Shown here in pieces: positions 1 through 64,000 of a stretch of DNA of 64,000 nt; within the stretch, counting starts at the first letter, position 1; each line of letters opens with the position of its first letter. The translations under genes were made by a program, and so were the position numbers. Below the pieces are notes generated by a model. The model searched no databases. It was given only the letters and a program-made list of their open reading frames with translations, and was not told the origin of the DNA. The DNA is taken from contig NZ_KE159568.1 in assembly GCF_000403845.2 (NCBI RefSeq), positions 497,725 through 561,724 on the forward strand, written 5' to 3'. Origin of the DNA: Eubacterium sp. 14-2 (GTDB lineage: Bacteria > Bacillota > Clostridia > Lachnospirales > Lachnospiraceae).

Positions 1-98
1 CCCTGTTCTACTGACAGGCTGACGCCATCCAGGGCACGGGTGATGTTGGGTTCACTGCCATAATACTTTTTCAGGTCGATTGTTTGTAATACATTCAT
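1..98 (-). CDS. ABC transporter ATP-binding protein, N-terminus only (runs off left edge)
   Basis: The 32 visible codons read like the start of a BceA/MacB-type export ATPase (MNVLQTIDLKKYYG, then TRALDGVSLSVEQG). The ATG at 98 has a good ribosome site (AAAGGAG) upstream on the minus strand. The Walker motifs lie outside the window. It sits downstream of a two-component system on the same strand, and a direct-repeat box like the one ahead of that regulator precedes it, so it is probably the transporter controlled by that system. The family call rests only on the N-terminus. Confidence 0.75.
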   Translation of the reverse strand, partial: MNVLQTIDLKKYYGSEPNITRALDGVSLSVEQ

Positions 99-143
99 AA
101 TCAAATGCTCCTTTTCTTAATTGATAAGGACATAATAAAAGTC

Positions 144-160
144 AAATGTCACAGAAATGT
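144..160 (-). promoter_or_regulatory. Direct-repeat regulator box upstream of the ABC gene
   Basis: AAATGT occurs twice with 11-bp periodicity (144-149 and 155-160). The same AAATGT-N5-AAATGT arrangement lies ahead of the response regulator gene at 2056-2072. Direct hexamers one helical turn apart are typical OmpR-family binding sites, so this is inferred to be the binding box of the response regulator encoded at 1328-2017. Confidence 0.55.
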
Positions 161-171
161 CCGAAGCGGCA

Positions 172-216
172 TAAAAAATACGGCTGAAATGTTACAAGAC
201 TCGGACATTTCAGCCG
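172..216 (-). terminator. Rho-independent terminator after the kinase gene
   Basis: CGGCTGAAATGT (181-192) and ACATTTCAGCCG (205-216) form a perfect 12-bp stem, followed on the minus strand by a T-run (rc of 173-178). A second small hairpin (GACAGCCA/TGGCTGTC, 271-290) lies between it and the kinase stop. This ends the regulator-kinase transcript before the ABC promoter. Confidence 0.7.
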
Positions 217-299
217 AAAACCTGCCACTGGCAGCTTTATCGGCACACTGCTGCGAAAATATTTATGTCAGACAGCCAGAAATGGCTGTCCGACATGTG

Positions 300-1331
300 T
301 TATCTTGTAGGGAGCATGATAGAAAATTCTGAACCCTGTCCCGGCTCCGAAGTTACCTTGATATAGCCGCCCTGCCGTGTTACGATCTCGCGGGTCAGAT
401 ACAGGCCAATACCCACACCCTGCTGTTCGTGTACTTCTTCCTCACGATAGAAGCGCCGGAAAACAGCGGCCTGATTGCTCTCGGAAATACCCTTTCCAGT
501 ATCAGACACACTCAGTTTTACATACATTTCCCATTGTTCTACAAAGACCCGGATAGCGCCTCCAGCCGGAGTATATTTCACCGCATTGTCCAGCAGATTG
601 AACACCGCTTCCGCCGTCCACTTGCTGTCATGGGAAAGGCACAGATCCTCCGGACAGTCCACCGTTACGGATATATTCTTTTTCTCCGCCGCATATACGA
701 TGCCGCTTAAGGCCATCGCCAGCGTATCGATCAGCGGGGCGTCTTTCTTATCCAGCCGGATCGCCCCGGTTTCCAGCCGGGAGGTTTTCACAAGGGCCTG
801 AAAAAGAAACTCCAGCTTGTCTGTCTGGTTCCGGATGCCTTTCAGGAACTCCCGCTGTTCTTCTTCTGTAACCGGCTTTGAAAGCAGCGTGTCCGTCACC
901 ATTTTCAGATTTGCCACCGGTGTTTTTACCTGATGGGAAACATCCGACACCAGCATCTGCAGCTCCTGCCGTTCCTCATCCACCTTCCGCCGATTTTCCT
1001 GCATAATCCCATACAGCCGCGAAAGACGGTAGCTGATACGGGCAAAGAGTGTTTCACTGTCCGCAGCGCACACAGGCTCTCCGCTTCCGCTTATCATCTG
1101 GTCCATGGCCTGACACAGCTCCCCGGTAAATACGGAAAGCCGTTTGCCAAAGGCAATCGACAGAAGGAACATCCATATAAGGGCACAGAGCGTCAGAAGT
1201 ATGCCACAGATCAGTATCCACATCTGTCCTGTCACTGCGAAGAAAACCGCACAGATGGTCAGCATGGAAACTGCCATACCACCGCTGACCAGCAGGAATA
1301 TCCTTTTTACAGAGATTCGCCCCATATTCAT
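300..1331 (-). CDS. Sensor histidine kinase of an OmpR-type two-component system
   Basis: Membrane sensor kinase. Two hydrophobic segments near the N-terminus are followed by a HAMP-like linker, the phospho-acceptor region SHQVKTPVANL (His about residue 133), the N-box NLLDNAVKYTP, and the ATP lid DTGKGI and GVGIGLYL. I chose the ATG at 1331 because it overlaps the regulator stop (ATGA) and has GGGAGG upstream; an earlier in-frame ATG at 1352 exists. The architecture resembles VanS/BceS-type kinases that control ABC exporters; the signal is unknown. Confidence 0.88.
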   Translation of the reverse strand: MNMGRISVKRIFLLVSGGMAVSMLTICAVFFAVTGQMWILICGILLTLCALIWMFLLSIAFGKRLSVFTGELCQAMDQMISGSGEPVCAADSETLFARISYRLSRLYGIMQENRRKVDEERQELQMLVSDVSHQVKTPVANLKMVTDTLLSKPVTEEEQREFLKGIRNQTDKLEFLFQALVKTSRLETGAIRLDKKDAPLIDTLAMALSGIVYAAEKKNISVTVDCPEDLCLSHDSKWTAEAVFNLLDNAVKYTPAGGAIRVFVEQWEMYVKLSVSDTGKGISESNQAAVFRRFYREEEVHEQQGVGIGLYLTREIVTRQGGYIKVTSEPGQGSEFSIMLPTR

Positions 1332-2017
1332 TTTCTCTCGCCTCCCATCCACTGATACCCAATTCCGTAAATCGTTTTGATATAAGTATCGCCATCAGCC
1401 TCAATCTTGCCCCGTATGCGGCTGATGGAGGTTGTCAGTGTGTGTTCGTCCACATAGTTTTCATCCACATCCCACAGCCGTTCCAGAAGCCGCTGCCTGG
1501 TCAGGATCTGTTTTGGGTTTTTACAGAACAGGTACAGCATCTTATACTCCATGGGGGAAAGGGTAATGGGATTTCCATTCAGCGCAGCGGACTGCTCCGA
1601 AAAGTCCAGAAACAGCCTGCCGTCATCATAAAAATCCTTTGCCATTCCCCGGTGTTCCAGCATAGCGAACATGGCCCGTATTTTCCGCAACAGCGCTCCA
1701 ATGGAAAAGGGCTTGGTGATATAATCTACCGCCCCAACTTCATACCCCCGGATCTGGTCGCTCTCCTGGTCATTGGCAGTCAGGAAGATCACCAGCGTGT
1801 CAGGGTTCTCCGGCTTTATGAGCCTGCACAGGTCATAGCCGCTGCCGTCCGGCAGGTTGATATCCAGAAGTACCAGGTCATATTCCGTCTGCGTCAATAA
1901 CTCGGCAGCTGTGACTGCATTCAGAGCTGATGCAGTATCATAACCCTCAGAAATCAGGTTGTAGGTCAGCATTTTATTTAAAAGGTCGTCATCCTCTACC
2001 AGTAAAATCTTTTTCAT
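1328..2017 (-). CDS. OmpR/PhoB-family response regulator
   Basis: Receiver domain starting KKILLVEDDDLL, with phospho-acceptor Asp in LVLLDINLPDG and conserved Lys in YITKPFS, followed by a winged-helix DNA-binding domain (LTRQRLLERLW, then RIRGKIE and IKTIYGIGYQW). The ATG at 2017 follows AGAGGAG; an in-frame start at 2053 has no such site. It is translationally coupled to the kinase. An AAATGT-N5-AAATGT box upstream suggests autoregulation. Confidence 0.92.
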   Translation of the reverse strand: MKKILLVEDDDLLNKMLTYNLISEGYDTASALNAVTAAELLTQTEYDLVLLDINLPDGSGYDLCRLIKPENPDTLVIFLTANDQESDQIRGYEVGAVDYITKPFSIGALLRKIRAMFAMLEHRGMAKDFYDDGRLFLDFSEQSAALNGNPITLSPMEYKMLYLFCKNPKQILTRQRLLERLWDVDENYVDEHTLTTSISRIRGKIEADGDTYIKTIYGIGYQWMGGERK

Positions 2018-2055
2018 ATCCACACTCCTCTGCTTTTTTACATAGATAAACATAC

Positions 2056-2072
2056 AAATGTCCGCGAAATGT
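2056..2072 (-). promoter_or_regulatory. Direct-repeat regulator box upstream of the response regulator
   Basis: AAATGT at 2056-2061 and 2067-2072 is spaced 11 bp, identical in layout to the box at 144-160. Sharing between the regulator gene and the ABC gene supports one regulon; binding is inferred. Confidence 0.55.
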
Positions 2073-2091
2073 TACAGCGGGCAGATTTTTG

Positions 2092-2171
2092 TTCATGATA
2101 ATAAAATCCTCGCAAAGCGTAGGTTCTATTATTCATGATAATAGAATTTTCGCAAAGCGTGGATTCTATCA
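2092..2171. repeat. Two tandem 40-bp repeats with internal dyad
   Basis: Two near-identical 40-bp units (2092-2131 and 2132-2171) each contain TTCATGATAATA, a CGCAAAGCG core and TTCTAT. In the second, ATAGAAT and ATTCTAT can pair around that core. The second unit runs into the 3' end of the HTH gene, so it may act as a terminator for that gene or as an operator for the regulator gene. Confidence 0.6.
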
Positions 2172-2369
2172 TTTAAAAACAAAAATTTCTTCTATCGGTG
2201 CTTCTACAGCCCTGGAAATATCAATTGCCAGCTTTAATGACGGATTATACTGCGCTTTTTCCAGACGCATAATTGTTTCCCGGCGCACACCTACTTTTTC
2301 TGCCAGCTGCTCCTGTGTCAGATCTTTCATTTGCCGGTACTTTTTTAACCTGCATTCAAATTCTGCCAT
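2169..2369 (-). CDS. Small XRE-family helix-turn-helix repressor
   Basis: A 66-residue protein that is almost entirely one [24 protein letters not shown] followed by [13 protein letters not shown] and the usual ending IEEIFVF. It follows a DUF3796-like membrane protein gene by 3 bp, so the two are co-transcribed. Small repressors of this type are commonly paired with a membrane protein of unknown role. The phased dyads at 3060-3138 are its likely operators. Confidence 0.88.
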
Positions 2370-2372
2370 ATC

Positions 2373-3041
2373 CTATTCCTCGCCTTCCTCTGCCTGGTCG
2401 TCATGGTCATATCGGTACAGCAAATACTCAGAGAGGAAAATCCCCAAAGCCAATGAAAGGGAAAGAGTAATAATTGAAGCAATCAGGGTGTACTCAAGGT
2501 TTCCAAATAGTTTCCCCTGACAAAGAATGATCAGTGCGGCAAGCATAACCCCAAAAGTAATCCTATACGCTTTCAGCTTAGCGCGGGCAATATTCTCACG
2601 GAAACGCTCATCCATAAATGTTCCTGACATCTTTCCTTCATAGTAAAAACCAAAAAAGCCGAAGAACAGGAAAAACGCAAACGGAAAAACTGTACCATCC
2701 ACAGGATATGTCCAGAAACCGGCAAACCCCAAAAATCCCAATACTCCCAAACACCCCAGCTTTGGATTTATTTTATGGGTGACGCCTGTTTCTACTGCCT
2801 GTCTCTGCTTTTTTCCTGCATGGATAAAAAGCATGACAAACAGTGCGACAAGATAAACACAAACAAAAGAAATCGAAACAATCATCGGCAAATCCCTTAT
2901 CTCAAATACATAATTTTTAAAATCCATTGGGACTATCAGACGGGAATCATTAAAAGTAACCGCATACCACGATGAAAGAAGCACGCTCAACACACAAAGT
3001 ATCCCACATCCGATCCAAATTTTCTTTTTACTTGTTTTCAT
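2373..3041 (-). CDS. DUF3796-like multi-pass membrane protein
   Basis: 222 residues with about six hydrophobic segments and the Gly/Leu/Phe-rich stretch PKLGCLGVLGFLGFAGF, which resembles DUF3796 proteins, followed by an aromatic-rich helix. The C-terminal tail is acidic. It is encoded directly before the XRE repressor. No enzymatic motif is visible; the molecular function is unknown. Confidence 0.7.
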   Translation of the reverse strand: MKTSKKKIWIGCGILCVLSVLLSSWYAVTFNDSRLIVPMDFKNYVFEIRDLPMIVSISFVCVYLVALFVMLFIHAGKKQRQAVETGVTHKINPKLGCLGVLGFLGFAGFWTYPVDGTVFPFAFFLFFGFFGFYYEGKMSGTFMDERFRENIARAKLKAYRITFGVMLAALIILCQGKLFGNLEYTLIASIITLSLSLALGIFLSEYLLYRYDHDDQAEEGEE

Positions 3042-3059
3042 CTTAATCCTCCTATTATT

Positions 3060-3138
3060 GAGATATATTTATCTCTTTATGTGATAAATATATCACTCAT
3101 TTTCCTTTGTGTCAATAGAAAAGAGATAAATATGTCGC
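3060..3138. promoter_or_regulatory. Three helically phased operator-like dyads
   Basis: GAGATA-N4-TATCTC at 3060, GTGATA-N4-TATCAC at 3081 and a degenerate GAGATA-N4-TGTCGC at 3123 are spaced 21 and 42 bp apart, i.e. whole multiples of two helical turns. They lie just upstream of the DUF3796/HTH operon, as expected for cooperative binding by its own small repressor. Confidence 0.6.
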
Positions 3139-3246
3139 ATTATTTATCATGAAAAATAAAATCCACGCCTGGTGAGCCTTCTATTGCATGAATGAATAAC
3201 GGGATGCACCGTTGTCTGCACCCCGCCTCTTTCATCCTATATTCAT

Positions 3247-3876
3247 TTAGGTAATGTCCCGTTTCTGATATACCTTTACCGCAATCCGGTATGAGATAAA
3301 AAACCAGATAACAGAAATGATAAGTACAATTTGGAAAGCCAAAAGGATATTTTTCTTTACAGGAAAAACCAAATTGATAAGAAGAACAAGCCCCGTAATA
3401 ATCCCTGCCCCCGCCATAAATGACATCATAAAGACAATCTGCGATTTCTCCGGGTCAAACAAATACGCGCACGGCAGACTGATGCCGCCTGCCAACAGGG
3501 TAGCGCTCATTCCGATAGAGCCGTACAGTAACAGCGAGTGAAGCGTGATATCCATACCGAAACAGGTAAGGACGGCGCAGGGTACCAGCGCTGTCAGCAT
3601 TCCCAATACAGCAAGCAGAATATAAAACAGAAACTTCTCACAAATGATCTGGTTCCTTGATACCGGCATGGTAATGACATTTTTATTCCATTTGGATGCC
3701 GCGTCACTGGTAATGCTGATAAAGGCCGCTGTCGTGGCGGCAACCGGAGCCAGAACCAGAAGTGCGCTGGTTTCCAGCAAAAAGGATAACCCAAAGCCCA
3801 GAACAACCAGGCTGACAATCGTTACGAGAATATTGCTCCTGACAATATAGAGATCTTTCACCAAAACGCCTTTCAT
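3247..3876 (-). CDS. ABC-2 type transporter permease
   Basis: About 209 residues with roughly six transmembrane segments, matching the small ABC-2 permeases (ABC2_membrane_5-like) paired with a GntR regulator and an ATPase. The ATG at 3876 overlaps the TGA of the restored ATPase frame by one base. The permease itself is intact, but its ATPase and regulator are both disrupted, so transport is doubtful unless another ATPase serves it. Confidence 0.8.
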   Translation of the reverse strand: MKGVLVKDLYIVRSNILVTIVSLVVLGFGLSFLLETSALLVLAPVAATTAAFISITSDAASKWNKNVITMPVSRNQIICEKFLFYILLAVLGMLTALVPCAVLTCFGMDITLHSLLLYGSIGMSATLLAGGISLPCAYLFDPEKSQIVFMMSFMAGAGIITGLVLLINLVFPVKKNILLAFQIVLIISVIWFFISYRIAVKVYQKRDIT

Positions 3877-4705
3877 CACTTTTCCCCCTTTACATAAAGA
3901 AGCATAATTTCATCAATCGTTGCCGGGACAACCAGGGCTTTCGGATATTTTTTCTGCATCCTCTCCCGGTCTGAAACCAGTATCTGCCATTCATAGTCCA
4001 TTTTACGGTACGAGATGATATCGGATTTATCCAGCGCGTCAAACTGCGCCGCACCGCACTTGATGATGCCATACCGCTCGGTCAGTTCGTCTTTGGGTTT
4101 CTCAAAAACACTTTCCCTTCATGGATAAACACGATATAATCGGCAATCTTCTCCAGGTCACTGGTAATGTGGGAAGACACCAGAATGGAATGTTCTTCGT
4201 CCTGCACGAAATCTAAAAGCATATCCAGAATATCATCCCGGACAACCGGGTCTAAGCCGCTGGTGGCTTCGTCCAGAACCAACAGCCTGGAATGATGGGA
4301 AAATGCAACGGAGATTGCCAGCTTCATCTTCATTCCTTTTGAAAACTGTTTGATTTTCTTATCCGTCGGCAGGGAAAACTGTTTCAGCAGACGCAGATAA
4401 TCCTGTTCGTCCCATGTCCTGTAAATGTTTTTCATAACCCGGTTCAATTTCCGGGGAGAAAGGATTTCCGGATAATTGCTGCCATCAAACACGACGCCGA
4501 TCTGTTCTTTGACATCCCCGTCGGATACAGCACCATCTTCCTTTTGAATCAGTCCTAAAGCCGCATTGATTGTCGTGCTTTTTCCTGCACCGTTTTCTCC
4601 AATCAGTCCGACAATGGAGCCACTGGGAACGGTGAACGAAACACGATCCAAAACAAAATCCTGATAAGTTTTGGTAAGTCCTGATACCATGAACGCATTT
4701 GCCAT
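3876..4705 (-). pseudogene. ABC transporter ATPase of the GntR/ABC-2 operon, frameshifted
   Basis: Walker A GENGAGKST, signature SKGMKMKLAI, Walker B RLLVLDEATSGLD and H-loop SSHI are all present in the 4082-4705 frame, which then stops after VFIHEGKVFL. Re-reading one base at the T5 tract (A-run 4104-4108 on the plus strand) continues as FEKPKDELTERYGIIK and ends at TGA 3876-3878, coupled to the permease. One base has therefore probably been lost from a T6 run. Only the C-terminal accessory part is affected. A sequencing error cannot be excluded. Confidence 0.8.
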
Positions 4706-4707
4706 CG

Positions 4708-5082
4708 CTAATCCTCCTCGTACAATAATGTTAATAAGCTAATTAGTTTATCAAGCGGTATTCCGCTCATACGGGCAATTTCTATCGCATCATTGAAACA
4801 GCCCTCTATCTTTTTTTGCTGTTCTTCCAAATAGAAGTCCTGATTCCTAACAGATACATAGCAGCCTTTCCCGGCTGTCGTTTCAATAAAGCTCTCCTAC
4901 TGCAGGATGTCATATGCCTTCTGCACGGTCAGAACACTGATCTGCAGCGATTTTGCTAGGGAGCGGATAGAGGGAAGCGCTTCACCCGCTTTCAGTTCGC
5001 CACTCATAATCTGCGTTTTTATCTGCGACACAATCTGCTCATACAGAGGACAACTTGCCTTATTACTTACAACAATCTCCAA
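4708..5082 (-). pseudogene. GntR-family (YtrA-type) regulator interrupted by an in-frame TAG
   Basis: The winged helix is complete (CPLYEQIVSQIKTQI, then LPSIRSLAKSLQISVLTVQKAYDILQ), then TAG at 4897-4899. The same frame continues with typical family sequence (ESFIETTAGKGCYVS and on to LLTLLYEED) to a second TAG at 4708-4710, two bases before the ATPase start. A one-base change from CAG, GAG or AAG would explain it. A 61-residue truncated DNA-binding protein may still be made. Confidence 0.8.
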
Positions 5083-5105
5083 ACCGTCACCGCCTTACCG
5101 TCTTT

Positions 5106-5132
5106 TACTGTATTATGTAAACAAGTACAGTA
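5106..5132. promoter_or_regulatory. Inverted-repeat operator of the GntR/ABC operon
   Basis: TACTGTA (5106-5112) and TACAGTA (5126-5132) are reverse complements, immediately upstream of the GntR-like start. YtrA-type regulators bind such dyads in their own promoters. The assignment rests on position and symmetry. Confidence 0.5.
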
Positions 5133-5160
5133 TAATACATATTAAGGAACAAACTTTAAT

Positions 5161-5239
5161 ACAAAAACAGCCTTCCAATTTGGAAGGCTGTTTTTGTATC
5201 TATGCCCGGAAAGCCTGATATTATGGGCCTTTCCGGGCA
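5161..5239. terminator. Two adjacent strong hairpins
   Basis: The first is an 18-bp perfect stem (5161-5196) with A-run and T-run flanks, usable as a terminator in both directions. The second pairs TGCCCGGAAAGCC (5203-5215) with GGCCTTTCCGGGCA (5226-5239) and is followed by T-rich sequence. No gene is visible between here and 5421. Confidence 0.65.
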
Positions 5240-5420
5240 TTTTCTATTTTCCGTGATCTTGGCAATACAACTCGCCAGCGGGCCTGCCTTTGGTATGGCA
5301 GCATTATAGTGGCTCGGAAGCTCACTTTTGCACCCCCTCTGGCCTTTATGAATAAAGAAATGAGGAAGCGTTAAAAAGTATCAGCCGCCGAACAGCATCT
5401 TTTTCCCCGGTGAGAACAAT

Positions 5421-5801
5421 TTAGCGCAGGCCATAATATTCCTTCATTTTCATCAATCTCAAATAGTGATTCGCTTCCCTCAGCACATGGTCTGCGAGCA
5501 ATGGCGGAATGATGGATTTTATCCGACATGCCAGCAGTCCCTCGGTTGCCTTCGTCTTAAACGACCGAATTTCTTCCGTGGCACACAAACTGCTTTGCAA
5601 AATTTGCTCCTCGGCAGTATATATGCACTCATTCACTAACTTCTCAAATTCCTTTGCTGTTGCCTCGGCAGTTTTTTTGAGGTCTGATTCGGTCGGATCT
5701 AACATCCCGTCAATAAATTCCGCGTGTTCCGCCATAATCGTATTCCAAAAGTTCGGCTCGTCACATAAGGTTTCCTTTGGAAGCCGGCCATTTAAATACA
5801 A
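5421..5801 (-). pseudogene. C-terminal half of a DUF2935 protein
   Basis: The reading frame carries the DUF2935 signatures NFWNTIMAEHAEFIDGMLDP and LLADHVLREANHYLRLM, but these belong to the C-terminal half of a family of about 260 residues. The N-terminal half is missing and the frame overlaps the upstream gene by 41 bp. It looks like a deletion junction that fused two unrelated genes. DUF2935 has a helical metal-binding-like fold of unknown function. Confidence 0.65.
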
Positions 5802-6399
5802 AGCCTTGTTCTTTCAGGCTTTCGAGCAGTTCTGGATTTTCCGGGCCTGTCAATGTTCCTTCTTTGTCGATGTTATAGTTTCCTACTGCAAAAGCGTATG
5901 TCGGCGCTTTCAGATATTCAGGTTTTGCTCCAATGAAGTCACCTACTGCCACCACCAGCTCCTTGCGACGTACACCGGTTACATTGTAAGCAGCTTCGAT
6001 ACCTTTCGGCTCGGTTTCCTCGGTAATAGATTCGCTTGGATTTTCTGCCGGGATTTCGTCTGTCTGATGGCTTTCTTCTGTCGTGGCTTCTGTTTCTACT
6101 TTCTCTGCCGCCTCGTCCTCCGCAGGCTGCGGCATGGCCGTCTTGGCGACGGCTCTTGCCGCCCGGCTTACTCTGGTTCGGGCTTCCGGGAATACCTCCG
6201 GCAATACACCTTCTTCATAGTGGATTTCAAAGGTGATTTTTCCGTCCATGTGTACGTTGAAATGGAAGTCGGTCATTTCCACCTCTTTAAGCATATCCGG
6301 TAGCTCAATGTTCTTATACCGTTTGACTTCCTCGCCGTTTACCATGAGGCAAACCGGAACCGCGTCCCTCAGTTTCGCTGTGATTTTTCCTGTTTTCAT
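5761..6399 (-). CDS. ICE-associated hypothetical protein (virulence-related-protein-like)
   Basis: The N-terminal part (KITAKLRDAVPVCLMVNGE) and the C-terminal segment GVRRKELVVAVGDFIGAKPEY, with PTYAFAVGNYNIDKEGTLTG, match proteins often labelled virulence-related in Firmicutes conjugative elements. An acidic, low-complexity linker separates the halves. The ATG at 6399 follows AAAGGTGG; a GTG lies 12 bases further upstream. The last residues (WPASKGNLM) may not be native because the gene abuts the truncated DUF2935. Function unknown. Confidence 0.6.
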   Translation of the reverse strand: MKTGKITAKLRDAVPVCLMVNGEEVKRYKNIELPDMLKEVEMTDFHFNVHMDGKITFEIHYEEGVLPEVFPEARTRVSRAARAVAKTAMPQPAEDEAAEKVETEATTEESHQTDEIPAENPSESITEETEPKGIEAAYNVTGVRRKELVVAVGDFIGAKPEYLKAPTYAFAVGNYNIDKEGTLTGPENPELLESLKEQGFVFKWPASKGNLM

Positions 6400-6579
6400 T
6401 TTATTTTCCACCTTTCATTTTTGTGCTTGACTTGTGCCTTGTGAGTGACAGCTTACACATCACGGGTGGAAAAGCAAGGCTTTTTTGATAATAAAGTAAC
6501 TTTTTTTCTGAATCTAATAGAAATAGTAAATAGGGAAAGTATTTCACTTACAGCAAGGCGAGCCAGTTTCCTGTCAACA

Positions 6580-6609
6580 TGAGCCAGTCTGCCTTGTGTG
6601 GATTGATCC
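6580..6609. repeat. Imperfect copy of the ICE sequence at 10863-10891
   Basis: GAGCCAGTCTGCCTTGTG followed by a GGATTG core matches 10863-10891 with a few changes. The two copies bracket the two-component/ABC cassette. The surrounding 6400-6669 stretch has no convincing gene. Confidence 0.6.
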
Positions 6610-6669
6610 GTTATGAAAGGCTTGCTTTTTCCCATTAAGTTCAGTACACTGTCAATCTGACACAAAGCA

Positions 6670-6702
6670 TTTCATACTGTTTCCATATTGCTTTGATATA
6701 AT
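6670..6702 (+). promoter_or_regulatory. Promoter and regulator box of the second two-component system
   Basis: TTTCATACTG (6670-6679) is followed by TTCCATATTG (6681-6690), a direct repeat of about 11 bp. A consensus -10 TATAAT lies at 6697-6702, 20 bp ahead of the regulator ATG, which has a GGAGG site. An almost identical box is at 8521-8541 before the transporter genes, so the regulator probably controls both. Confidence 0.65.
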
Positions 6703-6721
6703 AATGTGAGGAGGTGTAAAA

Positions 6722-7387
6722 ATGGCTGTTTTATTGATTGTGGAAGATGATACTGCCACCAACGAGGCAATCTGTGAATATATGAGATCCGCAGGGCATA
6801 TTACCTTGTCGGCCCTTGATGGTGAACAGGGTTTGCAGATTGCAAGGGAGAAATCGGTTGATTTAGTGGTTCTGGATATTATGCTGCCGAAGCGAACCGG
6901 TTTGGAGGTATTAAAAGAATTGCGCCAAACAAGCAACATTCCTATCTTAATGCTTACCGCCCTTGACGATGAGCCTACTCAGGCGGCCAGCTTTGATGAA
7001 CAGGCGGACGACTATATCACAAAGCCCTTTTCCATGCTTTTGCTGGGAAAACGGGTGACGGCCCTGCTGCGGCGGTGTGGGAAAAGTCCGGAACTGAAAC
7101 AAATTCAGATGGGCGATATTACGGTGGATTTTGGCGGCTATACTGCTTCCGGGCCGGGCGGCCCTATTGACCTGACACCAAAGGAGATCGACCTGCTGAA
7201 ATTGCTGATAGAGCATAAAGGTCTGGTGCTTACACGGTCGCAGATCTTGGACGAGTTGTGGGGATATGATTACCCCATCATTGACCGCACGATTGATACC
7301 TACATTAAAAATTTACGGAAAAAGCTGAGTCTTAACCGGATTGTAACGGTAAAAGGCGTTGGCTACAAGTATGAGGAACACCCATGA
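6722..7387 (+). CDS. OmpR-family response regulator
   Basis: 221 residues: receiver domain (AVLLIVEDDTATNEA, phospho-acceptor Asp in LVVLDIMLPKRTG, Lys in YITKPFS) and winged-helix effector (DLTPKEIDLLKLL, LTRSQILDELWGYD, VTVKGVGYKYE). It overlaps the kinase start by 4 bp (ATGA). It is first in a cassette with a kinase, FtsX permease, lipoprotein and ATPase, as in bacitracin/antimicrobial-peptide resistance systems; that role is inferred. Confidence 0.93.
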   Translation: MAVLLIVEDDTATNEAICEYMRSAGHITLSALDGEQGLQIAREKSVDLVVLDIMLPKRTGLEVLKELRQTSNIPILMLTALDDEPTQAASFDEQADDYITKPFSMLLLGKRVTALLRRCGKSPELKQIQMGDITVDFGGYTASGPGGPIDLTPKEIDLLKLLIEHKGLVLTRSQILDELWGYDYPIIDRTIDTYIKNLRKKLSLNRIVTVKGVGYKYEEHP

Positions 7388-8499
7388 GAAATTTAAAGCT
7401 CTTTACTAAAATCTTCTTATACACCTTTCTGGTAATGCTGTTTGTCACCGTGATGGCTCATGTTTTTCTCTATGTGCTTGCGCCGCAAATGACCGTAAGC
7501 ACCAACCGTTTTGTGGAAGGAGCCATTATTGAGAGTGATGTGAATACTGGTATTTTGATAAAATCCGCTATCGGAAAAGCACTGCCGGTATCCCTGCTTT
7601 GCTGCGCCATCATTTCCGCTGGGTGTTCCCTGTTGTTTTCCAGAGCCATGACGAGGCCGATCAAGCAGATTGCGGTTACAACGGAAAAGATGGAAAAGCT
7701 GGATAAGGCTGCAGCCTGCGTGGTGCATACGAAGGACGAGATTGGCGAGCTGGCCGCCCGCGTCAATAAGCTGTATGCCAGCCTGCTTTCCACCATTGAA
7801 AATCTGGAGGAAGAAAAGCAAAACGTCCGTGAGGCGGAACGGTTGAAAATTGATTTCCTGCGGGCCGCCTCCCATGAGCTGAAAACGCCGGTGACTGCCC
7901 TGAACGCGATTTTGGAAAACATGATCTTAGGCATTGGAAAATACAAAGACCGGGATCGCTGTCTGTTGGAATGTAAGGAGATTACCGGGCAGCTATCCTT
8001 TATGATTAAAGAAATTTTGGATACCTCCCGGCTGGATTTTACACAGGAGAAACAGGACGCGGAAACCTTTGACCTGTCTGAGCGTCTTCCGGCAATCTGC
8101 GAGCCCTATCAGTTGATTGCGAAGGCAAAGGGACTCGACTTTTCTTTCAGCATACAGGGAAAGTGCCCTGTCCACACGTCAAAGAAAAGCCTTGAAAAGA
8201 TCCTGTCTAACCTGCTCTCCAATGCGGTCGCTTACACAAAGCCGGGATGCAAGATCACCGTTATATTGAACGCCCGACAGATAAAAATAGAAAATGAGTG
8301 TACGCCCATCCCGCCGGATAAGCTGGCCCATGTATTTGAGCCGTTCTACCGCCCAGACTTTGCCAGAGATCGCAAAGATGGAGGGAATGGGCTGGGATTA
8401 TATATTGTAGATACGCTTTCAAAGGCCCTTGGGATGCCCTATCAATTTGAGGCGACCAAAAACCCGCCGGGAATGTGCTTTACCCTTTATCTCCCATAA
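7384..8499 (+). CDS. Sensor histidine kinase
   Basis: 371 residues: two transmembrane segments flanking a short extracellular domain, a HAMP region, HisKA with SHELKTPVTALNA, and HATPase with NLLSNAVAYT, PDKLAHVFEPFYR and GNGLGLYIV. Unlike the intramembrane BceS kinases it has an extracellular loop of roughly 50-60 residues between its membrane segments (about residues 30-75). Coupled to the regulator by a 4-bp overlap. Confidence 0.92.
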   Translation: MRNLKLFTKIFLYTFLVMLFVTVMAHVFLYVLAPQMTVSTNRFVEGAIIESDVNTGILIKSAIGKALPVSLLCCAIISAGCSLLFSRAMTRPIKQIAVTTEKMEKLDKAAACVVHTKDEIGELAARVNKLYASLLSTIENLEEEKQNVREAERLKIDFLRAASHELKTPVTALNAILENMILGIGKYKDRDRCLLECKEITGQLSFMIKEILDTSRLDFTQEKQDAETFDLSERLPAICEPYQLIAKAKGLDFSFSIQGKCPVHTSKKSLEKILSNLLSNAVAYTKPGCKITVILNARQIKIENECTPIPPDKLAHVFEPFYRPDFARDRKDGGNGLGLYIVDTLSKALGMPYQFEATKNPPGMCFTLYLP

Positions 8500-8520
8500 A
8501 GCGATGGCTTTTTTTATCCG

Positions 8521-8541
8521 TTTCATACTGGTTCCATATTG
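8521..8541 (+). promoter_or_regulatory. Regulator box upstream of the ABC cassette
   Basis: TTTCATACTG then TTCCATATTG repeats the box at 6670-6690 with one difference. It lies in the 98-bp gap between kinase and permease genes, implying separate, regulator-dependent transcription of the transporter. Confidence 0.65.
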
Positions 8542-8597
8542 GGGTGCTATGCTGTCAGCGTTGCAACACTTATCCTATATGAAACGGAGGTCATTCT

Positions 8598-9962
8598 ATG
8601 AACTTTATGAATCGAGCGTGGCTGTATATCGTCCGCAAGAGGGGCAAGAGTATCCTTCTTTTTGTCATCTTGCTGGTGATGGCAACCTTTGTATTAACCG
8701 CTCTGGCACTGGGGAACGCTTCGAAAGCCGCCCAGCAGGAGCTGCGGCAAAGCCTTGGCGGGAGTTTTCTCATTGGCTTTGACTACACGGAAAACAACCC
8801 CTATTTGAAGGTGGAAAGCGTGGAGGGCGGAACCCTGATGTATTCCACCCAGCAGATCAGCCCGGAGCTGGTAGAGCAAATCCGGGAAATTGAGGGGATC
8901 AAGGAGTGCAGCGCCACCGTGGAGGGGCTGGCGGCGTTCCCCTCTCTGGAACTATTTACCGGCAATATCCCCATTGAGGAAGAATTTCGCGCATCCTCAA
9001 AGATTTTAAGCACATGGAAAAGCGAGGAGCTTACCCGGTTTACTTCCGGGCAGCTTACGCTGACGCAGGGGCGGCATATCCTGCCGGATGACAAAAACAA
9101 GGGGCTGATCAGCAAGGATTTGGCTGAGAAAAACGGCCTGAAAATTGGTGACAAAATCCAGACGGACAAAGGCGTGGAGATTGAGATTGTGGGCCTGTTC
9201 TCTCCAAAAGAAATCGAAGGCATCAACGATCAGGTGACAACCTACGATAAAATACAAAACCTTATCATCACCGACCTTGCCACTTTGGTGGCTTACGAAA
9301 ACGGCCCCGCAATACAGGGCTTTAACGAGCTGACGGTATCGGTGAACGACCCGCAGAACATGGAGGAAATCATTTCTAAAGTAAAGGAAATCAGCGGCGT
9401 GGACTGGAAAGGCTTTTCTTTTCTGGTTGACAACGAGGACTATGAAAACGCCGCGTCCTCTTTGGAACAGTTATCGGAGCTGGTATCCACCATTTTGATG
9501 ATCGCGCTGATTGTAAGCATCGCCATCCTCTCGCTCATTCTAACCATGTGGGCCAGAACCCGCATCCATGAAACCGGCGTCCTGCTCTCGGTTGGGATCA
9601 GCAAGCTGTCCATCTTAGGGCAGTATATTGCCGAGGTTTTGCTGATTGCGATATTAGCATTTTCCCTCTCTTATTTCTCCGCCAGCGCCATTGCGGGCCA
9701 GATGGGAAACGTATTGCAATCCGGGCAGGCGGTAACGGAGGCGCAGCAGGAAGACGGCTTATCTGCCGGAACCCGTGGGGAGGCCGGAACAGATACCGGT
9801 GAGCCGGAAATCGAAACCCCGGAATTACAGGTTCGTGTACAGCTTGAGGAAATGGGCCTCCTATTCCTGCTGGGGATCGGGATTGTAACGGTATCCGCTG
9901 GAATATCCTCAATTTCCGTCATGCGGCTGAAACCGCGGGAAATTCTATCGAAAATGAGCTGA
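8598..9962 (+). CDS. FtsX/MacB-type ABC transporter permease
   Basis: 454 residues: an N-terminal membrane helix, a large MacB-like extracellular domain (about residues 45-290, including GRHILPDD and LAEKNGLKIGD), then three C-terminal membrane helices with the motif ETGVLLSVGISKLSI. A hydrophilic insertion (TGEPEIETPELQ) sits between the second and third helix of the core. The ribosome site ACGGAGG precedes ATG 8598. With the ATPase at 10179 it forms an exporter or mechanotransmission complex. Confidence 0.88.
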   Translation: MNFMNRAWLYIVRKRGKSILLFVILLVMATFVLTALALGNASKAAQQELRQSLGGSFLIGFDYTENNPYLKVESVEGGTLMYSTQQISPELVEQIREIEGIKECSATVEGLAAFPSLELFTGNIPIEEEFRASSKILSTWKSEELTRFTSGQLTLTQGRHILPDDKNKGLISKDLAEKNGLKIGDKIQTDKGVEIEIVGLFSPKEIEGINDQVTTYDKIQNLIITDLATLVAYENGPAIQGFNELTVSVNDPQNMEEIISKVKEISGVDWKGFSFLVDNEDYENAASSLEQLSELVSTILMIALIVSIAILSLILTMWARTRIHETGVLLSVGISKLSILGQYIAEVLLIAILAFSLSYFSASAIAGQMGNVLQSGQAVTEAQQEDGLSAGTRGEAGTDTGEPEIETPELQVRVQLEEMGLLFLLGIGIVTVSAGISSISVMRLKPREILSKMS

Positions 9963-9978
9963 GAAAGGCGGTAACGAT

Positions 9979-10167
9979 ATGAAAAAAGTATGGAAAATGT
10001 TTTCTGTCCTCCTTTTTGTGGGATTGCTGTTCACAGGGTGTACCCCCAAGGAGAATAAATCAGACGAAACGCAGGAGCAATCCGGCTCGCCCATCATAGA
10101 TTACGAGGTGCCGGATAAAGTAAAGGACTATGATTTTGACTATGAATTTGTGCCCGAAGGTGAATAG
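9979..10167 (+). CDS. Small predicted lipoprotein
   Basis: 62 residues: a lipoprotein signal peptide with lipobox LLFTGC, then a short acidic tail (DKVKDYDFDYEFVPEGE). It is encoded between permease and ATPase genes with 16- and 11-bp gaps, so it is part of the same operon. It may be a surface accessory of the transporter; no family recognised. Confidence 0.75.
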   Translation: MKKVWKMFSVLLFVGLLFTGCTPKENKSDETQEQSGSPIIDYEVPDKVKDYDFDYEFVPEGE

Positions 10168-10178
10168 GAGGTGCCTCT

Positions 10179-10826
10179 ATGGGAATTTTGGAACTGCAAA
10201 ATCTAACATACTCTTATGACAAAAAGAGGAAGGTGCTGAGAGGGATCAATGCGCAGATGGAGGCGGGAAAAATGTATGCCATTCTCGGCCCGTCCGGGTG
10301 CGGCAAGACAACCCTTCTATCCCTGCTGGGTGGTCTGGACAGCCCCACAAGCGGGAATATCCTGTTTGAAGGGAAAGACATTGCACAGGCCGGATTGGCA
10401 GGCCATCGGAAAAAGAATGTTTCTTTTATCTTTCAGAGCTACAACCTGATTGACTATATGACCCCGCAGGAGAATGTCCGGCTGACTTCAAAGAAACCGG
10501 CACTCCCGTTTCTGGAACGGCTGGGGCTGACGAGGGAGGAATCCAAACGGAACGTGCTGAAACTCTCCGGCGGCCAGCAGCAGCGGGTAGCCATTGCAAG
10601 GGCGCTCGCAAGCGAAGCTCCGGTGATTCTGGCGGACGAGCCTACCGGCAATCTGGACGAGGATACGGCTGGGGATATTACGGAAATCTTGAAAGAAAGC
10701 GCCCATCAGATGAAGAAATGCGTGATAGTTGTTACCCACTCAGGTGAGCTGGCAAAACAGGCGGATGTGGTGTTCCGGCTGAAAAAGGGTGAATTACAGA
10801 TAGAGCAAAGCGAGAAATCTTCATAA
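10179..10826 (+). CDS. ABC transporter ATP-binding protein (LolD/BceA type)
   Basis: 215 residues with Walker [12 protein letters not shown]-loop FIFQSYN, signature [12 protein letters not shown], Walker [14 protein letters not shown] and H-loop VTHS. It is the energising subunit of the FtsX-type permease at 8598 and the last gene of the cassette, followed by hairpins. Confidence 0.92.
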
Positions 10827-10838
10827 CTTATTTTTCAG

Positions 10839-10898
10839 GGCAAGACAAGCACTTGCCAAAATGGGCCAGTCTGCCTTGTGCGGATTGGCCCATTTTGT
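10839..10898 (+). terminator. Terminator hairpins within an ICE repeat
   Basis: GGCAAG/CTTGCC (10839-10857) and a longer stem AAAATGGGCCA with TGGCCCATTTT (about 10858-10896) follow the ATPase stop. The loop of the second is the repeat shared with 6580-6609. The distance to the next start (11082) contains no gene. Confidence 0.65.
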
Positions 10899-11081
10899 CT
10901 AAGGAGGGAAATTGTATGTGCGGCTCTTAACCAGTTTTTAGATAGATTTATACACTCAAAAAAATTTTTTCAAAATATTTTTCAAAAACTTTCCGGTTTG
11001 CACCCTTGAGATGTGTTCTGGTTATGTGAGGAGGCGAAACAGACTAACCAGCTCAAATCTGCAAAAAAGGAGGGATGCGGC

Positions 11082-11504
11082 ATGATGTCTCCCTCTGACG
11101 AAAAACGGATCATTGCCATGGTGGATTCCTTTACCAAGACAGTGGCCCGGAATTTCAGCAGAAATCTCAAACGGGCAAAGGCCAACGTGGAGAAGCATTA
11201 CTCCGACGAGCCGGTAGACTATTTTCTGGAAACTTTAAGCCACGACGACAGGTATCCGTCCGACTATTTTGTGCTTTATGCGGACGAGCTATCCTGCGTG
11301 GTCTATAGCGAAATCTTATATAAAGCACTCCGCTCCCTGCCGAACAAGCAGCGCAAAGTCTTACTCTTTGACTTCTGGGGAGCTTTGCCGGACGGGGAAA
11401 TTGCAAAACGAATGGAGGTGACGACCCGCACTGTCTACAATCTGAGGCAGCGCGCTTTTAAGGCAATCAGAACTTTTTATGAGCAAGGAAGCTCAAAGCC
11501 ATGA
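11082..11504 (+). CDS. Sigma-70-like RNA polymerase sigma factor of an ICE
   Basis: 140 residues. The C-terminal part has a region-4 helix-turn-helix (LRSLPNKQRKVLLFDFWGALPDGEIAKRM, then TTRTVYNLRQRAFKAI), the usual form of small sigma factors in Tn916/Tn1549-like elements, where it precedes a small HTH gene. The ATG at 11082 follows AAGGAGGG. The IS21 fragment begins just after its stop, so genes that would normally follow are missing. Confidence 0.75.
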   Translation: MMSPSDEKRIIAMVDSFTKTVARNFSRNLKRAKANVEKHYSDEPVDYFLETLSHDDRYPSDYFVLYADELSCVVYSEILYKALRSLPNKQRKVLLFDFWGALPDGEIAKRMEVTTRTVYNLRQRAFKAIRTFYEQGSSKP

Positions 11505-11507
11505 ATT

Positions 11508-11913
11508 AACCACCACCAATGAAATCCCCTTTGAACGTCTGAAAGCGGAACGGTTAAACCCTCTGTGCCGGGAGTACATCATGGACAAAATCAACCTGCG
11601 CCGGGTACAAAAAGACTGCCTCATCTCCTATGCCGGAAACCAGTACTCCGTGCCGGCGGAGTACATCGGCAAAGATGTGGCAGTCGTAGCCCTCGACAGT
11701 ATGCTGGCTGCCTACTATGAGGGAAAGCAGATAGCTCTGCACCGGATATCGTATCAGAAAAAAGATATGGTTGTCAATCCGCAGCACTATAGGCGGCTCA
11801 CTATGAAACAGACAATGGATGCAGAAAATATACTTTTGGAACAGGACAAGGTCATTGATTTTCCCCTGAAACCTTCTGACCTGTCCAGATATGACGAGGT
11901 GCTGTATGAATGA
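11508..11913 (+). pseudogene. istA: istA transposase, C-terminal fragment
   Basis: The frame reads TTNEIPFERLKAERLNPL then YIMDKINLRRVQKDCLISY and YSVPAEYIGKDV, the C-terminal beta-barrel part of IS21 transposases. The catalytic DDE domain is missing. The frame is open from 11479, but the first residues derive from the junction. It overlaps istB by 8 bp as in intact IS21 elements. Confidence 0.8.
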
Positions 11914-12703
11914 ATTGACCATGGACAGGCTGAAAGAGAATCTGGAAAGCCTCAAGATGAAGAACACTCTGGAGATTCTGGACAACTACCTGGAACGGGC
12001 GGTAGCGGAGAAATTAAATGTCGTGGATGTTTTGGATCACATTTTTGCTGAAGAAGCGAAATCCAGGCGCAGACGCGCATATGAGAAACAGATTCAGATG
12101 TCCGGTTTCCCCATTAAAAAGACTCTGGACGACTTTGATTTTTCCTTTCAGCCCTCTATTGATAAACGCCAGATCGATGAACTGGCAACCATGCGTTTCC
12201 TGGAAAACGGGGAAAATGTAGTCTTTCTGGGGCCGCCGGGAGTGGGAAAGACGCATCTTGCCTCAGCCCTTGGGCTTGTAGCTGCAAGACACAGGTTTTC
12301 AACCTACTACATCAACTGTCACCAGCTCATTGAACAGCTCAAGAAAGCCCACTTTGAGAACCGGCTGCCGGACAGGCTCAAAATCCTGTCCAGGTACAGG
12401 ATGCTTATCATTGATGAGATTGGATATCTCCCTATGGACATTCAGGGGGCCAACCTGTTTTTCCAGCTCATCGCAAGGCGGTATGAAAAGACATCCACGG
12501 TCTTTACCTCTAACAAGACTTTTTCGCAGTGGAATGAGGTGTTTGCTGATGTCACCATTGCCTCAGCCATTCTGGACCGTGTTCTGCATCACTGCACAAT
12601 AGTCAACATCAAAGGCGAATCATACAGGCTGAAAGAACGCAAGGAATTCATGCGTCAAAAGCAGCAGATCGTAAACACACTTTTTGAGCAGGGAAACACT
12701 TGA
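11906..12703 (+). CDS. istB: IS21 helper ATPase IstB
   Basis: 265 residues with a DnaC-like AAA+ core: Walker A GPPGVGKTHLA, Walker B RMLIIDEIGYLP, sensor TSNKTFSQWNEVF. Full length for the family. Without a functional IstA in this copy it cannot drive transposition alone. The start at 11906 overlaps the istA stop. Confidence 0.92.
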   Translation: MNELTMDRLKENLESLKMKNTLEILDNYLERAVAEKLNVVDVLDHIFAEEAKSRRRRAYEKQIQMSGFPIKKTLDDFDFSFQPSIDKRQIDELATMRFLENGENVVFLGPPGVGKTHLASALGLVAARHRFSTYYINCHQLIEQLKKAHFENRLPDRLKILSRYRMLIIDEIGYLPMDIQGANLFFQLIARRYEKTSTVFTSNKTFSQWNEVFADVTIASAILDRVLHHCTIVNIKGESYRLKERKEFMRQKQQIVNTLFEQGNT

Positions 12704-12778
12704 AAAGGTTACATGACTCCGCCGAAAAACTACAAAATATAATCGGCGTTTTCTTACATTTTTAAATCGGCGTTGACA

Positions 12779-13045
12779 CTACCCGACACGCCATCTTGTC
12801 TGCGGGGCAAGCTCCTGATAAATCTGGACAGCTTCCCCATCCTCCCGGATGTCATTATCATAGTCATACTGGTAATTTTCCACCTGGATCTGCCCGTATG
12901 CCACAAGACTTGCAAACAGCGCAAGGGAATCCAGGTCGGTATATGCGGACAGATGCCCCCTGCCCTGATAAGAGCATAAAATATCTTCCAGGACATCCAT
13001 AATCGTTTTCATAACTTTATATTTTTTATCCGTTTCTTTTCCCAT
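12779..13045 (-). CDS. Hypothetical acidic protein abutting the IS21 end
   Basis: About 88 residues, helical and acidic (MDVLEDILCSY, LDSLALFASLVAYG, YDYDNDIREDGE). Its stop codon TAG (12779-12781) touches the IS end, so the C-terminus may have been cut. It follows the gene at 13063 by overlap or coupling. No family recognised. Confidence 0.45.
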   Translation of the reverse strand: MGKETDKKYKVMKTIMDVLEDILCSYQGRGHLSAYTDLDSLALFASLVAYGQIQVENYQYDYDNDIREDGEAVQIYQELAPQTRWRVG

Positions 13046-13062
13046 CCGCTTTCCCCATTTTG

Positions 13063-13566
13063 TCAACCATTGTTATTTTCAGAAATATTTATTTCCGGCA
13101 TACCTGACGTCTTATCCAATCTTCCTGCCTGGATTGCCGCAGCTTTCTCCATCTTTTCCTTTTTTAGCTGCTCCGCCCTTCCCAAATCCACATAATGTGT
13201 TGCATAGGCTTTTTCAATTTCCAGATTTCCGCTTTTGCTGAAACGTAAGGGGATTACCGGCTTATGCCCATGTTTTTTCTTCACGCCCCACCGCTTATAA
13301 TAGCAGAATGACGGTTTTAAATTGGATTTTTGAGCATAAGAACGAATCTGTTTCATAATAAAAGAAAGTTTCTTCAAATTGCATGTGCAAGCGGCTTCCA
13401 GATACCGCACTTTTCCGAATCTCCAGTCCTCATATTTTTCTTTTGGCAGCACTCCTACGTCAACCAGCACATCTGCCGGGGTAGCATACCCCCGCTGCAG
13501 GCACTGATGGTAGACAGCAGAGTGTACTTTCCCTATCAGTTCTGATTCTTTCACTGTACCCTCCAT
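13063..13566 (-). CDS. Hypothetical basic protein
   Basis: About 167 residues, rich in Lys and Tyr, with Cys residues in EAACTCNLKKL and a basic run (KRWGVKKKHGHK). The start is uncertain (MEGTVKES at 13566 or 8 codons earlier). It lies between an Rpn nuclease gene and another unknown on the same strand, all in the segment between the two IS21 copies. Not recognised. Confidence 0.5.
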   Translation of the reverse strand: MEGTVKESELIGKVHSAVYHQCLQRGYATPADVLVDVGVLPKEKYEDWRFGKVRYLEAACTCNLKKLSFIMKQIRSYAQKSNLKPSFCYYKRWGVKKKHGHKPVIPLRFSKSGNLEIEKAYATHYVDLGRAEQLKKEKMEKAAAIQAGRLDKTSGMPEINISENNNG

Positions 13567-13643
13567 ATGAATAACCCCGGCTGTATTCATTTACAACCGG
13601 GGATTCTATATATTTTTCTTCCTGTATCGGCTTACCCCAAATG

Positions 13644-14531
13644 CTATACCGTCTGAAGCAGCCCTTTTTCAATTTCCTGAATATCCTCTACAGATAATTC
13701 TGTAAAACAGCTTGCAATCTCTTCTACCGACAGCTTTCCCATCTTTAACATCTTTTCTGCCGTTTCCTTCGCAGCTTCTTTCTTCTCACTGGCTATGTGG
13801 GTACGCATGATCCTCTCTTCATCGAACAATGTCATCATAATTGATATAACCTCCTTTTCCCTATCTGCTAAAAATTCACGGAGTACGTCCCTGTCCTTGC
13901 AGATACGGATGGTTTCCGTAACCGCCTCCCGGCTTCTCCCATACTGTTTTACCTGTTCATTATATACCTTTGTGAACGCAACATACTGGCTGATAATGTC
14001 ATTTCCTTTGCCGTCATAGATCACTTTCACTTTTACTTCAATGGCGCATTCCTTCCCACCGAAAAATTCTTCGGAAAATGAAACAGCCTCTGGCCTGCCC
14101 ACACGCCTCCCTGTATAGATCATGTATAATTCCGGCTCCGGCACATGGACTTTCCGGCTCCCGTATAGATCGGCATCCTGTTCTTCAAAATAATCATGGT
14201 AAGTCTGCACCAGGTACATAAGCGCACGTACAATAATATTCATCGTCCATGAAGACTGCTGCTCAACAAGGATCATAATTTTATCCCCTACACGGAAACC
14301 AAGATCGTTATAGATCCCATTCATGAGTACGTTCCTTATTGTAATATCCATAAGTCCATCTTCCGTAGTCTCCGTATCTTCCGGATGGAGCGCACGGTAA
14401 AGCTGTATCAGGTATTTCTTATCCTGGAAGAGTGTCGTAAATACGCTGTCTTTCACCGTATATTTTGCAAATGCTCCCTGTTTTTCCTCTGTTTTCTCTT
14501 TTAATTCTTCCTGCGCTATTCCACCCTGCAC
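13644..14531 (-). CDS. Rpn-family recombination-promoting nuclease / PD-(D/E)XK transposase-like protein
   Basis: 295 residues. The N-terminal half has the Rpn core (KDSVFTTLFQDKKYLIQLYRALHP, GDKIMILVEQQSSWTMNI, ELYMIYTG) with the nuclease E-x-Q motif in LVEQQS. The C-terminal half is a charged helical region with short leucine-rich repeats (KLSVEEIASCFTELSVEDIQ). Such genes multiply in Lachnospiraceae as mobile or toxin-like genes. The next 215 bp up to 14746 contain nothing I can identify. Confidence 0.85.
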   Translation of the reverse strand: MQGGIAQEELKEKTEEKQGAFAKYTVKDSVFTTLFQDKKYLIQLYRALHPEDTETTEDGLMDITIRNVLMNGIYNDLGFRVGDKIMILVEQQSSWTMNIIVRALMYLVQTYHDYFEEQDADLYGSRKVHVPEPELYMIYTGRRVGRPEAVSFSEEFFGGKECAIEVKVKVIYDGKGNDIISQYVAFTKVYNEQVKQYGRSREAVTETIRICKDRDVLREFLADREKEVISIMMTLFDEERIMRTHIASEKKEAAKETAEKMLKMGKLSVEEIASCFTELSVEDIQEIEKGLLQTV

Positions 14532-14749
14532 AATACCACCTCAGTTCCGGCCTCCGCCATTTAGCCTGGCAGGTTATCTATGCCCTGTCTGCTATGGTTT
14601 TATTATACAGAGAAATTCCCTGTTGTTCAAGACATAACTCATAGGATTCTGCCTTATAAGATACATATCATATTATAATGCAATGTTTTTCATTATCATA
14701 AATAAAAAGGAAGCATCCGGCAACACATACCAGACGCTTCCCTCTTTTC

Positions 14750-15006
14750 TTATTTCCGTCTACGCTCCATATCTTCTGTTATTGCCATCTGCTGTGCGGG
14801 CTTTACGCTCCGCTTCGCGATTTCCGCCTGCTTCTGCCGCAGTTTTTTCAAAACGGATGCCCTGCCATTGTTCTTTTTACAGTTATTTTTGTTCCCGTCA
14901 ATAAAGCTGTAATTTTGTTCTTCCCCACTCTCAATGCTTCGGAGGTACTCGCCATTTTCCATATATTTCTGCCAGTTCTCAAGAGGCTGCTTTTCCTTAC
15001 TGTTAC
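14750..15006 (-). pseudogene. Hypothetical protein fragment cut by an IS21 end
   Basis: The frame runs through the ATG at 14962 back to the IS boundary (NSKEKQPLENWQKYMENGEY), which suggests coding sequence truncated at 15006. The remaining part is basic (VLKKLRQKQAEIAKR) and ends MERRRK. No family recognised. Confidence 0.5.
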
Positions 15007-15307
15007 TGTCAACGACGATTTAAAATTGTAAGAAAACGCCAACCAAATTTTGTAGTTTTTCAGTGGAATCATGTTACATCTTCAGGTGTTTCCCTGCTCA
15101 AAAAGCGTATTCACGGTCTGCTGCTTCTGGCGCATAAATTCCTTGCGTTCTTTCAGCCTGTATGACTCTCCTTTGATATTGACCACGGTACAATGATGCA
15201 GAACCCGGTCCAGAATGGCGGAAGCAATGGTGACATCAGCAAATACCTCATTCCATTGGGAAAAGGTCTTATTAGAGGTAAAGACTGTAGATGTCTTCTC
15301 ATACTGA
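15007..15307 (-). mobile_element. Second IS21-like copy, only the istB 3' end and terminus
   Basis: Starts with the IS terminus TGTCAACGACGATTT (15007) and contains istB codons 188-265 (stop at 15082; RYEKTSTVFTSNKTF onward), nearly identical to the copy at 11906. The sequence breaks in the Tyr codon of YEKTSTV where the IS3 element starts. It is inverted relative to the first copy. Confidence 0.8.
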
Positions 15308-15383
15308 TGTTGTATCATTTTAGTTGACATCTTATACTCAAGGATTTGATGTATAGTTAAAGAGAAATAAGGAGGCAACTGCA

Positions 15384-15725
15384 ATGGCAAAAAAACAAAG
15401 GAAATACGACATGGATTTCAAAATCCAGGCCGTGAAACTGGCAAAAGAAATCGGCGGTGCAAAAGCGGCTGTTGAATCAGGAATTCCCGAAAATACCATG
15501 TACGCGTGGACAAAAGCAGCCAGGGAGGGACGGCTGGATGCCGGCCCTGGTTCACATACGCCCCAGACAGCCATGAGTCTCGCAGAGGAACTGACAGTTC
15601 TGCGCAGACAGGTCAGGGATCAGGAAAAAGAAATACGCCGTCTGAAAGAGGAAAATGAATTTCCTGAGGAAGCAAGCGCTTTTTTCGCCGCCAGCCATCG
15701 GAAGTCTGCAAAAGGCAGAGAATGA
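15384..15725 (+). CDS. IS3-family OrfA (HTH protein)
   Basis: 113 residues: a helix-turn-helix (FKIQAVKLAKEIGGAKAAVESGIPENTMYAW) followed by a leucine-zipper-like helix (ELTVLRRQVRDQEKEIRRLKEEN). The ribosome site AAGGAGG precedes ATG 15384. Its end overlaps orfB. Intact, but its partner is broken. Confidence 0.85.
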   Translation: MAKKQRKYDMDFKIQAVKLAKEIGGAKAAVESGIPENTMYAWTKAAREGRLDAGPGSHTPQTAMSLAEELTVLRRQVRDQEKEIRRLKEENEFPEEASAFFAASHRKSAKGRE

Positions 15726-16496
15726 TGTTCCTTGCTATAAAAACCGAGGACGGCGTTACCAGGGGGAAGATTTCTTTTTACTGCCGGATGTTAAAAGTAA
15801 CACGACAGGGGTTTTATAAATATCTGGCAAACAAAGACCGCTCGTGGAAATATCAGGATTTAGCTGATGCCATGCGGGCAATCGCATCAGAGGATGAATG
15901 CAGCGATGCCTATGGAAGAATCCGTATGTATCAGGCGCTTCTTCTGAAACAGCCGGAAGGGGTCCGCATTCCCGGCGAAAGAACCGTTTAGCGCATCATG
16001 AAGGAAATCGGACTCAGCCATCGCCCGAAACGCAGACCGAACGGAATTACCAAAGCTGACCGTGAAGCACGCAAATCGGATGACCTGCTGAAACGAGACT
16101 TCACATCTGCAGAGCCACTGAAAAAATGCGTCACGGACATAACCGAAATCAAGGCAAAAAAACGGAAAACTTTATGTATCCGCCATATTTGACTGCTATG
16201 ATGCTGCAGTCCTCGGGCTGGCGATGGATACGAATATGAAAGCGGCATTATGTGAACGAACCCTTGCCAACGCCGTCCAATCGTATCCGGCGCTCAGGGG
16301 AGCCATTATCCACTCTGACCGTGGAACGCAGTACACCAGCGAAGCTTACCGGAAAGCAGTTGCCAAATATGGCATCCGCCAGAGCATGAACAGTGCAGGG
16401 GGACGCTGCCATGACAATGCCCGATGTGAGAGCATGTGGGCGAGGATGAAGGAGGAACTCCTTTATGACCGTCATAATACGGAAGAAATATTATGA
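15722..16496 (+). pseudogene. IS3-family OrfB transposase, multiply disrupted
   Basis: The frame starts MMFLAIKTEDGVTRG, hits TAG at 15989-15991 and continues in frame (RIMKEIGLSHRPKRRPNG). It shifts at an A7 tract near 16157, after which LYVSAIFDCYDAAVLGLAMD follows in another frame, and the C-terminus is missing after YDRHNTEEI. DDE residues are visible in DITEIKAK, IHSDRGTQYTS and ESMWARMKEE. Not functional. Confidence 0.85.
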
Positions 16497-16544
16497 ATCT
16501 CCGGGGATTGCAGCTTAGGCATTCATATCCTTGTAAAAAAAGTG

Positions 16545-16664
16545 TCAACCAATATTGACAATATCATGCAGATACTCTCTATAAAAATCTCTATGTTCCT
16601 TGTTTTTGAAAGTAATTGTGCGAGTATCCTTCTTTTCTGCACCTTTCGCTGTATTTGCTGCCAT
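16545..16664 (-). pseudogene. N-terminal fragment of an ICE-type DUF6075-like protein
   Basis: From ATG 16664 (ribosome site GGAGG) the frame reads MAANTAKGAEKKDTRTITFK and HRDFYREYL, resembling the start of small DUF6075-like ICE proteins, then breaks after about 35 residues near a TGTCAA/TTGACA dyad (16543-16560). A remnant only. Confidence 0.4.
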
Positions 16665-16820
16665 AGCTTGTCCTCCATTTTGAAATACTTGGGAGCTACA
16701 CTCCCAAACCCTTGTGGATTCGTGCTGCCAGTTACCCAAAATGCGGCTAACTGGCAACCCGAATTAGCTTTCCATGCCAACATATCTGTGCTATACTTTT
16801 TGTAGCGCTACTTGTCTTAA

Positions 16821-16901
16821 TTTCAGGTATAGAAAACCTGCTGAAATGAAAATGGACTAAGCAGAACCCCCTGTTTTTCAAGGTTTTTCTAACTTAGTCC
16901 A
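16821..16901. repeat. Inverted repeats at the right end of the ICE-like region
   Basis: TGGACTAAG (16853-16861) and CTTAGTCCA (16893-16901) pair exactly; TTTCAG/CTGAAA flank 16821-16846. They lie within 15-90 bp of the point (about 16,911) where subtilase coding sequence begins, as expected for an element terminus or integrase arm sites. Which element owns them is unknown. Confidence 0.5.
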
Positions 16902-18115
16902 ATTATAACAGCAGCATACAGATAGGGATCATTCCCTTCCACAATCCCCCACTGCATCAAAAGCGCTGCGCTCCCGGTCACAAAAGGCGTAGCCATGGAG
17001 GTTCCGCTGCGCACCGCATATCCGCCTCCCGGAGCTGCAGAGCAGATATCCACGCCGGGGGCTGCCAGATCCGGTTTTATCTGATTGGTCTGTCTGGTAA
17101 ATCCCCGGCCGGAGAAATCCGCAAGCTGATTATACCTGGAGTCATAGGCCCCCACTGAGATAACTTTTTCCGCTGTGGAGGGAATGGTCAGGGTGGTTTC
17201 TTCTACCGGATACAGAAATCCGGTGCCCTGATTCAGCACAGTCTGTCCCGGCAGCCACAGGTCATAATTTCCCCGGACAATCCGCTCCGGCACCAGCCGG
17301 ATTTTCCAGATTCCCCCGTCAATGTAATCACTCCTGGGAAGAAAATCCATATAAATTTCCTGATAAAGATTATAGGGACTGGGTTCTCCATAATAAATCA
17401 GCAGTTCCGTCTCTCCCAGAACAAAACGCTGAGGTCCCTGAACCTGACGTATGGGGCCGATACGAATCCCGGAAGGATGAATCAGAACCACATCATACTG
17501 ATCCGCATAGGATTTCCAGAGCTGCAGATTGATGGTACTTTCATACTCTCCCACCCCCAGCTCAATCTCCTGTTCCTGTCCCTGCTGCAAAATCCCGGAG
17601 GTATGTCCTCTGGCAGCTCCTTCGTTTCCAGTTCCAATGGAAATACTGGTCTTCCAGTAATTGGAAATATCATTGATATAGCTTTCCAGCAGCGCTGTCC
17701 CGCTGTGGGAGCCATAAGTATTTCCAAAACTGATATTAACTGCCATGGGCATCTGGTATTCCAGGGATTTTTGCACCACATAGTCAAGGCCCCGCATAAG
17801 CTGAGTAGTTCTTGGAAATCCATTTGGTTCCTGAGTTCCCAGTTTTACAACCAGCAGAGGACTTTCGTAAGCCACGCCCCGGTTCACTCCGCCGGAAGCC
17901 CGCCCGTTTCCGGCTGCAATCCCTGCCACATGGGTGCCATGCCCGGAAGTATCCCGGCTGGGCACCATACGGAACCGCTCCCGTTCATCGGGACTTTCCA
18001 GGGCCTGATTAATTTCTTCTGCAGTAAATTCTCTGTCCAGCGTTTCGTCATACAGGGCCAGAATCCTGGTACTGCCATCCTCATTTCGAAAATCCGGATG
18101 ACTGTAATCAATTCC
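16889..18115 (-). pseudogene. Csp-like subtilisin-family protease, central/C-terminal part (cut at both ends)
   Basis: The S8 peptidase carries catalytic His in DTSGHGTHVAGIAAG, oxyanion Asn region GTGNEGAA and catalytic Ser in SGTSMATPFVTGSAALL. The catalytic Asp is in the missing N-terminal part at 36985-37380. Homologues in Clostridia continue past NDPYLY by a further 40-60 residues; here unrelated sequence (AAVIIGLS, stop) follows at about 16,911. The gene has therefore been interrupted twice: by the NRPS element at the Gly after Asp-Ser and by the ICE-like region at its 3' end. CspB/CspC-like members act in spore germination; the specific role is not shown. Confidence 0.85.
18114..18115. 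other. Left attachment core of the NRPS element
   Basis: GG (CC on the plus strand) shared with 36983-36984. Reading on the minus strand, ACACAAGAG precedes it and the subtilase codons for Gly-Ile-Asp-Tyr follow. Joining the two element arms around GG gives an ACAC-N5-GG-N5-GTGT dyad, the shape expected of a serine-integrase attP. Confidence 0.75.
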
Positions 18116-18311
18116 CTCTTGTGTCAAATAGTTGCAGAAAAATTTTTTACTTCTTCATTTCGAAACTTCCCCGTTTTAGCGGTTCGCCTGGCGGACAATC
18201 ACCTTTTTGCATACCTTCTGTCAGCTAATTGCCACAAAATCCCATCCGCCATGTTAAACCATTGCAAAACAGACTATTTGGATGAAGAATAGCGGTTTTG
18301 CATTCTTCCAG

Positions 18312-18345
18312 TGTGAGAAAGGTTTGCATGTAAACCCTTCTCACA
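18312..18345 (-). terminator. Terminator of the recombinase operon
   Basis: TGTGAGAA (18312-18319) pairs with TTCTCACA (18338-18345), with additional GGTTT/AAACC pairing. The hairpin overlaps the stop codon of the last recombinase. The T-tract is poor, so termination is tentative. Confidence 0.5.
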
Positions 18346-19750
18346 TTTTCCACCTGATTTCTATTTCTTCTTCATTAAAAACCACTATACTGTCAATATA
18401 CCTCTCCATTACCTCTGTCTGCCCTCCCTGAGAATATAACCGGCAACTCTCACAGTGCTGCTTCTTCAACCTGTCATGCTCCCATTCCGCCTGTCTCAAA
18501 TCCAGCAGCAGTTCGTCACGTTTTCCTGCCAAATCATCCTTAACCTTTTGGGAAACTTCTGCGGTAAGGTTCTGCCCTTTCAGATATTCCTCCAGCCGAA
18601 ACAAAACTACCTGCTCCAAAAACATGGCATTCACTTTGCCGACACATGCCCCCAATCCGGTCACATACCGGTTATGACAGGTAAAATAGGGATTAAGCCC
18701 CTCCTTTATACTCAGGTTGCGTCTGCAGCATCCACACACTGCCCTGCCAATCAACGGATGCCTGCTTCTCCGTTCTTTTTTGCAGCTTTTCCTCCTGCTT
18801 TCCTGGACTTTCTCAAAATCTTCCCTGGCAATGATGGGGGCATGGTGGTTTCCTGTCACCTTCCACTCTGCCCTTGTCTTCAGGACATTGCGGCCTCCCA
18901 CCTGTTCCCTCTCTGTCTTGCCATACACCGCATCCCCGGCATATACCGGATTCCGTAAGATACTGCATATCGTACTGCTGCTCCAGTAAAACTTATCCCC
19001 CTTTGGCTTGCGGGAAGTTGTGCCTTTCCTGATCTTAAACTCCACCGGAGCAGGAACCTTTTCCAAATTTAATTTCTTTGCTGTCTGAGAAGACGTCATC
19101 CCCTGCAGGGCAAGGGAAAAAATCTCCCGCACCACCGCCGCTTCCTCCTCGCAGATAACAAGCATATGCCTGTCATCCGGGGCTTTTTCATAGCCAAACG
19201 GGGCATTGGCGCTAACATACAGTCCGCTTTCCTTTCTTGCCCGCAGCGAAGTCTTCACTTTCTGCGATAAATCCCTGCTGTACAGGTCATAGAGCAGATT
19301 TTTGAAATTCACATCCAAATCGGCGGCATTTCCCTGCACACTGCCGCTGTCGTAATGGTCGTTAATGGAAATAAAGCGGATTCCCAAAAAGGGAAATATC
19401 TGCTCCAGATAAGAGCCCACTTCCATATAATCCCTGCCAAAGCGGGACAAATCTTTTACCACCACGCAATCAAACTTTTCATTTCTGGCATCCTCCAAAA
19501 GACGCTGCACCCCCGGGCGGTTGAAATTCGTCCCCGAAAATCCGTCATCCTGGTATTCCATAACCTCACATTCTGTAAAACGGGATGCTATATACTTCCT
19601 TATCAGAATACGCTGCATGGAAATACTGTTACTTTCCTCCCGCATGGTTTCATCTGTTTTGGAAAGGCGCATATAGATGGCAATGCGGATTGCATGTGTT
19701 ACAGCCTTTTCCTTATCCGTCTGTCTGATTCCTTCCCTCTTTTTACTCAT
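18341..19750 (-). CDS. Large serine recombinase 1
   Basis: About 469 residues. Resolvase domain with catalytic Ser in IAIYMRLSKTDE and active-site region VVVKDLSRFGRDYMEVG; recombinase domain (FGYEKAPDD, WSSSTICSILRNPVYAGDAVYG); Cys-rich zinc ribbon (CGCCRRNL and YFTCHNRYVTGLGAC); C-terminal coiled coil. ATG 19750 overlaps the stop of recombinase 2 by 8 bp. It is the shortest of the three and the closest to the element end. Catalyses site-specific DNA exchange; which of the three performs integration cannot be told. Confidence 0.93.
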   Translation of the reverse strand: MSKKREGIRQTDKEKAVTHAIRIAIYMRLSKTDETMREESNSISMQRILIRKYIASRFTECEVMEYQDDGFSGTNFNRPGVQRLLEDARNEKFDCVVVKDLSRFGRDYMEVGSYLEQIFPFLGIRFISINDHYDSGSVQGNAADLDVNFKNLLYDLYSRDLSQKVKTSLRARKESGLYVSANAPFGYEKAPDDRHMLVICEEEAAVVREIFSLALQGMTSSQTAKKLNLEKVPAPVEFKIRKGTTSRKPKGDKFYWSSSTICSILRNPVYAGDAVYGKTEREQVGGRNVLKTRAEWKVTGNHHAPIIAREDFEKVQESRRKSCKKERRSRHPLIGRAVCGCCRRNLSIKEGLNPYFTCHNRYVTGLGACVGKVNAMFLEQVVLFRLEEYLKGQNLTAEVSQKVKDDLAGKRDELLLDLRQAEWEHDRLKKQHCESCRLYSQGGQTEVMERYIDSIVVFNEEEIEIRWKM

Positions 19751-21476
19751 GCTGTACGCCCTCTTTCCCCGATTTGCCATTTTCATCAGCATATAATAAT
19801 TCATTCATACAAAAAGCAAACGTGATTTTTACCCGATGACCGGTAAACACATCAATCCGGCGGACCAGCGTATGTATGATATCCTTTGTCAGCTTCGTCT
19901 TTTCATTACATTTCATTAAGTTACGCAGGAACTTTCCTTTTTCCGCTATCTCACGCTCCATGGCGTCTAACCTGTGCTGCAGCTCCTCTTTCCTTCCTGC
20001 CATTTCACAGAGGCATCTATCCTGTTCCTTTTTCATCTGCTGAAATTCCTCCAGTGACAGGCTGCCCTCATGGTATTTCAGATACAGTTCGCTCCCCCTC
20101 TTTTTCCCGTATTCCTGCTGTTTCCCACAGGAAACAATTTCCTGCCTGATTTTTTCTTTTTGTTCCTCTGCCTGCCTTTCATACTCCTTTACCAGCCTGC
20201 CCGGACGCAGATCTGAAAGGGCAAACTCCTGATGCAGCGCTGTTTTTACCAGTCCATCCAATACACTCATACCAATACTCCTGGAAGGGCACTGCAAATC
20301 ATCCATTCTGCGGGAAGACGGGCAGTAATACCCATAATACCGTACCCTATGGCCGGAACTGAACTCTTTTGCATTTGCCACCCTTGCCATTCGCTTTCCA
20401 CAGTCCCCGCAGAACAGCACCCCAGCATAAATATCCTCCTTGGGAGGTGTCCTTTTAGAAAAACCGGCGCTATTACCATACTTTGCTGCCGACTTTTCAA
20501 ACATGGCAGCCACCTGGAAAAACACATCCTCACTGACAAGGGGCTCATGGCTTCCCCATTTCATGCTATAATCCCCGCTGTCCACATCATGGCGGTTCCT
20601 GATTTTATACTGTTTCCCACAGGTTATCCCCTGCACCAGACAGCCCATATAGACCGGGTTTGTCAGAATGAGTCTGACTGTCGCAGCACTCCATTGCTCT
20701 AAAACCTCCCCCTCCTGCCGGTACACATGCCCCGTCTTTTTATAAATCCCCGGCCTGTGTATCCCCCTTTCATACAGTTTCCCGGCAATCTGCCCCATAT
20801 TTTTACCGGATAAATACATCCCATAAATATCCCTGACAATCCCTGACGTCTCCGGACAGGCCAAAAGGCATTTCTTCCCATCCATCCATTCCGCCCGGTA
20901 ACCATAAGGCGGGACGCCCCCGGTATAACTCCCCTGTTCCTGACGGCTGCGCTTGCCGGACTTTATCTTTTCGGCAATATCCCTGGCATACATTTCATTC
21001 AGAAGGTTTTTAAGGTTCAGCGCCATTTCATCCGCATCGGATTTTTCCGCGAATGTATCAATCCCATCTGCAAGGGCAATAAAGCGGACGCCCATAAAAG
21101 GAAAAATCTTCTGGATATAATTCCCCGCTTCTATATGATTCCTGCCGAAACGGGATAAATCCTTGACAATCACACAGTCAATGCATTTCTTTCGCACATC
21201 CTGCATCATGCGCTCAAAGCCTTCCCGCCTGAAATTGGTTCCAGTCCTGCCCAGATCCGTATAACAGTCATAAAGTTCCATTTCCGGGTGTTCCTTCAGG
21301 TACTGCTTTGCCATTGTAACCTGCGTATTAATGGACTCATTCTTCCGGGCCTGCAGAGCTTCCTCCTGTCCGCAATCCTTTGACCCATCAACAGAAAGCC
21401 TTGCATAAACCCCCACATGGAAACGCCTGGAAAGAGGAACCGGCCCTGTCTTTTTCCTTTTTGAAATCCGTGGCAT
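19743..21476 (-). CDS. Large serine recombinase 2
   Basis: 577 residues: catalytic Ser in VGVYARLSVDGSK, CVIVKDLSRFGRNHIEAG, recombinase domain (WSAATVRLILTNPVYMGCLVQG), zinc ribbon (FCGDCGKRMARV and YYCPSSRRMDDLQC) and a long charged coiled coil before the C-terminus. Middle gene of the recombinase operon, 21 bp after recombinase 3. All active-site elements are intact. Confidence 0.93.
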   Translation of the reverse strand: MPRISKRKKTGPVPLSRRFHVGVYARLSVDGSKDCGQEEALQARKNESINTQVTMAKQYLKEHPEMELYDCYTDLGRTGTNFRREGFERMMQDVRKKCIDCVIVKDLSRFGRNHIEAGNYIQKIFPFMGVRFIALADGIDTFAEKSDADEMALNLKNLLNEMYARDIAEKIKSGKRSRQEQGSYTGGVPPYGYRAEWMDGKKCLLACPETSGIVRDIYGMYLSGKNMGQIAGKLYERGIHRPGIYKKTGHVYRQEGEVLEQWSAATVRLILTNPVYMGCLVQGITCGKQYKIRNRHDVDSGDYSMKWGSHEPLVSEDVFFQVAAMFEKSAAKYGNSAGFSKRTPPKEDIYAGVLFCGDCGKRMARVANAKEFSSGHRVRYYGYYCPSSRRMDDLQCPSRSIGMSVLDGLVKTALHQEFALSDLRPGRLVKEYERQAEEQKEKIRQEIVSCGKQQEYGKKRGSELYLKYHEGSLSLEEFQQMKKEQDRCLCEMAGRKEELQHRLDAMEREIAEKGKFLRNLMKCNEKTKLTKDIIHTLVRRIDVFTGHRVKITFAFCMNELLYADENGKSGKEGVQHE

Positions 21477-21497
21477 ACTGCGATACCTCCATTCTCT

Positions 21498-23165
21498 TTA
21501 TTCACAATCATAATCTGCCAGCATCAGAACCTTTGCAAACATGTCTTTTACCCGGAGTTCCAAAAATACCCGTTTATCCTCATACACAAGAATGCGGCTC
21601 ACAAATGTCACAAGAATATCCCGGCTTAATTCCGTAATCTCCAAAGTGGATTTCATCTTTTCCAGATTTGCCCCTGCAGACACCCCTGCCTTAAATAATA
21701 CCTTTAATGCCTCCTCCTGCTGCCCTATGGCAGCCTCCGCCGCCTGATACTGTGTTTCATAAATCTGCCGGAAATTCCGGAAATCTTCCTCCGTGATGAT
21801 TCCCTGTTTCAAATCCTCATACAGCCCGCTGCGCAGGGAGACATACTTTTCCTGTTCCTGATAAAGTTTCCGAATTTCTTTATCAAAAGCCGCCACCTCA
21901 TCAAAAGGCACTTCCATTGTTTCAATCCGGGCCAGCACATGACTCTTATCCAAAAACAGTGCGAGCTGCTGCTTAAGTCCTGTCAGAACAAGACGCTTCA
22001 GTTCCTCCTCCGGGATGCTATGCCTTGTGCAGCCAAGTCCCCTGTTTCTGGTAGGACAGATAAAATAAACCTTTGACCTTCCCTTATAACGGTTTACCCG
22101 CCGTATCATCGGCTCCCCGCAGTCCCCACAGCAGAGAAATCCTGCAAACATATGGCACCCTGCTTTCCCGGCAGAAGACCTTGTATCTACTGCAAGCAGT
22201 TTCTGTACCATTTCAAAATCCTCTGCTGATACCACCGCCTCATGGGTATCCGGTACGCGCACCCATTCCTCCTTTGGCTTTTCTACCGAGCGTTTCACTT
22301 TGTGGCTGACCTTTTCGTTTTTTCCCTGCACCATCATTCCCGTGTACAGTTCATTCGTTAAGATCCGCCTGACTGCCACCGCCGACCATTTCGCTTTTAC
22401 ATGGGTAACAAACCCGGTAGAGAATTTCTCCCCCTGCGACTTCTTATATTCCATCGGGGAAAGGATTCCCATCCCGTTGAGTTTTTCCGCTATGGCAAGG
22501 CTGCTTAAGCCTGCGATTTTCCATGCAAATATCTTCTTTACAATACTGGCGGCATATTTATCCACAAGCAGTTGGTTAATATTCTCCGGATCCTTACGGT
22601 AGCCATACACGGCAAAAGCGCCAATAAAATCCCCTTTTTCCCTCCTGGCCTGTTGATGGCTCCTGACCTTTTTGGAAATATCACTGCAATACGCATCATT
22701 GACAAAGTTTTTGACCGGAAGCACTAAAGCTCTCTCATTAAAATCCGCCGTCAGCGAATCAAAATTATCGTTCAGTGCTATAAAGCGCACAGAAAAAGCC
22801 GGGAAGGTTTTCTGAATCAACCGCCCGGCTTCAATATAATCCCGTCCAAATCTGGATAAATCCTTTACTATCACACAGTCAACGCGTCCAGCCTCAATAT
22901 CTTCCATCATCCGCTTAAAAGACGGCCTGTCAAAATTTGCCCCCGACCATCCATCATCCACGTAGATATCATAAATCTCCATGTCGTCCTGCTTTCGGAT
23001 ATAGGAACGTATCATATCCCTTTGGGAACGGATGCTGTTGCTTTCCACTCTCGCGCCCCATGGCATAGAGGTATGCCCAAAGGGCGCCTCTGTGCTGCCA
23101 TCCGATTCATCATCCCGGCTCAGGCGGAGATAAACTGCCACGTTATAAAAATCTTTTGCTTTCAC
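21498..23165 (-). CDS. Large serine recombinase 3
   Basis: 555 residues: catalytic Ser in VAVYLRLSRDDE, CVIVKDLSRFGRDYIEAG, recombinase domain (WSAVAVRRILTNELYTGMMVQG), zinc ribbon (CCGDCGEPM and YFICPTRNRGLGC), and a coiled coil (FDKEIRKLYQEQEKYVSL). First recombinase of the operon. The three proteins share the same layout but are clearly divergent, so this is not a recent triplication. Confidence 0.93.
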   Translation of the reverse strand: MKAKDFYNVAVYLRLSRDDESDGSTEAPFGHTSMPWGARVESNSIRSQRDMIRSYIRKQDDMEIYDIYVDDGWSGANFDRPSFKRMMEDIEAGRVDCVIVKDLSRFGRDYIEAGRLIQKTFPAFSVRFIALNDNFDSLTADFNERALVLPVKNFVNDAYCSDISKKVRSHQQARREKGDFIGAFAVYGYRKDPENINQLLVDKYAASIVKKIFAWKIAGLSSLAIAEKLNGMGILSPMEYKKSQGEKFSTGFVTHVKAKWSAVAVRRILTNELYTGMMVQGKNEKVSHKVKRSVEKPKEEWVRVPDTHEAVVSAEDFEMVQKLLAVDTRSSAGKAGCHMFAGFLCCGDCGEPMIRRVNRYKGRSKVYFICPTRNRGLGCTRHSIPEEELKRLVLTGLKQQLALFLDKSHVLARIETMEVPFDEVAAFDKEIRKLYQEQEKYVSLRSGLYEDLKQGIITEEDFRNFRQIYETQYQAAEAAIGQQEEALKVLFKAGVSAGANLEKMKSTLEITELSRDILVTFVSRILVYEDKRVFLELRVKDMFAKVLMLADYDCE

Positions 23166-23192
23166 TCTGTATTCCTCCTGATTTATGATTCG

Positions 23193-23450
23193 TCAGCTGA
23201 TGGCAGTCTGCTTTCTGACAAGCTGCACCATGCGGTCATCCAATGTTTCCTGCGCGTCTTTCACATATCCAATCTGTAATATATATTCCCCTACATTCTG
23301 CGCAAATGGATTCTTCATCTGCCTGAAAAAGGACTGTACCCGCTGGTTCAGACTTTTTGAGGTATCTATTACCACCTCATCTGCGTCCGACAGTTCTTCC
23401 CGCCTAAGTTCCATGATAGGAATTTTCTGTAATTCAGATAACTGTTCCAT
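23193..23450 (-). CDS. Small DUF6870-like protein heading the recombinase operon
   Basis: About 85 residues (MEQLSELQKIPIMELRREEL, VIDTSKSLNQRVQSFFRQMKNPFAQ), resembling DUF6870 proteins found before recombinases in clostridial elements. It ends 27 bp before recombinase 3. In-frame starts 5' of 23450 exist and the AAAGGAG site fits either. It may be an accessory or directionality factor; no evidence in the sequence decides. Confidence 0.6.
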   Translation of the reverse strand: MEQLSELQKIPIMELRREELSDADEVVIDTSKSLNQRVQSFFRQMKNPFAQNVGEYILQIGYVKDAQETLDDRMVQLVRKQTAIS

Positions 23451-23642
23451 TGTCACTGAAGCGCCACTCCTTTCCATTTCCCATAAGATGCCAGGGCAAA
23501 ACCATTTTGCCCTGATATCATTTTATTAGGATAGCCGCCTGTCTTATGACCAGTCTCTGCCATGGTTGTGTAAAACCAAAAATGAGAAAAAATAACCGGC
23601 TAAGGAAATTCAGAACTTTTGAAACCCTGATTCTATGATTCA

Positions 23643-23677
23643 AAAAGTGCCTGAAGATGTTATTCTTCAGACACTTT
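23643..23677 (-). terminator. Terminator of the NRPS operon
   Basis: AAGTGCCTGAAGA and TCTTCAGACACTT can pair around TGTTAT, with A-rich DNA on the left giving a T-run on the minus strand. It lies between the second STAS gene (stop at 23809) and the recombinase operon. The remaining bases of 23478-23808 hold no gene. Confidence 0.6.
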
Positions 23678-23808
23678 AAAAACAGAAAACTATATTACTT
23701 TGCTGTAATTTCTGATACTGATATAACCACTGTTACTTTCGTCTATGGAAACTTCTTTTTTATCCAAAGAATATTTTCAATCCGGTCAGAAAATATCAGC
23801 AGAAACCA

Positions 23809-24105
23809 TCACTCAATTGTCAGAATATCAGCAAATCCTGTAATATCAAATATATCCATCACGCCCTCATTTGCATTTCTTATTACCATGCTGCCCTGCT
23901 TATTCATTATTTTCTGCGTTGAAAGCAGTATCCTTAATCCTGCCGATGATATATATTCCAATGATGCAAAGTCTAAAAACAGCTTATCTATGCCTTCAAT
24001 ACTATCTCTCAGCTCTGACTCCAGCTGAGGCGCCGTCATCGTATCAAGCCTTCCCTCCAGCACAAGCGTCAATGATGTCCCATCCGTTGTCTTAGTAATA
24101 ATCAT
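23809..24105 (-). CDS. STAS-domain protein 2 (anti-sigma-factor antagonist type)
   Basis: 98 residues spanning a complete STAS fold: LTLVLEGRLDTMTAPQLESEL, LFLDFASLEYISSAGLRIL, VMDIFDITGF. The Ser in SSAGLR is the SpoIIAA/RsbV phosphorylation position. Its kinase partner is probably the HATPase domain fused to the MATE protein two genes upstream in the operon. Last gene of the operon. Confidence 0.9.
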   Translation of the reverse strand: MIITKTTDGTSLTLVLEGRLDTMTAPQLESELRDSIEGIDKLFLDFASLEYISSAGLRILLSTQKIMNKQGSMVIRNANEGVMDIFDITGFADILTIE

Positions 24106-24117
24106 AATGTTTTCCTC

Positions 24118-24420
24118 CTATTTTGTCTGTATATCAAAATTCTGGTCAAATCCAGTCAGCTTAAATACATCCATCACTTCGCTGCTTACATGGATAACAG
24201 AAAACGTTCCATTTATACTTTTCAGTTTCTTATATGCTAACAGAACGATACGAAGCCCCGCCGATGCAATATATTCCAGTTTATCAAAATCAAGTATCAG
24301 GCTCTCTATATCAGAAAGCGCCTCAATTTCCCTGCCCAGCTCTGGCGCTGAATTTGTGTCCAGCCATCCCTCGACCGAGAGAATGGCTTTGTTATTTTCC
24401 ATTGTTTTTGTAATCGTCAC
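24118..24420 (-). CDS. STAS-domain protein 1 (anti-sigma-factor antagonist type)
   Basis: 100 residues: AILSVEGWLDTNSAPELGREI, LILDFDKLEYIASAGLRIV, VMDVFKLTGFDQNF. The phosphorylatable Ser is preserved. The GTG start at 24420 has an excellent GGAGGAG site; an ATG at 24447 does not. It lies 42 bp after the NRPS stop and 12 bp before STAS 2. Two different STAS proteins beside one HATPase suggest distinct outputs or a competition switch. Confidence 0.9.
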   Translation of the reverse strand: MTITKTMENNKAILSVEGWLDTNSAPELGREIEALSDIESLILDFDKLEYIASAGLRIVLLAYKKLKSINGTFSVIHVSSEVMDVFKLTGFDQNFDIQTK

Positions 24421-24462
24421 TTTGTCTCCTCCATATAAAATCAGCATAAAATTTTCGTAGTA

Positions 24463-27400
24463 TTAAAGCGTATCTGAAGATTCATCCTCAAAAAAGTTCA
24501 GCCCCTCCAGAGCTTTCATTGCATTCGCAAGGTATCTGTTATCCGTTATATTCCATTTGAATCCCAAACGGTAAAGCACTTCTGTTGTAAAGGCATTATC
24601 ATAATCAATCGTGTAAAGTTCCTCATCATCATGAGAAGTATAAGCTATAAGCCCCGATACCGCATCACTTGTTTCATGTTCTGCCGCATACGCATTGACC
24701 GTCTCAATGAACTGATCTCCAGGCATGATTTTAATGTCAAATCCCCTCTCACGCATTTCATATATCACATCACTCATAAAAATCCTGTGGTTGTTGCAGG
24801 CATGGAATACCGTAAACCTGCTGTCTGTTCCCGCAAGACAGAGCACTGCCGCCGCTGTTTCATCAATTGGGGAAAATTCAGCGCTTTCATTCATGCTGTC
24901 CATTGGAAATGCGCCAACTGCAGCGTACCCACGCAAACTCCTTAGAAAACCGTTCGTGATAAAGTTAATCTGGAACTCCCCATCTCTGTGGCGGCTCATA
25001 AGATTGCCGACACGGATTACTTTCGCATCAAGACCTTTTGCAGCCGCTTCGAGCACGGCACGTTCTGCAAGGAACTTCGTGCGTATATACTCATTGGCAA
25101 TCCTCTGGCCAAAATACAGATCATTTTCAGCAAATATTCGCTCCATCGGCGGCGTGCCGTCCATACCCTCGCCGCCTACTGATATGGTTGAAATCTGTAT
25201 AAGCCTTCTATTTGCTGATGAACAGAGATCTATCAGATATCTGACGCCTGTTACATTGATTTTTTCTAACATCTCACCCGCTGCAAAATGTTTGACGCAG
25301 GCAGCGCAGTTGATCAATGTGGTAAAAGGTACATCTTTTAACCTGTCTACCTCTTTCCTGTCCGTTATGTCGCTGTCAATGCAGATAATCCTGCCGCCAA
25401 ACAATTCGGTATATGGCAAGTCAAAATAATACATCAGCATATTCATCAGACGCCGCTCACCTGACTCATATCTGCCTTTGCGCACCATACAATATGCCTT
25501 GCCATCGTAATTGTCAAGAAATTCTTTTAACACATGAATCCCCAAAAAGCCTGTTGCACCCGTAATCAGGATATCGCCTAATTCCTTTTTCTCCGCACAG
25601 TCAGCGTTCTGCCTGTTATTTGCAGCAATCAGCGTATCAATTGCATTGTAGGAATAATTTGCAAATTCATCTGTATTTTCCTTCTGCACCTCATCTCCAT
25701 ATAATGCCCTGGCAAGCGCGCGCACCGTAGGATATTTGAATATATCTGCATATACCAGAGGAATCTTCTCATTCAGGCACATGACTGCAACCTTGGAAGC
25801 GGCAAGGGAAGTACCGCCAATCGCAAAGAAATCATCATCAATTCCTACTTTTTCCCGCCCTAATGCCTTTTCAAACAGCTTACACAGTTTTATCTGCGCT
25901 CCCGTCTGAGGCGCGGCATAATTGGTGCGCTCTTCCATAATGGCTGGCTTTGGCAAAGCATGCTTATCAATCTTTCCTCCAAGCGTAACAGGCATTTTGT
26001 CCAGATGCGTATAGAACGCAGGCACCATGTATTCCGGAAGCAATGGACTTAAAAATGCTTTCCAGTCCTCCTCTTTATACTCTGCCCCGGTATAATAAAC
26101 CGCAATATATGTTACGCCGCTCTGATCCACAGGAATTGCCGCCGCCTCACAAACGCCGTCACGTTTCAGGAGTGCCCCCTCGATTTCGCCAGGTTCCACG
26201 CGGAATCCATTAATCTTAATCTGTGAGTCAATCCGCCCGATATATTCAATATTCCCGTCACCTTTCATACGCACCATATCGCCTGTATGATACAGCCTTT
26301 CCTCATCCTTGCATGTGGCAAAAGGATTTGGCACAAATACGGACGCTGTTTTTTCCGGCAGATTATGGTAGCCTCTTGCCACCTGCCGCCCTGCCACGCA
26401 AAGCTCCCCTGGCGCCCCCACAGGTACGCGCTTTAAGTTTTCATCTACGATGTAACTCCTTACATTGAGCTGTGATTTGCCAATGGGAATCGTTTTATAT
26501 TCCTTGTCAACCACAAACTCTGTGGAGGAAACGGTATTTTCCGTAGGCCCATAGCCATTTACCATCATGTACTTCCTGTCATAATAGCGCTTAAACTTTT
26601 CGCCTCCCAGGGTGAGAATCCTTAAAGCGCAATCCCCTGTCAGAGTTTCCGCCACAAGCTCACCCATCTGCGTCGGCATGGTCGCTACCGTAATCGGCTC
26701 GTTTTCAAAGATACGGCAGACAGCGACAGCATCCTTCCTGACACTTTCCGGGAAAATATAAAGGGAGGCTCCCACCGCCAAAGGCATAAACAGGTCATGT
26801 ACCGAAGCGTCAAAGCAGAAAGAAGAAAATTCACCGTACATATCCTCCGGAACCGTCTTATGGAAAGTGACTGTATGCTCAATTAATGTCATAAGGTTGC
26901 GGTGTTCCAGCATAACGCCCTTTGGTTTTCCTGTGGAACCGGAAGTGTAAATCATATATGCCAGATTCTCCGGAAGCGGCGGCGTCAAATCCGTCTTTTC
27001 TGTAAAGCCAAGTCCGTCTTTTTCTATCTCGTCAAGGTAAATTACATTTTTGTCATACCCCTCTGTCAGCGGTTGATATTTCCTCATAAGAAGAAGATTT
27101 TCACTGCCGCTGTCAGAGAGCATATATTCAATTCTCTCCTGCGGATATTCCGGATCAAGGGGAACATATGCGCCTCCCGCTTTCATAATTCCTACAAACG
27201 CCTCCACAAATTCCCTTGTCCTGCCGCACAAAATTCCGGCAACATTTTCCCGTCCAAAACCATTATTCTTCAGTTTATCAGCTATATACTCCGAGACTGC
27301 GTCAAGCTCTGCATATGTGATTGTACCGTTCTCATCTTTTACGGCAGTATTGTCCGGATATTTTGACACAGCTTCCCGGAACAGGTCGATAAAAGTCTTC

Positions 27401-30400
27401 CCCGTATACTGCGGCGTATTTACCATCTTATCCTGTTCATCGAACAGAAGGCGTATCTCTGACGGTTCCTTTCCATCAAGGAAAGCCCTTGTGGTGATTT
27501 CAAGGTTTTCTATCAGATACTCTGCCGTCTCCTTTTCAAACAAATCACTTCTGTATTCCAGTTCATAGATGTATGCGCCGTTTTCAATGCTCATCATAAG
27601 CGAGATCGGCTCCTTTGCCGCATTTAAGCCAAGAGGGATTTCTTCTGCATCCTCTCCGCAGATTTTCGTAAATGCAAAATTCCCGCCCTGATACACAAAC
27701 ATCGTATCAGGCTTAATATGGAAATTGCGGCTGATTTCCTGGAATGGATAAATATCGTGATCCATCATTCCCATAAGCTGGTTTTTAATTGTCACAAAAT
27801 AATCTTCCGTATTTTTCGTTGTATCACACACCACAGGCAATGTTTTGACAAACATACCGACTGTATCAGAAAGACGTGAGTCATTTCTGCCATGATAGAT
27901 AGTTGTAAATACACTTTTGGGGGCAAAATGGTATCTTGCCAGCGCTGCTCCAAATACGCCTGTGAAAAATACATTCTCTGTTATACCATATTTCTCACAG
28001 ACCGCCTGCACAGCTTCCCTGCTGATGACATGGCTCTTTCTGCACAAATTCCCAACGCCCGGCGCCTCTCCATTTTTGTCAGGATAAAGACTGGTATCCG
28101 AGCTGCAGTCTTTCAATACAGCGGCGTAAAATTCTTCCGCTTTTTTATACTTTTCTCCCTGGACTGCCCTTTCGTTGTCAAGGGCCGCATCATAGGCAGT
28201 ATATACCTCTGTCGTAAGCTCTTCGCCCTGATACGCCCTGTCGATATCCGACAAAATAACAGAAAGAGAGGTACCGTCTGCAATCAGATGATGCACGTCA
28301 AGGAACAGATAACTTCCCTCATGTGTCCTGTGTATCTCAAAACGGAACAGCGGCTCGTGAAACAGCGGAAATGGCCTTACCAGTTTTTCCCTGTCCATGC
28401 CGTCAATAATTTCAGCGGCGTATTCCAAATGATCATTCCTGCGCTGGCGTATTTCACCGTCCTCATCCATAAAAATCTGTACTTTCAGATATGGATGCGC
28501 TTCCACTGTCTGCTCTACTGCTTCTTTTAGCCGGATTAAATCTATCCTGTGACTTAACCGGAACAAATATGGAATATTATAAACCGTTGTTCCCATATTC
28601 GCCGTACAGTCTACAAAGATGCCTGCCTGCGTGTTGGTAAGCGGATACACCTCCCGCACTTCATGTATTTCGAATTTTTCCGCTCCCAGAAGAAATCTTT
28701 CTAACTGGACGACCGTTGGATTTTCTCTGATATCATTTGTCCTGATCGCCACGTCAAATTTCTTTGCCAGAAGTACATTCAGTTTTATCGCGCTGATAGA
28801 AGTCAGTCCCGCAAGCTGAATATCCGTAGTGATACCAAACTCCCTGTGTCCGATTGCTTCAGCAATACAGTCACAAATGCGCTGCTGCATTTCATTTTTC
28901 GGCGGAATCATCTCCTCCACTGCCTTTTGCGGCTTTGGCAGAGCGCGCCTGTTGACCTTCTGATTCTGATTTAATGGAATCCGGTCAATCTGCATCGTTA
29001 CAGCCGGTACCATATACGGCGGCTTTGTTTCCATAATAAAAGCATTCAGCTTCCCTGTATCAATCTGTTCATCTGACACAACATACGCTGCGATGTATTT
29101 ACCGCCGCCCTCCTCATCAAATGCAGCAACTGTGGCATCCTTTATCCCTGGAAAACGCCGGATCACTTCCTCCACTTCCGTAAGCTCAATCCGGAATCCT
29201 CTTATTTTTACCTGAGCGTCCCGTCTGCCCACAAAGGAAATATTTCCATCGTTTAAGTAGCGCACCACATCGCCTGTGCGGTACATCCGCCCGTATCCCT
29301 CCTGGTCAGTATAAGGATTTTCAGCATACACCTCTTTTGTTTTCTCCGGACGGTTCAGGTACCCCCGCGATACCTGCCTTCCCGAGACGAGCAGCTCACC
29401 GGACGCCCCTGCTGGCAGGCGGTGTCCCTTATCATCAACAATATAGAGTTTCAGATTATCCAGCGGCTTCCCGATTGGAATATCATCATAATACCGATCC
29501 ATCTCAAAGATCGTTGTATAAACCGTGCATTCCGTGGGTCCATAAACATTGTAAAACCTGATACCCTCCGGCGGATTTAAAGGAACCAGCTTTTCTCCGC
29601 CCGTACTGAGATGTCTTAATGTTTTACTCTTTATTTCCATTGCGAACTGGCGTCCCACCTGCGTCGTCATAAAGGAATGGGTAAGCTGGTTCTCTTCAAA
29701 ATAATCACAGAGTGCCAAAAGGTCAAGGCGTATTTCCTCGGCAATGATATTTAACTGCGCGCCTGCCGTGAGAGACGTAAAAATATCCATCATGGATGCG
29801 TCAAAACCATAGGAGGCATAGGCGGCCAGGCGGGCAGAACTGTCAAACTGATATTGTCTGTGATACCATGTGCAGAATGCAGTGATATTTCCATACTCAA
29901 GCATACAGCCCTTGGGCACCCCTGTCGAACCTGATGTGTAAAGCAGCGTAAACAAATCCTCCGGCTTTGGAGACGGCAGCTTTTCCACATATTCCGGCAG
30001 GTCTGGTATCTCATCAAGATACAATATCTGTCCTGTATAGCCAGACACCAGTTCACGCATCTTCTGTGTCGTAATCAACAGTTTCGCACCACTGTCTTCC
30101 AGCATGAAAAGCAGTCTGTCCTGCGGATATGTATGGTCAAGGGGCTGGCAGGCACAGCCGCTGCGGGCAACACCCATCGAACAGATTGCCATATATTCAC
30201 AGCGCGGAATCAGCACAGCAGCTACGTCGCCTGCTGTTAATCCCCTCCGGATAAGATCGCCCGCAAGATTACGCGTTATTTTTTCAACCTCGCTGTATGT
30301 ATATCTGACATCTTCGTATACAACGGCTGTGTTGGCGGGATATTTAACAGCAGCAGCCTCAAACATATCCACAACTGTTTTGCTGTCATCATAGGACACT

Positions 30401-33400
30401 TCTGTCTCATTAAAACTGTCAAGGATTTTTTCCTGCTGCTCTGAAAGGATTGTCACATCGGATACATTGCGGCAGCCGAATATGGATTTGAAAGCGGCAT
30501 TGTAAGAATCCATAATATTCTGAACCGTTTCCTCCTGATACAAATCACTGCGGTACTCAGCTGTCAGATAATACTCCCCGTCATAGAGACGAACCTGGAG
30601 CAACAGCGGCTCTTTGGGCAGGTCAAGGGACAAATCCTCACCAACAGCAACGGTATTTCCCATCGGATAATCGTCTGTAAGTTCTGCCTGATATGCAAAA
30701 ATCAGATCAGAAGTAATCCCATATTTTGCAGCAATATCGGAAAACGGGAAAATATCATTTGCCATGGAATTCATTAACTGTTCCTGTAAGGAAACCATAT
30801 AGGATACCACCGTTGTCTTATCATCAAATTTACAATATACAGGAAGCGTTTTTACAAGCATGCATACCGTATTTTCAAGCCTCGAATCATTCCTGCCATT
30901 ATAGATGGTCGCAAATAACGATTCCTTTGCATTTGACCAGCGGGACATCAGGATTCCAAAAACTCCGGTAAAGAGTGTATTCGGCGTAATTCCCAGTCTT
31001 TCACAGAGCTTAAAGGCCTCTTCTTCTGAAACTGACATTTTATATTCTGCCAGCCCTTTCCTGGGCGTATCTTCTTTTTTGTCAAAAATCGGAAGCGACT
31101 CGACTTCAAGCCCCTGAAAAATATTGTCATAATAAAGAGCTGCCTTTTTATAACCGCCTCTCTCCACTGCGTATTCCTCTGAAACAGCCGCATCAAAACC
31201 TGTATAGTCTTCCTCTGCCAGTTCTTCACCCATATAGGCGCGGTTCAAGTCCCTGAAAAAAATATCATAGGAATTTCCATCCGCCATGATGTGGTGAAAA
31301 TCTACAAACAGATATTTCTTCGTCTCAGTCAGGTAGATTGTAATCCGAAACAGCCTGCCCCCTTCTAATTGAAATGGCTTCACAAGACTGTTCTTCTGAA
31401 ACTCACTGTCTGTTGTTCTTATAATCTCAGGCACAAAATCTTCTGAAAAGGGTTTTTGAACCATTTCTCCCTCTTCACTGATCCCAAAACGCGCCGTCAT
31501 ATAGGAATGTGCCCGAATGGTTCTGGCAACTGCACTGGCAAGTTTCTCTTCCTCAATACTGTTGTCAAGGGTAAATAAAAACGGTATATTATAAATCGTT
31601 GTTTCCGGATTCTTCGCACACTCCGCAAAAATCCCTTTCTGGGAACCCGTTAAAGGATAAACGCCGCGGATTTCCCTTTCATCAGGTGCTTCTGCATTCC
31701 TGATAAATTCCTCCATAAGCGCCACCGTATTATACTGGATGATATCGCTGGTCTTTATCGCTATGCCGAATCCCTCTGCCAGCAGGACATTTAATTTCAT
31801 TGCCCCCAGAGAAGTAAGCCCTGCACGGTAAAATGACGTGTTTATGCCAAAGTTGCTGTTATTGGTAACGGATGCTGCGATATCAAAAATCTTTTGTTGC
31901 ATCTTATTTTTAGGCACCTCATGATCGCCCTGCTTCAACACCGGTTTCGGCAGGGATTTTTTGTCTATTTTCTGATTTGCCGTCAGCGGCATTTCCTCAA
32001 GCTGAATCAGGATATCTGGCACCATATAGTAAGCAAGGCTCTCTGCGGCAAAATCAGAAAGTTCCTGCGGCCCGATTTCTTTTGCGGCGGTATAGTATAC
32101 ACAAAGCTGCTCATCAATAACTACCGCTGCTGCATTCAACACATCTGCATGGCTTAGAATCACTTCCTCAACCTCACCCAGCTCAATCCGAAGGCCTCTG
32201 AGTTTTACCTGATTATCCTTTCTTCCATGAAATTCAATCTCCCCCTCAGAGTTAATCAGGGCAAGGTCTCCTGACTTGTAACCACGCATACCATGATACT
32301 CAATAAATACCTCTGCCGTCTTTTCAGGAAGGTTCCGATATCCACGTCCCACACCCTTTCCGCAGATGAGAAGCTCGCCAACCTGCCCATCCGGCACTTC
32401 TTTATTATTCTCATCAATAATATATACCAGCACATTGGCATTCGGTATGCCAATGGTGATATTCTCACTATTCGTAATCACCTTCATAGTACAGCTGATC
32501 GTTGTCTCTGTAGGCCCATATCCGTTCATGATATATGCTTCCGGATTGATTTCACATATTTTGTCATACAATCCTCCCTGAAATGCTTCAGCGCCTAAAT
32601 CGTAGGAGCGAACCTGCTTTAATGCCTCCCGCATTTTCGGAATTTCCAGCATAACAGAAAGAAAAGATGGCGTTGTCGTTATATTATCAACGCCATGCTG
32701 CAGAATGGTGTCCGCAAGCAAATCCAGATTATGTATTTCCTCCTCTGTTGCAATAACAACTGTCATGCCATTTGTGAGAGGAATAAACTCTTCCATAATT
32801 GAAACGTCAAATGTCATTGCCGCAAGCGCAAGAACAACCGATGATTTTTCTGTAAATCCAAGGGTTTCATGGTTCTTTGGGTTTGCATTTACGAAATTTG
32901 ACAGATTCCCCTGTTCAATCATAACGCCCTTAGGCTTTCCTGTAGAACCTGACGTATAAATAACATAGCATAAGTCTTTTTCATGAATTTCCCGATTGGG
33001 ATTTTGCGTATTTTCACCTTTCAAAATCTCGTCGATGATAAGAGGCGTACACTCTGATGTCTCCCACAAATCCCTGAACTGATTCCTGGTCTTTTCATCT
33101 GTAATAATCCACTTTGCGCCACTATCCTCTAATATATAACGCACACGCTCCCTGGGATATTCGGCAGAAATACAGGTAAATGCCCCGCCTGCCTTTAATA
33201 TTCCCTGTGTCGCAGTATAAACTTTTACGCCGCGTTCCAAAAGGACAGCTACCATCGTTTCTGCCTCTGCCCCATTTTTAATCAGAACATCTGCCACCCT
33301 GTTTGCATCAGCATTCAGCTCACCATACGTTTTCTTCTCGCTGCCTGAAATGACTGCCGTTTTGTCCGGATGCATTTCTACCTGTTTCTCAAACATACTT

Positions 33401-33450
33401 ACTACCGATACAAAATCAGTTTCATAAATCGTGTCGTTAATTTTTTTCAC
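24463..33450 (-). CDS. Three-module NRPS with C-terminal thioester reductase
   Basis: 2,995 residues, order A-T-C-A-T-C-A-T-R. A1 about 15-500 (YTSGSTGKPKG at 165, NGYGPTETT); T1 Ser about 544 (AGLTSLGAMK); C1 HHIMADG about 717; A2 about 1030-1500 (YTSGSTGVPKG, YNVYGPTEC); T2 Ser about 1551 (AGLTSISAIK); C2 HHLIADG about 1718; A3 about 2035-2500 (NGYGPTENT); T3 Ser about 2547 (GGTSLAASK); reductase from about 2625 with TGATGFLG and the Tyr-x3-Lys pair in NEYIRTKFLAE. All catalytic motifs are intact. There is no starter C domain, so the first residue keeps a free amine. Reductive release predicts a tripeptide aldehyde, or an alcohol or cyclic imine derived from it. By-eye pocket readings begin DVM, DAM and DAH; I could not assign substrates. 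GTG start overlaps the MATE stop. A phosphopantetheinyl transferase must come from elsewhere. Confidence 0.95.
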   Translation of the reverse strand: MKKINDTIYETDFVSVVSMFEKQVEMHPDKTAVISGSEKKTYGELNADANRVADVLIKNGAEAETMVAVLLERGVKVYTATQGILKAGGAFTCISAEYPRERVRYILEDSGAKWIITDEKTRNQFRDLWETSECTPLIIDEILKGENTQNPNREIHEKDLCYVIYTSGSTGKPKGVMIEQGNLSNFVNANPKNHETLGFTEKSSVVLALAAMTFDVSIMEEFIPLTNGMTVVIATEEEIHNLDLLADTILQHGVDNITTTPSFLSVMLEIPKMREALKQVRSYDLGAEAFQGGLYDKICEINPEAYIMNGYGPTETTISCTMKVITNSENITIGIPNANVLVYIIDENNKEVPDGQVGELLICGKGVGRGYRNLPEKTAEVFIEYHGMRGYKSGDLALINSEGEIEFHGRKDNQVKLRGLRIELGEVEEVILSHADVLNAAAVVIDEQLCVYYTAAKEIGPQELSDFAAESLAYYMVPDILIQLEEMPLTANQKIDKKSLPKPVLKQGDHEVPKNKMQQKIFDIAASVTNNSNFGINTSFYRAGLTSLGAMKLNVLLAEGFGIAIKTSDIIQYNTVALMEEFIRNAEAPDEREIRGVYPLTGSQKGIFAECAKNPETTIYNIPFLFTLDNSIEEEKLASAVARTIRAHSYMTARFGISEEGEMVQKPFSEDFVPEIIRTTDSEFQKNSLVKPFQLEGGRLFRITIYLTETKKYLFVDFHHIMADGNSYDIFFRDLNRAYMGEELAEEDYTGFDAAVSEEYAVERGGYKKAALYYDNIFQGLEVESLPIFDKKEDTPRKGLAEYKMSVSEEEAFKLCERLGITPNTLFTGVFGILMSRWSNAKESLFATIYNGRNDSRLENTVCMLVKTLPVYCKFDDKTTVVSYMVSLQEQLMNSMANDIFPFSDIAAKYGITSDLIFAYQAELTDDYPMGNTVAVGEDLSLDLPKEPLLLQVRLYDGEYYLTAEYRSDLYQEETVQNIMDSYNAAFKSIFGCRNVSDVTILSEQQEKILDSFNETEVSYDDSKTVVDMFEAAAVKYPANTAVVYEDVRYTYSEVEKITRNLAGDLIRRGLTAGDVAAVLIPRCEYMAICSMGVARSGCACQPLDHTYPQDRLLFMLEDSGAKLLITTQKMRELVSGYTGQILYLDEIPDLPEYVEKLPSPKPEDLFTLLYTSGSTGVPKGCMLEYGNITAFCTWYHRQYQFDSSARLAAYASYGFDASMMDIFTSLTAGAQLNIIAEEIRLDLLALCDYFEENQLTHSFMTTQVGRQFAMEIKSKTLRHLSTGGEKLVPLNPPEGIRFYNVYGPTECTVYTTIFEMDRYYDDIPIGKPLDNLKLYIVDDKGHRLPAGASGELLVSGRQVSRGYLNRPEKTKEVYAENPYTDQEGYGRMYRTGDVVRYLNDGNISFVGRRDAQVKIRGFRIELTEVEEVIRRFPGIKDATVAAFDEEGGGKYIAAYVVSDEQIDTGKLNAFIMETKPPYMVPAVTMQIDRIPLNQNQKVNRRALPKPQKAVEEMIPPKNEMQQRICDCIAEAIGHREFGITTDIQLAGLTSISAIKLNVLLAKKFDVAIRTNDIRENPTVVQLERFLLGAEKFEIHEVREVYPLTNTQAGIFVDCTANMGTTVYNIPYLFRLSHRIDLIRLKEAVEQTVEAHPYLKVQIFMDEDGEIRQRRNDHLEYAAEIIDGMDREKLVRPFPLFHEPLFRFEIHRTHEGSYLFLDVHHLIADGTSLSVILSDIDRAYQGEELTTEVYTAYDAALDNERAVQGEKYKKAEEFYAAVLKDCSSDTSLYPDKNGEAPGVGNLCRKSHVISREAVQAVCEKYGITENVFFTGVFGAALARYHFAPKSVFTTIYHGRNDSRLSDTVGMFVKTLPVVCDTTKNTEDYFVTIKNQLMGMMDHDIYPFQEISRNFHIKPDTMFVYQGGNFAFTKICGEDAEEIPLGLNAAKEPISLMMSIENGAYIYELEYRSDLFEKETAEYLIENLEITTRAFLDGKEPSEIRLLFDEQDKMVNTPQYTGKTFIDLFREAVSKYPDNTAVKDENGTITYAELDAVSEYIADKLKNNGFGRENVAGILCGRTREFVEAFVGIMKAGGAYVPLDPEYPQERIEYMLSDSGSENLLLMRKYQPLTEGYDKNVIYLDEIEKDGLGFTEKTDLTPPLPENLAYMIYTSGSTGKPKGVMLEHRNLMTLIEHTVTFHKTVPEDMYGEFSSFCFDASVHDLFMPLAVGASLYIFPESVRKDAVAVCRIFENEPITVATMPTQMGELVAETLTGDCALRILTLGGEKFKRYYDRKYMMVNGYGPTENTVSSTEFVVDKEYKTIPIGKSQLNVRSYIVDENLKRVPVGAPGELCVAGRQVARGYHNLPEKTASVFVPNPFATCKDEERLYHTGDMVRMKGDGNIEYIGRIDSQIKINGFRVEPGEIEGALLKRDGVCEAAAIPVDQSGVTYIAVYYTGAEYKEEDWKAFLSPLLPEYMVPAFYTHLDKMPVTLGGKIDKHALPKPAIMEERTNYAAPQTGAQIKLCKLFEKALGREKVGIDDDFFAIGGTSLAASKVAVMCLNEKIPLVYADIFKYPTVRALARALYGDEVQKENTDEFANYSYNAIDTLIAANNRQNADCAEKKELGDILITGATGFLGIHVLKEFLDNYDGKAYCMVRKGRYESGERRLMNMLMYYFDLPYTELFGGRIICIDSDITDRKEVDRLKDVPFTTLINCAACVKHFAAGEMLEKINVTGVRYLIDLCSSANRRLIQISTISVGGEGMDGTPPMERIFAENDLYFGQRIANEYIRTKFLAERAVLEAAAKGLDAKVIRVGNLMSRHRDGEFQINFITNGFLRSLRGYAAVGAFPMDSMNESAEFSPIDETAAAVLCLAGTDSRFTVFHACNNHRIFMSDVIYEMRERGFDIKIMPGDQFIETVNAYAAEHETSDAVSGLIAYTSHDDEELYTIDYDNAFTTEVLYRLGFKWNITDNRYLANAMKALEGLNFFEDESSDTL

Positions 33451-35213
33451 CTTTCTTCCTCCTGTTCTATGTCAAATTCTAACACGGTATTATTCAAATC
33501 CATTGTACGCATATAACTGATGCCGGATGAGATTGTTTTCACAAGCTCAATCCCATGTATATCAAATTTCCTGCTGTCAAATTCATACTCAGTTGGATTA
33601 AAAGGCACTCCATTGTCCCTGATTCTAAGAAGCATCTTTTGCTTTTCTATCACCAGGCTGACGTCAATCCAATGAGACAGCCTGCCGCCATATCTGATAC
33701 AATTTACGATCATTTCCTCCGCAGCCACCGCCACGATATTGGCTTTATTAGCGCTTATGCCATGATCCAGGCAGAACTTTTTTACCTCTCTGGGTACCAG
33801 CGCAGTCTCGTCCATATCCGCCTTCACGGTAAAATCAAAACATATTCCCGTTTCCTCAGGAAGCAGATAAAAATCCGTACCTTTATACCTGATTTTGCGG
33901 TAAATATATGCCGTAAGAACTGTCAGGATTTCCGAACATACAAAACTAAACGCCAGACCATTTATACCGCTGCCGCCCATTTTTACTTCCAGAATGATCC
34001 CAAAAGCTGCAGCGGGCAGCACGTAAATGCCATTTTGAAAGAATGTAATAATACTTGCCTGTTTTGACTCTTCAATGGATTCATAATAACCCACAAGAAA
34101 TTTATTCCATACATATGCCGGCAGGCACAAAATAAAAATCCTGAGCGCTGTCCCCATCATGGAGGAAAGAGCTGAATCATCCACGCCAAACATAACGGTA
34201 ACCGGCTCTGCAAGCGCCATAACAAGCCCAAAAATAAACAGCGTTGCAACCGCGCTTAATACAAGAACCCTTTTGCACAGCGCGCGGATACCAAAGTAAT
34301 CCTTTTCCCCATAAAGAATTCCCGCTATATTTGGTATTACGCCTATGATTCCGGCCGTAATCATTTCCACAATCATAAGGACATTGTCGCATACCGTATA
34401 AACTGCCATCCCGCCTTCTCCAATAAAACGGATAATAATTTCATTCAGCCCAAAGGATTTTATTATGGTCATAATCATAAATACAAAAACCGGCGCCCCT
34501 GATATGACCGCTTCTTTCAGAGGAGCAAATGATTTGATTCTGACAAAGCCTATCATGCGCTTCGGGGAACGGATATAAAAGATAAAAACAACCATTCCAA
34601 GTAAAAACCCGGCCACCGTAGACAGGGCGGCGCCCGCAATGCCAATATGAGTGAATTTTAATAATATGTAATCAAGAATCAGATTGATAACATTAGAAAT
34701 AATCAGATAGGCAGACGCAAGCCCAGGATGGTTTTCCACACCCAAAAAACTGGACATCAGAAGCCCGACGCCAATAATCGGAGCGCCAAGCATCCCTACA
34801 AAAAGATAATGGCCTGCAGGAATACTCAGATTTCCGCCCTTTGCCAGAGCGTCTGCAATGGGCATTGCCAAAAAAGGCGCCGCTGCAGCAATGATAAGTC
34901 CCACAACAACAGTTATCAATAATGTGAGCGAAAACAGCTGTGATGCTCCCTCTTTATTTCGCCTGCCAAGCAAAATGCCTGCTGCAATCGATCCTCCCAT
35001 ACCAAGACAATAGCCTGTTACCTGTATTAAAGTTTCCATGGGAAGAACAAGAGTTATTGCCGACATTGCCTCCGTCCCCAAAAAGTTCCCCACAAATACT
35101 GTATCAACGATGTTCCCCAGCTGCAGAGCCAGCGACATCATAATTCCCGGTAAAAGATACTTCCAAATTTTATTCTCTATAAGCCTTTCATTCCTCTGGT
35201 GCATCTGCTCCAT
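33447..35213 (-). CDS. MATE-family exporter fused to an RsbW-like HATPase domain
   Basis: 588 residues. About 1-440 form a 12-helix MATE transporter (NKIWKYLLPGIMMSLALQLG, DTVFVGNFLGTEAMSA, VENHPGLASAYLI). About 460-588 form an HATPase_c_2 domain: N-box VAVAAEEMIVNCIRYGG, G1 LRIRDNGVPFNP, G2 GIELVKTISSGISY. The latter is the anti-sigma kinase fold of RsbW/SpoIIAB. ATG 35213 follows AGGAGG; frame upstream of it is open but lacks a good start. Likely exports the NRPS product, with the ATPase domain acting on the two STAS proteins. Confidence 0.92.
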   Translation of the reverse strand: MEQMHQRNERLIENKIWKYLLPGIMMSLALQLGNIVDTVFVGNFLGTEAMSAITLVLPMETLIQVTGYCLGMGGSIAAGILLGRRNKEGASQLFSLTLLITVVVGLIIAAAAPFLAMPIADALAKGGNLSIPAGHYLFVGMLGAPIIGVGLLMSSFLGVENHPGLASAYLIISNVINLILDYILLKFTHIGIAGAALSTVAGFLLGMVVFIFYIRSPKRMIGFVRIKSFAPLKEAVISGAPVFVFMIMTIIKSFGLNEIIIRFIGEGGMAVYTVCDNVLMIVEMITAGIIGVIPNIAGILYGEKDYFGIRALCKRVLVLSAVATLFIFGLVMALAEPVTVMFGVDDSALSSMMGTALRIFILCLPAYVWNKFLVGYYESIEESKQASIITFFQNGIYVLPAAAFGIILEVKMGGSGINGLAFSFVCSEILTVLTAYIYRKIRYKGTDFYLLPEETGICFDFTVKADMDETALVPREVKKFCLDHGISANKANIVAVAAEEMIVNCIRYGGRLSHWIDVSLVIEKQKMLLRIRDNGVPFNPTEYEFDSRKFDIHGIELVKTISSGISYMRTMDLNNTVLEFDIEQEEER

Positions 35214-35257
35214 CTCAATATCCTCCTGCCATACTTTTGCCTGCACAAATATATTTG

Positions 35258-36376
35258 CTATGCTGCAACCTTTGCCTGCAGCATATTGTATCCTCTTACT
35301 ATAATTTCTGTCACCAGGATTGAAACCAATGCAAGAAGCCAGCATTGATAACTTTGAAAGCTCTCATAACCATTGATTCCGAGAGCAACAAAATATACAA
35401 TGATATGCAGCGCATAATATTTTGATATATGTTCGCTATAATATAGAATCTGCTTTGCAACAGGATTCTCTGGCTCACGCAGTTTGCCATCCTTTCTGCA
35501 GATACTTTCCATAAAGAAAAATACGATAGCCAAAATAAATATGTGCGCCATGCCTGCCGCCACGTGCCAAAGGTTCGGCTGTGAATACGCATCAAGTAAC
35601 GCAATATACATTTGGGATATATTCGAACCATATTCCCTGAACACCAATACCCACCATACAATAATGACCACGATGCCGGGAACAGCCAGCATGCCGTAAA
35701 ATTTGTTTTTATCCTTCACATGCCGAAGGATTTTGCCAAAGGCAACTCCAAACATGGCATAGGACAGAAAATAGAGCGGCGTAAAGGAAACAAACTCTGC
35801 CTCTCCAATCAACAGTTTCATAATATACCCAAGCACTGGCACATCTACCGGCTTTCCATAAAGGAACGGCGCAATGATACTCATGGCCGCACCGATTATC
35901 ACGTACCCTGCAATGTTCATATTCAGCTTCTTTAACAATGCCAATACAAAATAAATAATTCCGGTAATAAAAAAGATATTGATGTATTGAATGTATACCT
36001 CTGTCAGATATTTAAAATTATCCCTCCCGGTCCCCGTCAGGTTCCCGGAAACGAAGGGATAGGGAATTAGCAGAGCAATTACATAGACAAGGTTATTCAG
36101 ATACTGATAAACCACCATGCGAACACCGCTCTTTGCCATTCCCACCGGCGTTGCATTCCTGCTGTAAACAGTTCCGATTCCCATAACGAAAATAAAAATA
36201 GCTGCGCCGGACATTGTTGCAAACATAAAAATCCACCGGGTAACGGAATCTTCCGGGGACATGGTTGCCTGAAAGGCGTGGACCAGGTAAATAAACAGCA
36301 TAAAAATCCCTTTCAAATAATCAAATTCCCTCTGCCTTCCGGTATTTGTCTCTTCATGTGAAAATATAGCATTCAT
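35258..36376 (-). CDS. Multi-pass membrane acyltransferase-like protein
   Basis: 372 residues with about ten membrane helices. The N-terminus REFDYLKGIFMLFIYLVHAFQ is the typical start of acyltransferase-3/DUF1624-like proteins with His in the first helix, and a late YYALHIIVYF helix also fits. First gene of the NRPS operon, 44 bp before the MATE start. It could acylate the peptide's free amine or a cell-surface target; neither is shown. Ribosome site GAGGA before ATG 36376. Confidence 0.75.
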   Translation of the reverse strand: MNAIFSHEETNTGRQREFDYLKGIFMLFIYLVHAFQATMSPEDSVTRWIFMFATMSGAAIFIFVMGIGTVYSRNATPVGMAKSGVRMVVYQYLNNLVYVIALLIPYPFVSGNLTGTGRDNFKYLTEVYIQYINIFFITGIIYFVLALLKKLNMNIAGYVIIGAAMSIIAPFLYGKPVDVPVLGYIMKLLIGEAEFVSFTPLYFLSYAMFGVAFGKILRHVKDKNKFYGMLAVPGIVVIIVWWVLVFREYGSNISQMYIALLDAYSQPNLWHVAAGMAHIFILAIVFFFMESICRKDGKLREPENPVAKQILYYSEHISKYYALHIIVYFVALGINGYESFQSYQCWLLALVSILVTEIIVRGYNMLQAKVAA

Positions 36377-36411
36377 TTTTTCATCCTCTCTGAAAATAAC
36401 GATTTGAAAAA

Positions 36412-36439
36412 ATTATATCAAATACGCAGAGGACAACAA
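36412..36439 (-). promoter_or_regulatory. Predicted promoter of the NRPS operon
   Basis: On the minus strand TTGTTG (36434-36439), 16 bp, TATAAT (36412-36417), about 35 bp ahead of the first gene. This is a housekeeping-type promoter reading into all five cargo genes. No second strong promoter was seen inside the operon. Confidence 0.6.
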
Positions 36440-36583
36440 CCCATTTGGGATTAAAGGGCATTTTTTAGGGAACAAATTACACTTTTTTATGTGAAAACTG
36501 CCAAACCCACGGTATATTTCAGTTTGCGGAATGATGTCCCGGTACCCCGCCAGGAAAAGTACAGGATTTATCCAGATTAAAAA

Positions 36584-36740
36584 ATAAAAAAGAATGCGCC
36601 ATGCGCATTCTCCGCCTGCGGCGGGTCGCTTTAGCGACATATTTCTTTTTCACCGCGGTGCGATAATTATTTTCTCTTATAGGAAATCCAACGGAATTTC
36701 CTATAAGAGAAAATAAACCTCCCACTTCTCAGCAGGAGGT
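36584..36740. repeat. Complex palindromic repeat, copy A
   Basis: Contains GAATGCGCCATGCGCATTC, the palindrome GTCGCTTTAGCGAC and a 19-bp stem (ATTTTCTCTTATAGGAAAT at 36669 with its complement at 36696-36714), then ACCTCC/GGAGGT. Shares the GTCGCTTTAGCGAC core and the TCTTATAGGAA stem with 49150-49271. An ORF-like stretch on the minus strand here is not convincing. Confidence 0.7.
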
Positions 36741-36982
36741 CTTTGTTTCTTATTTTATCTTACCACATCCGGAGCATTCGCAGTAATATTCTTCCTGACC
36801 CCGTCTGTTTCCCTGACCTGTCTTCGTGTCAAATAAATGCAGGAAACCGTTTTCGATTATTGAAACAGGCCCATACTACGTCAGGATTACTATTTATTTT
36901 AGATTTTCTGCAGGACTAAATCAGCTGAAAACCCCAATATTTACCGGGTTCTTACTGACTTGACAATATTATAACACGCTCC

Positions 36983-36984
36983 CC
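36983..36984. other. Right attachment core of the NRPS element
   Basis: GG on the minus strand immediately after codons for Leu-Asp-Ser of the subtilase; element sequence GGAGCGTGTTATAATA follows. Pairing with 18114-18115 restores Asp-Ser-Gly-Ile-Asp-Tyr in frame. Confidence 0.75.
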
Positions 36985-37380
36985 GGAATCCAGCACTGCC
37001 ACAATCACGCCCTTTCCTGTAAGGTTATACCGGGCCCCCTGTACGGGAGTGATACAGGCTGCCTGTTTTGCAGCCTGCACCGCAAAATACATCCGTTTCG
37101 GCTTTTCCACATATTCCACTTCTGATGCCGATGCCACCTGCTCCATGGCACTCTCCGGCACGTACAGAATAGCATACTCATTCATCAGCTCCACCACCTC
37201 TATCTGAGGATTCTCCTGTGCAAGCCTCATAATGTTTCCGGAGTATTTTACAATCAGCTCCCATCTTTCCGCCTCTGGCTCATACCCTACGCCAAGCTGC
37301 AGAGATTTTTCCCGCTCCCGGCCGGTGGCGTCCAGGGCAAGGTTCAGGAGGTTTTCAAATTTCTCACTGTTTGCCGCCAT
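36985..37380 (-). pseudogene. Csp-like subtilisin-family protease, N-terminal part
   Basis: About 132 residues: helical N-terminal region (KFENLLNLALDATGRERE, WELIVKYSGNIMRLAQENP), a propeptide-like strand segment (EYAILYVPESAMEQVA), then GKGVIVAVLDSG with the catalytic Asp. In the present arrangement the frame runs 7 codons into the element and stops. With the part at 16889-18115 it would form a protein of about 540 residues, still lacking its native C-terminus. Start ATG 37380 (AGGA site); an in-frame ATG lies at 37404. Confidence 0.85.
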
Positions 37381-37428
37381 GGTTATTTCCTGTCTGTTCT
37401 GCATTTCTGTTATTATATGTAATGTCTT

Positions 37429-38094
37429 TTACTTCTGACACATCAGTTTTCCATCCTTCATCTGCCAGACTTTATCAGAAACAGCCGCAATCTCCGGGTC
37501 ATGGGTTACCACTACAACACAGTACCCCATCTCATGGGCCAGCCGCCGGAAAACAGAAATAATATTTTCCGTATTTTCTTCATCCAGGTTGCCGGTGGGT
37601 TCATCTGCCAGCAGAATTTTTGCCCCGCCGGACAGGCTGCGGGCTATGGCCACCCGCTGTTGTTCGCCGCCGGACAGATTTGCCGGGAAACGCCTGAATT
37701 TTTCCGGAGCGATCCCCACCAGTTTCAGGTTCTCCTTTGCATGTCCTGCCGCCTCTTTCCCGGAAACTCCGTTGAGCTCCAGAGGAAACATAACGTTCTC
37801 CAGCACTGTCAGCAGAGGAAACAGCTGAAAAGACTGAAAAATCACGGACACCTCTTTCCTGCGCCATAAATCCCTGTCCATAACCAGCACGTCCTGTCCG
37901 TCCTTTTGAACAGTTCCTCCGGAAGGCTCATCCAACCCTGCCAGAATGGACAAAAGCGTGGTCTTTCCTGAACCGGACGGTCCTGTAACTGCCGCCATCT
38001 CTCCGCCGGAAAACCGGCAGTTCACATCCTTTAACACATCTTTCTCTGCTTTCCTGTATTTATATGAAATATGATCCAGTATCAGCTCTGTCAT
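37429..38094 (-). CDS. ABC transporter ATP-binding protein (LolD/MacB type)
   Basis: 221 residues: Walker A GPSGSGKTTLL, Q-loop VIFQSFQLFP, signature LSGGEQQRVAIA, Walker [14 protein letters not shown]-loop VTHD. It follows the 1,029-residue permease by 4 bp and forms its ATPase. Substrate unknown. Confidence 0.93.
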   Translation of the reverse strand: MTELILDHISYKYRKAEKDVLKDVNCRFSGGEMAAVTGPSGSGKTTLLSILAGLDEPSGGTVQKDGQDVLVMDRDLWRRKEVSVIFQSFQLFPLLTVLENVMFPLELNGVSGKEAAGHAKENLKLVGIAPEKFRRFPANLSGGEQQRVAIARSLSGGAKILLADEPTGNLDEENTENIISVFRRLAHEMGYCVVVVTHDPEIAAVSDKVWQMKDGKLMCQK

Positions 38095-38098
38095 ATTT

Positions 38099-41000
38099 TT
38101 ATTCCCCCTTTTCTTTTTCCTGCAGCAATTCCATGGGTTTGGCTCTGGTAACCAGAACAGCTCCCGCTGTTGTTCCCATAAAACAGCCGGCCAGACAGCA
38201 TCCTGCTGCCAGGAGCATTGCTGTCAGACTGTCATTTCCGGTCAGAATCAGAGAAATTCCTGCTCCGGTCAGAATTCCTGTCAGATTCAGAATCAGCAGC
38301 TCTAAAGCCAGCATCAGCCTGGTCTGAAAAATCCCCGTACCCAGAATCCGAAGCAGAGCGGCCTCCCGTTTTCTCTGTAACAGAAACAGAAGTGAAAGCG
38401 CTCCGGCAGCCAGAAGGGACACAGCATTTGACAGCGGACAGAGAATTCTCATCAGAGCAATATTTTTCTCCATGGGCTCCACCGCCTGCTCCAGTTCTTC
38501 ATCCCAGATCACATGGGACAGCTCCAGAAGCCCTGCTCCTGGTTCTTCCAGAATCTTCCCGGCCTCCTCCCGGAAGCTCTCCAGATCCCGGTTTTTTTCG
38601 GAATCCAGCCTGAACTTTGCTGTCATATAGTAAAGATTTCCCTGTTCCAGCAGTTCTAACAGTGAAAGGGGAAGAAGAATCGGTCCGGTTCCCACAGTTC
38701 CTCCCGTATAAAAGCCTCCCGCTTCCGCAAATACAGTATGATCTCCGCTGGCGTCTGAGAGACAGATCTGTTCTCCCGGCTCCAGTTTCCATTCTTCCCA
38801 AAGCGCCTCAGGAAGTATCGCAACCGGCATATAAAGCAGCCCATATCTGCCTTTCTTTGAGTAATCTTTCTGAAAACGTTCCGTCAGATACGGCAGTTCA
38901 TCCTGTATCTGCATACGATTCCAGGAACCGGAAAGATACTGTTTCAGATCCTCAATGCCCACCAGACTCACTTTTTTTGTTCCGGTATTTCCGGCTTCTT
39001 TACTCACCAGGCCCTCTTCTCCCGCCACAAGGAAAGATTCCTGAATAAACCCGGTATCCAGCAGTTTCTTTATAGTATTTTCACTGATATATGCCCCGCC
39101 ATGTTCCGTAACCACAACTCCCGTACTCTTTTTTATAATTTCAGTCTCCACAGAAACAGAGCGGTACAGCCGGTCTGCTTCCCGCTCCCCGGTGCGGACA
39201 GCGCTGTAAAGCCAGCAGGAAGACAGCACAAAAACCGCTGCCGCCAGCCACGCCAGCACTGTCCGCAGAGAAAAACGGTACAGATGACGTCCCACAAACT
39301 TCACCGTTACTCCTTTCAGAAAATGCTTTCCACCTTCTGCTGTATTCTGAGTGTTTCTTTCCCGGACATACTCCGGAGAGGTTCTGTTTTTACCGGTATT
39401 TGAAACATTCCGGATGCTTTCCCCAACTGTTTCCTGTATGGCATTTCTTTTCTCCGTTACTTCCGGCAGACCCTTTTTAGTCTCGTACTGTTTCTTCCCT
39501 CTTTTTCCTCTGGTTCCCTGAAGGATCACCAGAACCGGTTTGCGGGCATGGAAAAATACTCCGGCTGAAAGTTCCAGCATCAGTATCAGAAAAACCAACA
39601 TACAAAGTCCCGGAAACCATACGGCCGAAAGCTCCGGGCGTCTGCCTGCCTCCAGGATCTTCAGGGTCTGTCCGGCCTGCCACAGACCATATTTCCAGGC
39701 AGCTCCTCCACCTGCAAAAATTCCGGCTGCCCCTGTCAGCGCCAGAGGAAAACAGGCACAGAATGCTGCCTTTCCTGCCGGAACCCCCAGCGCCCGCGCA
39801 ATGGCAATCTCTTTTTTCCGCTGCCAGGCATACAGAAAGGCCACTGCCCCCAGGGTCAGAATCATCACTGCCCCAAAAATCAGAAAACTGTAAAAGCTGC
39901 CCTGTTCCACTGCTTTTGCAGAACGGTAAAAAGAATCCCAGTTATTTTCCACAAAAGAAAGTGTAATTCCCAAAGATTCCAGCTTACCTCCCACCTCCTG
40001 CCGGAAGGAATCCTGTTCCCTGGGGGAGGTCAGTACAAAGCTGAACGAATCCTGTTCCACAGGCTGGTTTTCACCATAGTGTTCCGGCAGCAGACTGTCC
40101 GGAATATATATAAGATTACTGTGACGGCTGAACAGAACAAATCCCGGATCATCAATCATGCCTCCATAACGTCTTCCGCAGATTCCCACAATCTCCAGCG
40201 TCACTTCTGTTTTTTCACCGTTTTCCCAGGTATCTTCTTCCAGGCTTCTCGTATACCCGCCGGGAGAGACAATACTGTCCTTAAGCGTCATGGTCAGAGA
40301 ATCGCCCGCAGACAGGCCTCGGATTTCTGCAAATTCCTTTGTAATCACACACACCTTCCGGCTTTCTTCCTGGTCCTGACGGTTCAGCCATCTGCCTTCT
40401 TGAAGATAATAGTCCCTGGATGCTTCCTGAACCAGAGGCATGGCACTCATGTCAGCGGTGGTTTGGGCCAGCATGGTATGGCGGTTTCTCTCCTGAAGCA
40501 AAGCATCCTCATCCACATACTGCTCTGCTCTCTTTCTGTCCGGTTCCCCTTCCAGGAACCAGAGACCTTCCTCCAGAGGCAGAAGGTTTACGGACATTCC
40601 ATCTCCGTAATGCCCGTAATTGGATTCCACCGGAGGATAACATTTTATCAGGTACGTCTTCCCCTCTTCCAGAACAGGCATCTTGCCTTCTTCGTCCGAA
40701 ATCTCCAGCGTAAGGCGGTTTCCCGGTTCTGCACATTCCGGATAGCCATACACCCGTTCTTTTATCACAAAATGATACAGGCTGACGCCGGTTCTTCCGG
40801 TTTCCATTTTTTTGGTTACTTCACCCCATACCAGCAAATCACTGATTTTAACTCCATATCCATATTCACCCCGGTCGCTGGAATATCCGTCCAGATCCGT
40901 ATTGTAGTATCCGTCCAGAACTGCAGGACAGTATCTTCTGATATCTTCAAATTCCACATAAGGACTTTTTTCTACCAGGGAAATTCCCTCTGTAATATCA

Positions 41001-41188
41001 CCGTGAGCGGAGGACAGGGTTCCTATGGGCCGGTACCGCCGGGATATCCTGCTGATTTCACCCCTTACCGCCAGATATTCTGCCCCATGCAGCACAAATC
41101 CAAAGGAAGACGCCGCAATGAGCAGCAACAGCAGCAGCGCGCTCACTCTTCTTCTTATCATTGATTTCCAGAATAATTTCAATTCCAT
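38099..41188 (-). CDS. Large FtsX-family ABC transporter permease
   Basis: 1,029 residues. Two FtsX/MacB-type halves: an N-terminal helix and a large extracellular domain (about 40-430), a membrane block (about 435-560), a polar linker rich in Lys and Glu (KRGKKQYETKKGLPEVTEK), a second extracellular domain and a final membrane block. Translationally linked to its ATPase. Ribosome site AAGGAG before ATG 41188. Systems of this layout move peptides or lipids or act on the envelope. Confidence 0.88.
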   Translation of the reverse strand: MELKLFWKSMIRRRVSALLLLLLIAASSFGFVLHGAEYLAVRGEISRISRRYRPIGTLSSAHGDITEGISLVEKSPYVEFEDIRRYCPAVLDGYYNTDLDGYSSDRGEYGYGVKISDLLVWGEVTKKMETGRTGVSLYHFVIKERVYGYPECAEPGNRLTLEISDEEGKMPVLEEGKTYLIKCYPPVESNYGHYGDGMSVNLLPLEEGLWFLEGEPDRKRAEQYVDEDALLQERNRHTMLAQTTADMSAMPLVQEASRDYYLQEGRWLNRQDQEESRKVCVITKEFAEIRGLSAGDSLTMTLKDSIVSPGGYTRSLEEDTWENGEKTEVTLEIVGICGRRYGGMIDDPGFVLFSRHSNLIYIPDSLLPEHYGENQPVEQDSFSFVLTSPREQDSFRQEVGGKLESLGITLSFVENNWDSFYRSAKAVEQGSFYSFLIFGAVMILTLGAVAFLYAWQRKKEIAIARALGVPAGKAAFCACFPLALTGAAGIFAGGGAAWKYGLWQAGQTLKILEAGRRPELSAVWFPGLCMLVFLILMLELSAGVFFHARKPVLVILQGTRGKRGKKQYETKKGLPEVTEKRNAIQETVGESIRNVSNTGKNRTSPEYVRERNTQNTAEGGKHFLKGVTVKFVGRHLYRFSLRTVLAWLAAAVFVLSSCWLYSAVRTGEREADRLYRSVSVETEIIKKSTGVVVTEHGGAYISENTIKKLLDTGFIQESFLVAGEEGLVSKEAGNTGTKKVSLVGIEDLKQYLSGSWNRMQIQDELPYLTERFQKDYSKKGRYGLLYMPVAILPEALWEEWKLEPGEQICLSDASGDHTVFAEAGGFYTGGTVGTGPILLPLSLLELLEQGNLYYMTAKFRLDSEKNRDLESFREEAGKILEEPGAGLLELSHVIWDEELEQAVEPMEKNIALMRILCPLSNAVSLLAAGALSLLFLLQRKREAALLRILGTGIFQTRLMLALELLILNLTGILTGAGISLILTGNDSLTAMLLAAGCCLAGCFMGTTAGAVLVTRAKPMELLQEKEKGE

Positions 41189-41197
41189 AACAGCTCC

Positions 41198-42487
41198 TTA
41201 TCTCAGACCGGTATTTCCCTCCTGCGTCATCATCCGGATAATCGTCCTGTCCGTTTCCCGCATCCCCTGGCTTGCCAGTTCTCCGATATTTCTGATGGTA
41301 TTTTCCACGCCTTTTCGGATAATTCCCTCTCCATCGTGAAACTCCATGTTCTTTCTCTGCATCTGAACTCCCAGCAGTCCGGCTTCCACCGCGGATGCAA
41401 TTTTCGCAGCGCAGCTTGCCTTTGCCCCGTCACAGATCACACCGGAATTGATGGCTACCGCATTGACGATTACATGAGAAATCTCATATGCACGGCCTCC
41501 ATACAGATAACAGATTCCCGCGCCGGCGCCGCACCCTGCGCTGATAGCGCCGCAATATGCGGAAAGCCTTCCGATACCTGTTTTCAGATGGATTGTGACA
41601 AGATTGGAAACCACCAGAGCCCGCAGCAATGTCTCTCTGGGCACCTGCAGTTCTTCCCCGTACACAATTACCGGAAGGGAAGCTGTCATTCCCTGATTTC
41701 CGCTGCCGGAATTGATGATAACCGGCAGCTCACAGCCGTTCATTCTGGCGTCAGAACCTGCGGCAGCCATGGCCTTGGCCCGGTTCTGTACATTGTCTCC
41801 GTAACATTCCAGCAGAATTTTTCCAATCTGGGCTCCAAAGGAGCCTCTCATTCCTTCCTGAGCAATGGCTGTATTATATGCAATCTGACGCTCCAGCACT
41901 TCTTCCACATGAGAAATTTCCACACATTCCGCAAAATCCGCAATTCTCTATACCGTAAGCAGCTCCCGGTCCGTACCGTAAGACTGCTTCTGCTCCACAT
42001 AAGGCTTTTCCTGCATCACCTTTTCATCCTTTTTCACACAGATGACATTGGTGTGATAACCGGCAATCTGCGCATACCCGGAATGGCCTCCTGCGCTGGC
42101 CTTAATCTGGATATCAAAAATATAACCGCTCCGGGATTCATTTACACCAACCGGCAGGCAGCTCTGCAGCTTTTTTGCCTGCTCTTTCTGTTCCTCTGTC
42201 ATGGAAGCCAGAATTTCCAGTCCTTTTTCCGTATCTGCCGCCACAATCCCGGCGCACACTGCGGCCGAAATCCCCCGCTGGCCGCCGGTACAGGGCACTA
42301 CCACGCTTTTTACATTTTTAATAATATTTGCGCTGGCCCACACTTCCACAGATTCCGGCTCTGTTCCCAGCGCCCTGGCTGCAACTGCCGCCCCATATGC
42401 AATGGCGATGGGCTCCGTACATCCCATGGCAGGAACCAGTTCTTCCTGCAATATTCTCACATATTCACCATAAATCTTCTGTTCCAT
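41198..42487 (-). pseudogene. cyuA: UPF0597/CyuA-like L-cysteine/serine catabolic enzyme, interrupted by TAG
   Basis: Both halves are in the same frame: 41948-42487 (AMGCTEPIAIAYGAAVAARA, VPCTGGQRGI) and 41198-41944 (CGAISAGCGAGAGI, GVICDGAKASCAAKI, which hold the Fe-S cysteines). The only break is TAG at 41948-41950, between LLTV and RIADFAEC. Total length of 429 codons is normal for the family, so a single base change (for example from GAG) explains it. Two internal initiation sites are possible but the halves would not be independent enzymes. It may still be read through; that is untested. Confidence 0.85.
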
Positions 42488-42674
42488 ATCCTGTTCCCCC
42501 TGAACAATGTTTATCCATACAGAATTTTACCCATTGGTTTTTCTTTTTACAGTTTAACACAGAAACCGGAATTCTTCCACACTTTCCTGCGGGCAGGCCG
42601 GATATCATGCCGGGAATGTCCGATATTTTCCGGCTGCCCGGACTTCGGCTCTTTTCTTTCTTTTCTTTTTATAT

Positions 42675-42709
42675 TATAATGGTGCGGGAGTAAAACAGAA
42701 AAAGGAGGA
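42675..42709 (+). promoter_or_regulatory. -10 element and ribosome site of the HAD gene
   Basis: TATAAT at 42675-42680 and AAAGGAGG ahead of ATG 42714. The -35 region is T-rich and weak. This is the only plus-strand gene between 16.5 and 57.6 kb, so it needs its own promoter. Confidence 0.5.
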
Positions 42710-42713
42710 AATT

Positions 42714-43499
42714 ATGATTCAGTACATAGCAAGCGACCTCGACGGAACTTTACTTCCGGACGGGGGACAGGACATGAATCCTGAAATTTTCGATTTGATT
42801 CTGCAGTTAAAGGAGAGAGGTATCCGGTTCATCGCTGCAAGCGGAAGACAGTATCACAGCATCCGTCAGCTTTTTCTGCCTGTCCGGGAGGATATTTCCT
42901 ACATTACGGAAAACGGTTCCCTCTGTCTCCATCAGGGACAGGTTATTCACCGGGGTACGATTGAGCGGGAACTGGGCCTGCGTATTATTGACACCAGAAA
43001 AGAATTCCCGGACTGCCATACCCTTCTTTCCTGTGAAAGCCGGGCATATACTGATTCCAGAAATCCGGATTTTATTCATCATATGCGGGATGTGCTTCAT
43101 AACGATATTGCATTTGTGGATGATCTGCATAAGATTCAGGAGCCTTTCCTGAAACTTGCCATCTGCGACCCCAACGGCACCGACAGAATGGAACCCTTTC
43201 TGAAAGAGCGTTTTTCCTCTGAAATCCGGGTAGTAACTGCCGGCAGAATCTGGGTGGATTTCCTTGCACCCGACGCGGACAAAGGCAAAGCCCTTGAAGT
43301 GCTTCTGAAACACCTGAATATTCCGCCCGAAAACGGCATCGCTTTCGGAGATCAGCAAAATGACACCGAAATGCTTCGGTTTGCAGGCACCGGCTATGCC
43401 ATGAAAACTGCTGCGCCGGGAGTGGCAGAGTATGCGGACCGTATCACAGAATCTGTGACAGAAGTAATCAGAACACTGCTTAATACAGAAACTCCCTGA
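42714..43499 (+). CDS. Cof-type HAD-superfamily phosphatase
   Basis: 261 residues: motif I YIASDLDGTLLP, motif II AASGRQYHS, Lys in ADKGKALEVLLKHL and motif IV IAFGDQQNDTEML. The C2B cap lies between. Members dephosphorylate sugar phosphates or FMN. It converges with the sugar-binding protein gene, overlapping its 3' end by 20 bp. Confidence 0.92.
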   Translation: MIQYIASDLDGTLLPDGGQDMNPEIFDLILQLKERGIRFIAASGRQYHSIRQLFLPVREDISYITENGSLCLHQGQVIHRGTIERELGLRIIDTRKEFPDCHTLLSCESRAYTDSRNPDFIHHMRDVLHNDIAFVDDLHKIQEPFLKLAICDPNGTDRMEPFLKERFSSEIRVVTAGRIWVDFLAPDADKGKALEVLLKHLNIPPENGIAFGDQQNDTEMLRFAGTGYAMKTAAPGVAEYADRITESVTEVIRTLLNTETP

Positions 43500-44511
43500 C
43501 GTTTTCATCTGTTACTTTCTGATAAGGCAGATAAATGTATTTCTCATTTTCAAATACAATATCGCTCATGCCCATGCCGGTAACAGCAGCAACTGCCAGT
43601 TTCGCAATCGCCTGAGCCTGCCCCTTTCTGTCATTGTAAACAGTGGCGGCCAGCCTTCCGTCTATGACAGCTTCCAGCCCGGCCTCCGTTCCGTCTATGC
43701 CAAAAAATACCGGAAGGGCCGTCTCTGTATAATTCAGCTTATGGTAAGCGTCAATGGCGCCCAGGGCCATGGCATCGTTATTGGCCAGTACCATTTCAAT
43801 CTGATTGGGATACTGGCTCAGAAGCTGCTGCATCCGGTTCTGGGCCTGTGCCCGATCCCAGTTTGCAATCCCGGTGCCTGATTTTTCCAGGGAAATATTC
43901 CTGCTTTTTAAAGTATCCACCGCGCTCTCGGTGCGGATAATGGCGTCCTGATGTCCAGGTTCCCCTTCCAGTACCACATACTGGATTTTCCCATCCCGGT
44001 TCCGGTCAATCAGCTCGTCTGCCTCAATGGCATCCGCTGCCAGTTCTCCTTGCATCTGACCGGACTGACGGGCATCGGCTCCCACATAGTAGAGTTTTTC
44101 CCACTGCATCATATCCTCTGCCACCGGCTCCCTGTTAAAAAATATAATGGGAACATCATTTTCTCTGGCCAGATCTATAATTTCCGATGGATCCGCCCGG
44201 TCCACCAGATTTACACAGAGCACATTGCAGTCCATATCAATCAGTTCCCTGACCTGGTCATCCTGAGTGCGCTGGGAACCTGCCGCATCCCGCACCATCA
44301 CCGTAATCTCAAGATCGCCGCTCCCAAGCTCCTCAAACTGCTGCCGCAGACAGGTTACCAGTTCGCCGAGAAATACGTCACTCTGATTATAAACAATGAT
44401 ACCTGCCTGGATTTTCACCGGAATTTCCGGCTTTTTTCTTCCGCAGCCCGCAAAGAGCAGCAGAATCATACAGCATACCATCCCTGCTGCCAGATATTTT
44501 TTTATTTTCAT
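43480..44511 (-). CDS. Galactose/glucose-binding lipoprotein of the sensing operon (canonical MglB order)
   Basis: 343 residues with lipobox LLFAGC. The domain order is that of classical MglB: first strand AGIIVYNQSDVFL, then CVNLVDRADP, IIFFNREP, YYVGADARQSG, the Ca-loop DRNRDGKIQY, GEPGHQDAIIRTES, LANNDAMALGA, and FFGIDG. The key sugar-contact positions are conserved. It is encoded after a second binding protein and a YesM-type kinase, so it probably reports galactose/glucose to the kinase and does not feed the transporter. Confidence 0.88.
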   Translation of the reverse strand: MKIKKYLAAGMVCCMILLLFAGCGRKKPEIPVKIQAGIIVYNQSDVFLGELVTCLRQQFEELGSGDLEITVMVRDAAGSQRTQDDQVRELIDMDCNVLCVNLVDRADPSEIIDLARENDVPIIFFNREPVAEDMMQWEKLYYVGADARQSGQMQGELAADAIEADELIDRNRDGKIQYVVLEGEPGHQDAIIRTESAVDTLKSRNISLEKSGTGIANWDRAQAQNRMQQLLSQYPNQIEMVLANNDAMALGAIDAYHKLNYTETALPVFFGIDGTEAGLEAVIDGRLAATVYNDRKGQAQAIAKLAVAAVTGMGMSDIVFENEKYIYLPYQKVTDENVREFLY

Positions 44512-44577
44512 CCTATAAGCTCCATTCTGCTGATTGTGAAGGTATTACTCCGTAATTTCCCGGTTGAGGCTGTGTCT

Positions 44578-45552
44578 TTACTTGCTCATTGTAAACAGCA
44601 GTTCCTGATTTTTCTCCGAAAACAGATTTTCCCTGCGCAGCACAGTACAGGAAACCGTTCTGTTTCCGGCCCGCTGAAATTTATGCTCCAGGCTCTCGGC
44701 AAGTTCTGTCAGGCTCTGGTAACCCATTTGAAATCCGTCAGGCACAACCAGACACTGCAGAACATCCGTATCAAGATAATAAGCGGCTTCTGTGGAATTT
44801 CCAATACCATACACCAGCGCCCCGTGCAAATCATTTGAAGCCGCATATTTTCCTGCTGCCACCGCGCTTCTGTCATCCAGCGCAGCCACAAAGTCCACCT
44901 TCGAAAGAGATTTCAGAACATTTTCTCCCTCTTCTGCAAAAGAACCGGAAACAGACCAGCGCACTTTTACCCCTCTGGTTTCCAGCACTTCCCGCAGACC
45001 CTGCTCCCGGCTGAGGGCAGCCTGAGAACGGTCATCCTCGGAAAGAATTCCGCATACCTTTCCTTCTATATTTTTGCCGTAGTCTTTCCATAATTCTTCT
45101 GCCAGCCCTTTCCCGGTCTCATAATTGTCCGGCCCTGTCACAGGAAGGAGTGAACTTTCTTCCTCTCCGGATGCTGCGCATACCACCAGCATAACGGGAA
45201 TTTTTTTCTCCATCTTCCGTAACATTTCCTCTGTTTCCTGCCCTGGCGCCGGCTGCACAATCACAGCGTCCGCTCCATTTTCCATTTCAGACCTGATCAG
45301 TTCCTGTTCCTCTTCTGTGGTCAGATTCTCTCCCGTACTGACAATGGACAGTTCAATATTCTGGTCCTCCGCCGCCATCTTCAGCCCGTACTTAAAAGAA
45401 GCCCACTGGCTGCTGTCCGAATTCTGAATAACCACAGCAATTTTATAACGGCTTTCTCCGCTCTTTTCCAGAAACATCTGGATCACCAGTATAATCAGCA
45501 TTACTGCCAGTATGGATTCCATCAGAATAAAGATTTTCTTATTATCCTTCAT
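44578..45552 (-). CDS. Membrane-anchored periplasmic-binding-like sensor protein
   Basis: 324 residues: an N-terminal membrane anchor (IFILMESILAVMLIILVIQMF) and a Peripla_BP_4-type sugar-binding fold (YKIAVVIQNSDSSQWASFKYGL, AVIVQPAPGQ, FVAALDDRSAVAAGKYA). The ATG at 45552 overlaps the kinase stop. Likely a sensor partner of the kinase. Its ligand-binding residues differ from MglB, so the sugar is unknown. Confidence 0.82.
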   Translation of the reverse strand: MKDNKKIFILMESILAVMLIILVIQMFLEKSGESRYKIAVVIQNSDSSQWASFKYGLKMAAEDQNIELSIVSTGENLTTEEEQELIRSEMENGADAVIVQPAPGQETEEMLRKMEKKIPVMLVVCAASGEEESSLLPVTGPDNYETGKGLAEELWKDYGKNIEGKVCGILSEDDRSQAALSREQGLREVLETRGVKVRWSVSGSFAEEGENVLKSLSKVDFVAALDDRSAVAAGKYAASNDLHGALVYGIGNSTEAAYYLDTDVLQCLVVPDGFQMGYQSLTELAESLEHKFQRAGNRTVSCTVLRRENLFSEKNQELLFTMSK

Positions 45553-47392
45553 AAACTGCTTCCTCTTTGCCAGGCAGACATCCCTTTTCCAGGACTTTCC
45601 TGTTTTCCTCCGTATAGGGAACTGCCGGAATCCGGATGGAAACCTCTGTCCCCTCGTCCGGTTCACTGTTCACTGAAAGGCCATATTCCTTTCCAAACAG
45701 AATTCGGATACGGCTGTCCACGTTAATCAGGCCTACCCCTGACCCGTGCTGGGGCTTCCTGCTGCTGTCCGTAAGAATCAGACCGGCAGCCTCCTTTGTC
45801 ATCCCCATACCGTTATCTGTTACCGACAGTACCACAAATCCATCCACAAGCCTTCCGGTTATCTGAATCTCCCCGGCGTCTTCCATGCCGGCCATTCCAT
45901 AATTGATTGCGTTTTCCAGAACAGGCTGCAAAATCAGTTTTACCGTACAGAAGGAGTAAATGGCCGAATCTATGTCAAATTTCACCGAAAATCCATTTTT
46001 ATAGCGGATTTTCTGAATGTTCATATAACTTTTGGCATGCTGAAGTTCATCTTTTACCGTGATTATGGTACGTCCCCCGGAAAGACTGATGCGAAACAGC
46101 CTTGCCAGTTCCGAAATCATAAAAGCTGCCTCCTCATTCTTTTCATCCTCCACCATCCAGATAATGGAATCCAGCGTATTGTAGAGAAAATGAGGATTAA
46201 TCTGGCTCTGCAATGCATCCAGTTCACTTTTTCTGCGCTCATTCTGCTCCCGGACAATTTCTTTCATCAGCCTGTCAATCTGCTCATAGGACGTCTGAAT
46301 GGAGCATCCCAGGTGCCTGATTTCCCGGGAACCGCCGATATAAATCTCCGGTGTCTCTCCCGCTTCATATCCCACCACCGAATCATTCAGTTTCAGAATA
46401 GGGCTTGAAATCCTGACGGATACAATCCGGTTTACAAGCACCAGCATCATTGTCATAAACAACATAAAAATTCCGAAAAAGTACCGGAGATCAAACATCC
46501 CGGAGGTAAAAGAAGAATAGGGAATCACCCCCACCAGTTTCCATCCGGTATAACTGATGGTACTCACAATCACTTTCCGGTGTTCCCCTTCAAAATACTC
46601 GTCATAGACGCCATCCCTGTATCCGGCAGCCTTGACGCTGTTTTCACTTCCAATCCCATTGTTAATCTGAACCTGACGGGTATGGTAAATAAGTTCTCCG
46701 TTGCTGTCGCACAGATAAAAATACTGTCCGTTCCCGGATTCATTGATCTTCCTCATCATCCGTTCTATACTGGCATAATCCATATCCACCAGGAGCACTC
46801 CTGACCGGGATACCCCATTGTCTGTCAGTTCCACCACACGGCTTAAAGAAATCACCCAGTAATATCTGAAAGCCCCGTCATCAAAAAGATTCTGGATATG
46901 AGGAGTGGAAAAGTGCATGTTTTCCATTTCTCCCAAAGCCTTTTCGTACCATCCCTGCCTTGTAATATTGGGATCTTCTTTCTGTAAAACCACCGGTTCC
47001 GCCGCCACCAGGCTCCCGTATTCATTGTATACGGCCACGCTGTGCAGATTTTCCCGGTTTGCCGCATACAGCAGATTCATTCCCTGCTGGATTTCCTGAA
47101 GCTGTCTGGAAAAATCATTTTCCTTAATAACATTATAATAGATGGAATCCGATACCCTGCGCATACTGACCAGATAATCCTCCAGATTCTCTCCTGCCTG
47201 TCCCATCAGTTTCTGTGTGCCGGAAACAATTTCCTGACGTGCTGACGCGGAAAATCTGATATACATCACAACTCCCAGAATCAGCAGAATGGAAAAGGAT
47301 ACCACGGAAAACACTGCCATAATGGTAGACTGAATGCCCCACAGTTCCGGTTTTTTCGGATATATGAAATACTTATTTTTCACTCTCTGCAT
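45542..47392 (-). CDS. YesM-type sensor histidine kinase
   Basis: About 616 residues: an N-terminal membrane helix, an extracellular dCache-like domain (about 50-300), second helix, HAMP, then the His_kinase family motif NPHFLYNTLDSIIWMV with phospho-acceptor His and HATPase motifs VLENAINYGMA, VTDNGMGM, GSGVGLINVDSRI. The start overlaps the regulator gene by 20 bp. It pairs with the YesN-type regulator to control sugar uptake. Confidence 0.9.
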   Translation of the reverse strand: MQRVKNKYFIYPKKPELWGIQSTIMAVFSVVSFSILLILGVVMYIRFSASARQEIVSGTQKLMGQAGENLEDYLVSMRRVSDSIYYNVIKENDFSRQLQEIQQGMNLLYAANRENLHSVAVYNEYGSLVAAEPVVLQKEDPNITRQGWYEKALGEMENMHFSTPHIQNLFDDGAFRYYWVISLSRVVELTDNGVSRSGVLLVDMDYASIERMMRKINESGNGQYFYLCDSNGELIYHTRQVQINNGIGSENSVKAAGYRDGVYDEYFEGEHRKVIVSTISYTGWKLVGVIPYSSFTSGMFDLRYFFGIFMLFMTMMLVLVNRIVSVRISSPILKLNDSVVGYEAGETPEIYIGGSREIRHLGCSIQTSYEQIDRLMKEIVREQNERRKSELDALQSQINPHFLYNTLDSIIWMVEDEKNEEAAFMISELARLFRISLSGGRTIITVKDELQHAKSYMNIQKIRYKNGFSVKFDIDSAIYSFCTVKLILQPVLENAINYGMAGMEDAGEIQITGRLVDGFVVLSVTDNGMGMTKEAAGLILTDSSRKPQHGSGVGLINVDSRIRILFGKEYGLSVNSEPDEGTEVSIRIPAVPYTEENRKVLEKGCLPGKEEAVYEG

Positions 47393-48977
47393 GCTCCGTT
47401 CTGTATTTTGACGGGGACGTCCCAAACCGTTTTTTAAACACATAGCTGAAATAATTCGGGTCAGAATATCCCACCTGGCTGGCTATCATATAGCTTTTCT
47501 CATTGGTTTCAATCAGAAGGCGCGCCGCACGGTCCAGCCGGTAATCTGTCAGATACCCCACAAATGAGCTTCCGGTCTCCTTCTTAAACACTGTGGAAAA
47601 GTAAGAATTAGACACACCCAGAGAGGCACAGATATCGTCCAGCGACAGTTTTTCGTCTGCATAATGATTCTGTACATATTCCATGGCTCTGCTGACCAGG
47701 GACTCGGTTGAGCTGCTCCGCACACGAATGAGCTGTTCCCGGAAAGAAAGGCTCACTTTCAGCAGCCAGTTTTTCAGGGCATCCGGCTCCGTATCCAGCA
47801 GGCTCCCGTACAGCCGGCCCATATCCTCTGTATTCTCTCCCATTGTAATACCATTATTCGCAGAAAACCGCAGAAGCATACTCAGCAGTTCCATCCGGTC
47901 CATATACTGCTGCTGTAAGGATTTATCTGTAAATGAAGTGTGAAGGAAATACCGGTTTACTGCTTCGGTAATCTCTTCTTCCGAGCCTACCCTTATCATC
48001 CGGAACAGATCCGACAGTTCCGACTCATTGGAAGAAACAGACCTGTCCATTTTCTGAGGGACAATCTCTCTGATATTGATGGCCCTGGAGGCGCCATATA
48101 CTGCCCGGTAGGAAACTGCTTCTCTGGCACTGCTGTAAGACCGGGGCAAATCCAGAATATTTCCGCAAATCTGCCCGATTCCCACAGTGACAACCGCTCC
48201 CAGCATCCGCCTGGCATATCGGCAGAACCTGTCGCATTCGTCTGTCAGTTCCCAGACCTCATTTTCATCTCCCAGCTGCAGAATCAGCACCGTATTCCCC
48301 AGGTAGGCAAAACTTTTCGCCTGCCATTTCTTTCCCAGCCGCTCTTTTGCATGTTCCCGGACGGAAGCAGCCAGCAGCTGCGGATCTATGGGCCCGGCCT
48401 CCTGACTGGAGGAAGTATGAATAACCAGGCAGCTGAAAAAGGGGCCCGGAAAAGACAGCTGACATTCTGAAAGATATCTGGAAATTTCATCTTCATGAAC
48501 CCTTCCTTCAATCAGCCCGGAATAAAAATCCGCTCGCAAAAGAGGCAGGGACTCCAGGTAATACTTTTCAAGGGTTTCCACGCTGCGCTTCTCACTGATT
48601 TCCTGGTCCAGCTTGATTTTCAGCCTGGAAAACACAGATTTCAGCTCCGCAGAATTCATGGGCTTTAAAATATACTCTTCCACCTCCAGATGGATGGCTT
48701 CTTTCGCATATTCAAATTCGTCAAAACCTGTAAACAGCAGAATCTTAGTGGCCGGAAATTCCGTTTTTACACGATGCGCCAGTTCCATACCGTCCATATA
48801 AGGCATTTTGATATCGGTCACCAGTACATCCGGCTGAAATTCTTCCATCAGCTCCAGAGCCTTTACACCGTTGCCTGCTGAGCCAATCACGGAAAACCCC
48901 AGTTCCTCCCAGTTGATTTTACGCATTATTACCTGTATTACCTCTTCTTCATCGTCCACTAAAAGCACTGTATACAT
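47373..48977 (-). CDS. YesN-type response regulator with AraC DNA-binding domain
   Basis: 534 residues: receiver (YTVLLVDDEEEVIQV, Asp in VLVTDIKMPYMDG, Lys in YILKPMN), a long middle region, and two AraC helix-turn-helix motifs (LSLDDICASLGVSNSYFSTVFKKETG; SYMIASQVGYSDPNYFSYVFKKRFG). Divergent in function from the mgl operon just upstream but on the same strand; the likely target is the mgl promoter. Confidence 0.92.
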   Translation of the reverse strand: MYTVLLVDDEEEVIQVIMRKINWEELGFSVIGSAGNGVKALELMEEFQPDVLVTDIKMPYMDGMELAHRVKTEFPATKILLFTGFDEFEYAKEAIHLEVEEYILKPMNSAELKSVFSRLKIKLDQEISEKRSVETLEKYYLESLPLLRADFYSGLIEGRVHEDEISRYLSECQLSFPGPFFSCLVIHTSSSQEAGPIDPQLLAASVREHAKERLGKKWQAKSFAYLGNTVLILQLGDENEVWELTDECDRFCRYARRMLGAVVTVGIGQICGNILDLPRSYSSAREAVSYRAVYGASRAINIREIVPQKMDRSVSSNESELSDLFRMIRVGSEEEITEAVNRYFLHTSFTDKSLQQQYMDRMELLSMLLRFSANNGITMGENTEDMGRLYGSLLDTEPDALKNWLLKVSLSFREQLIRVRSSSTESLVSRAMEYVQNHYADEKLSLDDICASLGVSNSYFSTVFKKETGSSFVGYLTDYRLDRAARLLIETNEKSYMIASQVGYSDPNYFSYVFKKRFGTSPSKYRTEHAESEK

Positions 48978-49149
48978 ATTTTACCTTCCCTCAAATCCTG
49001 CTTTCTGTTTTTTCCTATTATAGCAAAAGGGCCGGGAAAAGTAAATGTCGCTCTATTATCAGAAGATGGTGTTTCCTGTAGCAGAACAAAGCGGAGAGGT
49101 CCACATCAGCTCCCTGAATCCCTCATTCATGAGGGACCTGGACGGTTTG

Positions 49150-49271
49150 CTGCGCCGAGTGCAGTCGCTTTAGCGACTAATACCTGTTGCACGAGTGCGC
49201 ATATTACTTTTATCTTATAGGAAGACACTTTCATGCTTTAGCGTGGCAAGGTCTTTCCTATAAGATAAAAA
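49150..49271. repeat. Complex palindromic repeat, copy B
   Basis: Carries the GTCGCTTTAGCGAC palindrome, a GTGCGCATATTA segment and a long stem (CTTTTATCTTATAGGAA near 49207, TTCCTATAAGATAAAA at 49255-49270). Same architecture as 36584-36740 inside the NRPS element. The remainder of 48978-49356 has no gene. Confidence 0.7.
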
Positions 49272-49301
49272 ACAGGCCCGCCATCCGGCGAGCCTGTTTT
49301 A
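49268..49301 (-). terminator. Terminator of the mgl operon
   Basis: AAAACAGGC and GCCTGTTTT pair around a GC-rich loop, 56 bp after the mglC stop, with an A/T tract on each side. Confidence 0.7.
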
Positions 49302-49356
49302 TCCCATATATCTGCAGAATACAGTCTGAAGACATTTGATGTCACTCCATACGGAA

Positions 49357-51003
49357 TTATTTTTTCTGTACATATTTCAGACAGTCAAGGGTTACCGCCG
49401 AAATAATGATGATACCTTCAAATACGAACTGAAGGTTTGTGTCAATTCCGAGGATGGTAAGAGAATAGGTAAGGGCTGTAAAAATCAGCACACCTACTAC
49501 CACGCCGGAAATCTTTCCGATACCACCAGTAAAGGAAACGCCGCCCACTACGCAGGCTGCAATTGCGTCCATATCCCAGCCCTGTCCATAAGCTGCGGAA
49601 CCGGAACCAACCATTCTGGCACATTCCAGCCAGGAACCGAAACCGTACAGTACGCCTGCCAGCATAAACGCACCCATGGTTACCTTAAATACGGAGATAC
49701 CGGAAACAGATGCAGCTTCCGGGTTTCCGCCTACTGCGTACAGGTTCTTGCCGAATGTGGTTTTATTCCAGATAAACCAGATGATTGCAATGGCTGCAAC
49801 CGCCCAGAGGATAATGGTGGGGAATCCATTGACTTTCGGAATAATCATATTCGGAATTACCGGCTCAATGGCTCCGAAGGATACACCTTTGGTTGCATAG
49901 GTGATGATACCGAAAATCATCAGCATGTTTGCCATGGTTGAAATAAAGGGGTGCATCTTGAATTTTGCGGTAAAGAAACCGGCCAGCGAAGTAAAGCAGG
50001 TACACAGGAAAATACATGCCACCAATGCAAAAATAACACGTACAATAACAGGAAGCCCTGTAAAGTCAAATATATGGCCGAACACTCCTCCGGTATTGAT
50101 TCCCTGGTGCATAATAATAGTGGCTGTGGTCATACCCATACCAACCATACGCCCGATGGAAAGATCCGTACCGGTAAGTAAAATCAGTCCTGCAACGCCA
50201 AGAGCAAGGAACATACGGGGTGAAGCCTGCTGCAGAATATTTAATACGTTATTATAAGTAAGGAGCGGGGTATTCTTCACAATAGGAGTAATCACACACA
50301 ATGCCACGAAAATCAGGACAATGACAATATACAGTCCGTTCCGCAGGAAAAAAGACCTGCGGTTAAAGGTATATTTGTAATTCTCCCACTTCTGAGTCCT
50401 TGCTTCCATAAATGTAAATTTGGACATGCGCAGCATATCAATCAGATGATATCTGTGGGCAAAAGCTGCATGTTTTCTGTCTTTAATCTGCTGAAGGTCT
50501 TTTTCCAGTTCCATTTTGGCAGCAAACAGACGATTTTTATGCACATACTTTTCATCTTTGATTTCATTGTGGTCGGAAAGTTTTGCCAGGGCTTCTTTAT
50601 GCTCTTTTTCCAGCCGTTCCACTTCCCTGGTGTATTTCGCTTTTGCTTCTGCTCTTTCTCTCTCGCAGCTTTCCTTCACCGGCTGATAATATTCTTTATC
50701 ATAATTTGCTTTCAGGAATTCTTCTGCCTGAGCGATTAATTTTGCAATCTGGTCTTTGTTTTTTGCTTCAACTGCTCTTGCCTGCTCCAGTTCTGCCTGG
50801 TATCTGGCAATTGCGGCATCCTTTTCTGCCTTTGTATAAATGCGGTCTCTCTTCACACTGTCAATTTCATTCTGGACAGAGATAACCTTATTTGTGCCTT
50901 CTGCTCTTAAGCTGTCAATTTCTTTCTGAATTGCACCGACACGATCATCAATTGGCTTACGCAGCTTCATTTCCTGCTCAGCCGTAAGAATTTTATTATC
51001 CAT
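49357..51003 (-). CDS. mglC: Galactoside ABC transporter permease with N-terminal coiled-coil extension
   Basis: 548 residues. The last 330 are a typical MglC/RbsC permease (TGTDLSIGRMVGMGMTTATI, FISTMANMLMIFGIITYA, GGNPEAASVSGISV, VVGGVSFTGGIGKISGVV). The first 210 are a highly charged helical region (VISVQNEIDSVKRDRIYTKAEK, KAKYTREVERLEKEHKEAL) absent from ordinary MglC (about 335 residues). Ribosome site GGAGG before ATG 51003. Third gene of the operon, 15 bp after mglA. Confidence 0.93.
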   Translation of the reverse strand: MDNKILTAEQEMKLRKPIDDRVGAIQKEIDSLRAEGTNKVISVQNEIDSVKRDRIYTKAEKDAAIARYQAELEQARAVEAKNKDQIAKLIAQAEEFLKANYDKEYYQPVKESCERERAEAKAKYTREVERLEKEHKEALAKLSDHNEIKDEKYVHKNRLFAAKMELEKDLQQIKDRKHAAFAHRYHLIDMLRMSKFTFMEARTQKWENYKYTFNRRSFFLRNGLYIVIVLIFVALCVITPIVKNTPLLTYNNVLNILQQASPRMFLALGVAGLILLTGTDLSIGRMVGMGMTTATIIMHQGINTGGVFGHIFDFTGLPVIVRVIFALVACIFLCTCFTSLAGFFTAKFKMHPFISTMANMLMIFGIITYATKGVSFGAIEPVIPNMIIPKVNGFPTIILWAVAAIAIIWFIWNKTTFGKNLYAVGGNPEAASVSGISVFKVTMGAFMLAGVLYGFGSWLECARMVGSGSAAYGQGWDMDAIAACVVGGVSFTGGIGKISGVVVGVLIFTALTYSLTILGIDTNLQFVFEGIIIISAVTLDCLKYVQKK

Positions 51004-51018
51004 ATTCTTCTTTCCTCC

Positions 51019-52527
51019 CTACAGATATTTGGCGCTGAGCCTTAAGAGCTCTTCCTGATTCGTCTCTTTCGTATTTACAATTCCGGAAAGATGTCCGTTT
51101 GACATCACGCCGATACGATTGGTAATTCCCAGAATTTCCGGCATCTCAGAGGAAACCACAATAATGGTCTTACCCTGTTTCGCCATATTGATAATCAGTT
51201 CATAAATCTCATATTTCGCGCCTACATCAATTCCTCTTGTGGGTTCGTCCATCATAAAAATCTGCGGGCCGCGCTCCAGCCATTTTCCGAAAATTACTTT
51301 CTGCTGATTTCCACCGGAAAGATTTGCAATCATGTCCTCCGGACCCATGCATTTCGTATGCATAACTTTAATCTCATTTGCAGTGGCCTTTGACATCTTC
51401 TGATTGTCGAGAGCAATACCGGATTTGTACTCAGAGAGATTTGCAATAGTGGTATTAAAGATAAGGTTGCCTTTTATAAACAGCCCGTTAGCTTTCCGCT
51501 CTTCCGTAATCAGAGCAAATCCATGCTCCATGGCTTCCAGTGCGCTGTTAAAATTCATCAGGCGGTTTTTAAAATACACACGACCGGCCGCTCTGGTACG
51601 AATTCCGAAAATCGTCTCCAGAAGTTCCGTACGTCCGGCTCCCACCAGACCATACAGTCCAAAGATTTCTCCTTCCTTCACATCAAAGGTAATATCCTGC
51701 AGGTGAGGCTCAAATTTGGTGGACAGGTTCTGAATGGATAAAATCACATCCTTCGGCGTATTGTCCACCGGAGGGAAGCGGTTCTCAAGAGAACGTCCAA
51801 CCATTGCCGCAATCAGTTCATTCATATCCGTGTCTTTTGCAGCCTTTGTCATAACCAGGTTACCGTCACGGAGCACGGATATTTCATCACAGATTTCAAA
51901 AATCTCATCCATTTTATGAGAAATATAAATCAGCGAGATTCCCTGGGATTTTAACATCCGCATCATTTCAAAAAGTTTATCGACTTCCTGTACTGTCAGG
52001 GATGAGGTAGGCTCATCCAGTACAATAACTTTAGAATTATAGGAAATTGCTTTTGCAATTTCACACATCTGTCTCTGTGATACCGACATGTTCCGCATGG
52101 GCTGTGTAAGGTTTACTGTCATCCCCAGTTTTCGAAACAGCTCGGAGGCCTCTTTTTTCATTCTGCCTTCATCTACAATTCCCATGGAATTCACGGGATA
52201 TCGTCCAAGGAACAGGTTATCAATGACATTTCTCTCCAGACACTGGTTCAGTTCCTGGTGCACCATTGCAATTCCGTTCTCCAGTGCATCTTTCGGTCCT
52301 GAGAAACTTACTTCCCTGCCGTCAAGAAAAACATTGCCCTCGTCCTTCTGATACGTTCCGAACAGGCATTTCATCATTGTTGACTTTCCCGCACCGTTTT
52401 CACCCATAAGCCCCATAACCGTGCCGCGCTTAATATCCAGATTAATGTGATCCAGTACACGGTTCCGGCCAAAAGACTTGCTCATGCCCCGTATCGATAA
52501 GACGGTATTATCTTTCTTATCTGCCAT
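51019..52527 (-). CDS. mglA: Galactoside ABC transporter ATP-binding protein
   Basis: 502 residues with two ABC domains as in MglA/RbsA: first Walker A GENGAGKSTMMK, signature VSQRQMCEIAKA, Walker B VIVLDEPTSSL; second domain with signature LSGGNQQKVIFGKW and Walker B IFMMDEPTRGID, its Walker A degenerate (GLVGAGRTELLE). The ATG at 52527 follows AGGAG; the open frame starts further upstream at 52554 without a good site. Confidence 0.93.
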   Translation of the reverse strand: MADKKDNTVLSIRGMSKSFGRNRVLDHINLDIKRGTVMGLMGENGAGKSTMMKCLFGTYQKDEGNVFLDGREVSFSGPKDALENGIAMVHQELNQCLERNVIDNLFLGRYPVNSMGIVDEGRMKKEASELFRKLGMTVNLTQPMRNMSVSQRQMCEIAKAISYNSKVIVLDEPTSSLTVQEVDKLFEMMRMLKSQGISLIYISHKMDEIFEICDEISVLRDGNLVMTKAAKDTDMNELIAAMVGRSLENRFPPVDNTPKDVILSIQNLSTKFEPHLQDITFDVKEGEIFGLYGLVGAGRTELLETIFGIRTRAAGRVYFKNRLMNFNSALEAMEHGFALITEERKANGLFIKGNLIFNTTIANLSEYKSGIALDNQKMSKATANEIKVMHTKCMGPEDMIANLSGGNQQKVIFGKWLERGPQIFMMDEPTRGIDVGAKYEIYELIINMAKQGKTIIVVSSEMPEILGITNRIGVMSNGHLSGIVNTKETNQEELLRLSAKYL

Positions 52528-52636
52528 TTTCGTTACTCCTGTATGCATAATCAATAGTTACCAATATTTAATTTCCGATATAAAAAGCTGCCAGAAAGAA
52601 GTCCTTCCTGGCAGCCCGGCTTTGCATAATAGCAGC

Positions 52637-53977
52637 TTACTGGCTAAGCAAAGATGTATAGGAAGCTGCATTATCCGTTTTAACCATGTTGATGGCAAAT
52701 GCATCATACTGGCCTGGATTTCCAAGACGGTTTGTAATGTTGGACTCTGTCTGTCCGTCACCGCCGATGTACTCAACTTCAAGGTTCAGAATATCATCAT
52801 AGTTCTGAAGCAAAGGCTGATAAGTAGAACTTAAGAAATTGTCAGAAGCATTGTAGATATTCAGCCATACTTTCTTTGTTGCATGGGAGCCTTCGTCAAG
52901 CTGTTTTGATACCGGCTCATAAATCTTTGTAGAATCTGTGAAATCCTGATAGTTATCAGCAGTAACTGCTACGTTCAGTGCGTAGTAAGAACGCTCTTCT
53001 TCTCTGTATACATAAACATCGTCTGTCAGGACATTACCTGCTTCGTCAGCAGTTCCGATTCCTGTGTCAATGTCAACTCCGTCCAGAGCATTACGAAGAA
53101 CTCTCAGAGTCAGATAAGCCTGTACGTCTGCATGCTGGCTGATGGTTCCGCCATATCCTTCTGCAATAGCTGCAACTGCGTCGCTGTTTGCGTCATAACC
53201 GAATGTAGGAACTTTGTTATCTTTTGACCATGCATTGAACATGGACATTCCCATACCGTCATTATTGGAAACTACAACGTCAATCTGCTCACCAAAAGAA
53301 GAAGACCATGTACCGATTGCATTTCCTGCTGTAGCTGCATCCCATGTAGCACCTGCAGAGTTTTTCATTTCCTGAGAAGCAAGTTCGCGGACTACATATT
53401 TCTTGCCGCCAACTTCAATTTCACCATCCTGAACCATGGTTGCTGTTCCGTCTGTATTGGTACCTGCCGGATCACTGTTGATATTTCCGTCTTTTTCCAC
53501 TGCGGTTCCAAGAGCTTTACGAACACCTCTGGTACGAGCGATGGAATCGTTGTGTCCGATATCGCCGATTGCCAGAACGTAGCCGATGGTACCGTCACCG
53601 TTGCGGTCAATTTCATCAATATGAGCTTCAATATATTCTTTTACCATGGTTCCCTGCAGTTCGGCACCCTGGTTTGCATCAAAACCAACATAATATGTAT
53701 TGGCATTGAAATTCAGAGCTGCCGTATCCAGTTCTCCTGTGGAGCTGTTAGAGGGCTGACGGTTGAACCATACCAGAGGTTTGTCTTTATTTGCAGTATC
53801 ACCTGTGGAACCGGTATCTTCGGAATCTGTATCAGCGTCTTTGTCTGTAGCGGGCTCCTGAGTTTCCTCTTTCTTATCTGTATCTGCCGAAGCGTTGCCG
53901 CCGCCATTGTTGCCGCACGCTGCAAGGGAGAGTCCCAGTGCCAGTGCCAGAGTTACCGAAACAAATTTCTTTTTCAT
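52637..53977 (-). CDS. mglB: Circularly permuted galactose-binding lipoprotein
   Basis: 446 residues with lipobox LSLAAC and an acidic Thr/Asp linker. The domain starts at PLVWFNRQPSN, which corresponds to residues about 85-95 of canonical MglB. It proceeds in order (NTYYVGFDANQG, Ca-loop DRNGDGTIGY, GDIGHNDSIARTRG, VVVSNNDGMGMSMF, FGYDANSDA). The segment that is N-terminal in other MglBs (VWLNIYNASDNFLSS to FAINMVKTDN) comes last, at residues 368-446. All usual sugar-contact positions are present. First gene of the mgl operon. The paralogue at 43480 has the normal order. Confidence 0.9.
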   Translation of the reverse strand: MKKKFVSVTLALALGLSLAACGNNGGGNASADTDKKEETQEPATDKDADTDSEDTGSTGDTANKDKPLVWFNRQPSNSSTGELDTAALNFNANTYYVGFDANQGAELQGTMVKEYIEAHIDEIDRNGDGTIGYVLAIGDIGHNDSIARTRGVRKALGTAVEKDGNINSDPAGTNTDGTATMVQDGEIEVGGKKYVVRELASQEMKNSAGATWDAATAGNAIGTWSSSFGEQIDVVVSNNDGMGMSMFNAWSKDNKVPTFGYDANSDAVAAIAEGYGGTISQHADVQAYLTLRVLRNALDGVDIDTGIGTADEAGNVLTDDVYVYREEERSYYALNVAVTADNYQDFTDSTKIYEPVSKQLDEGSHATKKVWLNIYNASDNFLSSTYQPLLQNYDDILNLEVEYIGGDGQTESNITNRLGNPGQYDAFAINMVKTDNAASYTSLLSQ

Positions 53978-54177
53978 AATGAATATCTCCTTTCCTCCTG
54001 CGCTGTCCGCGCCTTGTTGATAGTGACAGTATAGACCATGCGTAAAGAAGAAAACATAGAATATTTTTCACTTGTCATTGAAATTTATATGATACTGTTT
54101 TCGTCATATATAACAATATTTGCCATATTATGCATTTTTTTACAGCAGAGACAACAAAGGCCTCTGTATCCTCTTTC

Positions 54178-55584
54178 TTATATAACAGTCAGAATTCCGA
54201 TGGATTTCAGCAGCAGAATCACCAGAAGAACCGGCGCCGCATAGCGTATCATAATAATATACAGCTGCCTTCTGCCGAATCTGCATCCTGTCTTTTCCAC
54301 TTCGTCTATGATGGTCCGGGGCTTCACAATCCATCCAATCAGAATACAGGTTCCGATTGCCACCAGGGGCATCAGGCAGTTGTTGCTGATATAATCCATA
54401 ATGTCCAGAATCTGGGCATGGGCTCCGTTGGGCAGTTCAATGTCAAAATACAGTTTGTTGTAGCCAAGACATACCAGAAGGCCTCCTGCCAGCGCAATCA
54501 CTGTCTCCAGAACCGTTGCCTTTACCCTTGACATATGAAACTGGTCCATAAAACTGGAAACCACTGCTTCCATAACTGATACCGCACTGGTCAGAGCCGC
54601 AAAGAGCACCATGGCAAAAAACAACGCTCCTATAAAACCTCCTGTTTTTCCCATATGGGAAAATACTTTCGGCAGAGATACAAACATCAGGCTGGGCCCA
54701 GAAGCCTCCATTCCCTCTCTTCCCATAAAGGTAAACACTGCCGGAATAATCATAACTCCTGCCAGAAATGCCACTGCTGTATCAAAAATTTCTATCTGGT
54801 TAATGGAACGCACCAGATTTGCATCATCTTTCACATAGGAACCGTATGTGATCATAATTCCCATGGCCACGCTGAGGCTGAAAAACAACTGCCCCATAGC
54901 GTCCAGCAGTACGGTAAAAAATCCTTTCAGCGTCAGACCTTCAAAGCTGGGCACCACATAAATCAGAAATCCTTCCAGTCCGGTTCTGGTTGCTCCCGTC
55001 TCATCTGTGGCACTGATGGTCAGAGAAAATACTGCAATGCCGACCACCATAAGAAGCAAAAGAGGCATCAGTATTTTTGAAAAAGACTCAATCCCATGAT
55101 TAACGCCCCGGAATATGATAACTGCCACAACCAGCAGAAATACCATCATAAATACCAGAGGCTCCGTGGTCCCGGTAATATATCCGGTAAAATATCCGTC
55201 AGACGCCGCGTTGCCTCCGTCCCCGGTCAGATAAGCCAGCAGATATTTTACAACCCATCCGCCGATTACACAGTAATAAGGCATAATAATTACCGGCACC
55301 AGACAGGCCAGCACGCCCAGAAATTTCCACTTTTCCTTTAACTTGCCGTAAGCTGTCAGAGGGCTCTGTTTCGTTTTTCTTCCAATGGCAATTTCCGTGG
55401 TCAGCAGCGTAAAACCAAAGGTAAGAGCCAGAATCAGGTAAATAACCAGAAAAAGCCCTCCTCCGTCTTTGGCCGCCAGATACGGAAACCTCCAGATATT
55501 TCCCAGTCCTACAGCGCTTCCCGCCGCTGCCAGGACAAAGCCGACTGAACCTGAAAATAAGTGTCTGTTTTTTTCTTTTTCCAT
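54178..55584 (-). CDS. Sodium-dependent transporter of the NSS (SNF) family
   Basis: 468 residues, about 11-12 membrane helices. The first carries the Na/substrate signature GSAVGLGNIWRFPYLAAKDGG. Bacterial NSS proteins import amino acids such as Trp, Leu or Ala with Na+. Single gene, preceded by 72 bp without features. The 200 bp before it (53978-54177) carry only A/T-rich spacer DNA. Confidence 0.92.
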   Translation of the reverse strand: MEKEKNRHLFSGSVGFVLAAAGSAVGLGNIWRFPYLAAKDGGGLFLVIYLILALTFGFTLLTTEIAIGRKTKQSPLTAYGKLKEKWKFLGVLACLVPVIIMPYYCVIGGWVVKYLLAYLTGDGGNAASDGYFTGYITGTTEPLVFMMVFLLVVAVIIFRGVNHGIESFSKILMPLLLLMVVGIAVFSLTISATDETGATRTGLEGFLIYVVPSFEGLTLKGFFTVLLDAMGQLFFSLSVAMGIMITYGSYVKDDANLVRSINQIEIFDTAVAFLAGVMIIPAVFTFMGREGMEASGPSLMFVSLPKVFSHMGKTGGFIGALFFAMVLFAALTSAVSVMEAVVSSFMDQFHMSRVKATVLETVIALAGGLLVCLGYNKLYFDIELPNGAHAQILDIMDYISNNCLMPLVAIGTCILIGWIVKPRTIIDEVEKTGCRFGRRQLYIIMIRYAAPVLLVILLLKSIGILTVI

Positions 55585-55656
55585 GTTTTCTGTGGGGTAA
55601 TTCCCCGCTCCCTTCCTGTAAATTTTAAACCCATTATACTATAAACGGGCCCTGTG

Positions 55657-56163
55657 TCAAAGTTTTATTTCGTATCCGTATTCACGCAATGTTAATTCCT
55701 CGTCAATTACCAAATGATAAACTCCCTTTCTCCGCGTAAATCCATGCTTCTCATAAAGCCCCGCAGCAGGCTTATTAATATCTGCCACAAACAGCCGCAG
55801 ATACTCTGCTCCCAGAGCTTTTGCTGTTGTTCTGGCCTTTGCCAGCATCCTGCCGCCAATTCCTCTTCCACCATAGTTCGGCCTTACCCCAAAACGGTCC
55901 AGATACAGGGCCTTCACAAAACATTTCTCCCATTCCACATGATTTTCCCCGCCATCCCCCTCACACAGCGCAAATGCAGAAACAGGCTCCCCATGTTCTG
56001 ACATAAGATAGAGGCGGCTGTTCCTGATATCATCTTCCAGAAAGTCACAGGGATAAATTTCATCCCATATCTGAATCTGATTTTCATTCATGTTCCGTAT
56101 CATTTCCCGATACATAAGTTTAAGCTGCTCCAGGTCCTTCTGCACCGCCTGTCTGAATTCCAT
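55657..56163 (-). CDS. GNAT-family N-acetyltransferase
   Basis: 168 residues: EFRQAVQKDLEQLKLMYREMI start, acetyl-CoA loop GVRPNYGGRGIGGRMLAKA, and the ending LYEKHGFTRRKGVYH. ATG 56163 follows GGAGG. Substrate unknown; may be an amino-acid or antibiotic acetyltransferase. Confidence 0.9.
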   Translation of the reverse strand: MEFRQAVQKDLEQLKLMYREMIRNMNENQIQIWDEIYPCDFLEDDIRNSRLYLMSEHGEPVSAFALCEGDGGENHVEWEKCFVKALYLDRFGVRPNYGGRGIGGRMLAKARTTAKALGAEYLRLFVADINKPAAGLYEKHGFTRRKGVYHLVIDEELTLREYGYEIKL

Positions 56164-56237
56164 GTATATTTCCTCCTTCCGCCTCTGTTCCTGCAGCCGC
56201 AAAGCAATCTGTATCTCCACGCAAACCACGGCTGCTT

Positions 56238-57464
56238 TTATCTCTGTCGTACTGTTCCCTCTTCTCCAATCTGAATTCCATAAGAGATCTCCTCCAGAAA
56301 CCGATACAGCTCTTGCGCCTGCTCGTTGCTCATTTCCTGGGTTTTCGCCCCTGCTGCATACGCCGGGAAAATCTGCAGAAACGTTTCATTTTCCGGCGTC
56401 ACAACAGCTTTCAGCAGTATGGTAGACGAAATTTCCTGGTTAAAAATAAAATTTCCAAGGCTGTAAACAATGGGTTTTCCATTATAATATTCTATCCCCT
56501 GCAGTACATGGGGATGGGCTCCGATTATCAGATCGGCCCCGGCGTCTATATATTCTTTTGCCAGCTGTCTCTGATATTCCTCCGGCGTATTCTCCCGCTC
56601 AATCCCCCAGTGGACATACACGGTAAGAAAATCACACTGCTGTTTCGTCTGTCGGATGGCTTCGCAGAGAATGGCGCTGTCATAGGTGCACAGCATACCC
56701 GGCTGCTGATTTTCAATATTCCATTCAGGCACCGGAATCACTCTGGAAGCTCCCAGAAATCCAAAGTTTTTCGTATCGTTCTGAACAAAAAACGCCTTTG
56801 CGGCACGTGCTTTATCCATACCTGCTCCCACATATGCAATTCCGGCGTCATCCAGTGTCTGAAAGGTATCTGTCAGAGCCTTTGGGCCATAATCCAGCGC
56901 ATGGTTATTGGCAAGCGTTACCACATGGATCCCCAGGTCTTTCAGTACATTAATATAAGAAGGATTTATCCGAAAGGTGAACTGCTTGTCCGGCGCCTGC
57001 TCTCCCCCGGTGGAAAATGGAAATTCCTCATTTGCCATCACCACATCCCCCTGTCTCATTTCTGACAGCAGCTTTTCTGACAGCACACCGCTGATTCCCT
57101 CCCTGTCGTACTGTTCCAGCACATAGGGGCTCAGGTAAATATCGCCTGTAAACACAAGGGATGTTTCCTCTGAAACCGTTTCCTCTCCTTCCGGTGCTTC
57201 TGCAGGATTGCTTCCATCTGCTCCCTGATCCCCTTCTCTGATCTGACTTTCACTTTCTTCTCCCGGCACTTCTCCCTGCCGGCTTTCATCCCCTTCATCC
57301 GGCCCGCCGGTCCTCTGCTCCGATGTCTGTGCCTCCTGTTCTTCACGGAAAAGTTCTTTCTCCTCTCCATAATTTCCTGATTTATATACCCACAAACACA
57401 GGCCCGCCCCGGTCAGTGTCAGAATAAGCATGGAAATCATGGCCCGCCGAATACTTTTTTTCAT
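56238..57464 (-). CDS. CapA-family protein (poly-gamma-glutamate synthesis-like phosphoesterase)
   Basis: About 408 residues: a membrane anchor, a Glu/Ser/Gly-rich linker (about 30-95), then the CapA metallophosphatase-like domain (SLVFTGDIYLSPYVLEQYD, GDVVMANEEFPFS, VVTLANNHALDYG, VHWGIERENTPEEYQRQLAK, GADLIIGAHPHVLQGIEYYNGKP). The conserved His/Asp/Asn residues are intact. Domain is extracellular. Start at 57464 (ATG of MKKSIRR). Confidence 0.88.
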   Translation of the reverse strand: MKKSIRRAMISMLILTLTGAGLCLWVYKSGNYGEEKELFREEQEAQTSEQRTGGPDEGDESRQGEVPGEESESQIREGDQGADGSNPAEAPEGEETVSEETSLVFTGDIYLSPYVLEQYDREGISGVLSEKLLSEMRQGDVVMANEEFPFSTGGEQAPDKQFTFRINPSYINVLKDLGIHVVTLANNHALDYGPKALTDTFQTLDDAGIAYVGAGMDKARAAKAFFVQNDTKNFGFLGASRVIPVPEWNIENQQPGMLCTYDSAILCEAIRQTKQQCDFLTVYVHWGIERENTPEEYQRQLAKEYIDAGADLIIGAHPHVLQGIEYYNGKPIVYSLGNFIFNQEISSTILLKAVVTPENETFLQIFPAYAAGAKTQEMSNEQAQELYRFLEEISYGIQIGEEGTVRQR

Positions 57465-57502
57465 TTGCAGCCCTCCCAAAATTCAGTAACTGTAATTTAT
57501 TG

Positions 57503-58573
57503 TTGTAGGATTACAATACATGTGTTACAACTAAATATTTAAAAAGCAGAGACACTGCCTTTGTGTTATAATTTAAGTCACCACAACCAAAACAAACCGA
57601 AAGGAGTTCTCTGCTATGACTACTATAACACAAGATATGAGGTATCGTCTATCACTAATCAAATACGCTGAAAAATTTGGTGTGACCAAAGCTGCCATAA
57701 GATATAAGACCAACCGACAGTATATCTATCGGTGGAAGCGCCGTTATGACGGCTCTGTCGAGTCTTTGCGTGACCGTTCCCGCAGGCCACATCACCATCC
57801 CAACCAGCATACCCCGGATGAGATCAAGCTGATCATGGACATGCGCAGACGCAACCCTGACGCAGGGCTTGTTGTCTTTTGGGTCAAACTCAGGCAGCGC
57901 GGCTATTCCCGTTCTATTCCGGGGTTATACCGCTTCCTTCGCAAGCAGGGGATCATGGCTGTGAAACCCGCCAATCCCAAGTATGCCGCAAAACCTTATG
58001 AGCAGATGCAGCATCCCGGCCAGCGCATACAGATTGATGTGAAATTTGTTCTCTCCGTATGCCTTGTAAACGGAGCAAAAGGACAGCGTTTCTATCAGTA
58101 TACTGCAATTGACGAGTTTTCCAGATGGCGTTTTGTAGAAGCGTTTGAGGAACACAGCTCTTATTCTTCCGCTTTGTTCCCTGAGCATCTGATCAAGGCT
58201 TTCCCATGCCCTATTGAATGCGTACAGACCGACAACGGACAGGAATTCACGAAACGTTTCAGTTCCCATGGCGGCTCTGATAAACCCACCATTTTTCAGG
58301 TACGTCTTATGGAGCATGGCATCCGGCACAAGCTGATCCGTCCCTTTACCCCAAGGCACAATGGCAAGGTTGAAAGAAGCCACCGAAAAGATAATGAACG
58401 GTTTTATGCCACCCACGCCTTTTATTCCTTTGACGACTTCGCAAAACAGCTTAAAGTGTATAACCGCAGGGATTACAATAACTTTCCCATGCGGCCGCTT
58501 GGATGGAGAACACCTGATGAGGTGTTAAAGAATTATCTGCGGTCAGTGTAACACATGTTTGACAAACCTACAA
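57503..58573 (+). mobile_element. Complete insertion sequence with imperfect terminal repeats and long flanking repeats
   Basis: Terminal inverted repeats begin TTGTAGG and share ACATGTGTTACA (57503-57529; complement at 58547-58573). One transposase gene lies between. Outside, AATTCAGTAACTGTAATTTATTG (23 bp, given as positions 57480-57502 and 58574-58596) appears on both sides in direct orientation. Confidence 0.85.
57616..58551 (+). CDS. IS481-like DDE transposase
   Basis: 311 residues: N-terminal helix-turn-helix (KFGVTKAAIRYKTNRQYIYRWKRRYDG), rve-type catalytic core with Asp in RIQIDVKFV, Asp in VQTDNGQEFT and Glu in NGKVERSHRKDN. Complete; ribosome site AAAGGAG before ATG 57616. The IS481/IS3-superfamily assignment is by motif reading. 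Confidence 0.9.
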   Translation: MTTITQDMRYRLSLIKYAEKFGVTKAAIRYKTNRQYIYRWKRRYDGSVESLRDRSRRPHHHPNQHTPDEIKLIMDMRRRNPDAGLVVFWVKLRQRGYSRSIPGLYRFLRKQGIMAVKPANPKYAAKPYEQMQHPGQRIQIDVKFVLSVCLVNGAKGQRFYQYTAIDEFSRWRFVEAFEEHSSYSSALFPEHLIKAFPCPIECVQTDNGQEFTKRFSSHGGSDKPTIFQVRLMEHGIRHKLIRPFTPRHNGKVERSHRKDNERFYATHAFYSFDDFAKQLKVYNRRDYNNFPMRPLGWRTPDEVLKNYLRSV

Positions 58574-58601
58574 AATTCAGTAACTGTAATTTATTGTACC
58601 A

Positions 58602-58630
58602 TTGATTTTTATACCAATCAATGGTACAAT
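58602..58630 (+). promoter_or_regulatory. Promoter overlapping a palindrome
   Basis: TTGATT (58602-58607), 17 bp, TACAAT (58625-58630), ahead of the gene at 58665. The DNA around it is a 19-20 bp inverted repeat (AATTTATTGTACCATTGAT and its complement), a possible operator. The IS flanking repeat ends inside the left arm of this palindrome, so the IS landed at the edge of the promoter. Confidence 0.6.
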
Positions 58631-58664
58631 AAATTGCAAATTGTATAAAGAGGGAGGTTTTCTT

Positions 58665-59114
58665 GTGGCAACATGGCAAATTGTACTGATTGTAATTACC
58701 GTTCTTATGCTTGCGGCAACTATTACGCTTTACATATTAGGCAAAAAATCACAGAAGAAAAAAGAAGAGCAGGATGCTCAGATTGCTGCGGCAGCACAGA
58801 CCATATCCATGCTGATCATTGATAAGAAGCGGATGAAGATGAAAGATGCCGGTCTTCCCGCCGCGGTACTGGCACAGACTCCGAAACTGCTGCGGGGCTC
58901 CAAACTGCCCGTGGTGAAAGCAAAAGTAGGACCAAAAATCATGACTTTTATCTGCGAAGGAGAGATTTTTGACAGTATCCCCACAAAAAAAGAAGTAAAG
59001 GCTGTGGTAAGCGGTCTCTATATTACTTCCGTCAAGGGCCTCCGCGGTTCCGCTGAACCGGTGGTCAGGAAAAAGAAATTTCTGGACAGGCTCAGAGAAA
59101 AAGCGGCAAAATAA
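58665..59114 (+). CDS. Single-pass membrane protein of unknown function
   Basis: 149 residues: one N-terminal membrane helix (QIVLIVITVLMLAATITLYIL), a polar KKSQKKKEEQDAQ linker and a soluble domain (LIIDKKRMKMKDAGLP, VKAKVGPKIMTFICEGEIFDSIPTKKEVKAVVSGLYI). GTG start at 58665 with GGGAGG at proper distance. Conserved-looking but no family named. Confidence 0.75.
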   Translation: MATWQIVLIVITVLMLAATITLYILGKKSQKKKEEQDAQIAAAAQTISMLIIDKKRMKMKDAGLPAAVLAQTPKLLRGSKLPVVKAKVGPKIMTFICEGEIFDSIPTKKEVKAVVSGLYITSVKGLRGSAEPVVRKKKFLDRLREKAAK

Positions 59115-59115
59115 T

Positions 59116-59167
59116 GGTATCATAAAAAGAATCCCGGATGTAAATCCGGGATTCTTTTTATGATACC
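59116..59167. terminator. Bidirectional terminator
   Basis: A long stem (GGTATCATAAAAAGAATCCC paired with its complement at 59148-59167), with A/T runs inside both arms. It separates the plus-strand gene from the minus-strand exporter remnant. Confidence 0.8.
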
Positions 59168-59257
59168 GCTATTCTTCCTGATGGCATCCATAACAGGCGT
59201 GGCCCATGGCGGCAAACAATTTTCCAACACATCTCTTTTCCGTTTTACAAAGGTTAT

Positions 59258-60579
59258 TCATCCATTGGTCACATGATATAATGAATAAAAATATTCTTTC
59301 TTTTCCAGTAATTCATAAAAACCGCCCCGTTCACATACACTACCATGATGTAATACGATTATTTCATCATACTGTTCCAGTAAAACATCATCCAGTCGAT
59401 GGGTAACCACCACACGAGTCAGTCCGTCTAATTTCAGAATAGCGTCCGTAATGGCATATGCCGTCTGGCTGTCCAGAGAGGCTGTGGCTTCATCCAGCAG
59501 CAATACCGGCGTGCCCCGCAGCAAACACCGGGCAATGGACACCCGTTGCCGTTCACCGCCGGAAAGCCCCGATCCATTCTCACCGCAGAGATAATCTCCG
59601 CCCCGCTCTGCAACCAGTTCGGACAAACCGGAACGTTGAATGGCCATGTCTGTTTCTTCTTCCGGAAATTCACGAAACATGGTGATATTACGGAGGATGG
59701 TATCGTTAAACAGAAAAACATTCTGGTCAATCAGGCTGATCACATCATAAAGGCTGTTGGCATCTACTTCCCGTAATTCCTTTCCATCCACAAAAATATG
59801 ACCGGAATAATCATCACAGGCTCCCATCAGAAGATTAAGCAGGGTACTCTTGCCGCTTCCGGAAGGTCCCACCAGAGCGTATTTTTTCCCGGCTTCCAAC
59901 CTGATATTTATATGCTCCAATACAGGCTGGTCCGGCTCATAACCAAACGTAACATCCTCAATAGAAATTGCTTCGTTCAGCATCGGTTCCACTCTGTCCC
60001 CGGCAGATTCTGCATTTTCCCTGGTAATTTCAGCCAACTTCTCAATAAGGGCTCCGGCCCCTTTGCGGCTGGCCTGGTATTGGGGAACAATATTGACAGG
60101 CATTATAATATAATTGCAGAGATTGAAAAAAATAAGTACCGTTCCTGCTGTAATATCCCCCCGAACAGCCAGAAACGCTCCTGCCAGGAAAATACCGAAC
60201 TGTAAAATATTTGCACATAAGTCCTGGCTCACTGCTGCCAGCAGACATTCCCACCAATAACGCCGGAATTTTTTCTCCTCCACTCTGCGGCTGACATCGC
60301 TGAATATCTGCCGGGCTTCCTGCTTTTTGCCCGATACATGGCCGCACTTACCAGGAACATCACCGTAACAAAACCAATACTGAAAATCAGAACTTCCTTT
60401 AACTGCTGCAAATCCCCGGAAGCAATAACGTCTATTACTCTGCCCAACAGCCAGGAACCCACCAGACTTGCCGGAAAATTCAAAATCACCAATACCAGGG
60501 CCAAAACGAACTGTCCTCTGTTTTTGTAATAAAAAGAATGAAAATATGATTTCACATAGTTATTTTTACTGTCTTTCAT
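59258..60579 (-). pseudogene. ABC exporter (fused TMD-NBD), internal deletion and frameshift
   Basis: The N-terminal part (60579 to about 60330) has two membrane helices ending SAAMYRAKSR. The frame continues only after a shift at the A5 tract near 60330 as QEARQIF and EEKKFRRYWWECLLAAV, then membrane helices and an intact ATPase (GPSGSGKSTLLNLL, LSGGERQRVSIARCL, VLLLDEATASLD, VVTHRL). About 100 residues of the membrane domain typical of this family are missing at the junction. The exporter is therefore a deletion derivative. ATG 60579 with GGAGGAG site. Confidence 0.8.
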
Positions 60580-60649
60580 AACTCCTCCTACTTCTGCAAT
60601 ATTCTGTCCTTCCATGAAATGAATATTGGCTGTTTCGGAATTTTCTCTC

Positions 60650-61102
60650 TCAGGCCAGGGTAAAATTCCCCGACTCTCTGGACTTGATATTCATGGTGAT
60701 GGAACAGTCTGCCAGATGTTCATAATTCACCTCCAGATTGTATTTCACCCGCACATCAATATTATCCTCCGTTTCTGCAATATCCACGCTTTTGGCGTCA
60801 ATACCAATTAAAATACTTCCGAACGGGGTATTGTAGTAGGAGATATTTTTCTTGTTTTTTTCAAAAATCATATGTACATTGGAAATGCCTTTTTTGGTGA
60901 TATCCAGATAATCATCGGTGAGTTTGATGACATTTCTGGTATTTCCGTCAAATCCCTCCATAACCTCATCATACAGGATGTAGTGCTTTCCGTTTTTCTT
61001 GTAGTAATCGCCGGCGGTAATCACTTCTACCGGTTCCGCATCATCTTCGTCTTTGACTGCAAACTGCAGTCCGCTGATTGATAATAACACATCTTTTGTC
61101 AT
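60650..61102 (-). CDS. DUF1934 protein
   Basis: 150 residues, beta-rich: KDVLLSISGLQFAVKDED, KHYILYDEVMEGF, VIKLTDDYLDITKKG, YYNTPFGSILIGIDA, DVRVKYNLEVNYEHL. This matches the calycin-like DUF1934 family found next to murI or rpoE in Clostridia. Starts 3 bp after murI stop. Confidence 0.88.
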   Translation of the reverse strand: MTKDVLLSISGLQFAVKDEDDAEPVEVITAGDYYKKNGKHYILYDEVMEGFDGNTRNVIKLTDDYLDITKKGISNVHMIFEKNKKNISYYNTPFGSILIGIDAKSVDIAETEDNIDVRVKYNLEVNYEHLADCSITMNIKSRESGNFTLA

Positions 61103-61105
61103 AAG

Positions 61106-61939
61106 TTACTCCTCAATATGTATTAACTGCGCTTCTTTGATTTCACAGGGCAGAATGGAACTGGCAAAACTCCTGAATTTCTCTGCGGCATCACTGACAT
61201 AAAACTGGTACCGCACAGCAGGCGCCTGTCCCTTTCCGTCATTGGCAAGGTGATGCTGCCAGAGCAGACGCTTCAGGCCCTGAGCAGTTTCATAAGCCGG
61301 ATTTACCAGATTGACCCCTTCCCCCATAATATCCCGGATCGTGGAGCGAAGCAGCGGATAATGGGTACATCCCAGAATCAGCGTGTCAATATCTGATTCC
61401 TGAAAAGAGGCCAGATACCGTTTTGCCACCTCAATGGTAACGGAATCCTTCAGCCAGCCCTCCTCCACCAGCGGTACAAACAGCGGACATGCCTTGCCCA
61501 GTACCACCGCATCCGGATTATGTCTGTGTATCATTTCTGTATAAATCTGGCTTCCCACCGTTCCTTCCGTTCCGATTACGCCGATTCTGCCGTTCCCGGT
61601 GGATTCCGCAGCCACTTTTGCCCCCGGTTTCACCACACCGATCACAGGCATTTTCACTTCCGGCCGAATTTCCTCCAGGGCAAAGGCACTGGCTGTATTA
61701 CAGGCAACCACAATGGCTTTCACACCCATGGTTTCCAGAAACCGGATAATCTGCCTGGAATAACGGATAATGGTTTCTTTTGACTTGCTTCCATAGGGTA
61801 CGCGGGCCGTATCCCCAAAATAAATGATATGTTCCATGGGAAGCTGGCGCATAATTTCTCTGGCCACCGTCAGCCCTCCCACCCCGGAATCGAACACGCC
61901 TACGGGAGCATATTTCTTATCTTCAAAGGATTGATTCAT
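61106..61939 (-). CDS. murI: Glutamate racemase
   Basis: 277 residues: GVFDSGVGGLTVAREI, first catalytic Cys in VVACNTASAFA, second in LGCTHYPLL. Converts L- to D-glutamate for peptidoglycan. ATG 61939 follows GGAGAG; the open frame continues 21 codons upstream without a good start. Next to DUF1934 and spoIIR. Confidence 0.93.
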   Translation of the reverse strand: MNQSFEDKKYAPVGVFDSGVGGLTVAREIMRQLPMEHIIYFGDTARVPYGSKSKETIIRYSRQIIRFLETMGVKAIVVACNTASAFALEEIRPEVKMPVIGVVKPGAKVAAESTGNGRIGVIGTEGTVGSQIYTEMIHRHNPDAVVLGKACPLFVPLVEEGWLKDSVTIEVAKRYLASFQESDIDTLILGCTHYPLLRSTIRDIMGEGVNLVNPAYETAQGLKRLLWQHHLANDGKGQAPAVRYQFYVSDAAEKFRSFASSILPCEIKEAQLIHIEE

Positions 61940-62057
61940 TTTACTCTCTCCATAAAACAGGTCATACACATGTATATTACCTGTTTTGCATGGAAAATGC
62001 AAGAGGAGGTGAAAATTTTCAGGATTTTACCATGTCATCCGGCCAGGGCCCTGCAGC

Positions 62058-62675
62058 TTACTCAAACTTCTCTCTCAGCCACTCCAGCAGGGCAGATTTC
62101 ACCTTATAATTTTTGTGTTCCATCAGACTTTTATATTCTTCCTGAGTCAGCACCTGCTCCAGCGACTTTTCCGCTTCTTCATCCACCACTTCATAGGTGC
62201 TGTTGAAAAAACAGAGATTCGGGTACATGACACACCACCAGTTCTGTCCTTTTCCCTCTCCGATTACCACTTCCAGCGCCTCATATTTTCCTGCCGGAAA
62301 GGTATAATTTCCATAGGTTTTTTCCGGAAAATCCACCACTGCCAGTTCAGCCCTGACAGGATAATCATAGCCTTCCTCGCTGATTACCCGCTCTGCTTCT
62401 TTTTCAATTCCAAACAGATGATCTGTTATAATCCGGCGGCTTTTTTCAATATCAGACACACCGGAAAGCACCGGCTGCATACTGGCTCCTATGGCGTCCC
62501 GCACCTTTAATTTCAGTTCCTGGTCCAGAGGGGCGTCACTGTTTGCCCGCACATGGAACCGGATGATTTTTCCTGCAATTTCCTCTGTCATACTGTGATT
62601 TTTATATTGATGATACCCGCAAAGCAGCAGCAGAACTGCTGCCAGAATAATTCCTGTCCTGGTGATTTTTTTCAT
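62058..62675 (-). CDS. spoIIR: Stage II sporulation protein R
   Basis: 205 residues: N-terminal signal/anchor helix, then the SpoIIR core (IIRFHVRANSDAPLDQELKLKVRDAI, NYTFPAGKYEALEVVIGEGKGQNWWCVMYP). Secreted signal that activates SpoIIGA to process pro-sigmaE in endospore formers. Indicates the host makes spores. Confidence 0.93.
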   Translation of the reverse strand: MKKITRTGIILAAVLLLLCGYHQYKNHSMTEEIAGKIIRFHVRANSDAPLDQELKLKVRDAIGASMQPVLSGVSDIEKSRRIITDHLFGIEKEAERVISEEGYDYPVRAELAVVDFPEKTYGNYTFPAGKYEALEVVIGEGKGQNWWCVMYPNLCFFNSTYEVVDEEAEKSLEQVLTQEEYKSLMEHKNYKVKSALLEWLREKFE

Positions 62676-62785
62676 GTCAGATACTCTCCTTAACCAAAAT
62701 AGTTTTGCCGGCTAAGGAAAGTATTGACAGAAATTTCCGGTCTATTCCATTAAACAATGTAATTTTTGCCGTCAGTCATGTTTTT

Positions 62786-64000
62786 TTATTTTTTGTCTGA
62801 ACACCTCTTTTCAAAAAAACGGTCAACTTCTTTTTTTACTGCTTCTGCCGGCAGAGTTTTCAGCAGATAACCCTCCGGCTTCAGGGCTATGACTTTCCGC
62901 ACACTTTCCTGGTCTACCATGTTTGTGAGAAAAATCACCGGCGTATCCCTGAATTCTTTCTCAGAACGGATCATTTCCAGAACCTGTCTTCCGTTGCAGA
63001 CAGGCATCTCATAATCCAGAAGAACCAGATCCGGCCTGCCCAGGGTAATGGACCTGATTGCGGACATGCCGGATTTCGCTGTGATTATTTCATAATCATT
63101 GTCCAGCAGGCTCTGCATGGCCCTGAGCATAAGTTCCGAATCATCTACCAGAAGAATCTTCTTTTTCCGGCTTACGGTTGCCTTTTCTTTTCTGGCCTGA
63201 CTTAAATATTTCTCCACCTCAGCCATGGCATTCTCCGTAATAATGGCAGCTCCGCCCTCACTGTGTATGGCATCCGATGCAGTCACGCAGCAGGCAAAAT
63301 ATCCCGCCCCTGTATCAAACAGCAGGCTGAACCGGGGGCTCTGTTTCTCGTAAATTCTGTGAAACTGCTCATAGGTCAGAAGCTGTTCTTCTTTTATTTC
63401 AAACTGCTCTGATAAGGGAAAATGCCTGATCACCCGCTCCACAAGCTGTCTCGCCACATATCTCGCCACGTTCATCAGCATAACGCTTACCGCTTCTGCC
63501 TTTAAATCCATAACGCTGCCGATGGTGCTGACAATTACCTGTTCTTCAAAAATCAGGAAGAATTCCAGTTCCTCTTTTTCTTCCGTGCTGTATATCAGAC
63601 GATAGTAAATGCCGTCTCCGAATTTCTCCCCTCCATAGCAATTGCTGACCAGCCGGGAATCAAGCTGAAACATGCTGTACAAAAGACCGGCAATTGTCTG
63701 TCCCATTACAGTCTGTTCTTCTTCCGGCAGAAGATTTTCCCACTGTTTCACCGTTTCCCCGCTCACAATCATCTGATCTTCAACCAAAGTATGTCCGACC
63801 AGCCATCCTGCGCATACGCCGAGAAAATGACTGACGGAACTTTCCGAATAACCTGTCTGCTCCAGTTCCCGCTCAAGGGCAGGAAGGGTTCGCTCGCGGA
63901 AATTTTTGTGAATACGTCTGTGGGTTGCCAGTCCGGCATAATCAACGGAGTCCATATACTCCTCTTCATCCGCAAAATGCTGAATGGCATGATCTTTAAA
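62786..64000 (-). CDS. Hemerythrin-receiver fusion (5' end outside the window)
   Basis: The C-terminal receiver (KKKILLVDDSELMLRAMQ, Asp in LVLLDYEMP, Lys in YLLKTLPAEA) is preceded by a CheX-like middle part (IVSTIGSVMDLKAEAVSVMLMN). The N-terminal part shows the O2/iron-binding pattern of bacteriohemerythrin: HAIQHFADEEEYM before the ATG at 63955, HRRIHKNF and HTLVEDQM. The frame is open through position 64000, so the protein starts to the right. The real start is therefore not at 63955. A likely chemotaxis/aerotaxis signalling protein. Confidence 0.85.
   Translation of the reverse strand, partial: FKDHAIQHFADEEEYMDSVDYAGLATHRRIHKNFRERTLPALERELEQTGYSESSVSHFLGVCAGWLVGHTLVEDQMIVSGETVKQWENLLPEEEQTVMGQTIAGLLYSMFQLDSRLVSNCYGGEKFGDGIYYRLIYSTEEKEELEFFLIFEEQVIVSTIGSVMDLKAEAVSVMLMNVARYVARQLVERVIRHFPLSEQFEIKEEQLLTYEQFHRIYEKQSPRFSLLFDTGAGYFACCVTASDAIHSEGGAAIITENAMAEVEKYLSQARKEKATVSRKKKILLVDDSELMLRAMQSLLDNDYEIITAKSGMSAIRSITLGRPDLVLLDYEMPVCNGRQVLEMIRSEKEFRDTPVIFLTNMVDQESVRKVIALKPEGYLLKTLPAEAVKKEVDRFFEKRCSDKK

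What the first reader, a model, noticed from the sequence alone, without database searches (positions are those of the whole stretch)
18116..36982. NRPS operon carried by a serine-recombinase element inserted exactly at a protease active-site codon
Seen: the two halves of a Csp-like subtilase flank an 18.9-kb segment; joining at the shared GG gives Leu-Asp-Ser-Gly-Ile-Asp-Tyr in frame. The recombinases lie at one end and the biosynthetic cargo at the other. Inference: the element uses the conserved catalytic Asp-Ser-Gly DNA as its attachment site, and excision would rebuild this part of the protease gene, as for developmental excision elements in other spore formers. A horizontally moving NRPS of this type, with its own recombinases and no conjugation genes, would be an undescribed vehicle.
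Basis: partly seen in the sequence, partly recalled or inferred. Interest (0 to 1): 0.88.

Follow-up and report, generated by a model that had tools for sequence, protein, structure and literature searches.

The report
Mobile peptide-synthetase element splitting a protease gene
A gut bacterium carries what looks like a movable DNA cassette, with three cut-and-join enzymes of its own and a peptide-making enzyme as cargo, inserted exactly in the codon next to a protease's active-site residue; sister cassettes with other cargo use the same spot in other species.

Summary
A CspB-type subtilase gene is split at Asp-Ser|Gly by an 18,867-bp element (18116-36982) whose ends share only GG. Of 29 congeneric genomes 20 are continuous across this codon, 7 are split there, 2 lack the gene. 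The inference of a site-specific mobile element is well supported: related elements with large serine recombinases, most with three, and different cargo sit at the same DSG/DTG glycine codon of divergent subtilases. Bacterium D16-36, whose Csp homologue is only 47% identical, carries the same NRPS cassette (cargo DNA 92-94% identical) in another subtilase. New here: (i) the protease is split twice, by a second triplet element of about 54.6 kb (window 1-16914 is its cargo); removing both in silico gives a gap-free 571-aa frame; (ii) joining the ends of either element makes TTGACA-N17-TATAAT, a promoter split by integration; (iii) a DUF6870 protein accompanies the recombinases; (iv) a sister clade targets a glycine beside the conserved histidines of NodB-like deacetylases. 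Excision, promoter activity and developmental control are unproven. Serine-integrase triplets and NRPS-bearing serine-recombinase elements are published, so this is a new variant of a known kind.

The parts
36983..37404 (-). N-terminal part of a CspB-type subtilase (prodomain, up to Asp-Ser-Gly); the ORF runs on into the element to 36952
   Evidence: Pfam CspB_prodomain E 9.3e-34; junction
18116..36982 (-). element 1: 18,867-bp triplet-serine-recombinase cassette carrying the NRPS operon
   Evidence: empty site in relatives; ends conserved in sister elements
36956..36996 (-). attL: host GATTCC, core GG, element arm GGAGCGTGTTATAATATTGTCAAG (holds -10 TATAAT)
18090..18127 (-). attR: element arm TTGACACAAGAG (holds -35 TTGACA), core GG, host AATTGATTAC
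36715..36742 (-). terminator-like hairpin 240 bases inside attL, followed by a long hairpin of about 22 pairs
   Evidence: scan; fold of 36660-36760 z -9.1
36589..36613 (-). terminator-like hairpin with T tract between attL and the cargo operon
   Evidence: scan (21 such sites in the region against 16.3 +/- 5.0 in shuffles, so the scan alone is no proof); fold of 36570-36640 z -3.3
35258..36376 (-). 372-aa first cargo gene, membrane-protein-like by eye, no family match (91% identical in D16-36)
33447..35345 (-). MATE exporter fused to a histidine-kinase-like ATPase domain (HATPase_c_2)
   Evidence: Pfam
24463..33450 (-). 2995-aa NRPS, A-T-C-A-T-C-A-T-R, AusA-like; predicted tripeptide aldehyde
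   Evidence: Pfam: 3 A, 2 C, 3 T, NAD_binding_4 reductase; NCBIfam AusA 1533 bits, below its 2500 cut-off
24118..24447 (-). STAS-domain protein 1 (109 aa); with the next one and the exporter's HATPase domain a possible partner-switching regulator
   Evidence: Pfam STAS E 4.6e-13
23809..24105 (-). STAS-domain protein 2 (98 aa)
   Evidence: Pfam STAS E 4.8e-15
23193..23477 (-). DUF6870 small protein directly upstream of the recombinases; candidate directionality or regulatory factor
   Evidence: Pfam PF21757 E 2.8e-20; homologues upstream of recC in 33 of 42 locus rows
21498..23165 (-). large serine recombinase 1 (called recC here, 555 aa)
   Evidence: Pfam Resolvase + Recombinase + Zn ribbon; catalytic Ser kept
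19743..21476 (-). large serine recombinase 2 (called recB here, 577 aa)
18341..19804 (-). large serine recombinase 3 (called recA here, 487 aa)
16915..18115 (-). middle part of the subtilase (Gly-Ile-Asp-Tyr to ...NDPYLY)
   Evidence: 88.6% DNA identity to L031 over 1201 bases; Peptidase_S8
1..16914 (-). cargo end of element 2, about 54.6 kb in all (G000 C2:460075-514638), a second triplet element in the same protease gene; its recombinases and the protease's last 39 residues lie outside the window

Best explanation
This is a non-conjugative, site-specific mobile cassette. A recombination module (DUF6870 plus three large serine recombinases, all with catalytic serines) cuts attB at the GG of the glycine codon next to the catalytic Asp-Ser/Thr of subtilase genes and inserts a circle, leaving only GG shared between attL and attR. 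The cargo between attL and the module differs from element to element; here it is a three-module AusA-like NRPS with a MATE exporter and STAS proteins, predicted to make and export a tripeptide aldehyde. Excision would reform the gene exactly and, in the circle, bring TTGACA and TATAAT 17 bp apart, so that a sigma-70-type promoter exists only in the excised state. Shown by sequence: site, ends, triplet, catalytic serines, empty sites, cargo exchange, transfer between distant hosts, second insertion in the same gene. Inferred: that the recombinases are active, that the circle forms, that the junction promoter works, the role of DUF6870, and the product. How it moves between cells is unknown.
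For: Empty sites in 20 congeners, 7 of 29 split at the same codon. Of 36 named-genome loci found with recC, 22 show the broken end of an S8 gene at the DSG/DTG point, 7 that of a NodB-like gene, 7 are undetermined. attR pattern scan: 10 of 397 family genomes hit, 9 of the 10 are S8 genes cut at that glycine (own genome included, and one, L123, with the junction of L052). D16-36: cargo proteins 91-94% identical, in a different subtilase, while its Csp homologue is 47% identical to the window's. recC tree: S8-inserting clade 100/100, with Csp and paralog targets mixed within it. Catalytic Ser in 28 of 28 recA, 33 of 33 recB and 36 of 38 recC rows, the other 2 having gaps there. Junction hexamers 12 of 12 in this element; 9 or more in 7 of 12 S8-type junctions, 11 in NodB-type L063, 12 in element 2; in the window, both strands, no 17-bp-spaced pair scores 12 and one scores 11.
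Against: No circle junction was found in 61 genomes (up to 2 mismatches) or in IMG/VR (exact), so activity is not shown. Two terminator-like hairpins lie between attL and the cargo, so in this element the junction promoter may make only a short RNA. 5 of 12 S8-type junctions score only 4-8. The ends share ancestry, so the promoter counts are not independent, and the arms may be conserved as recombinase binding sites. Only 29 of 42 locus rows show all three recombinases as ORFs of 300 aa or more, some because contigs end. A related attL lies at another glycine codon (QW|G) of Csp in G014, so the site rule is not absolute. ORFs under about 90 aa in the element were not scanned for conjugation or phage functions.
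Confidence: 0.85

Rival explanations
1. Developmental excision: the two elements are skin-like intervening sequences, removed during sporulation or germination so that the CspB-type protease is made only in a terminal cell or in returning spores.
For: The target is a Csp-type protease (role in germination recalled); recombinases and gene have the same direction; all pieces stay open and the three-piece frame is 571 aa with no gap; dN/dS of split genes is 0.026-0.043 in the 5 measurable of 6 tested, like intact ones (0.028-0.053, one close pair 0.086, one not measurable). The yin element in yabG shows that elements in sporulation genes can excise in a growth-phase-dependent way (PMC10747680, passages).
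Against: Near relatives lack the element at this codon; recombinase relations do not follow the hosts; targets include many different subtilases and NodB-like deacetylases; terminator-like hairpins stand between Csp transcription and the cargo; recent insertion explains the low dN/dS equally well.
Confidence: 0.13
2. A dead genomic island: insertion was site-specific once, but the element is now immobile.
For: No circle seen. Recombinase-free relatives exist at the same site (L029; L088; the 70-kb flagellar island of G069).
Against: All three recombinases are open and keep catalytic serines; both ends keep an exact core; the NRPS cassette is 92-94% identical in cargo DNA in another host.
Confidence: 0.12
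3. The NRPS is an old resident operon of this lineage and only a small recombinase element inserted beside it.
For: AusA-like NRPS genes with no match to these recombinases nearby exist in other genera (G118, G219, 63-64%).
Against: All cargo lies between attL and the module and is absent at the continuous site of G028/G018; the best match to the exporter in the 60 relatives is 41%; D16-36 has the same module and order in another gene.
Confidence: 0.02

Closest known systems
Serine-integrase triplet modules of streptococcal ICEs (PMC4701971, passages read)
   Same: three adjacent serine integrases with Resolvase and Recombinase domains, same direction as the disrupted gene, very short direct repeats (2-8 bp there, GG and TATG here)
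   Different: those are conjugative elements in mutT, hsdM and traG; here no conjugation gene was found, targets are glycine codons of subtilase and NodB-like motifs, and DUF6870 and the junction promoter are added (I did not test whether the streptococcal elements have them)
Tn4451/Tn4453 and Tn5397 (TnpX/TndX)
   Same: large serine recombinase; two-base core (GA for Tn5397, passage in PMC3672683); promoter formed at the circle joint (Lyras and Rood 2000, only the title seen, in a reference list)
   Different: single recombinase, other core; mobilisable or conjugative (recalled)
SCC elements (CcrA, CcrB, CcrC)
   Same: non-conjugative serine-recombinase cassettes with exchangeable cargo at one chromosomal site (recalled)
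   Different: NCBIfam Ccr models match only far below cut-off; target rlmH (recalled), not a subtilase
skin, SP-beta/spsM and yin intervening elements
   Same: element splitting a sporulation-linked gene, excision rebuilds the gene
   Different: recombinase plus directionality factor, with excision observed (PMC10747680 passages); here neither is shown
ICESe2 equibactin and C. difficile 023_CTn1 (PMC3672683, PMC6814731, passages read)
   Same: NRPS cluster carried by a serine-recombinase mobile element
   Different: conjugative-type elements with a siderophore-type NRPS; no subtilase target mentioned in the passages seen
AusA (aureusimine) NRPS
   Same: A-T-first modules with a terminal reductase (AusA architecture recalled)
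   Different: three A, two C, three T here; below the AusA model cut-off

Membership tests
serine-integrase triplet mobile elements | three adjacent large serine recombinases, all with catalytic serine | tested here: met
serine-integrase triplet mobile elements | insertion inside a gene, short direct repeat, integrases in the direction of the target gene | tested here: met
   GG core
integrative conjugative or mobilisable element (ICE/IME) | relaxase or conjugation genes inside the element | tested here: not met
   element-1 ORFs given to Pfam: NRPS, MATE, two STAS, DUF6870, three recombinases, and ORFs without a match (the 372-aa protein and three opposite-strand ORFs); ORFs under about 90 aa and other overlapping ORFs were not scanned
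SCC (Ccr) elements | Ccr-family recombinases | tested here: not met
   CcrB 110, 97 and 90 bits against cut-off 900
developmental intervening element (skin type) | regulated excision during sporulation | not testable with these tools
   needs culture and PCR
developmental intervening element (skin type) | exact excision restores the reading frame | tested here: met
   in silico only: 571-aa frame after removing both elements
circle-joint promoter elements (Tn4451 type) | -35 and -10 on opposite ends, joined at promoter spacing | tested here: met
   sequence only: 12 of 12 with 17-bp spacer; activity not tested
AusA-type aureusimine synthetase | NCBIfam equivalog score above cut-off | tested here: not met
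   1533 of 2500 bits

The most novel reading that the evidence does not exclude
A spore-former's germination protease is kept in three pieces by two independent, reversible serine-recombinase cassettes. Each cassette turns on a junction promoter only when excised and rebuilds its part of the gene exactly, so the gene is a reversible switch whose inserted DNA is exchangeable cargo (peptide synthetase, sugar use, chemotaxis, signalling). The same enzyme family has evolved to read the DNA of conserved active-site motifs in different hydrolases.
Probability: 0.15. Interest if true: 0.9.

Novelty: new variant of a known kind. Interest (0 to 1): 0.72.

Why it matters
It points to a cassette system, seen here in dozens of mostly Lachnospiraceae loci, that uses the DNA of a catalytic motif as docking site, so that one type of enzyme set finds homes in many species and many paralogs. 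It shows one way by which a peptide-aldehyde-type NRPS, and in sister elements a sugar pathway, chemoreceptors or signalling genes, can spread without conjugation genes found on board. The recombinases are candidate tools with a GG core. The doubly split Csp gene makes the question of reversible gene interruption in spore formers testable with simple PCR.

Tried and rejected
Lost 3' end of the protease: I first read the missing last 39 residues as a deletion and noted it so (checkpoint notes). One search was a coordinate slip of mine: it queried mostly the C half.

Circle junction in databases: none in 61 genomes or IMG/VR. recC in viral contigs: 3 stretches matched a pattern, none was a relative. 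recC in plasmids: 460 records, all under 60% identity; in phages 626 records, all under 60%. Four short 'Bacteriophage sp.' scaffolds among these were fetched and not analysed further.

16S comparison of G000 and D16-36: no 16S match in either assembly, so the host distance rests on the Csp homologue (47%).

DUF6870: model pLDDT 74, one PDB match at E 2.5; its role stays open. Rfam: nothing over gathering score in the window.

dN/dS: searches had some intact genes on the wrong strand; one search is the corrected run. L029 and intact L016 could not be measured (synonymous sites saturated); G006 was left out for want of its N part.

Junctions: one search left out L060 because its Ser codon (AGC) missed my motif; scored (4 of 12).

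Tree: 12 of 36 rows had no target label; 13 of 33 inner branches are open. All four target labels together are more clustered than shuffles (9 changes against 12.0, as low in 1 of 200), which comes with the NodB clade; Csp alone is not (7 against 7.5) nor is S8 paralog (6 against 7.5, as low in 91 of 500).

Papers: ten searches. None listed a paper on serine-recombinase elements in subtilase or Csp genes, and 'DUF6870' gave no paper; most subscription journals are not in that library, so this is weak evidence of absence.
Full report
WHAT IS THERE. On the minus strand the window holds a CspB-type subtilase cut by 18,867 bp. The N part carries a CspB prodomain and the C part a Peptidase_S8 domain. 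The ends are GTGCTGGATTCC|GG|GGAGCGTG (attL) and CACAAGAG|GG|AATTGATTAC (attR); the frame closes as AVLDSGIDYSHPDF. From attL to attR, all in the direction of the protease, the element holds a 372-aa protein without family match, a MATE exporter with an HATPase domain, a 2995-aa NRPS with three A, two C, three T and a terminal reductase domain, two STAS-domain proteins, a 94-aa DUF6870 protein and three large serine recombinases. HATPase_c_2 and STAS domains are the parts of partner-switching regulators (recalled), so the exporter may be controlled that way (inference).

EMPTY AND OCCUPIED SITES. Of 29 genomes of the genus (own one included), 20 have the gene continuous across the DSG codon, 7 are split there, 2 have no orthologue. 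In five of the six other split genomes the recombinases are orthologous and in the same order (in G009 the recA ORF is only 315 aa); the sixth, G011 (L029), has no recombinase in its insert, whose two large ORFs I read as GGDEF/EAL-type signalling genes. G006 shows the C side only. Recombinase identity does not follow protease identity: against the window, G023 has protease 89% but recombinases 40-59%, while G017 has protease 85% and recombinases 71-88%. This fits separate arrivals.

THE TARGET RULE. A scan of named genomes with recC gave 36 loci. In 22 the element borders an S8 gene cut at the glycine after Asp-Ser or Asp-Thr: 18 seen on the C side, and 4 (L046, L057, L058, L073) on the N side only. 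Three of the 22 (L043, L048, L055) are the same loci as L027, L028 and L026 of the genus. Targets range from Csp orthologues to paralogs about 30% identical and to a smaller subtilase type (L049, L056; AprX-like by recall). Seven loci of a separate clade (recC about 40%) are in genes with NodB-type polysaccharide deacetylase motifs (family by my reading, not by a Pfam run), cut in the Gly codon before His-x-x-x-His, again at GG where both sides are held (L063). Seven loci are undetermined. In the recC tree the S8 clade and the NodB clade are each supported 100/100, and Csp and paralog targets are mixed within the S8 clade (the clustering counts are under Tried and rejected). An attR pattern scan of 397 family genomes hit 10; nine are S8 genes cut at this glycine (own genome included; L123 has the junction of L052) and one is an uninterrupted unrelated gene. 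An attL pattern scan of 61 relatives hit 8 genomes; it found a second insertion end in a DTG paralog of G009, an end at another glycine codon of Csp in G014, and some hits that look like chance.

CARGO AND MOVEMENT. Cargo between located attL and module, by Pfam: beta-galactosidase and sugar transporter (L025), chemoreceptor (L043), AraC regulator and GDSL/CBM protein (L048), S-layer protein (L058), dehydrogenase (L061); no ORF of 100 aa or more in L026. Upstream of the module where attL was not placed: radical SAM and ATP-grasp genes (L044), MATE-HATPase, GHKL and SpoIIE domains (L045). A recombinase-free 1.6-kb insert with the same ends lies in the Csp gene of G063, a genome that also has a triplet element. 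The NRPS element recurs in Bacterium D16-36 with the operon in the same order (protein identity 91, 91 and 93-94%; DNA 92-94% over the cargo, 82-88% over the module), in a different subtilase with a DTG motif. The Csp homologue of that host is 47% identical to the window's, against 77-96% for intact genes within the genus. This is best explained by horizontal transfer. Of 299 family genomes 14 (own included) hold an NRPS-end match at E 1e-120 or better; the two nearest besides the own genome (63-64%, G118 and G219) show no match to the recombinases in the 19-20 kb fetched. How the cassette crosses between cells is unknown. In G023 the DNA behind the Csp 3' end carries what I read as relaxase and MobC genes, a possible carrier.

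A GENE IN THREE PIECES. The protease lacks its last 39 residues at 16914. These lie at C2:459,956-460,073 of the same genome, directly behind another recombinase triplet (C2:460107-465247). So a second element of about 54.6 kb is inserted at Tyr|Gly near the 3' end with TATG shared, and window 1-16914 is part of its cargo (response regulators, histidine kinase, ABC transporter genes by Pfam; insertion sequences by eye). Removing both in a script gives 571 aa without stop or gap, 545 of 571 identical to the intact gene of G028. G023 has the same two sites occupied; its tail was not found within the contig fetched. The own genome has at least two more triplets.

THE JUNCTION PROMOTER. In a circle of element 1 the ends meet as TTGACA-CAAGAG-GG-GGAGCGTGT-TATAAT: both hexamers perfect, spacer 17. 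Element 2 gives TTGACA-GCACCA-TATG-CTGCTGT-TATAAT: again perfect, spacer 17, with another core. Twelve S8-type junctions at this fixed register score 12, 11, 11, 11, 10, 10, 9, 8, 8, 6, 6 and 4; the same register in attL, attR and attB of the first eleven scores at most 9, 8 and 6. NodB-type L063 scores 11. In both strands of the window no 17-bp-spaced pair scores 12 and one scores 11. That three element types with different surroundings keep the same spacing is the best sign that the promoter matters, though the ends are related and may be conserved for recombinase binding. Against it in this element: two terminator-like hairpins stand 240 and 369 bases inside attL, before the first cargo gene at 606, so the transcript may be short unless antiterminated. 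The scan itself found 21 terminator-like sites in the region against 16.3 +/- 5.0 in shuffles; the folds have z -9.1 and -3.3. A promoter at the joint is known for Tn4451/Tn4453 (title in a reference list).

DUF6870. A small protein just upstream of recC recurs in 33 of 42 locus rows, in both clades, three of the 33 being duplicates of others; six of six tested match Pfam DUF6870. No paper in the library names it. Its place makes it a candidate recombination directionality factor or regulator. This is inference.

WHAT IS NOT SHOWN. No circle was seen. Split Csp genes evolve as slowly as intact ones, which fits either recent insertion or regular restoration. Developmental excision is therefore open. 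Not every locus has three recombinases: 29 of 42 rows show all three as ORFs of 300 aa or more, and L063 has only two between its ends.

COMPARED WITH WHAT IS KNOWN. It works like, and by its module belongs with, the serine-integrase triplet elements described in streptococcal ICEs (PMC4701971, passages), but no conjugation gene was found and the target rule is new to me. As a non-conjugative cassette with exchangeable cargo it resembles SCC in form (recalled), but Ccr models do not reach cut-off. I call it a new variant of a known kind.

Noticed in passing
G069 C41:93555-164280 (L089, L090, L095-L097): A flagellar and chemotaxis gene cluster of about 70 kb lies between the two halves of a Csp-type gene at the same codon, with no match to the window's recombinases inside and worn ends (gene names by reading the sequences).
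   Followed up: partly
window 23809-24447 with 33447-35345: Two STAS-domain proteins behind the NRPS and an HATPase_c_2 domain fused to the MATE exporter: parts of a partner-switching regulator. L045 has a similar MATE-HATPase next to a SpoIIE-type gene.
   Followed up: partly
L088 (G063 C57): A 1.6-kb recombinase-free insert with the family's ends, carrying one hemerythrin/CheY-like gene (by eye), sits in Csp of a genome that also has a triplet element: a likely non-autonomous cassette.
   Followed up: partly
G000 C1:1131591-1136509 and C3:3714-8661 (L141, L142): Two further recombinase triplets in the same genome; their target genes were not determined.
   Followed up: partly
L113 (G014 C1:1030246): An element-1-type attL at the QW|G glycine codon near the 3' end of Csp: a third docking point in the same gene.
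   Followed up: partly
L121 (G009 C116:7318): G009 has a second insertion end at the DTG codon of a subtilase paralog besides the one in Csp.
   Followed up: no
window 36650-36860: A hairpin of about 22 pairs next to a second hairpin just inside attL (fold z -9); in the same leader an attR-like stretch TTATTTGACACGAAGACAGG and what reads like the C-terminal end of an older gene.
   Followed up: partly
window 37467-41188: The ABC transporter pair upstream of the Csp gene is absent at the same place in G028 and G018.
   Followed up: no
L030, L049, L050, L051, L053: PemK/MazF-like toxin genes lie near the recombinase module in one subgroup of elements (Pfam tested on L050 only).
   Followed up: no
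window 11013-12703 and 15082-16496: IS21-like and IS3-like transposase genes and fragments in the cargo of element 2 (names by reading).
   Followed up: no
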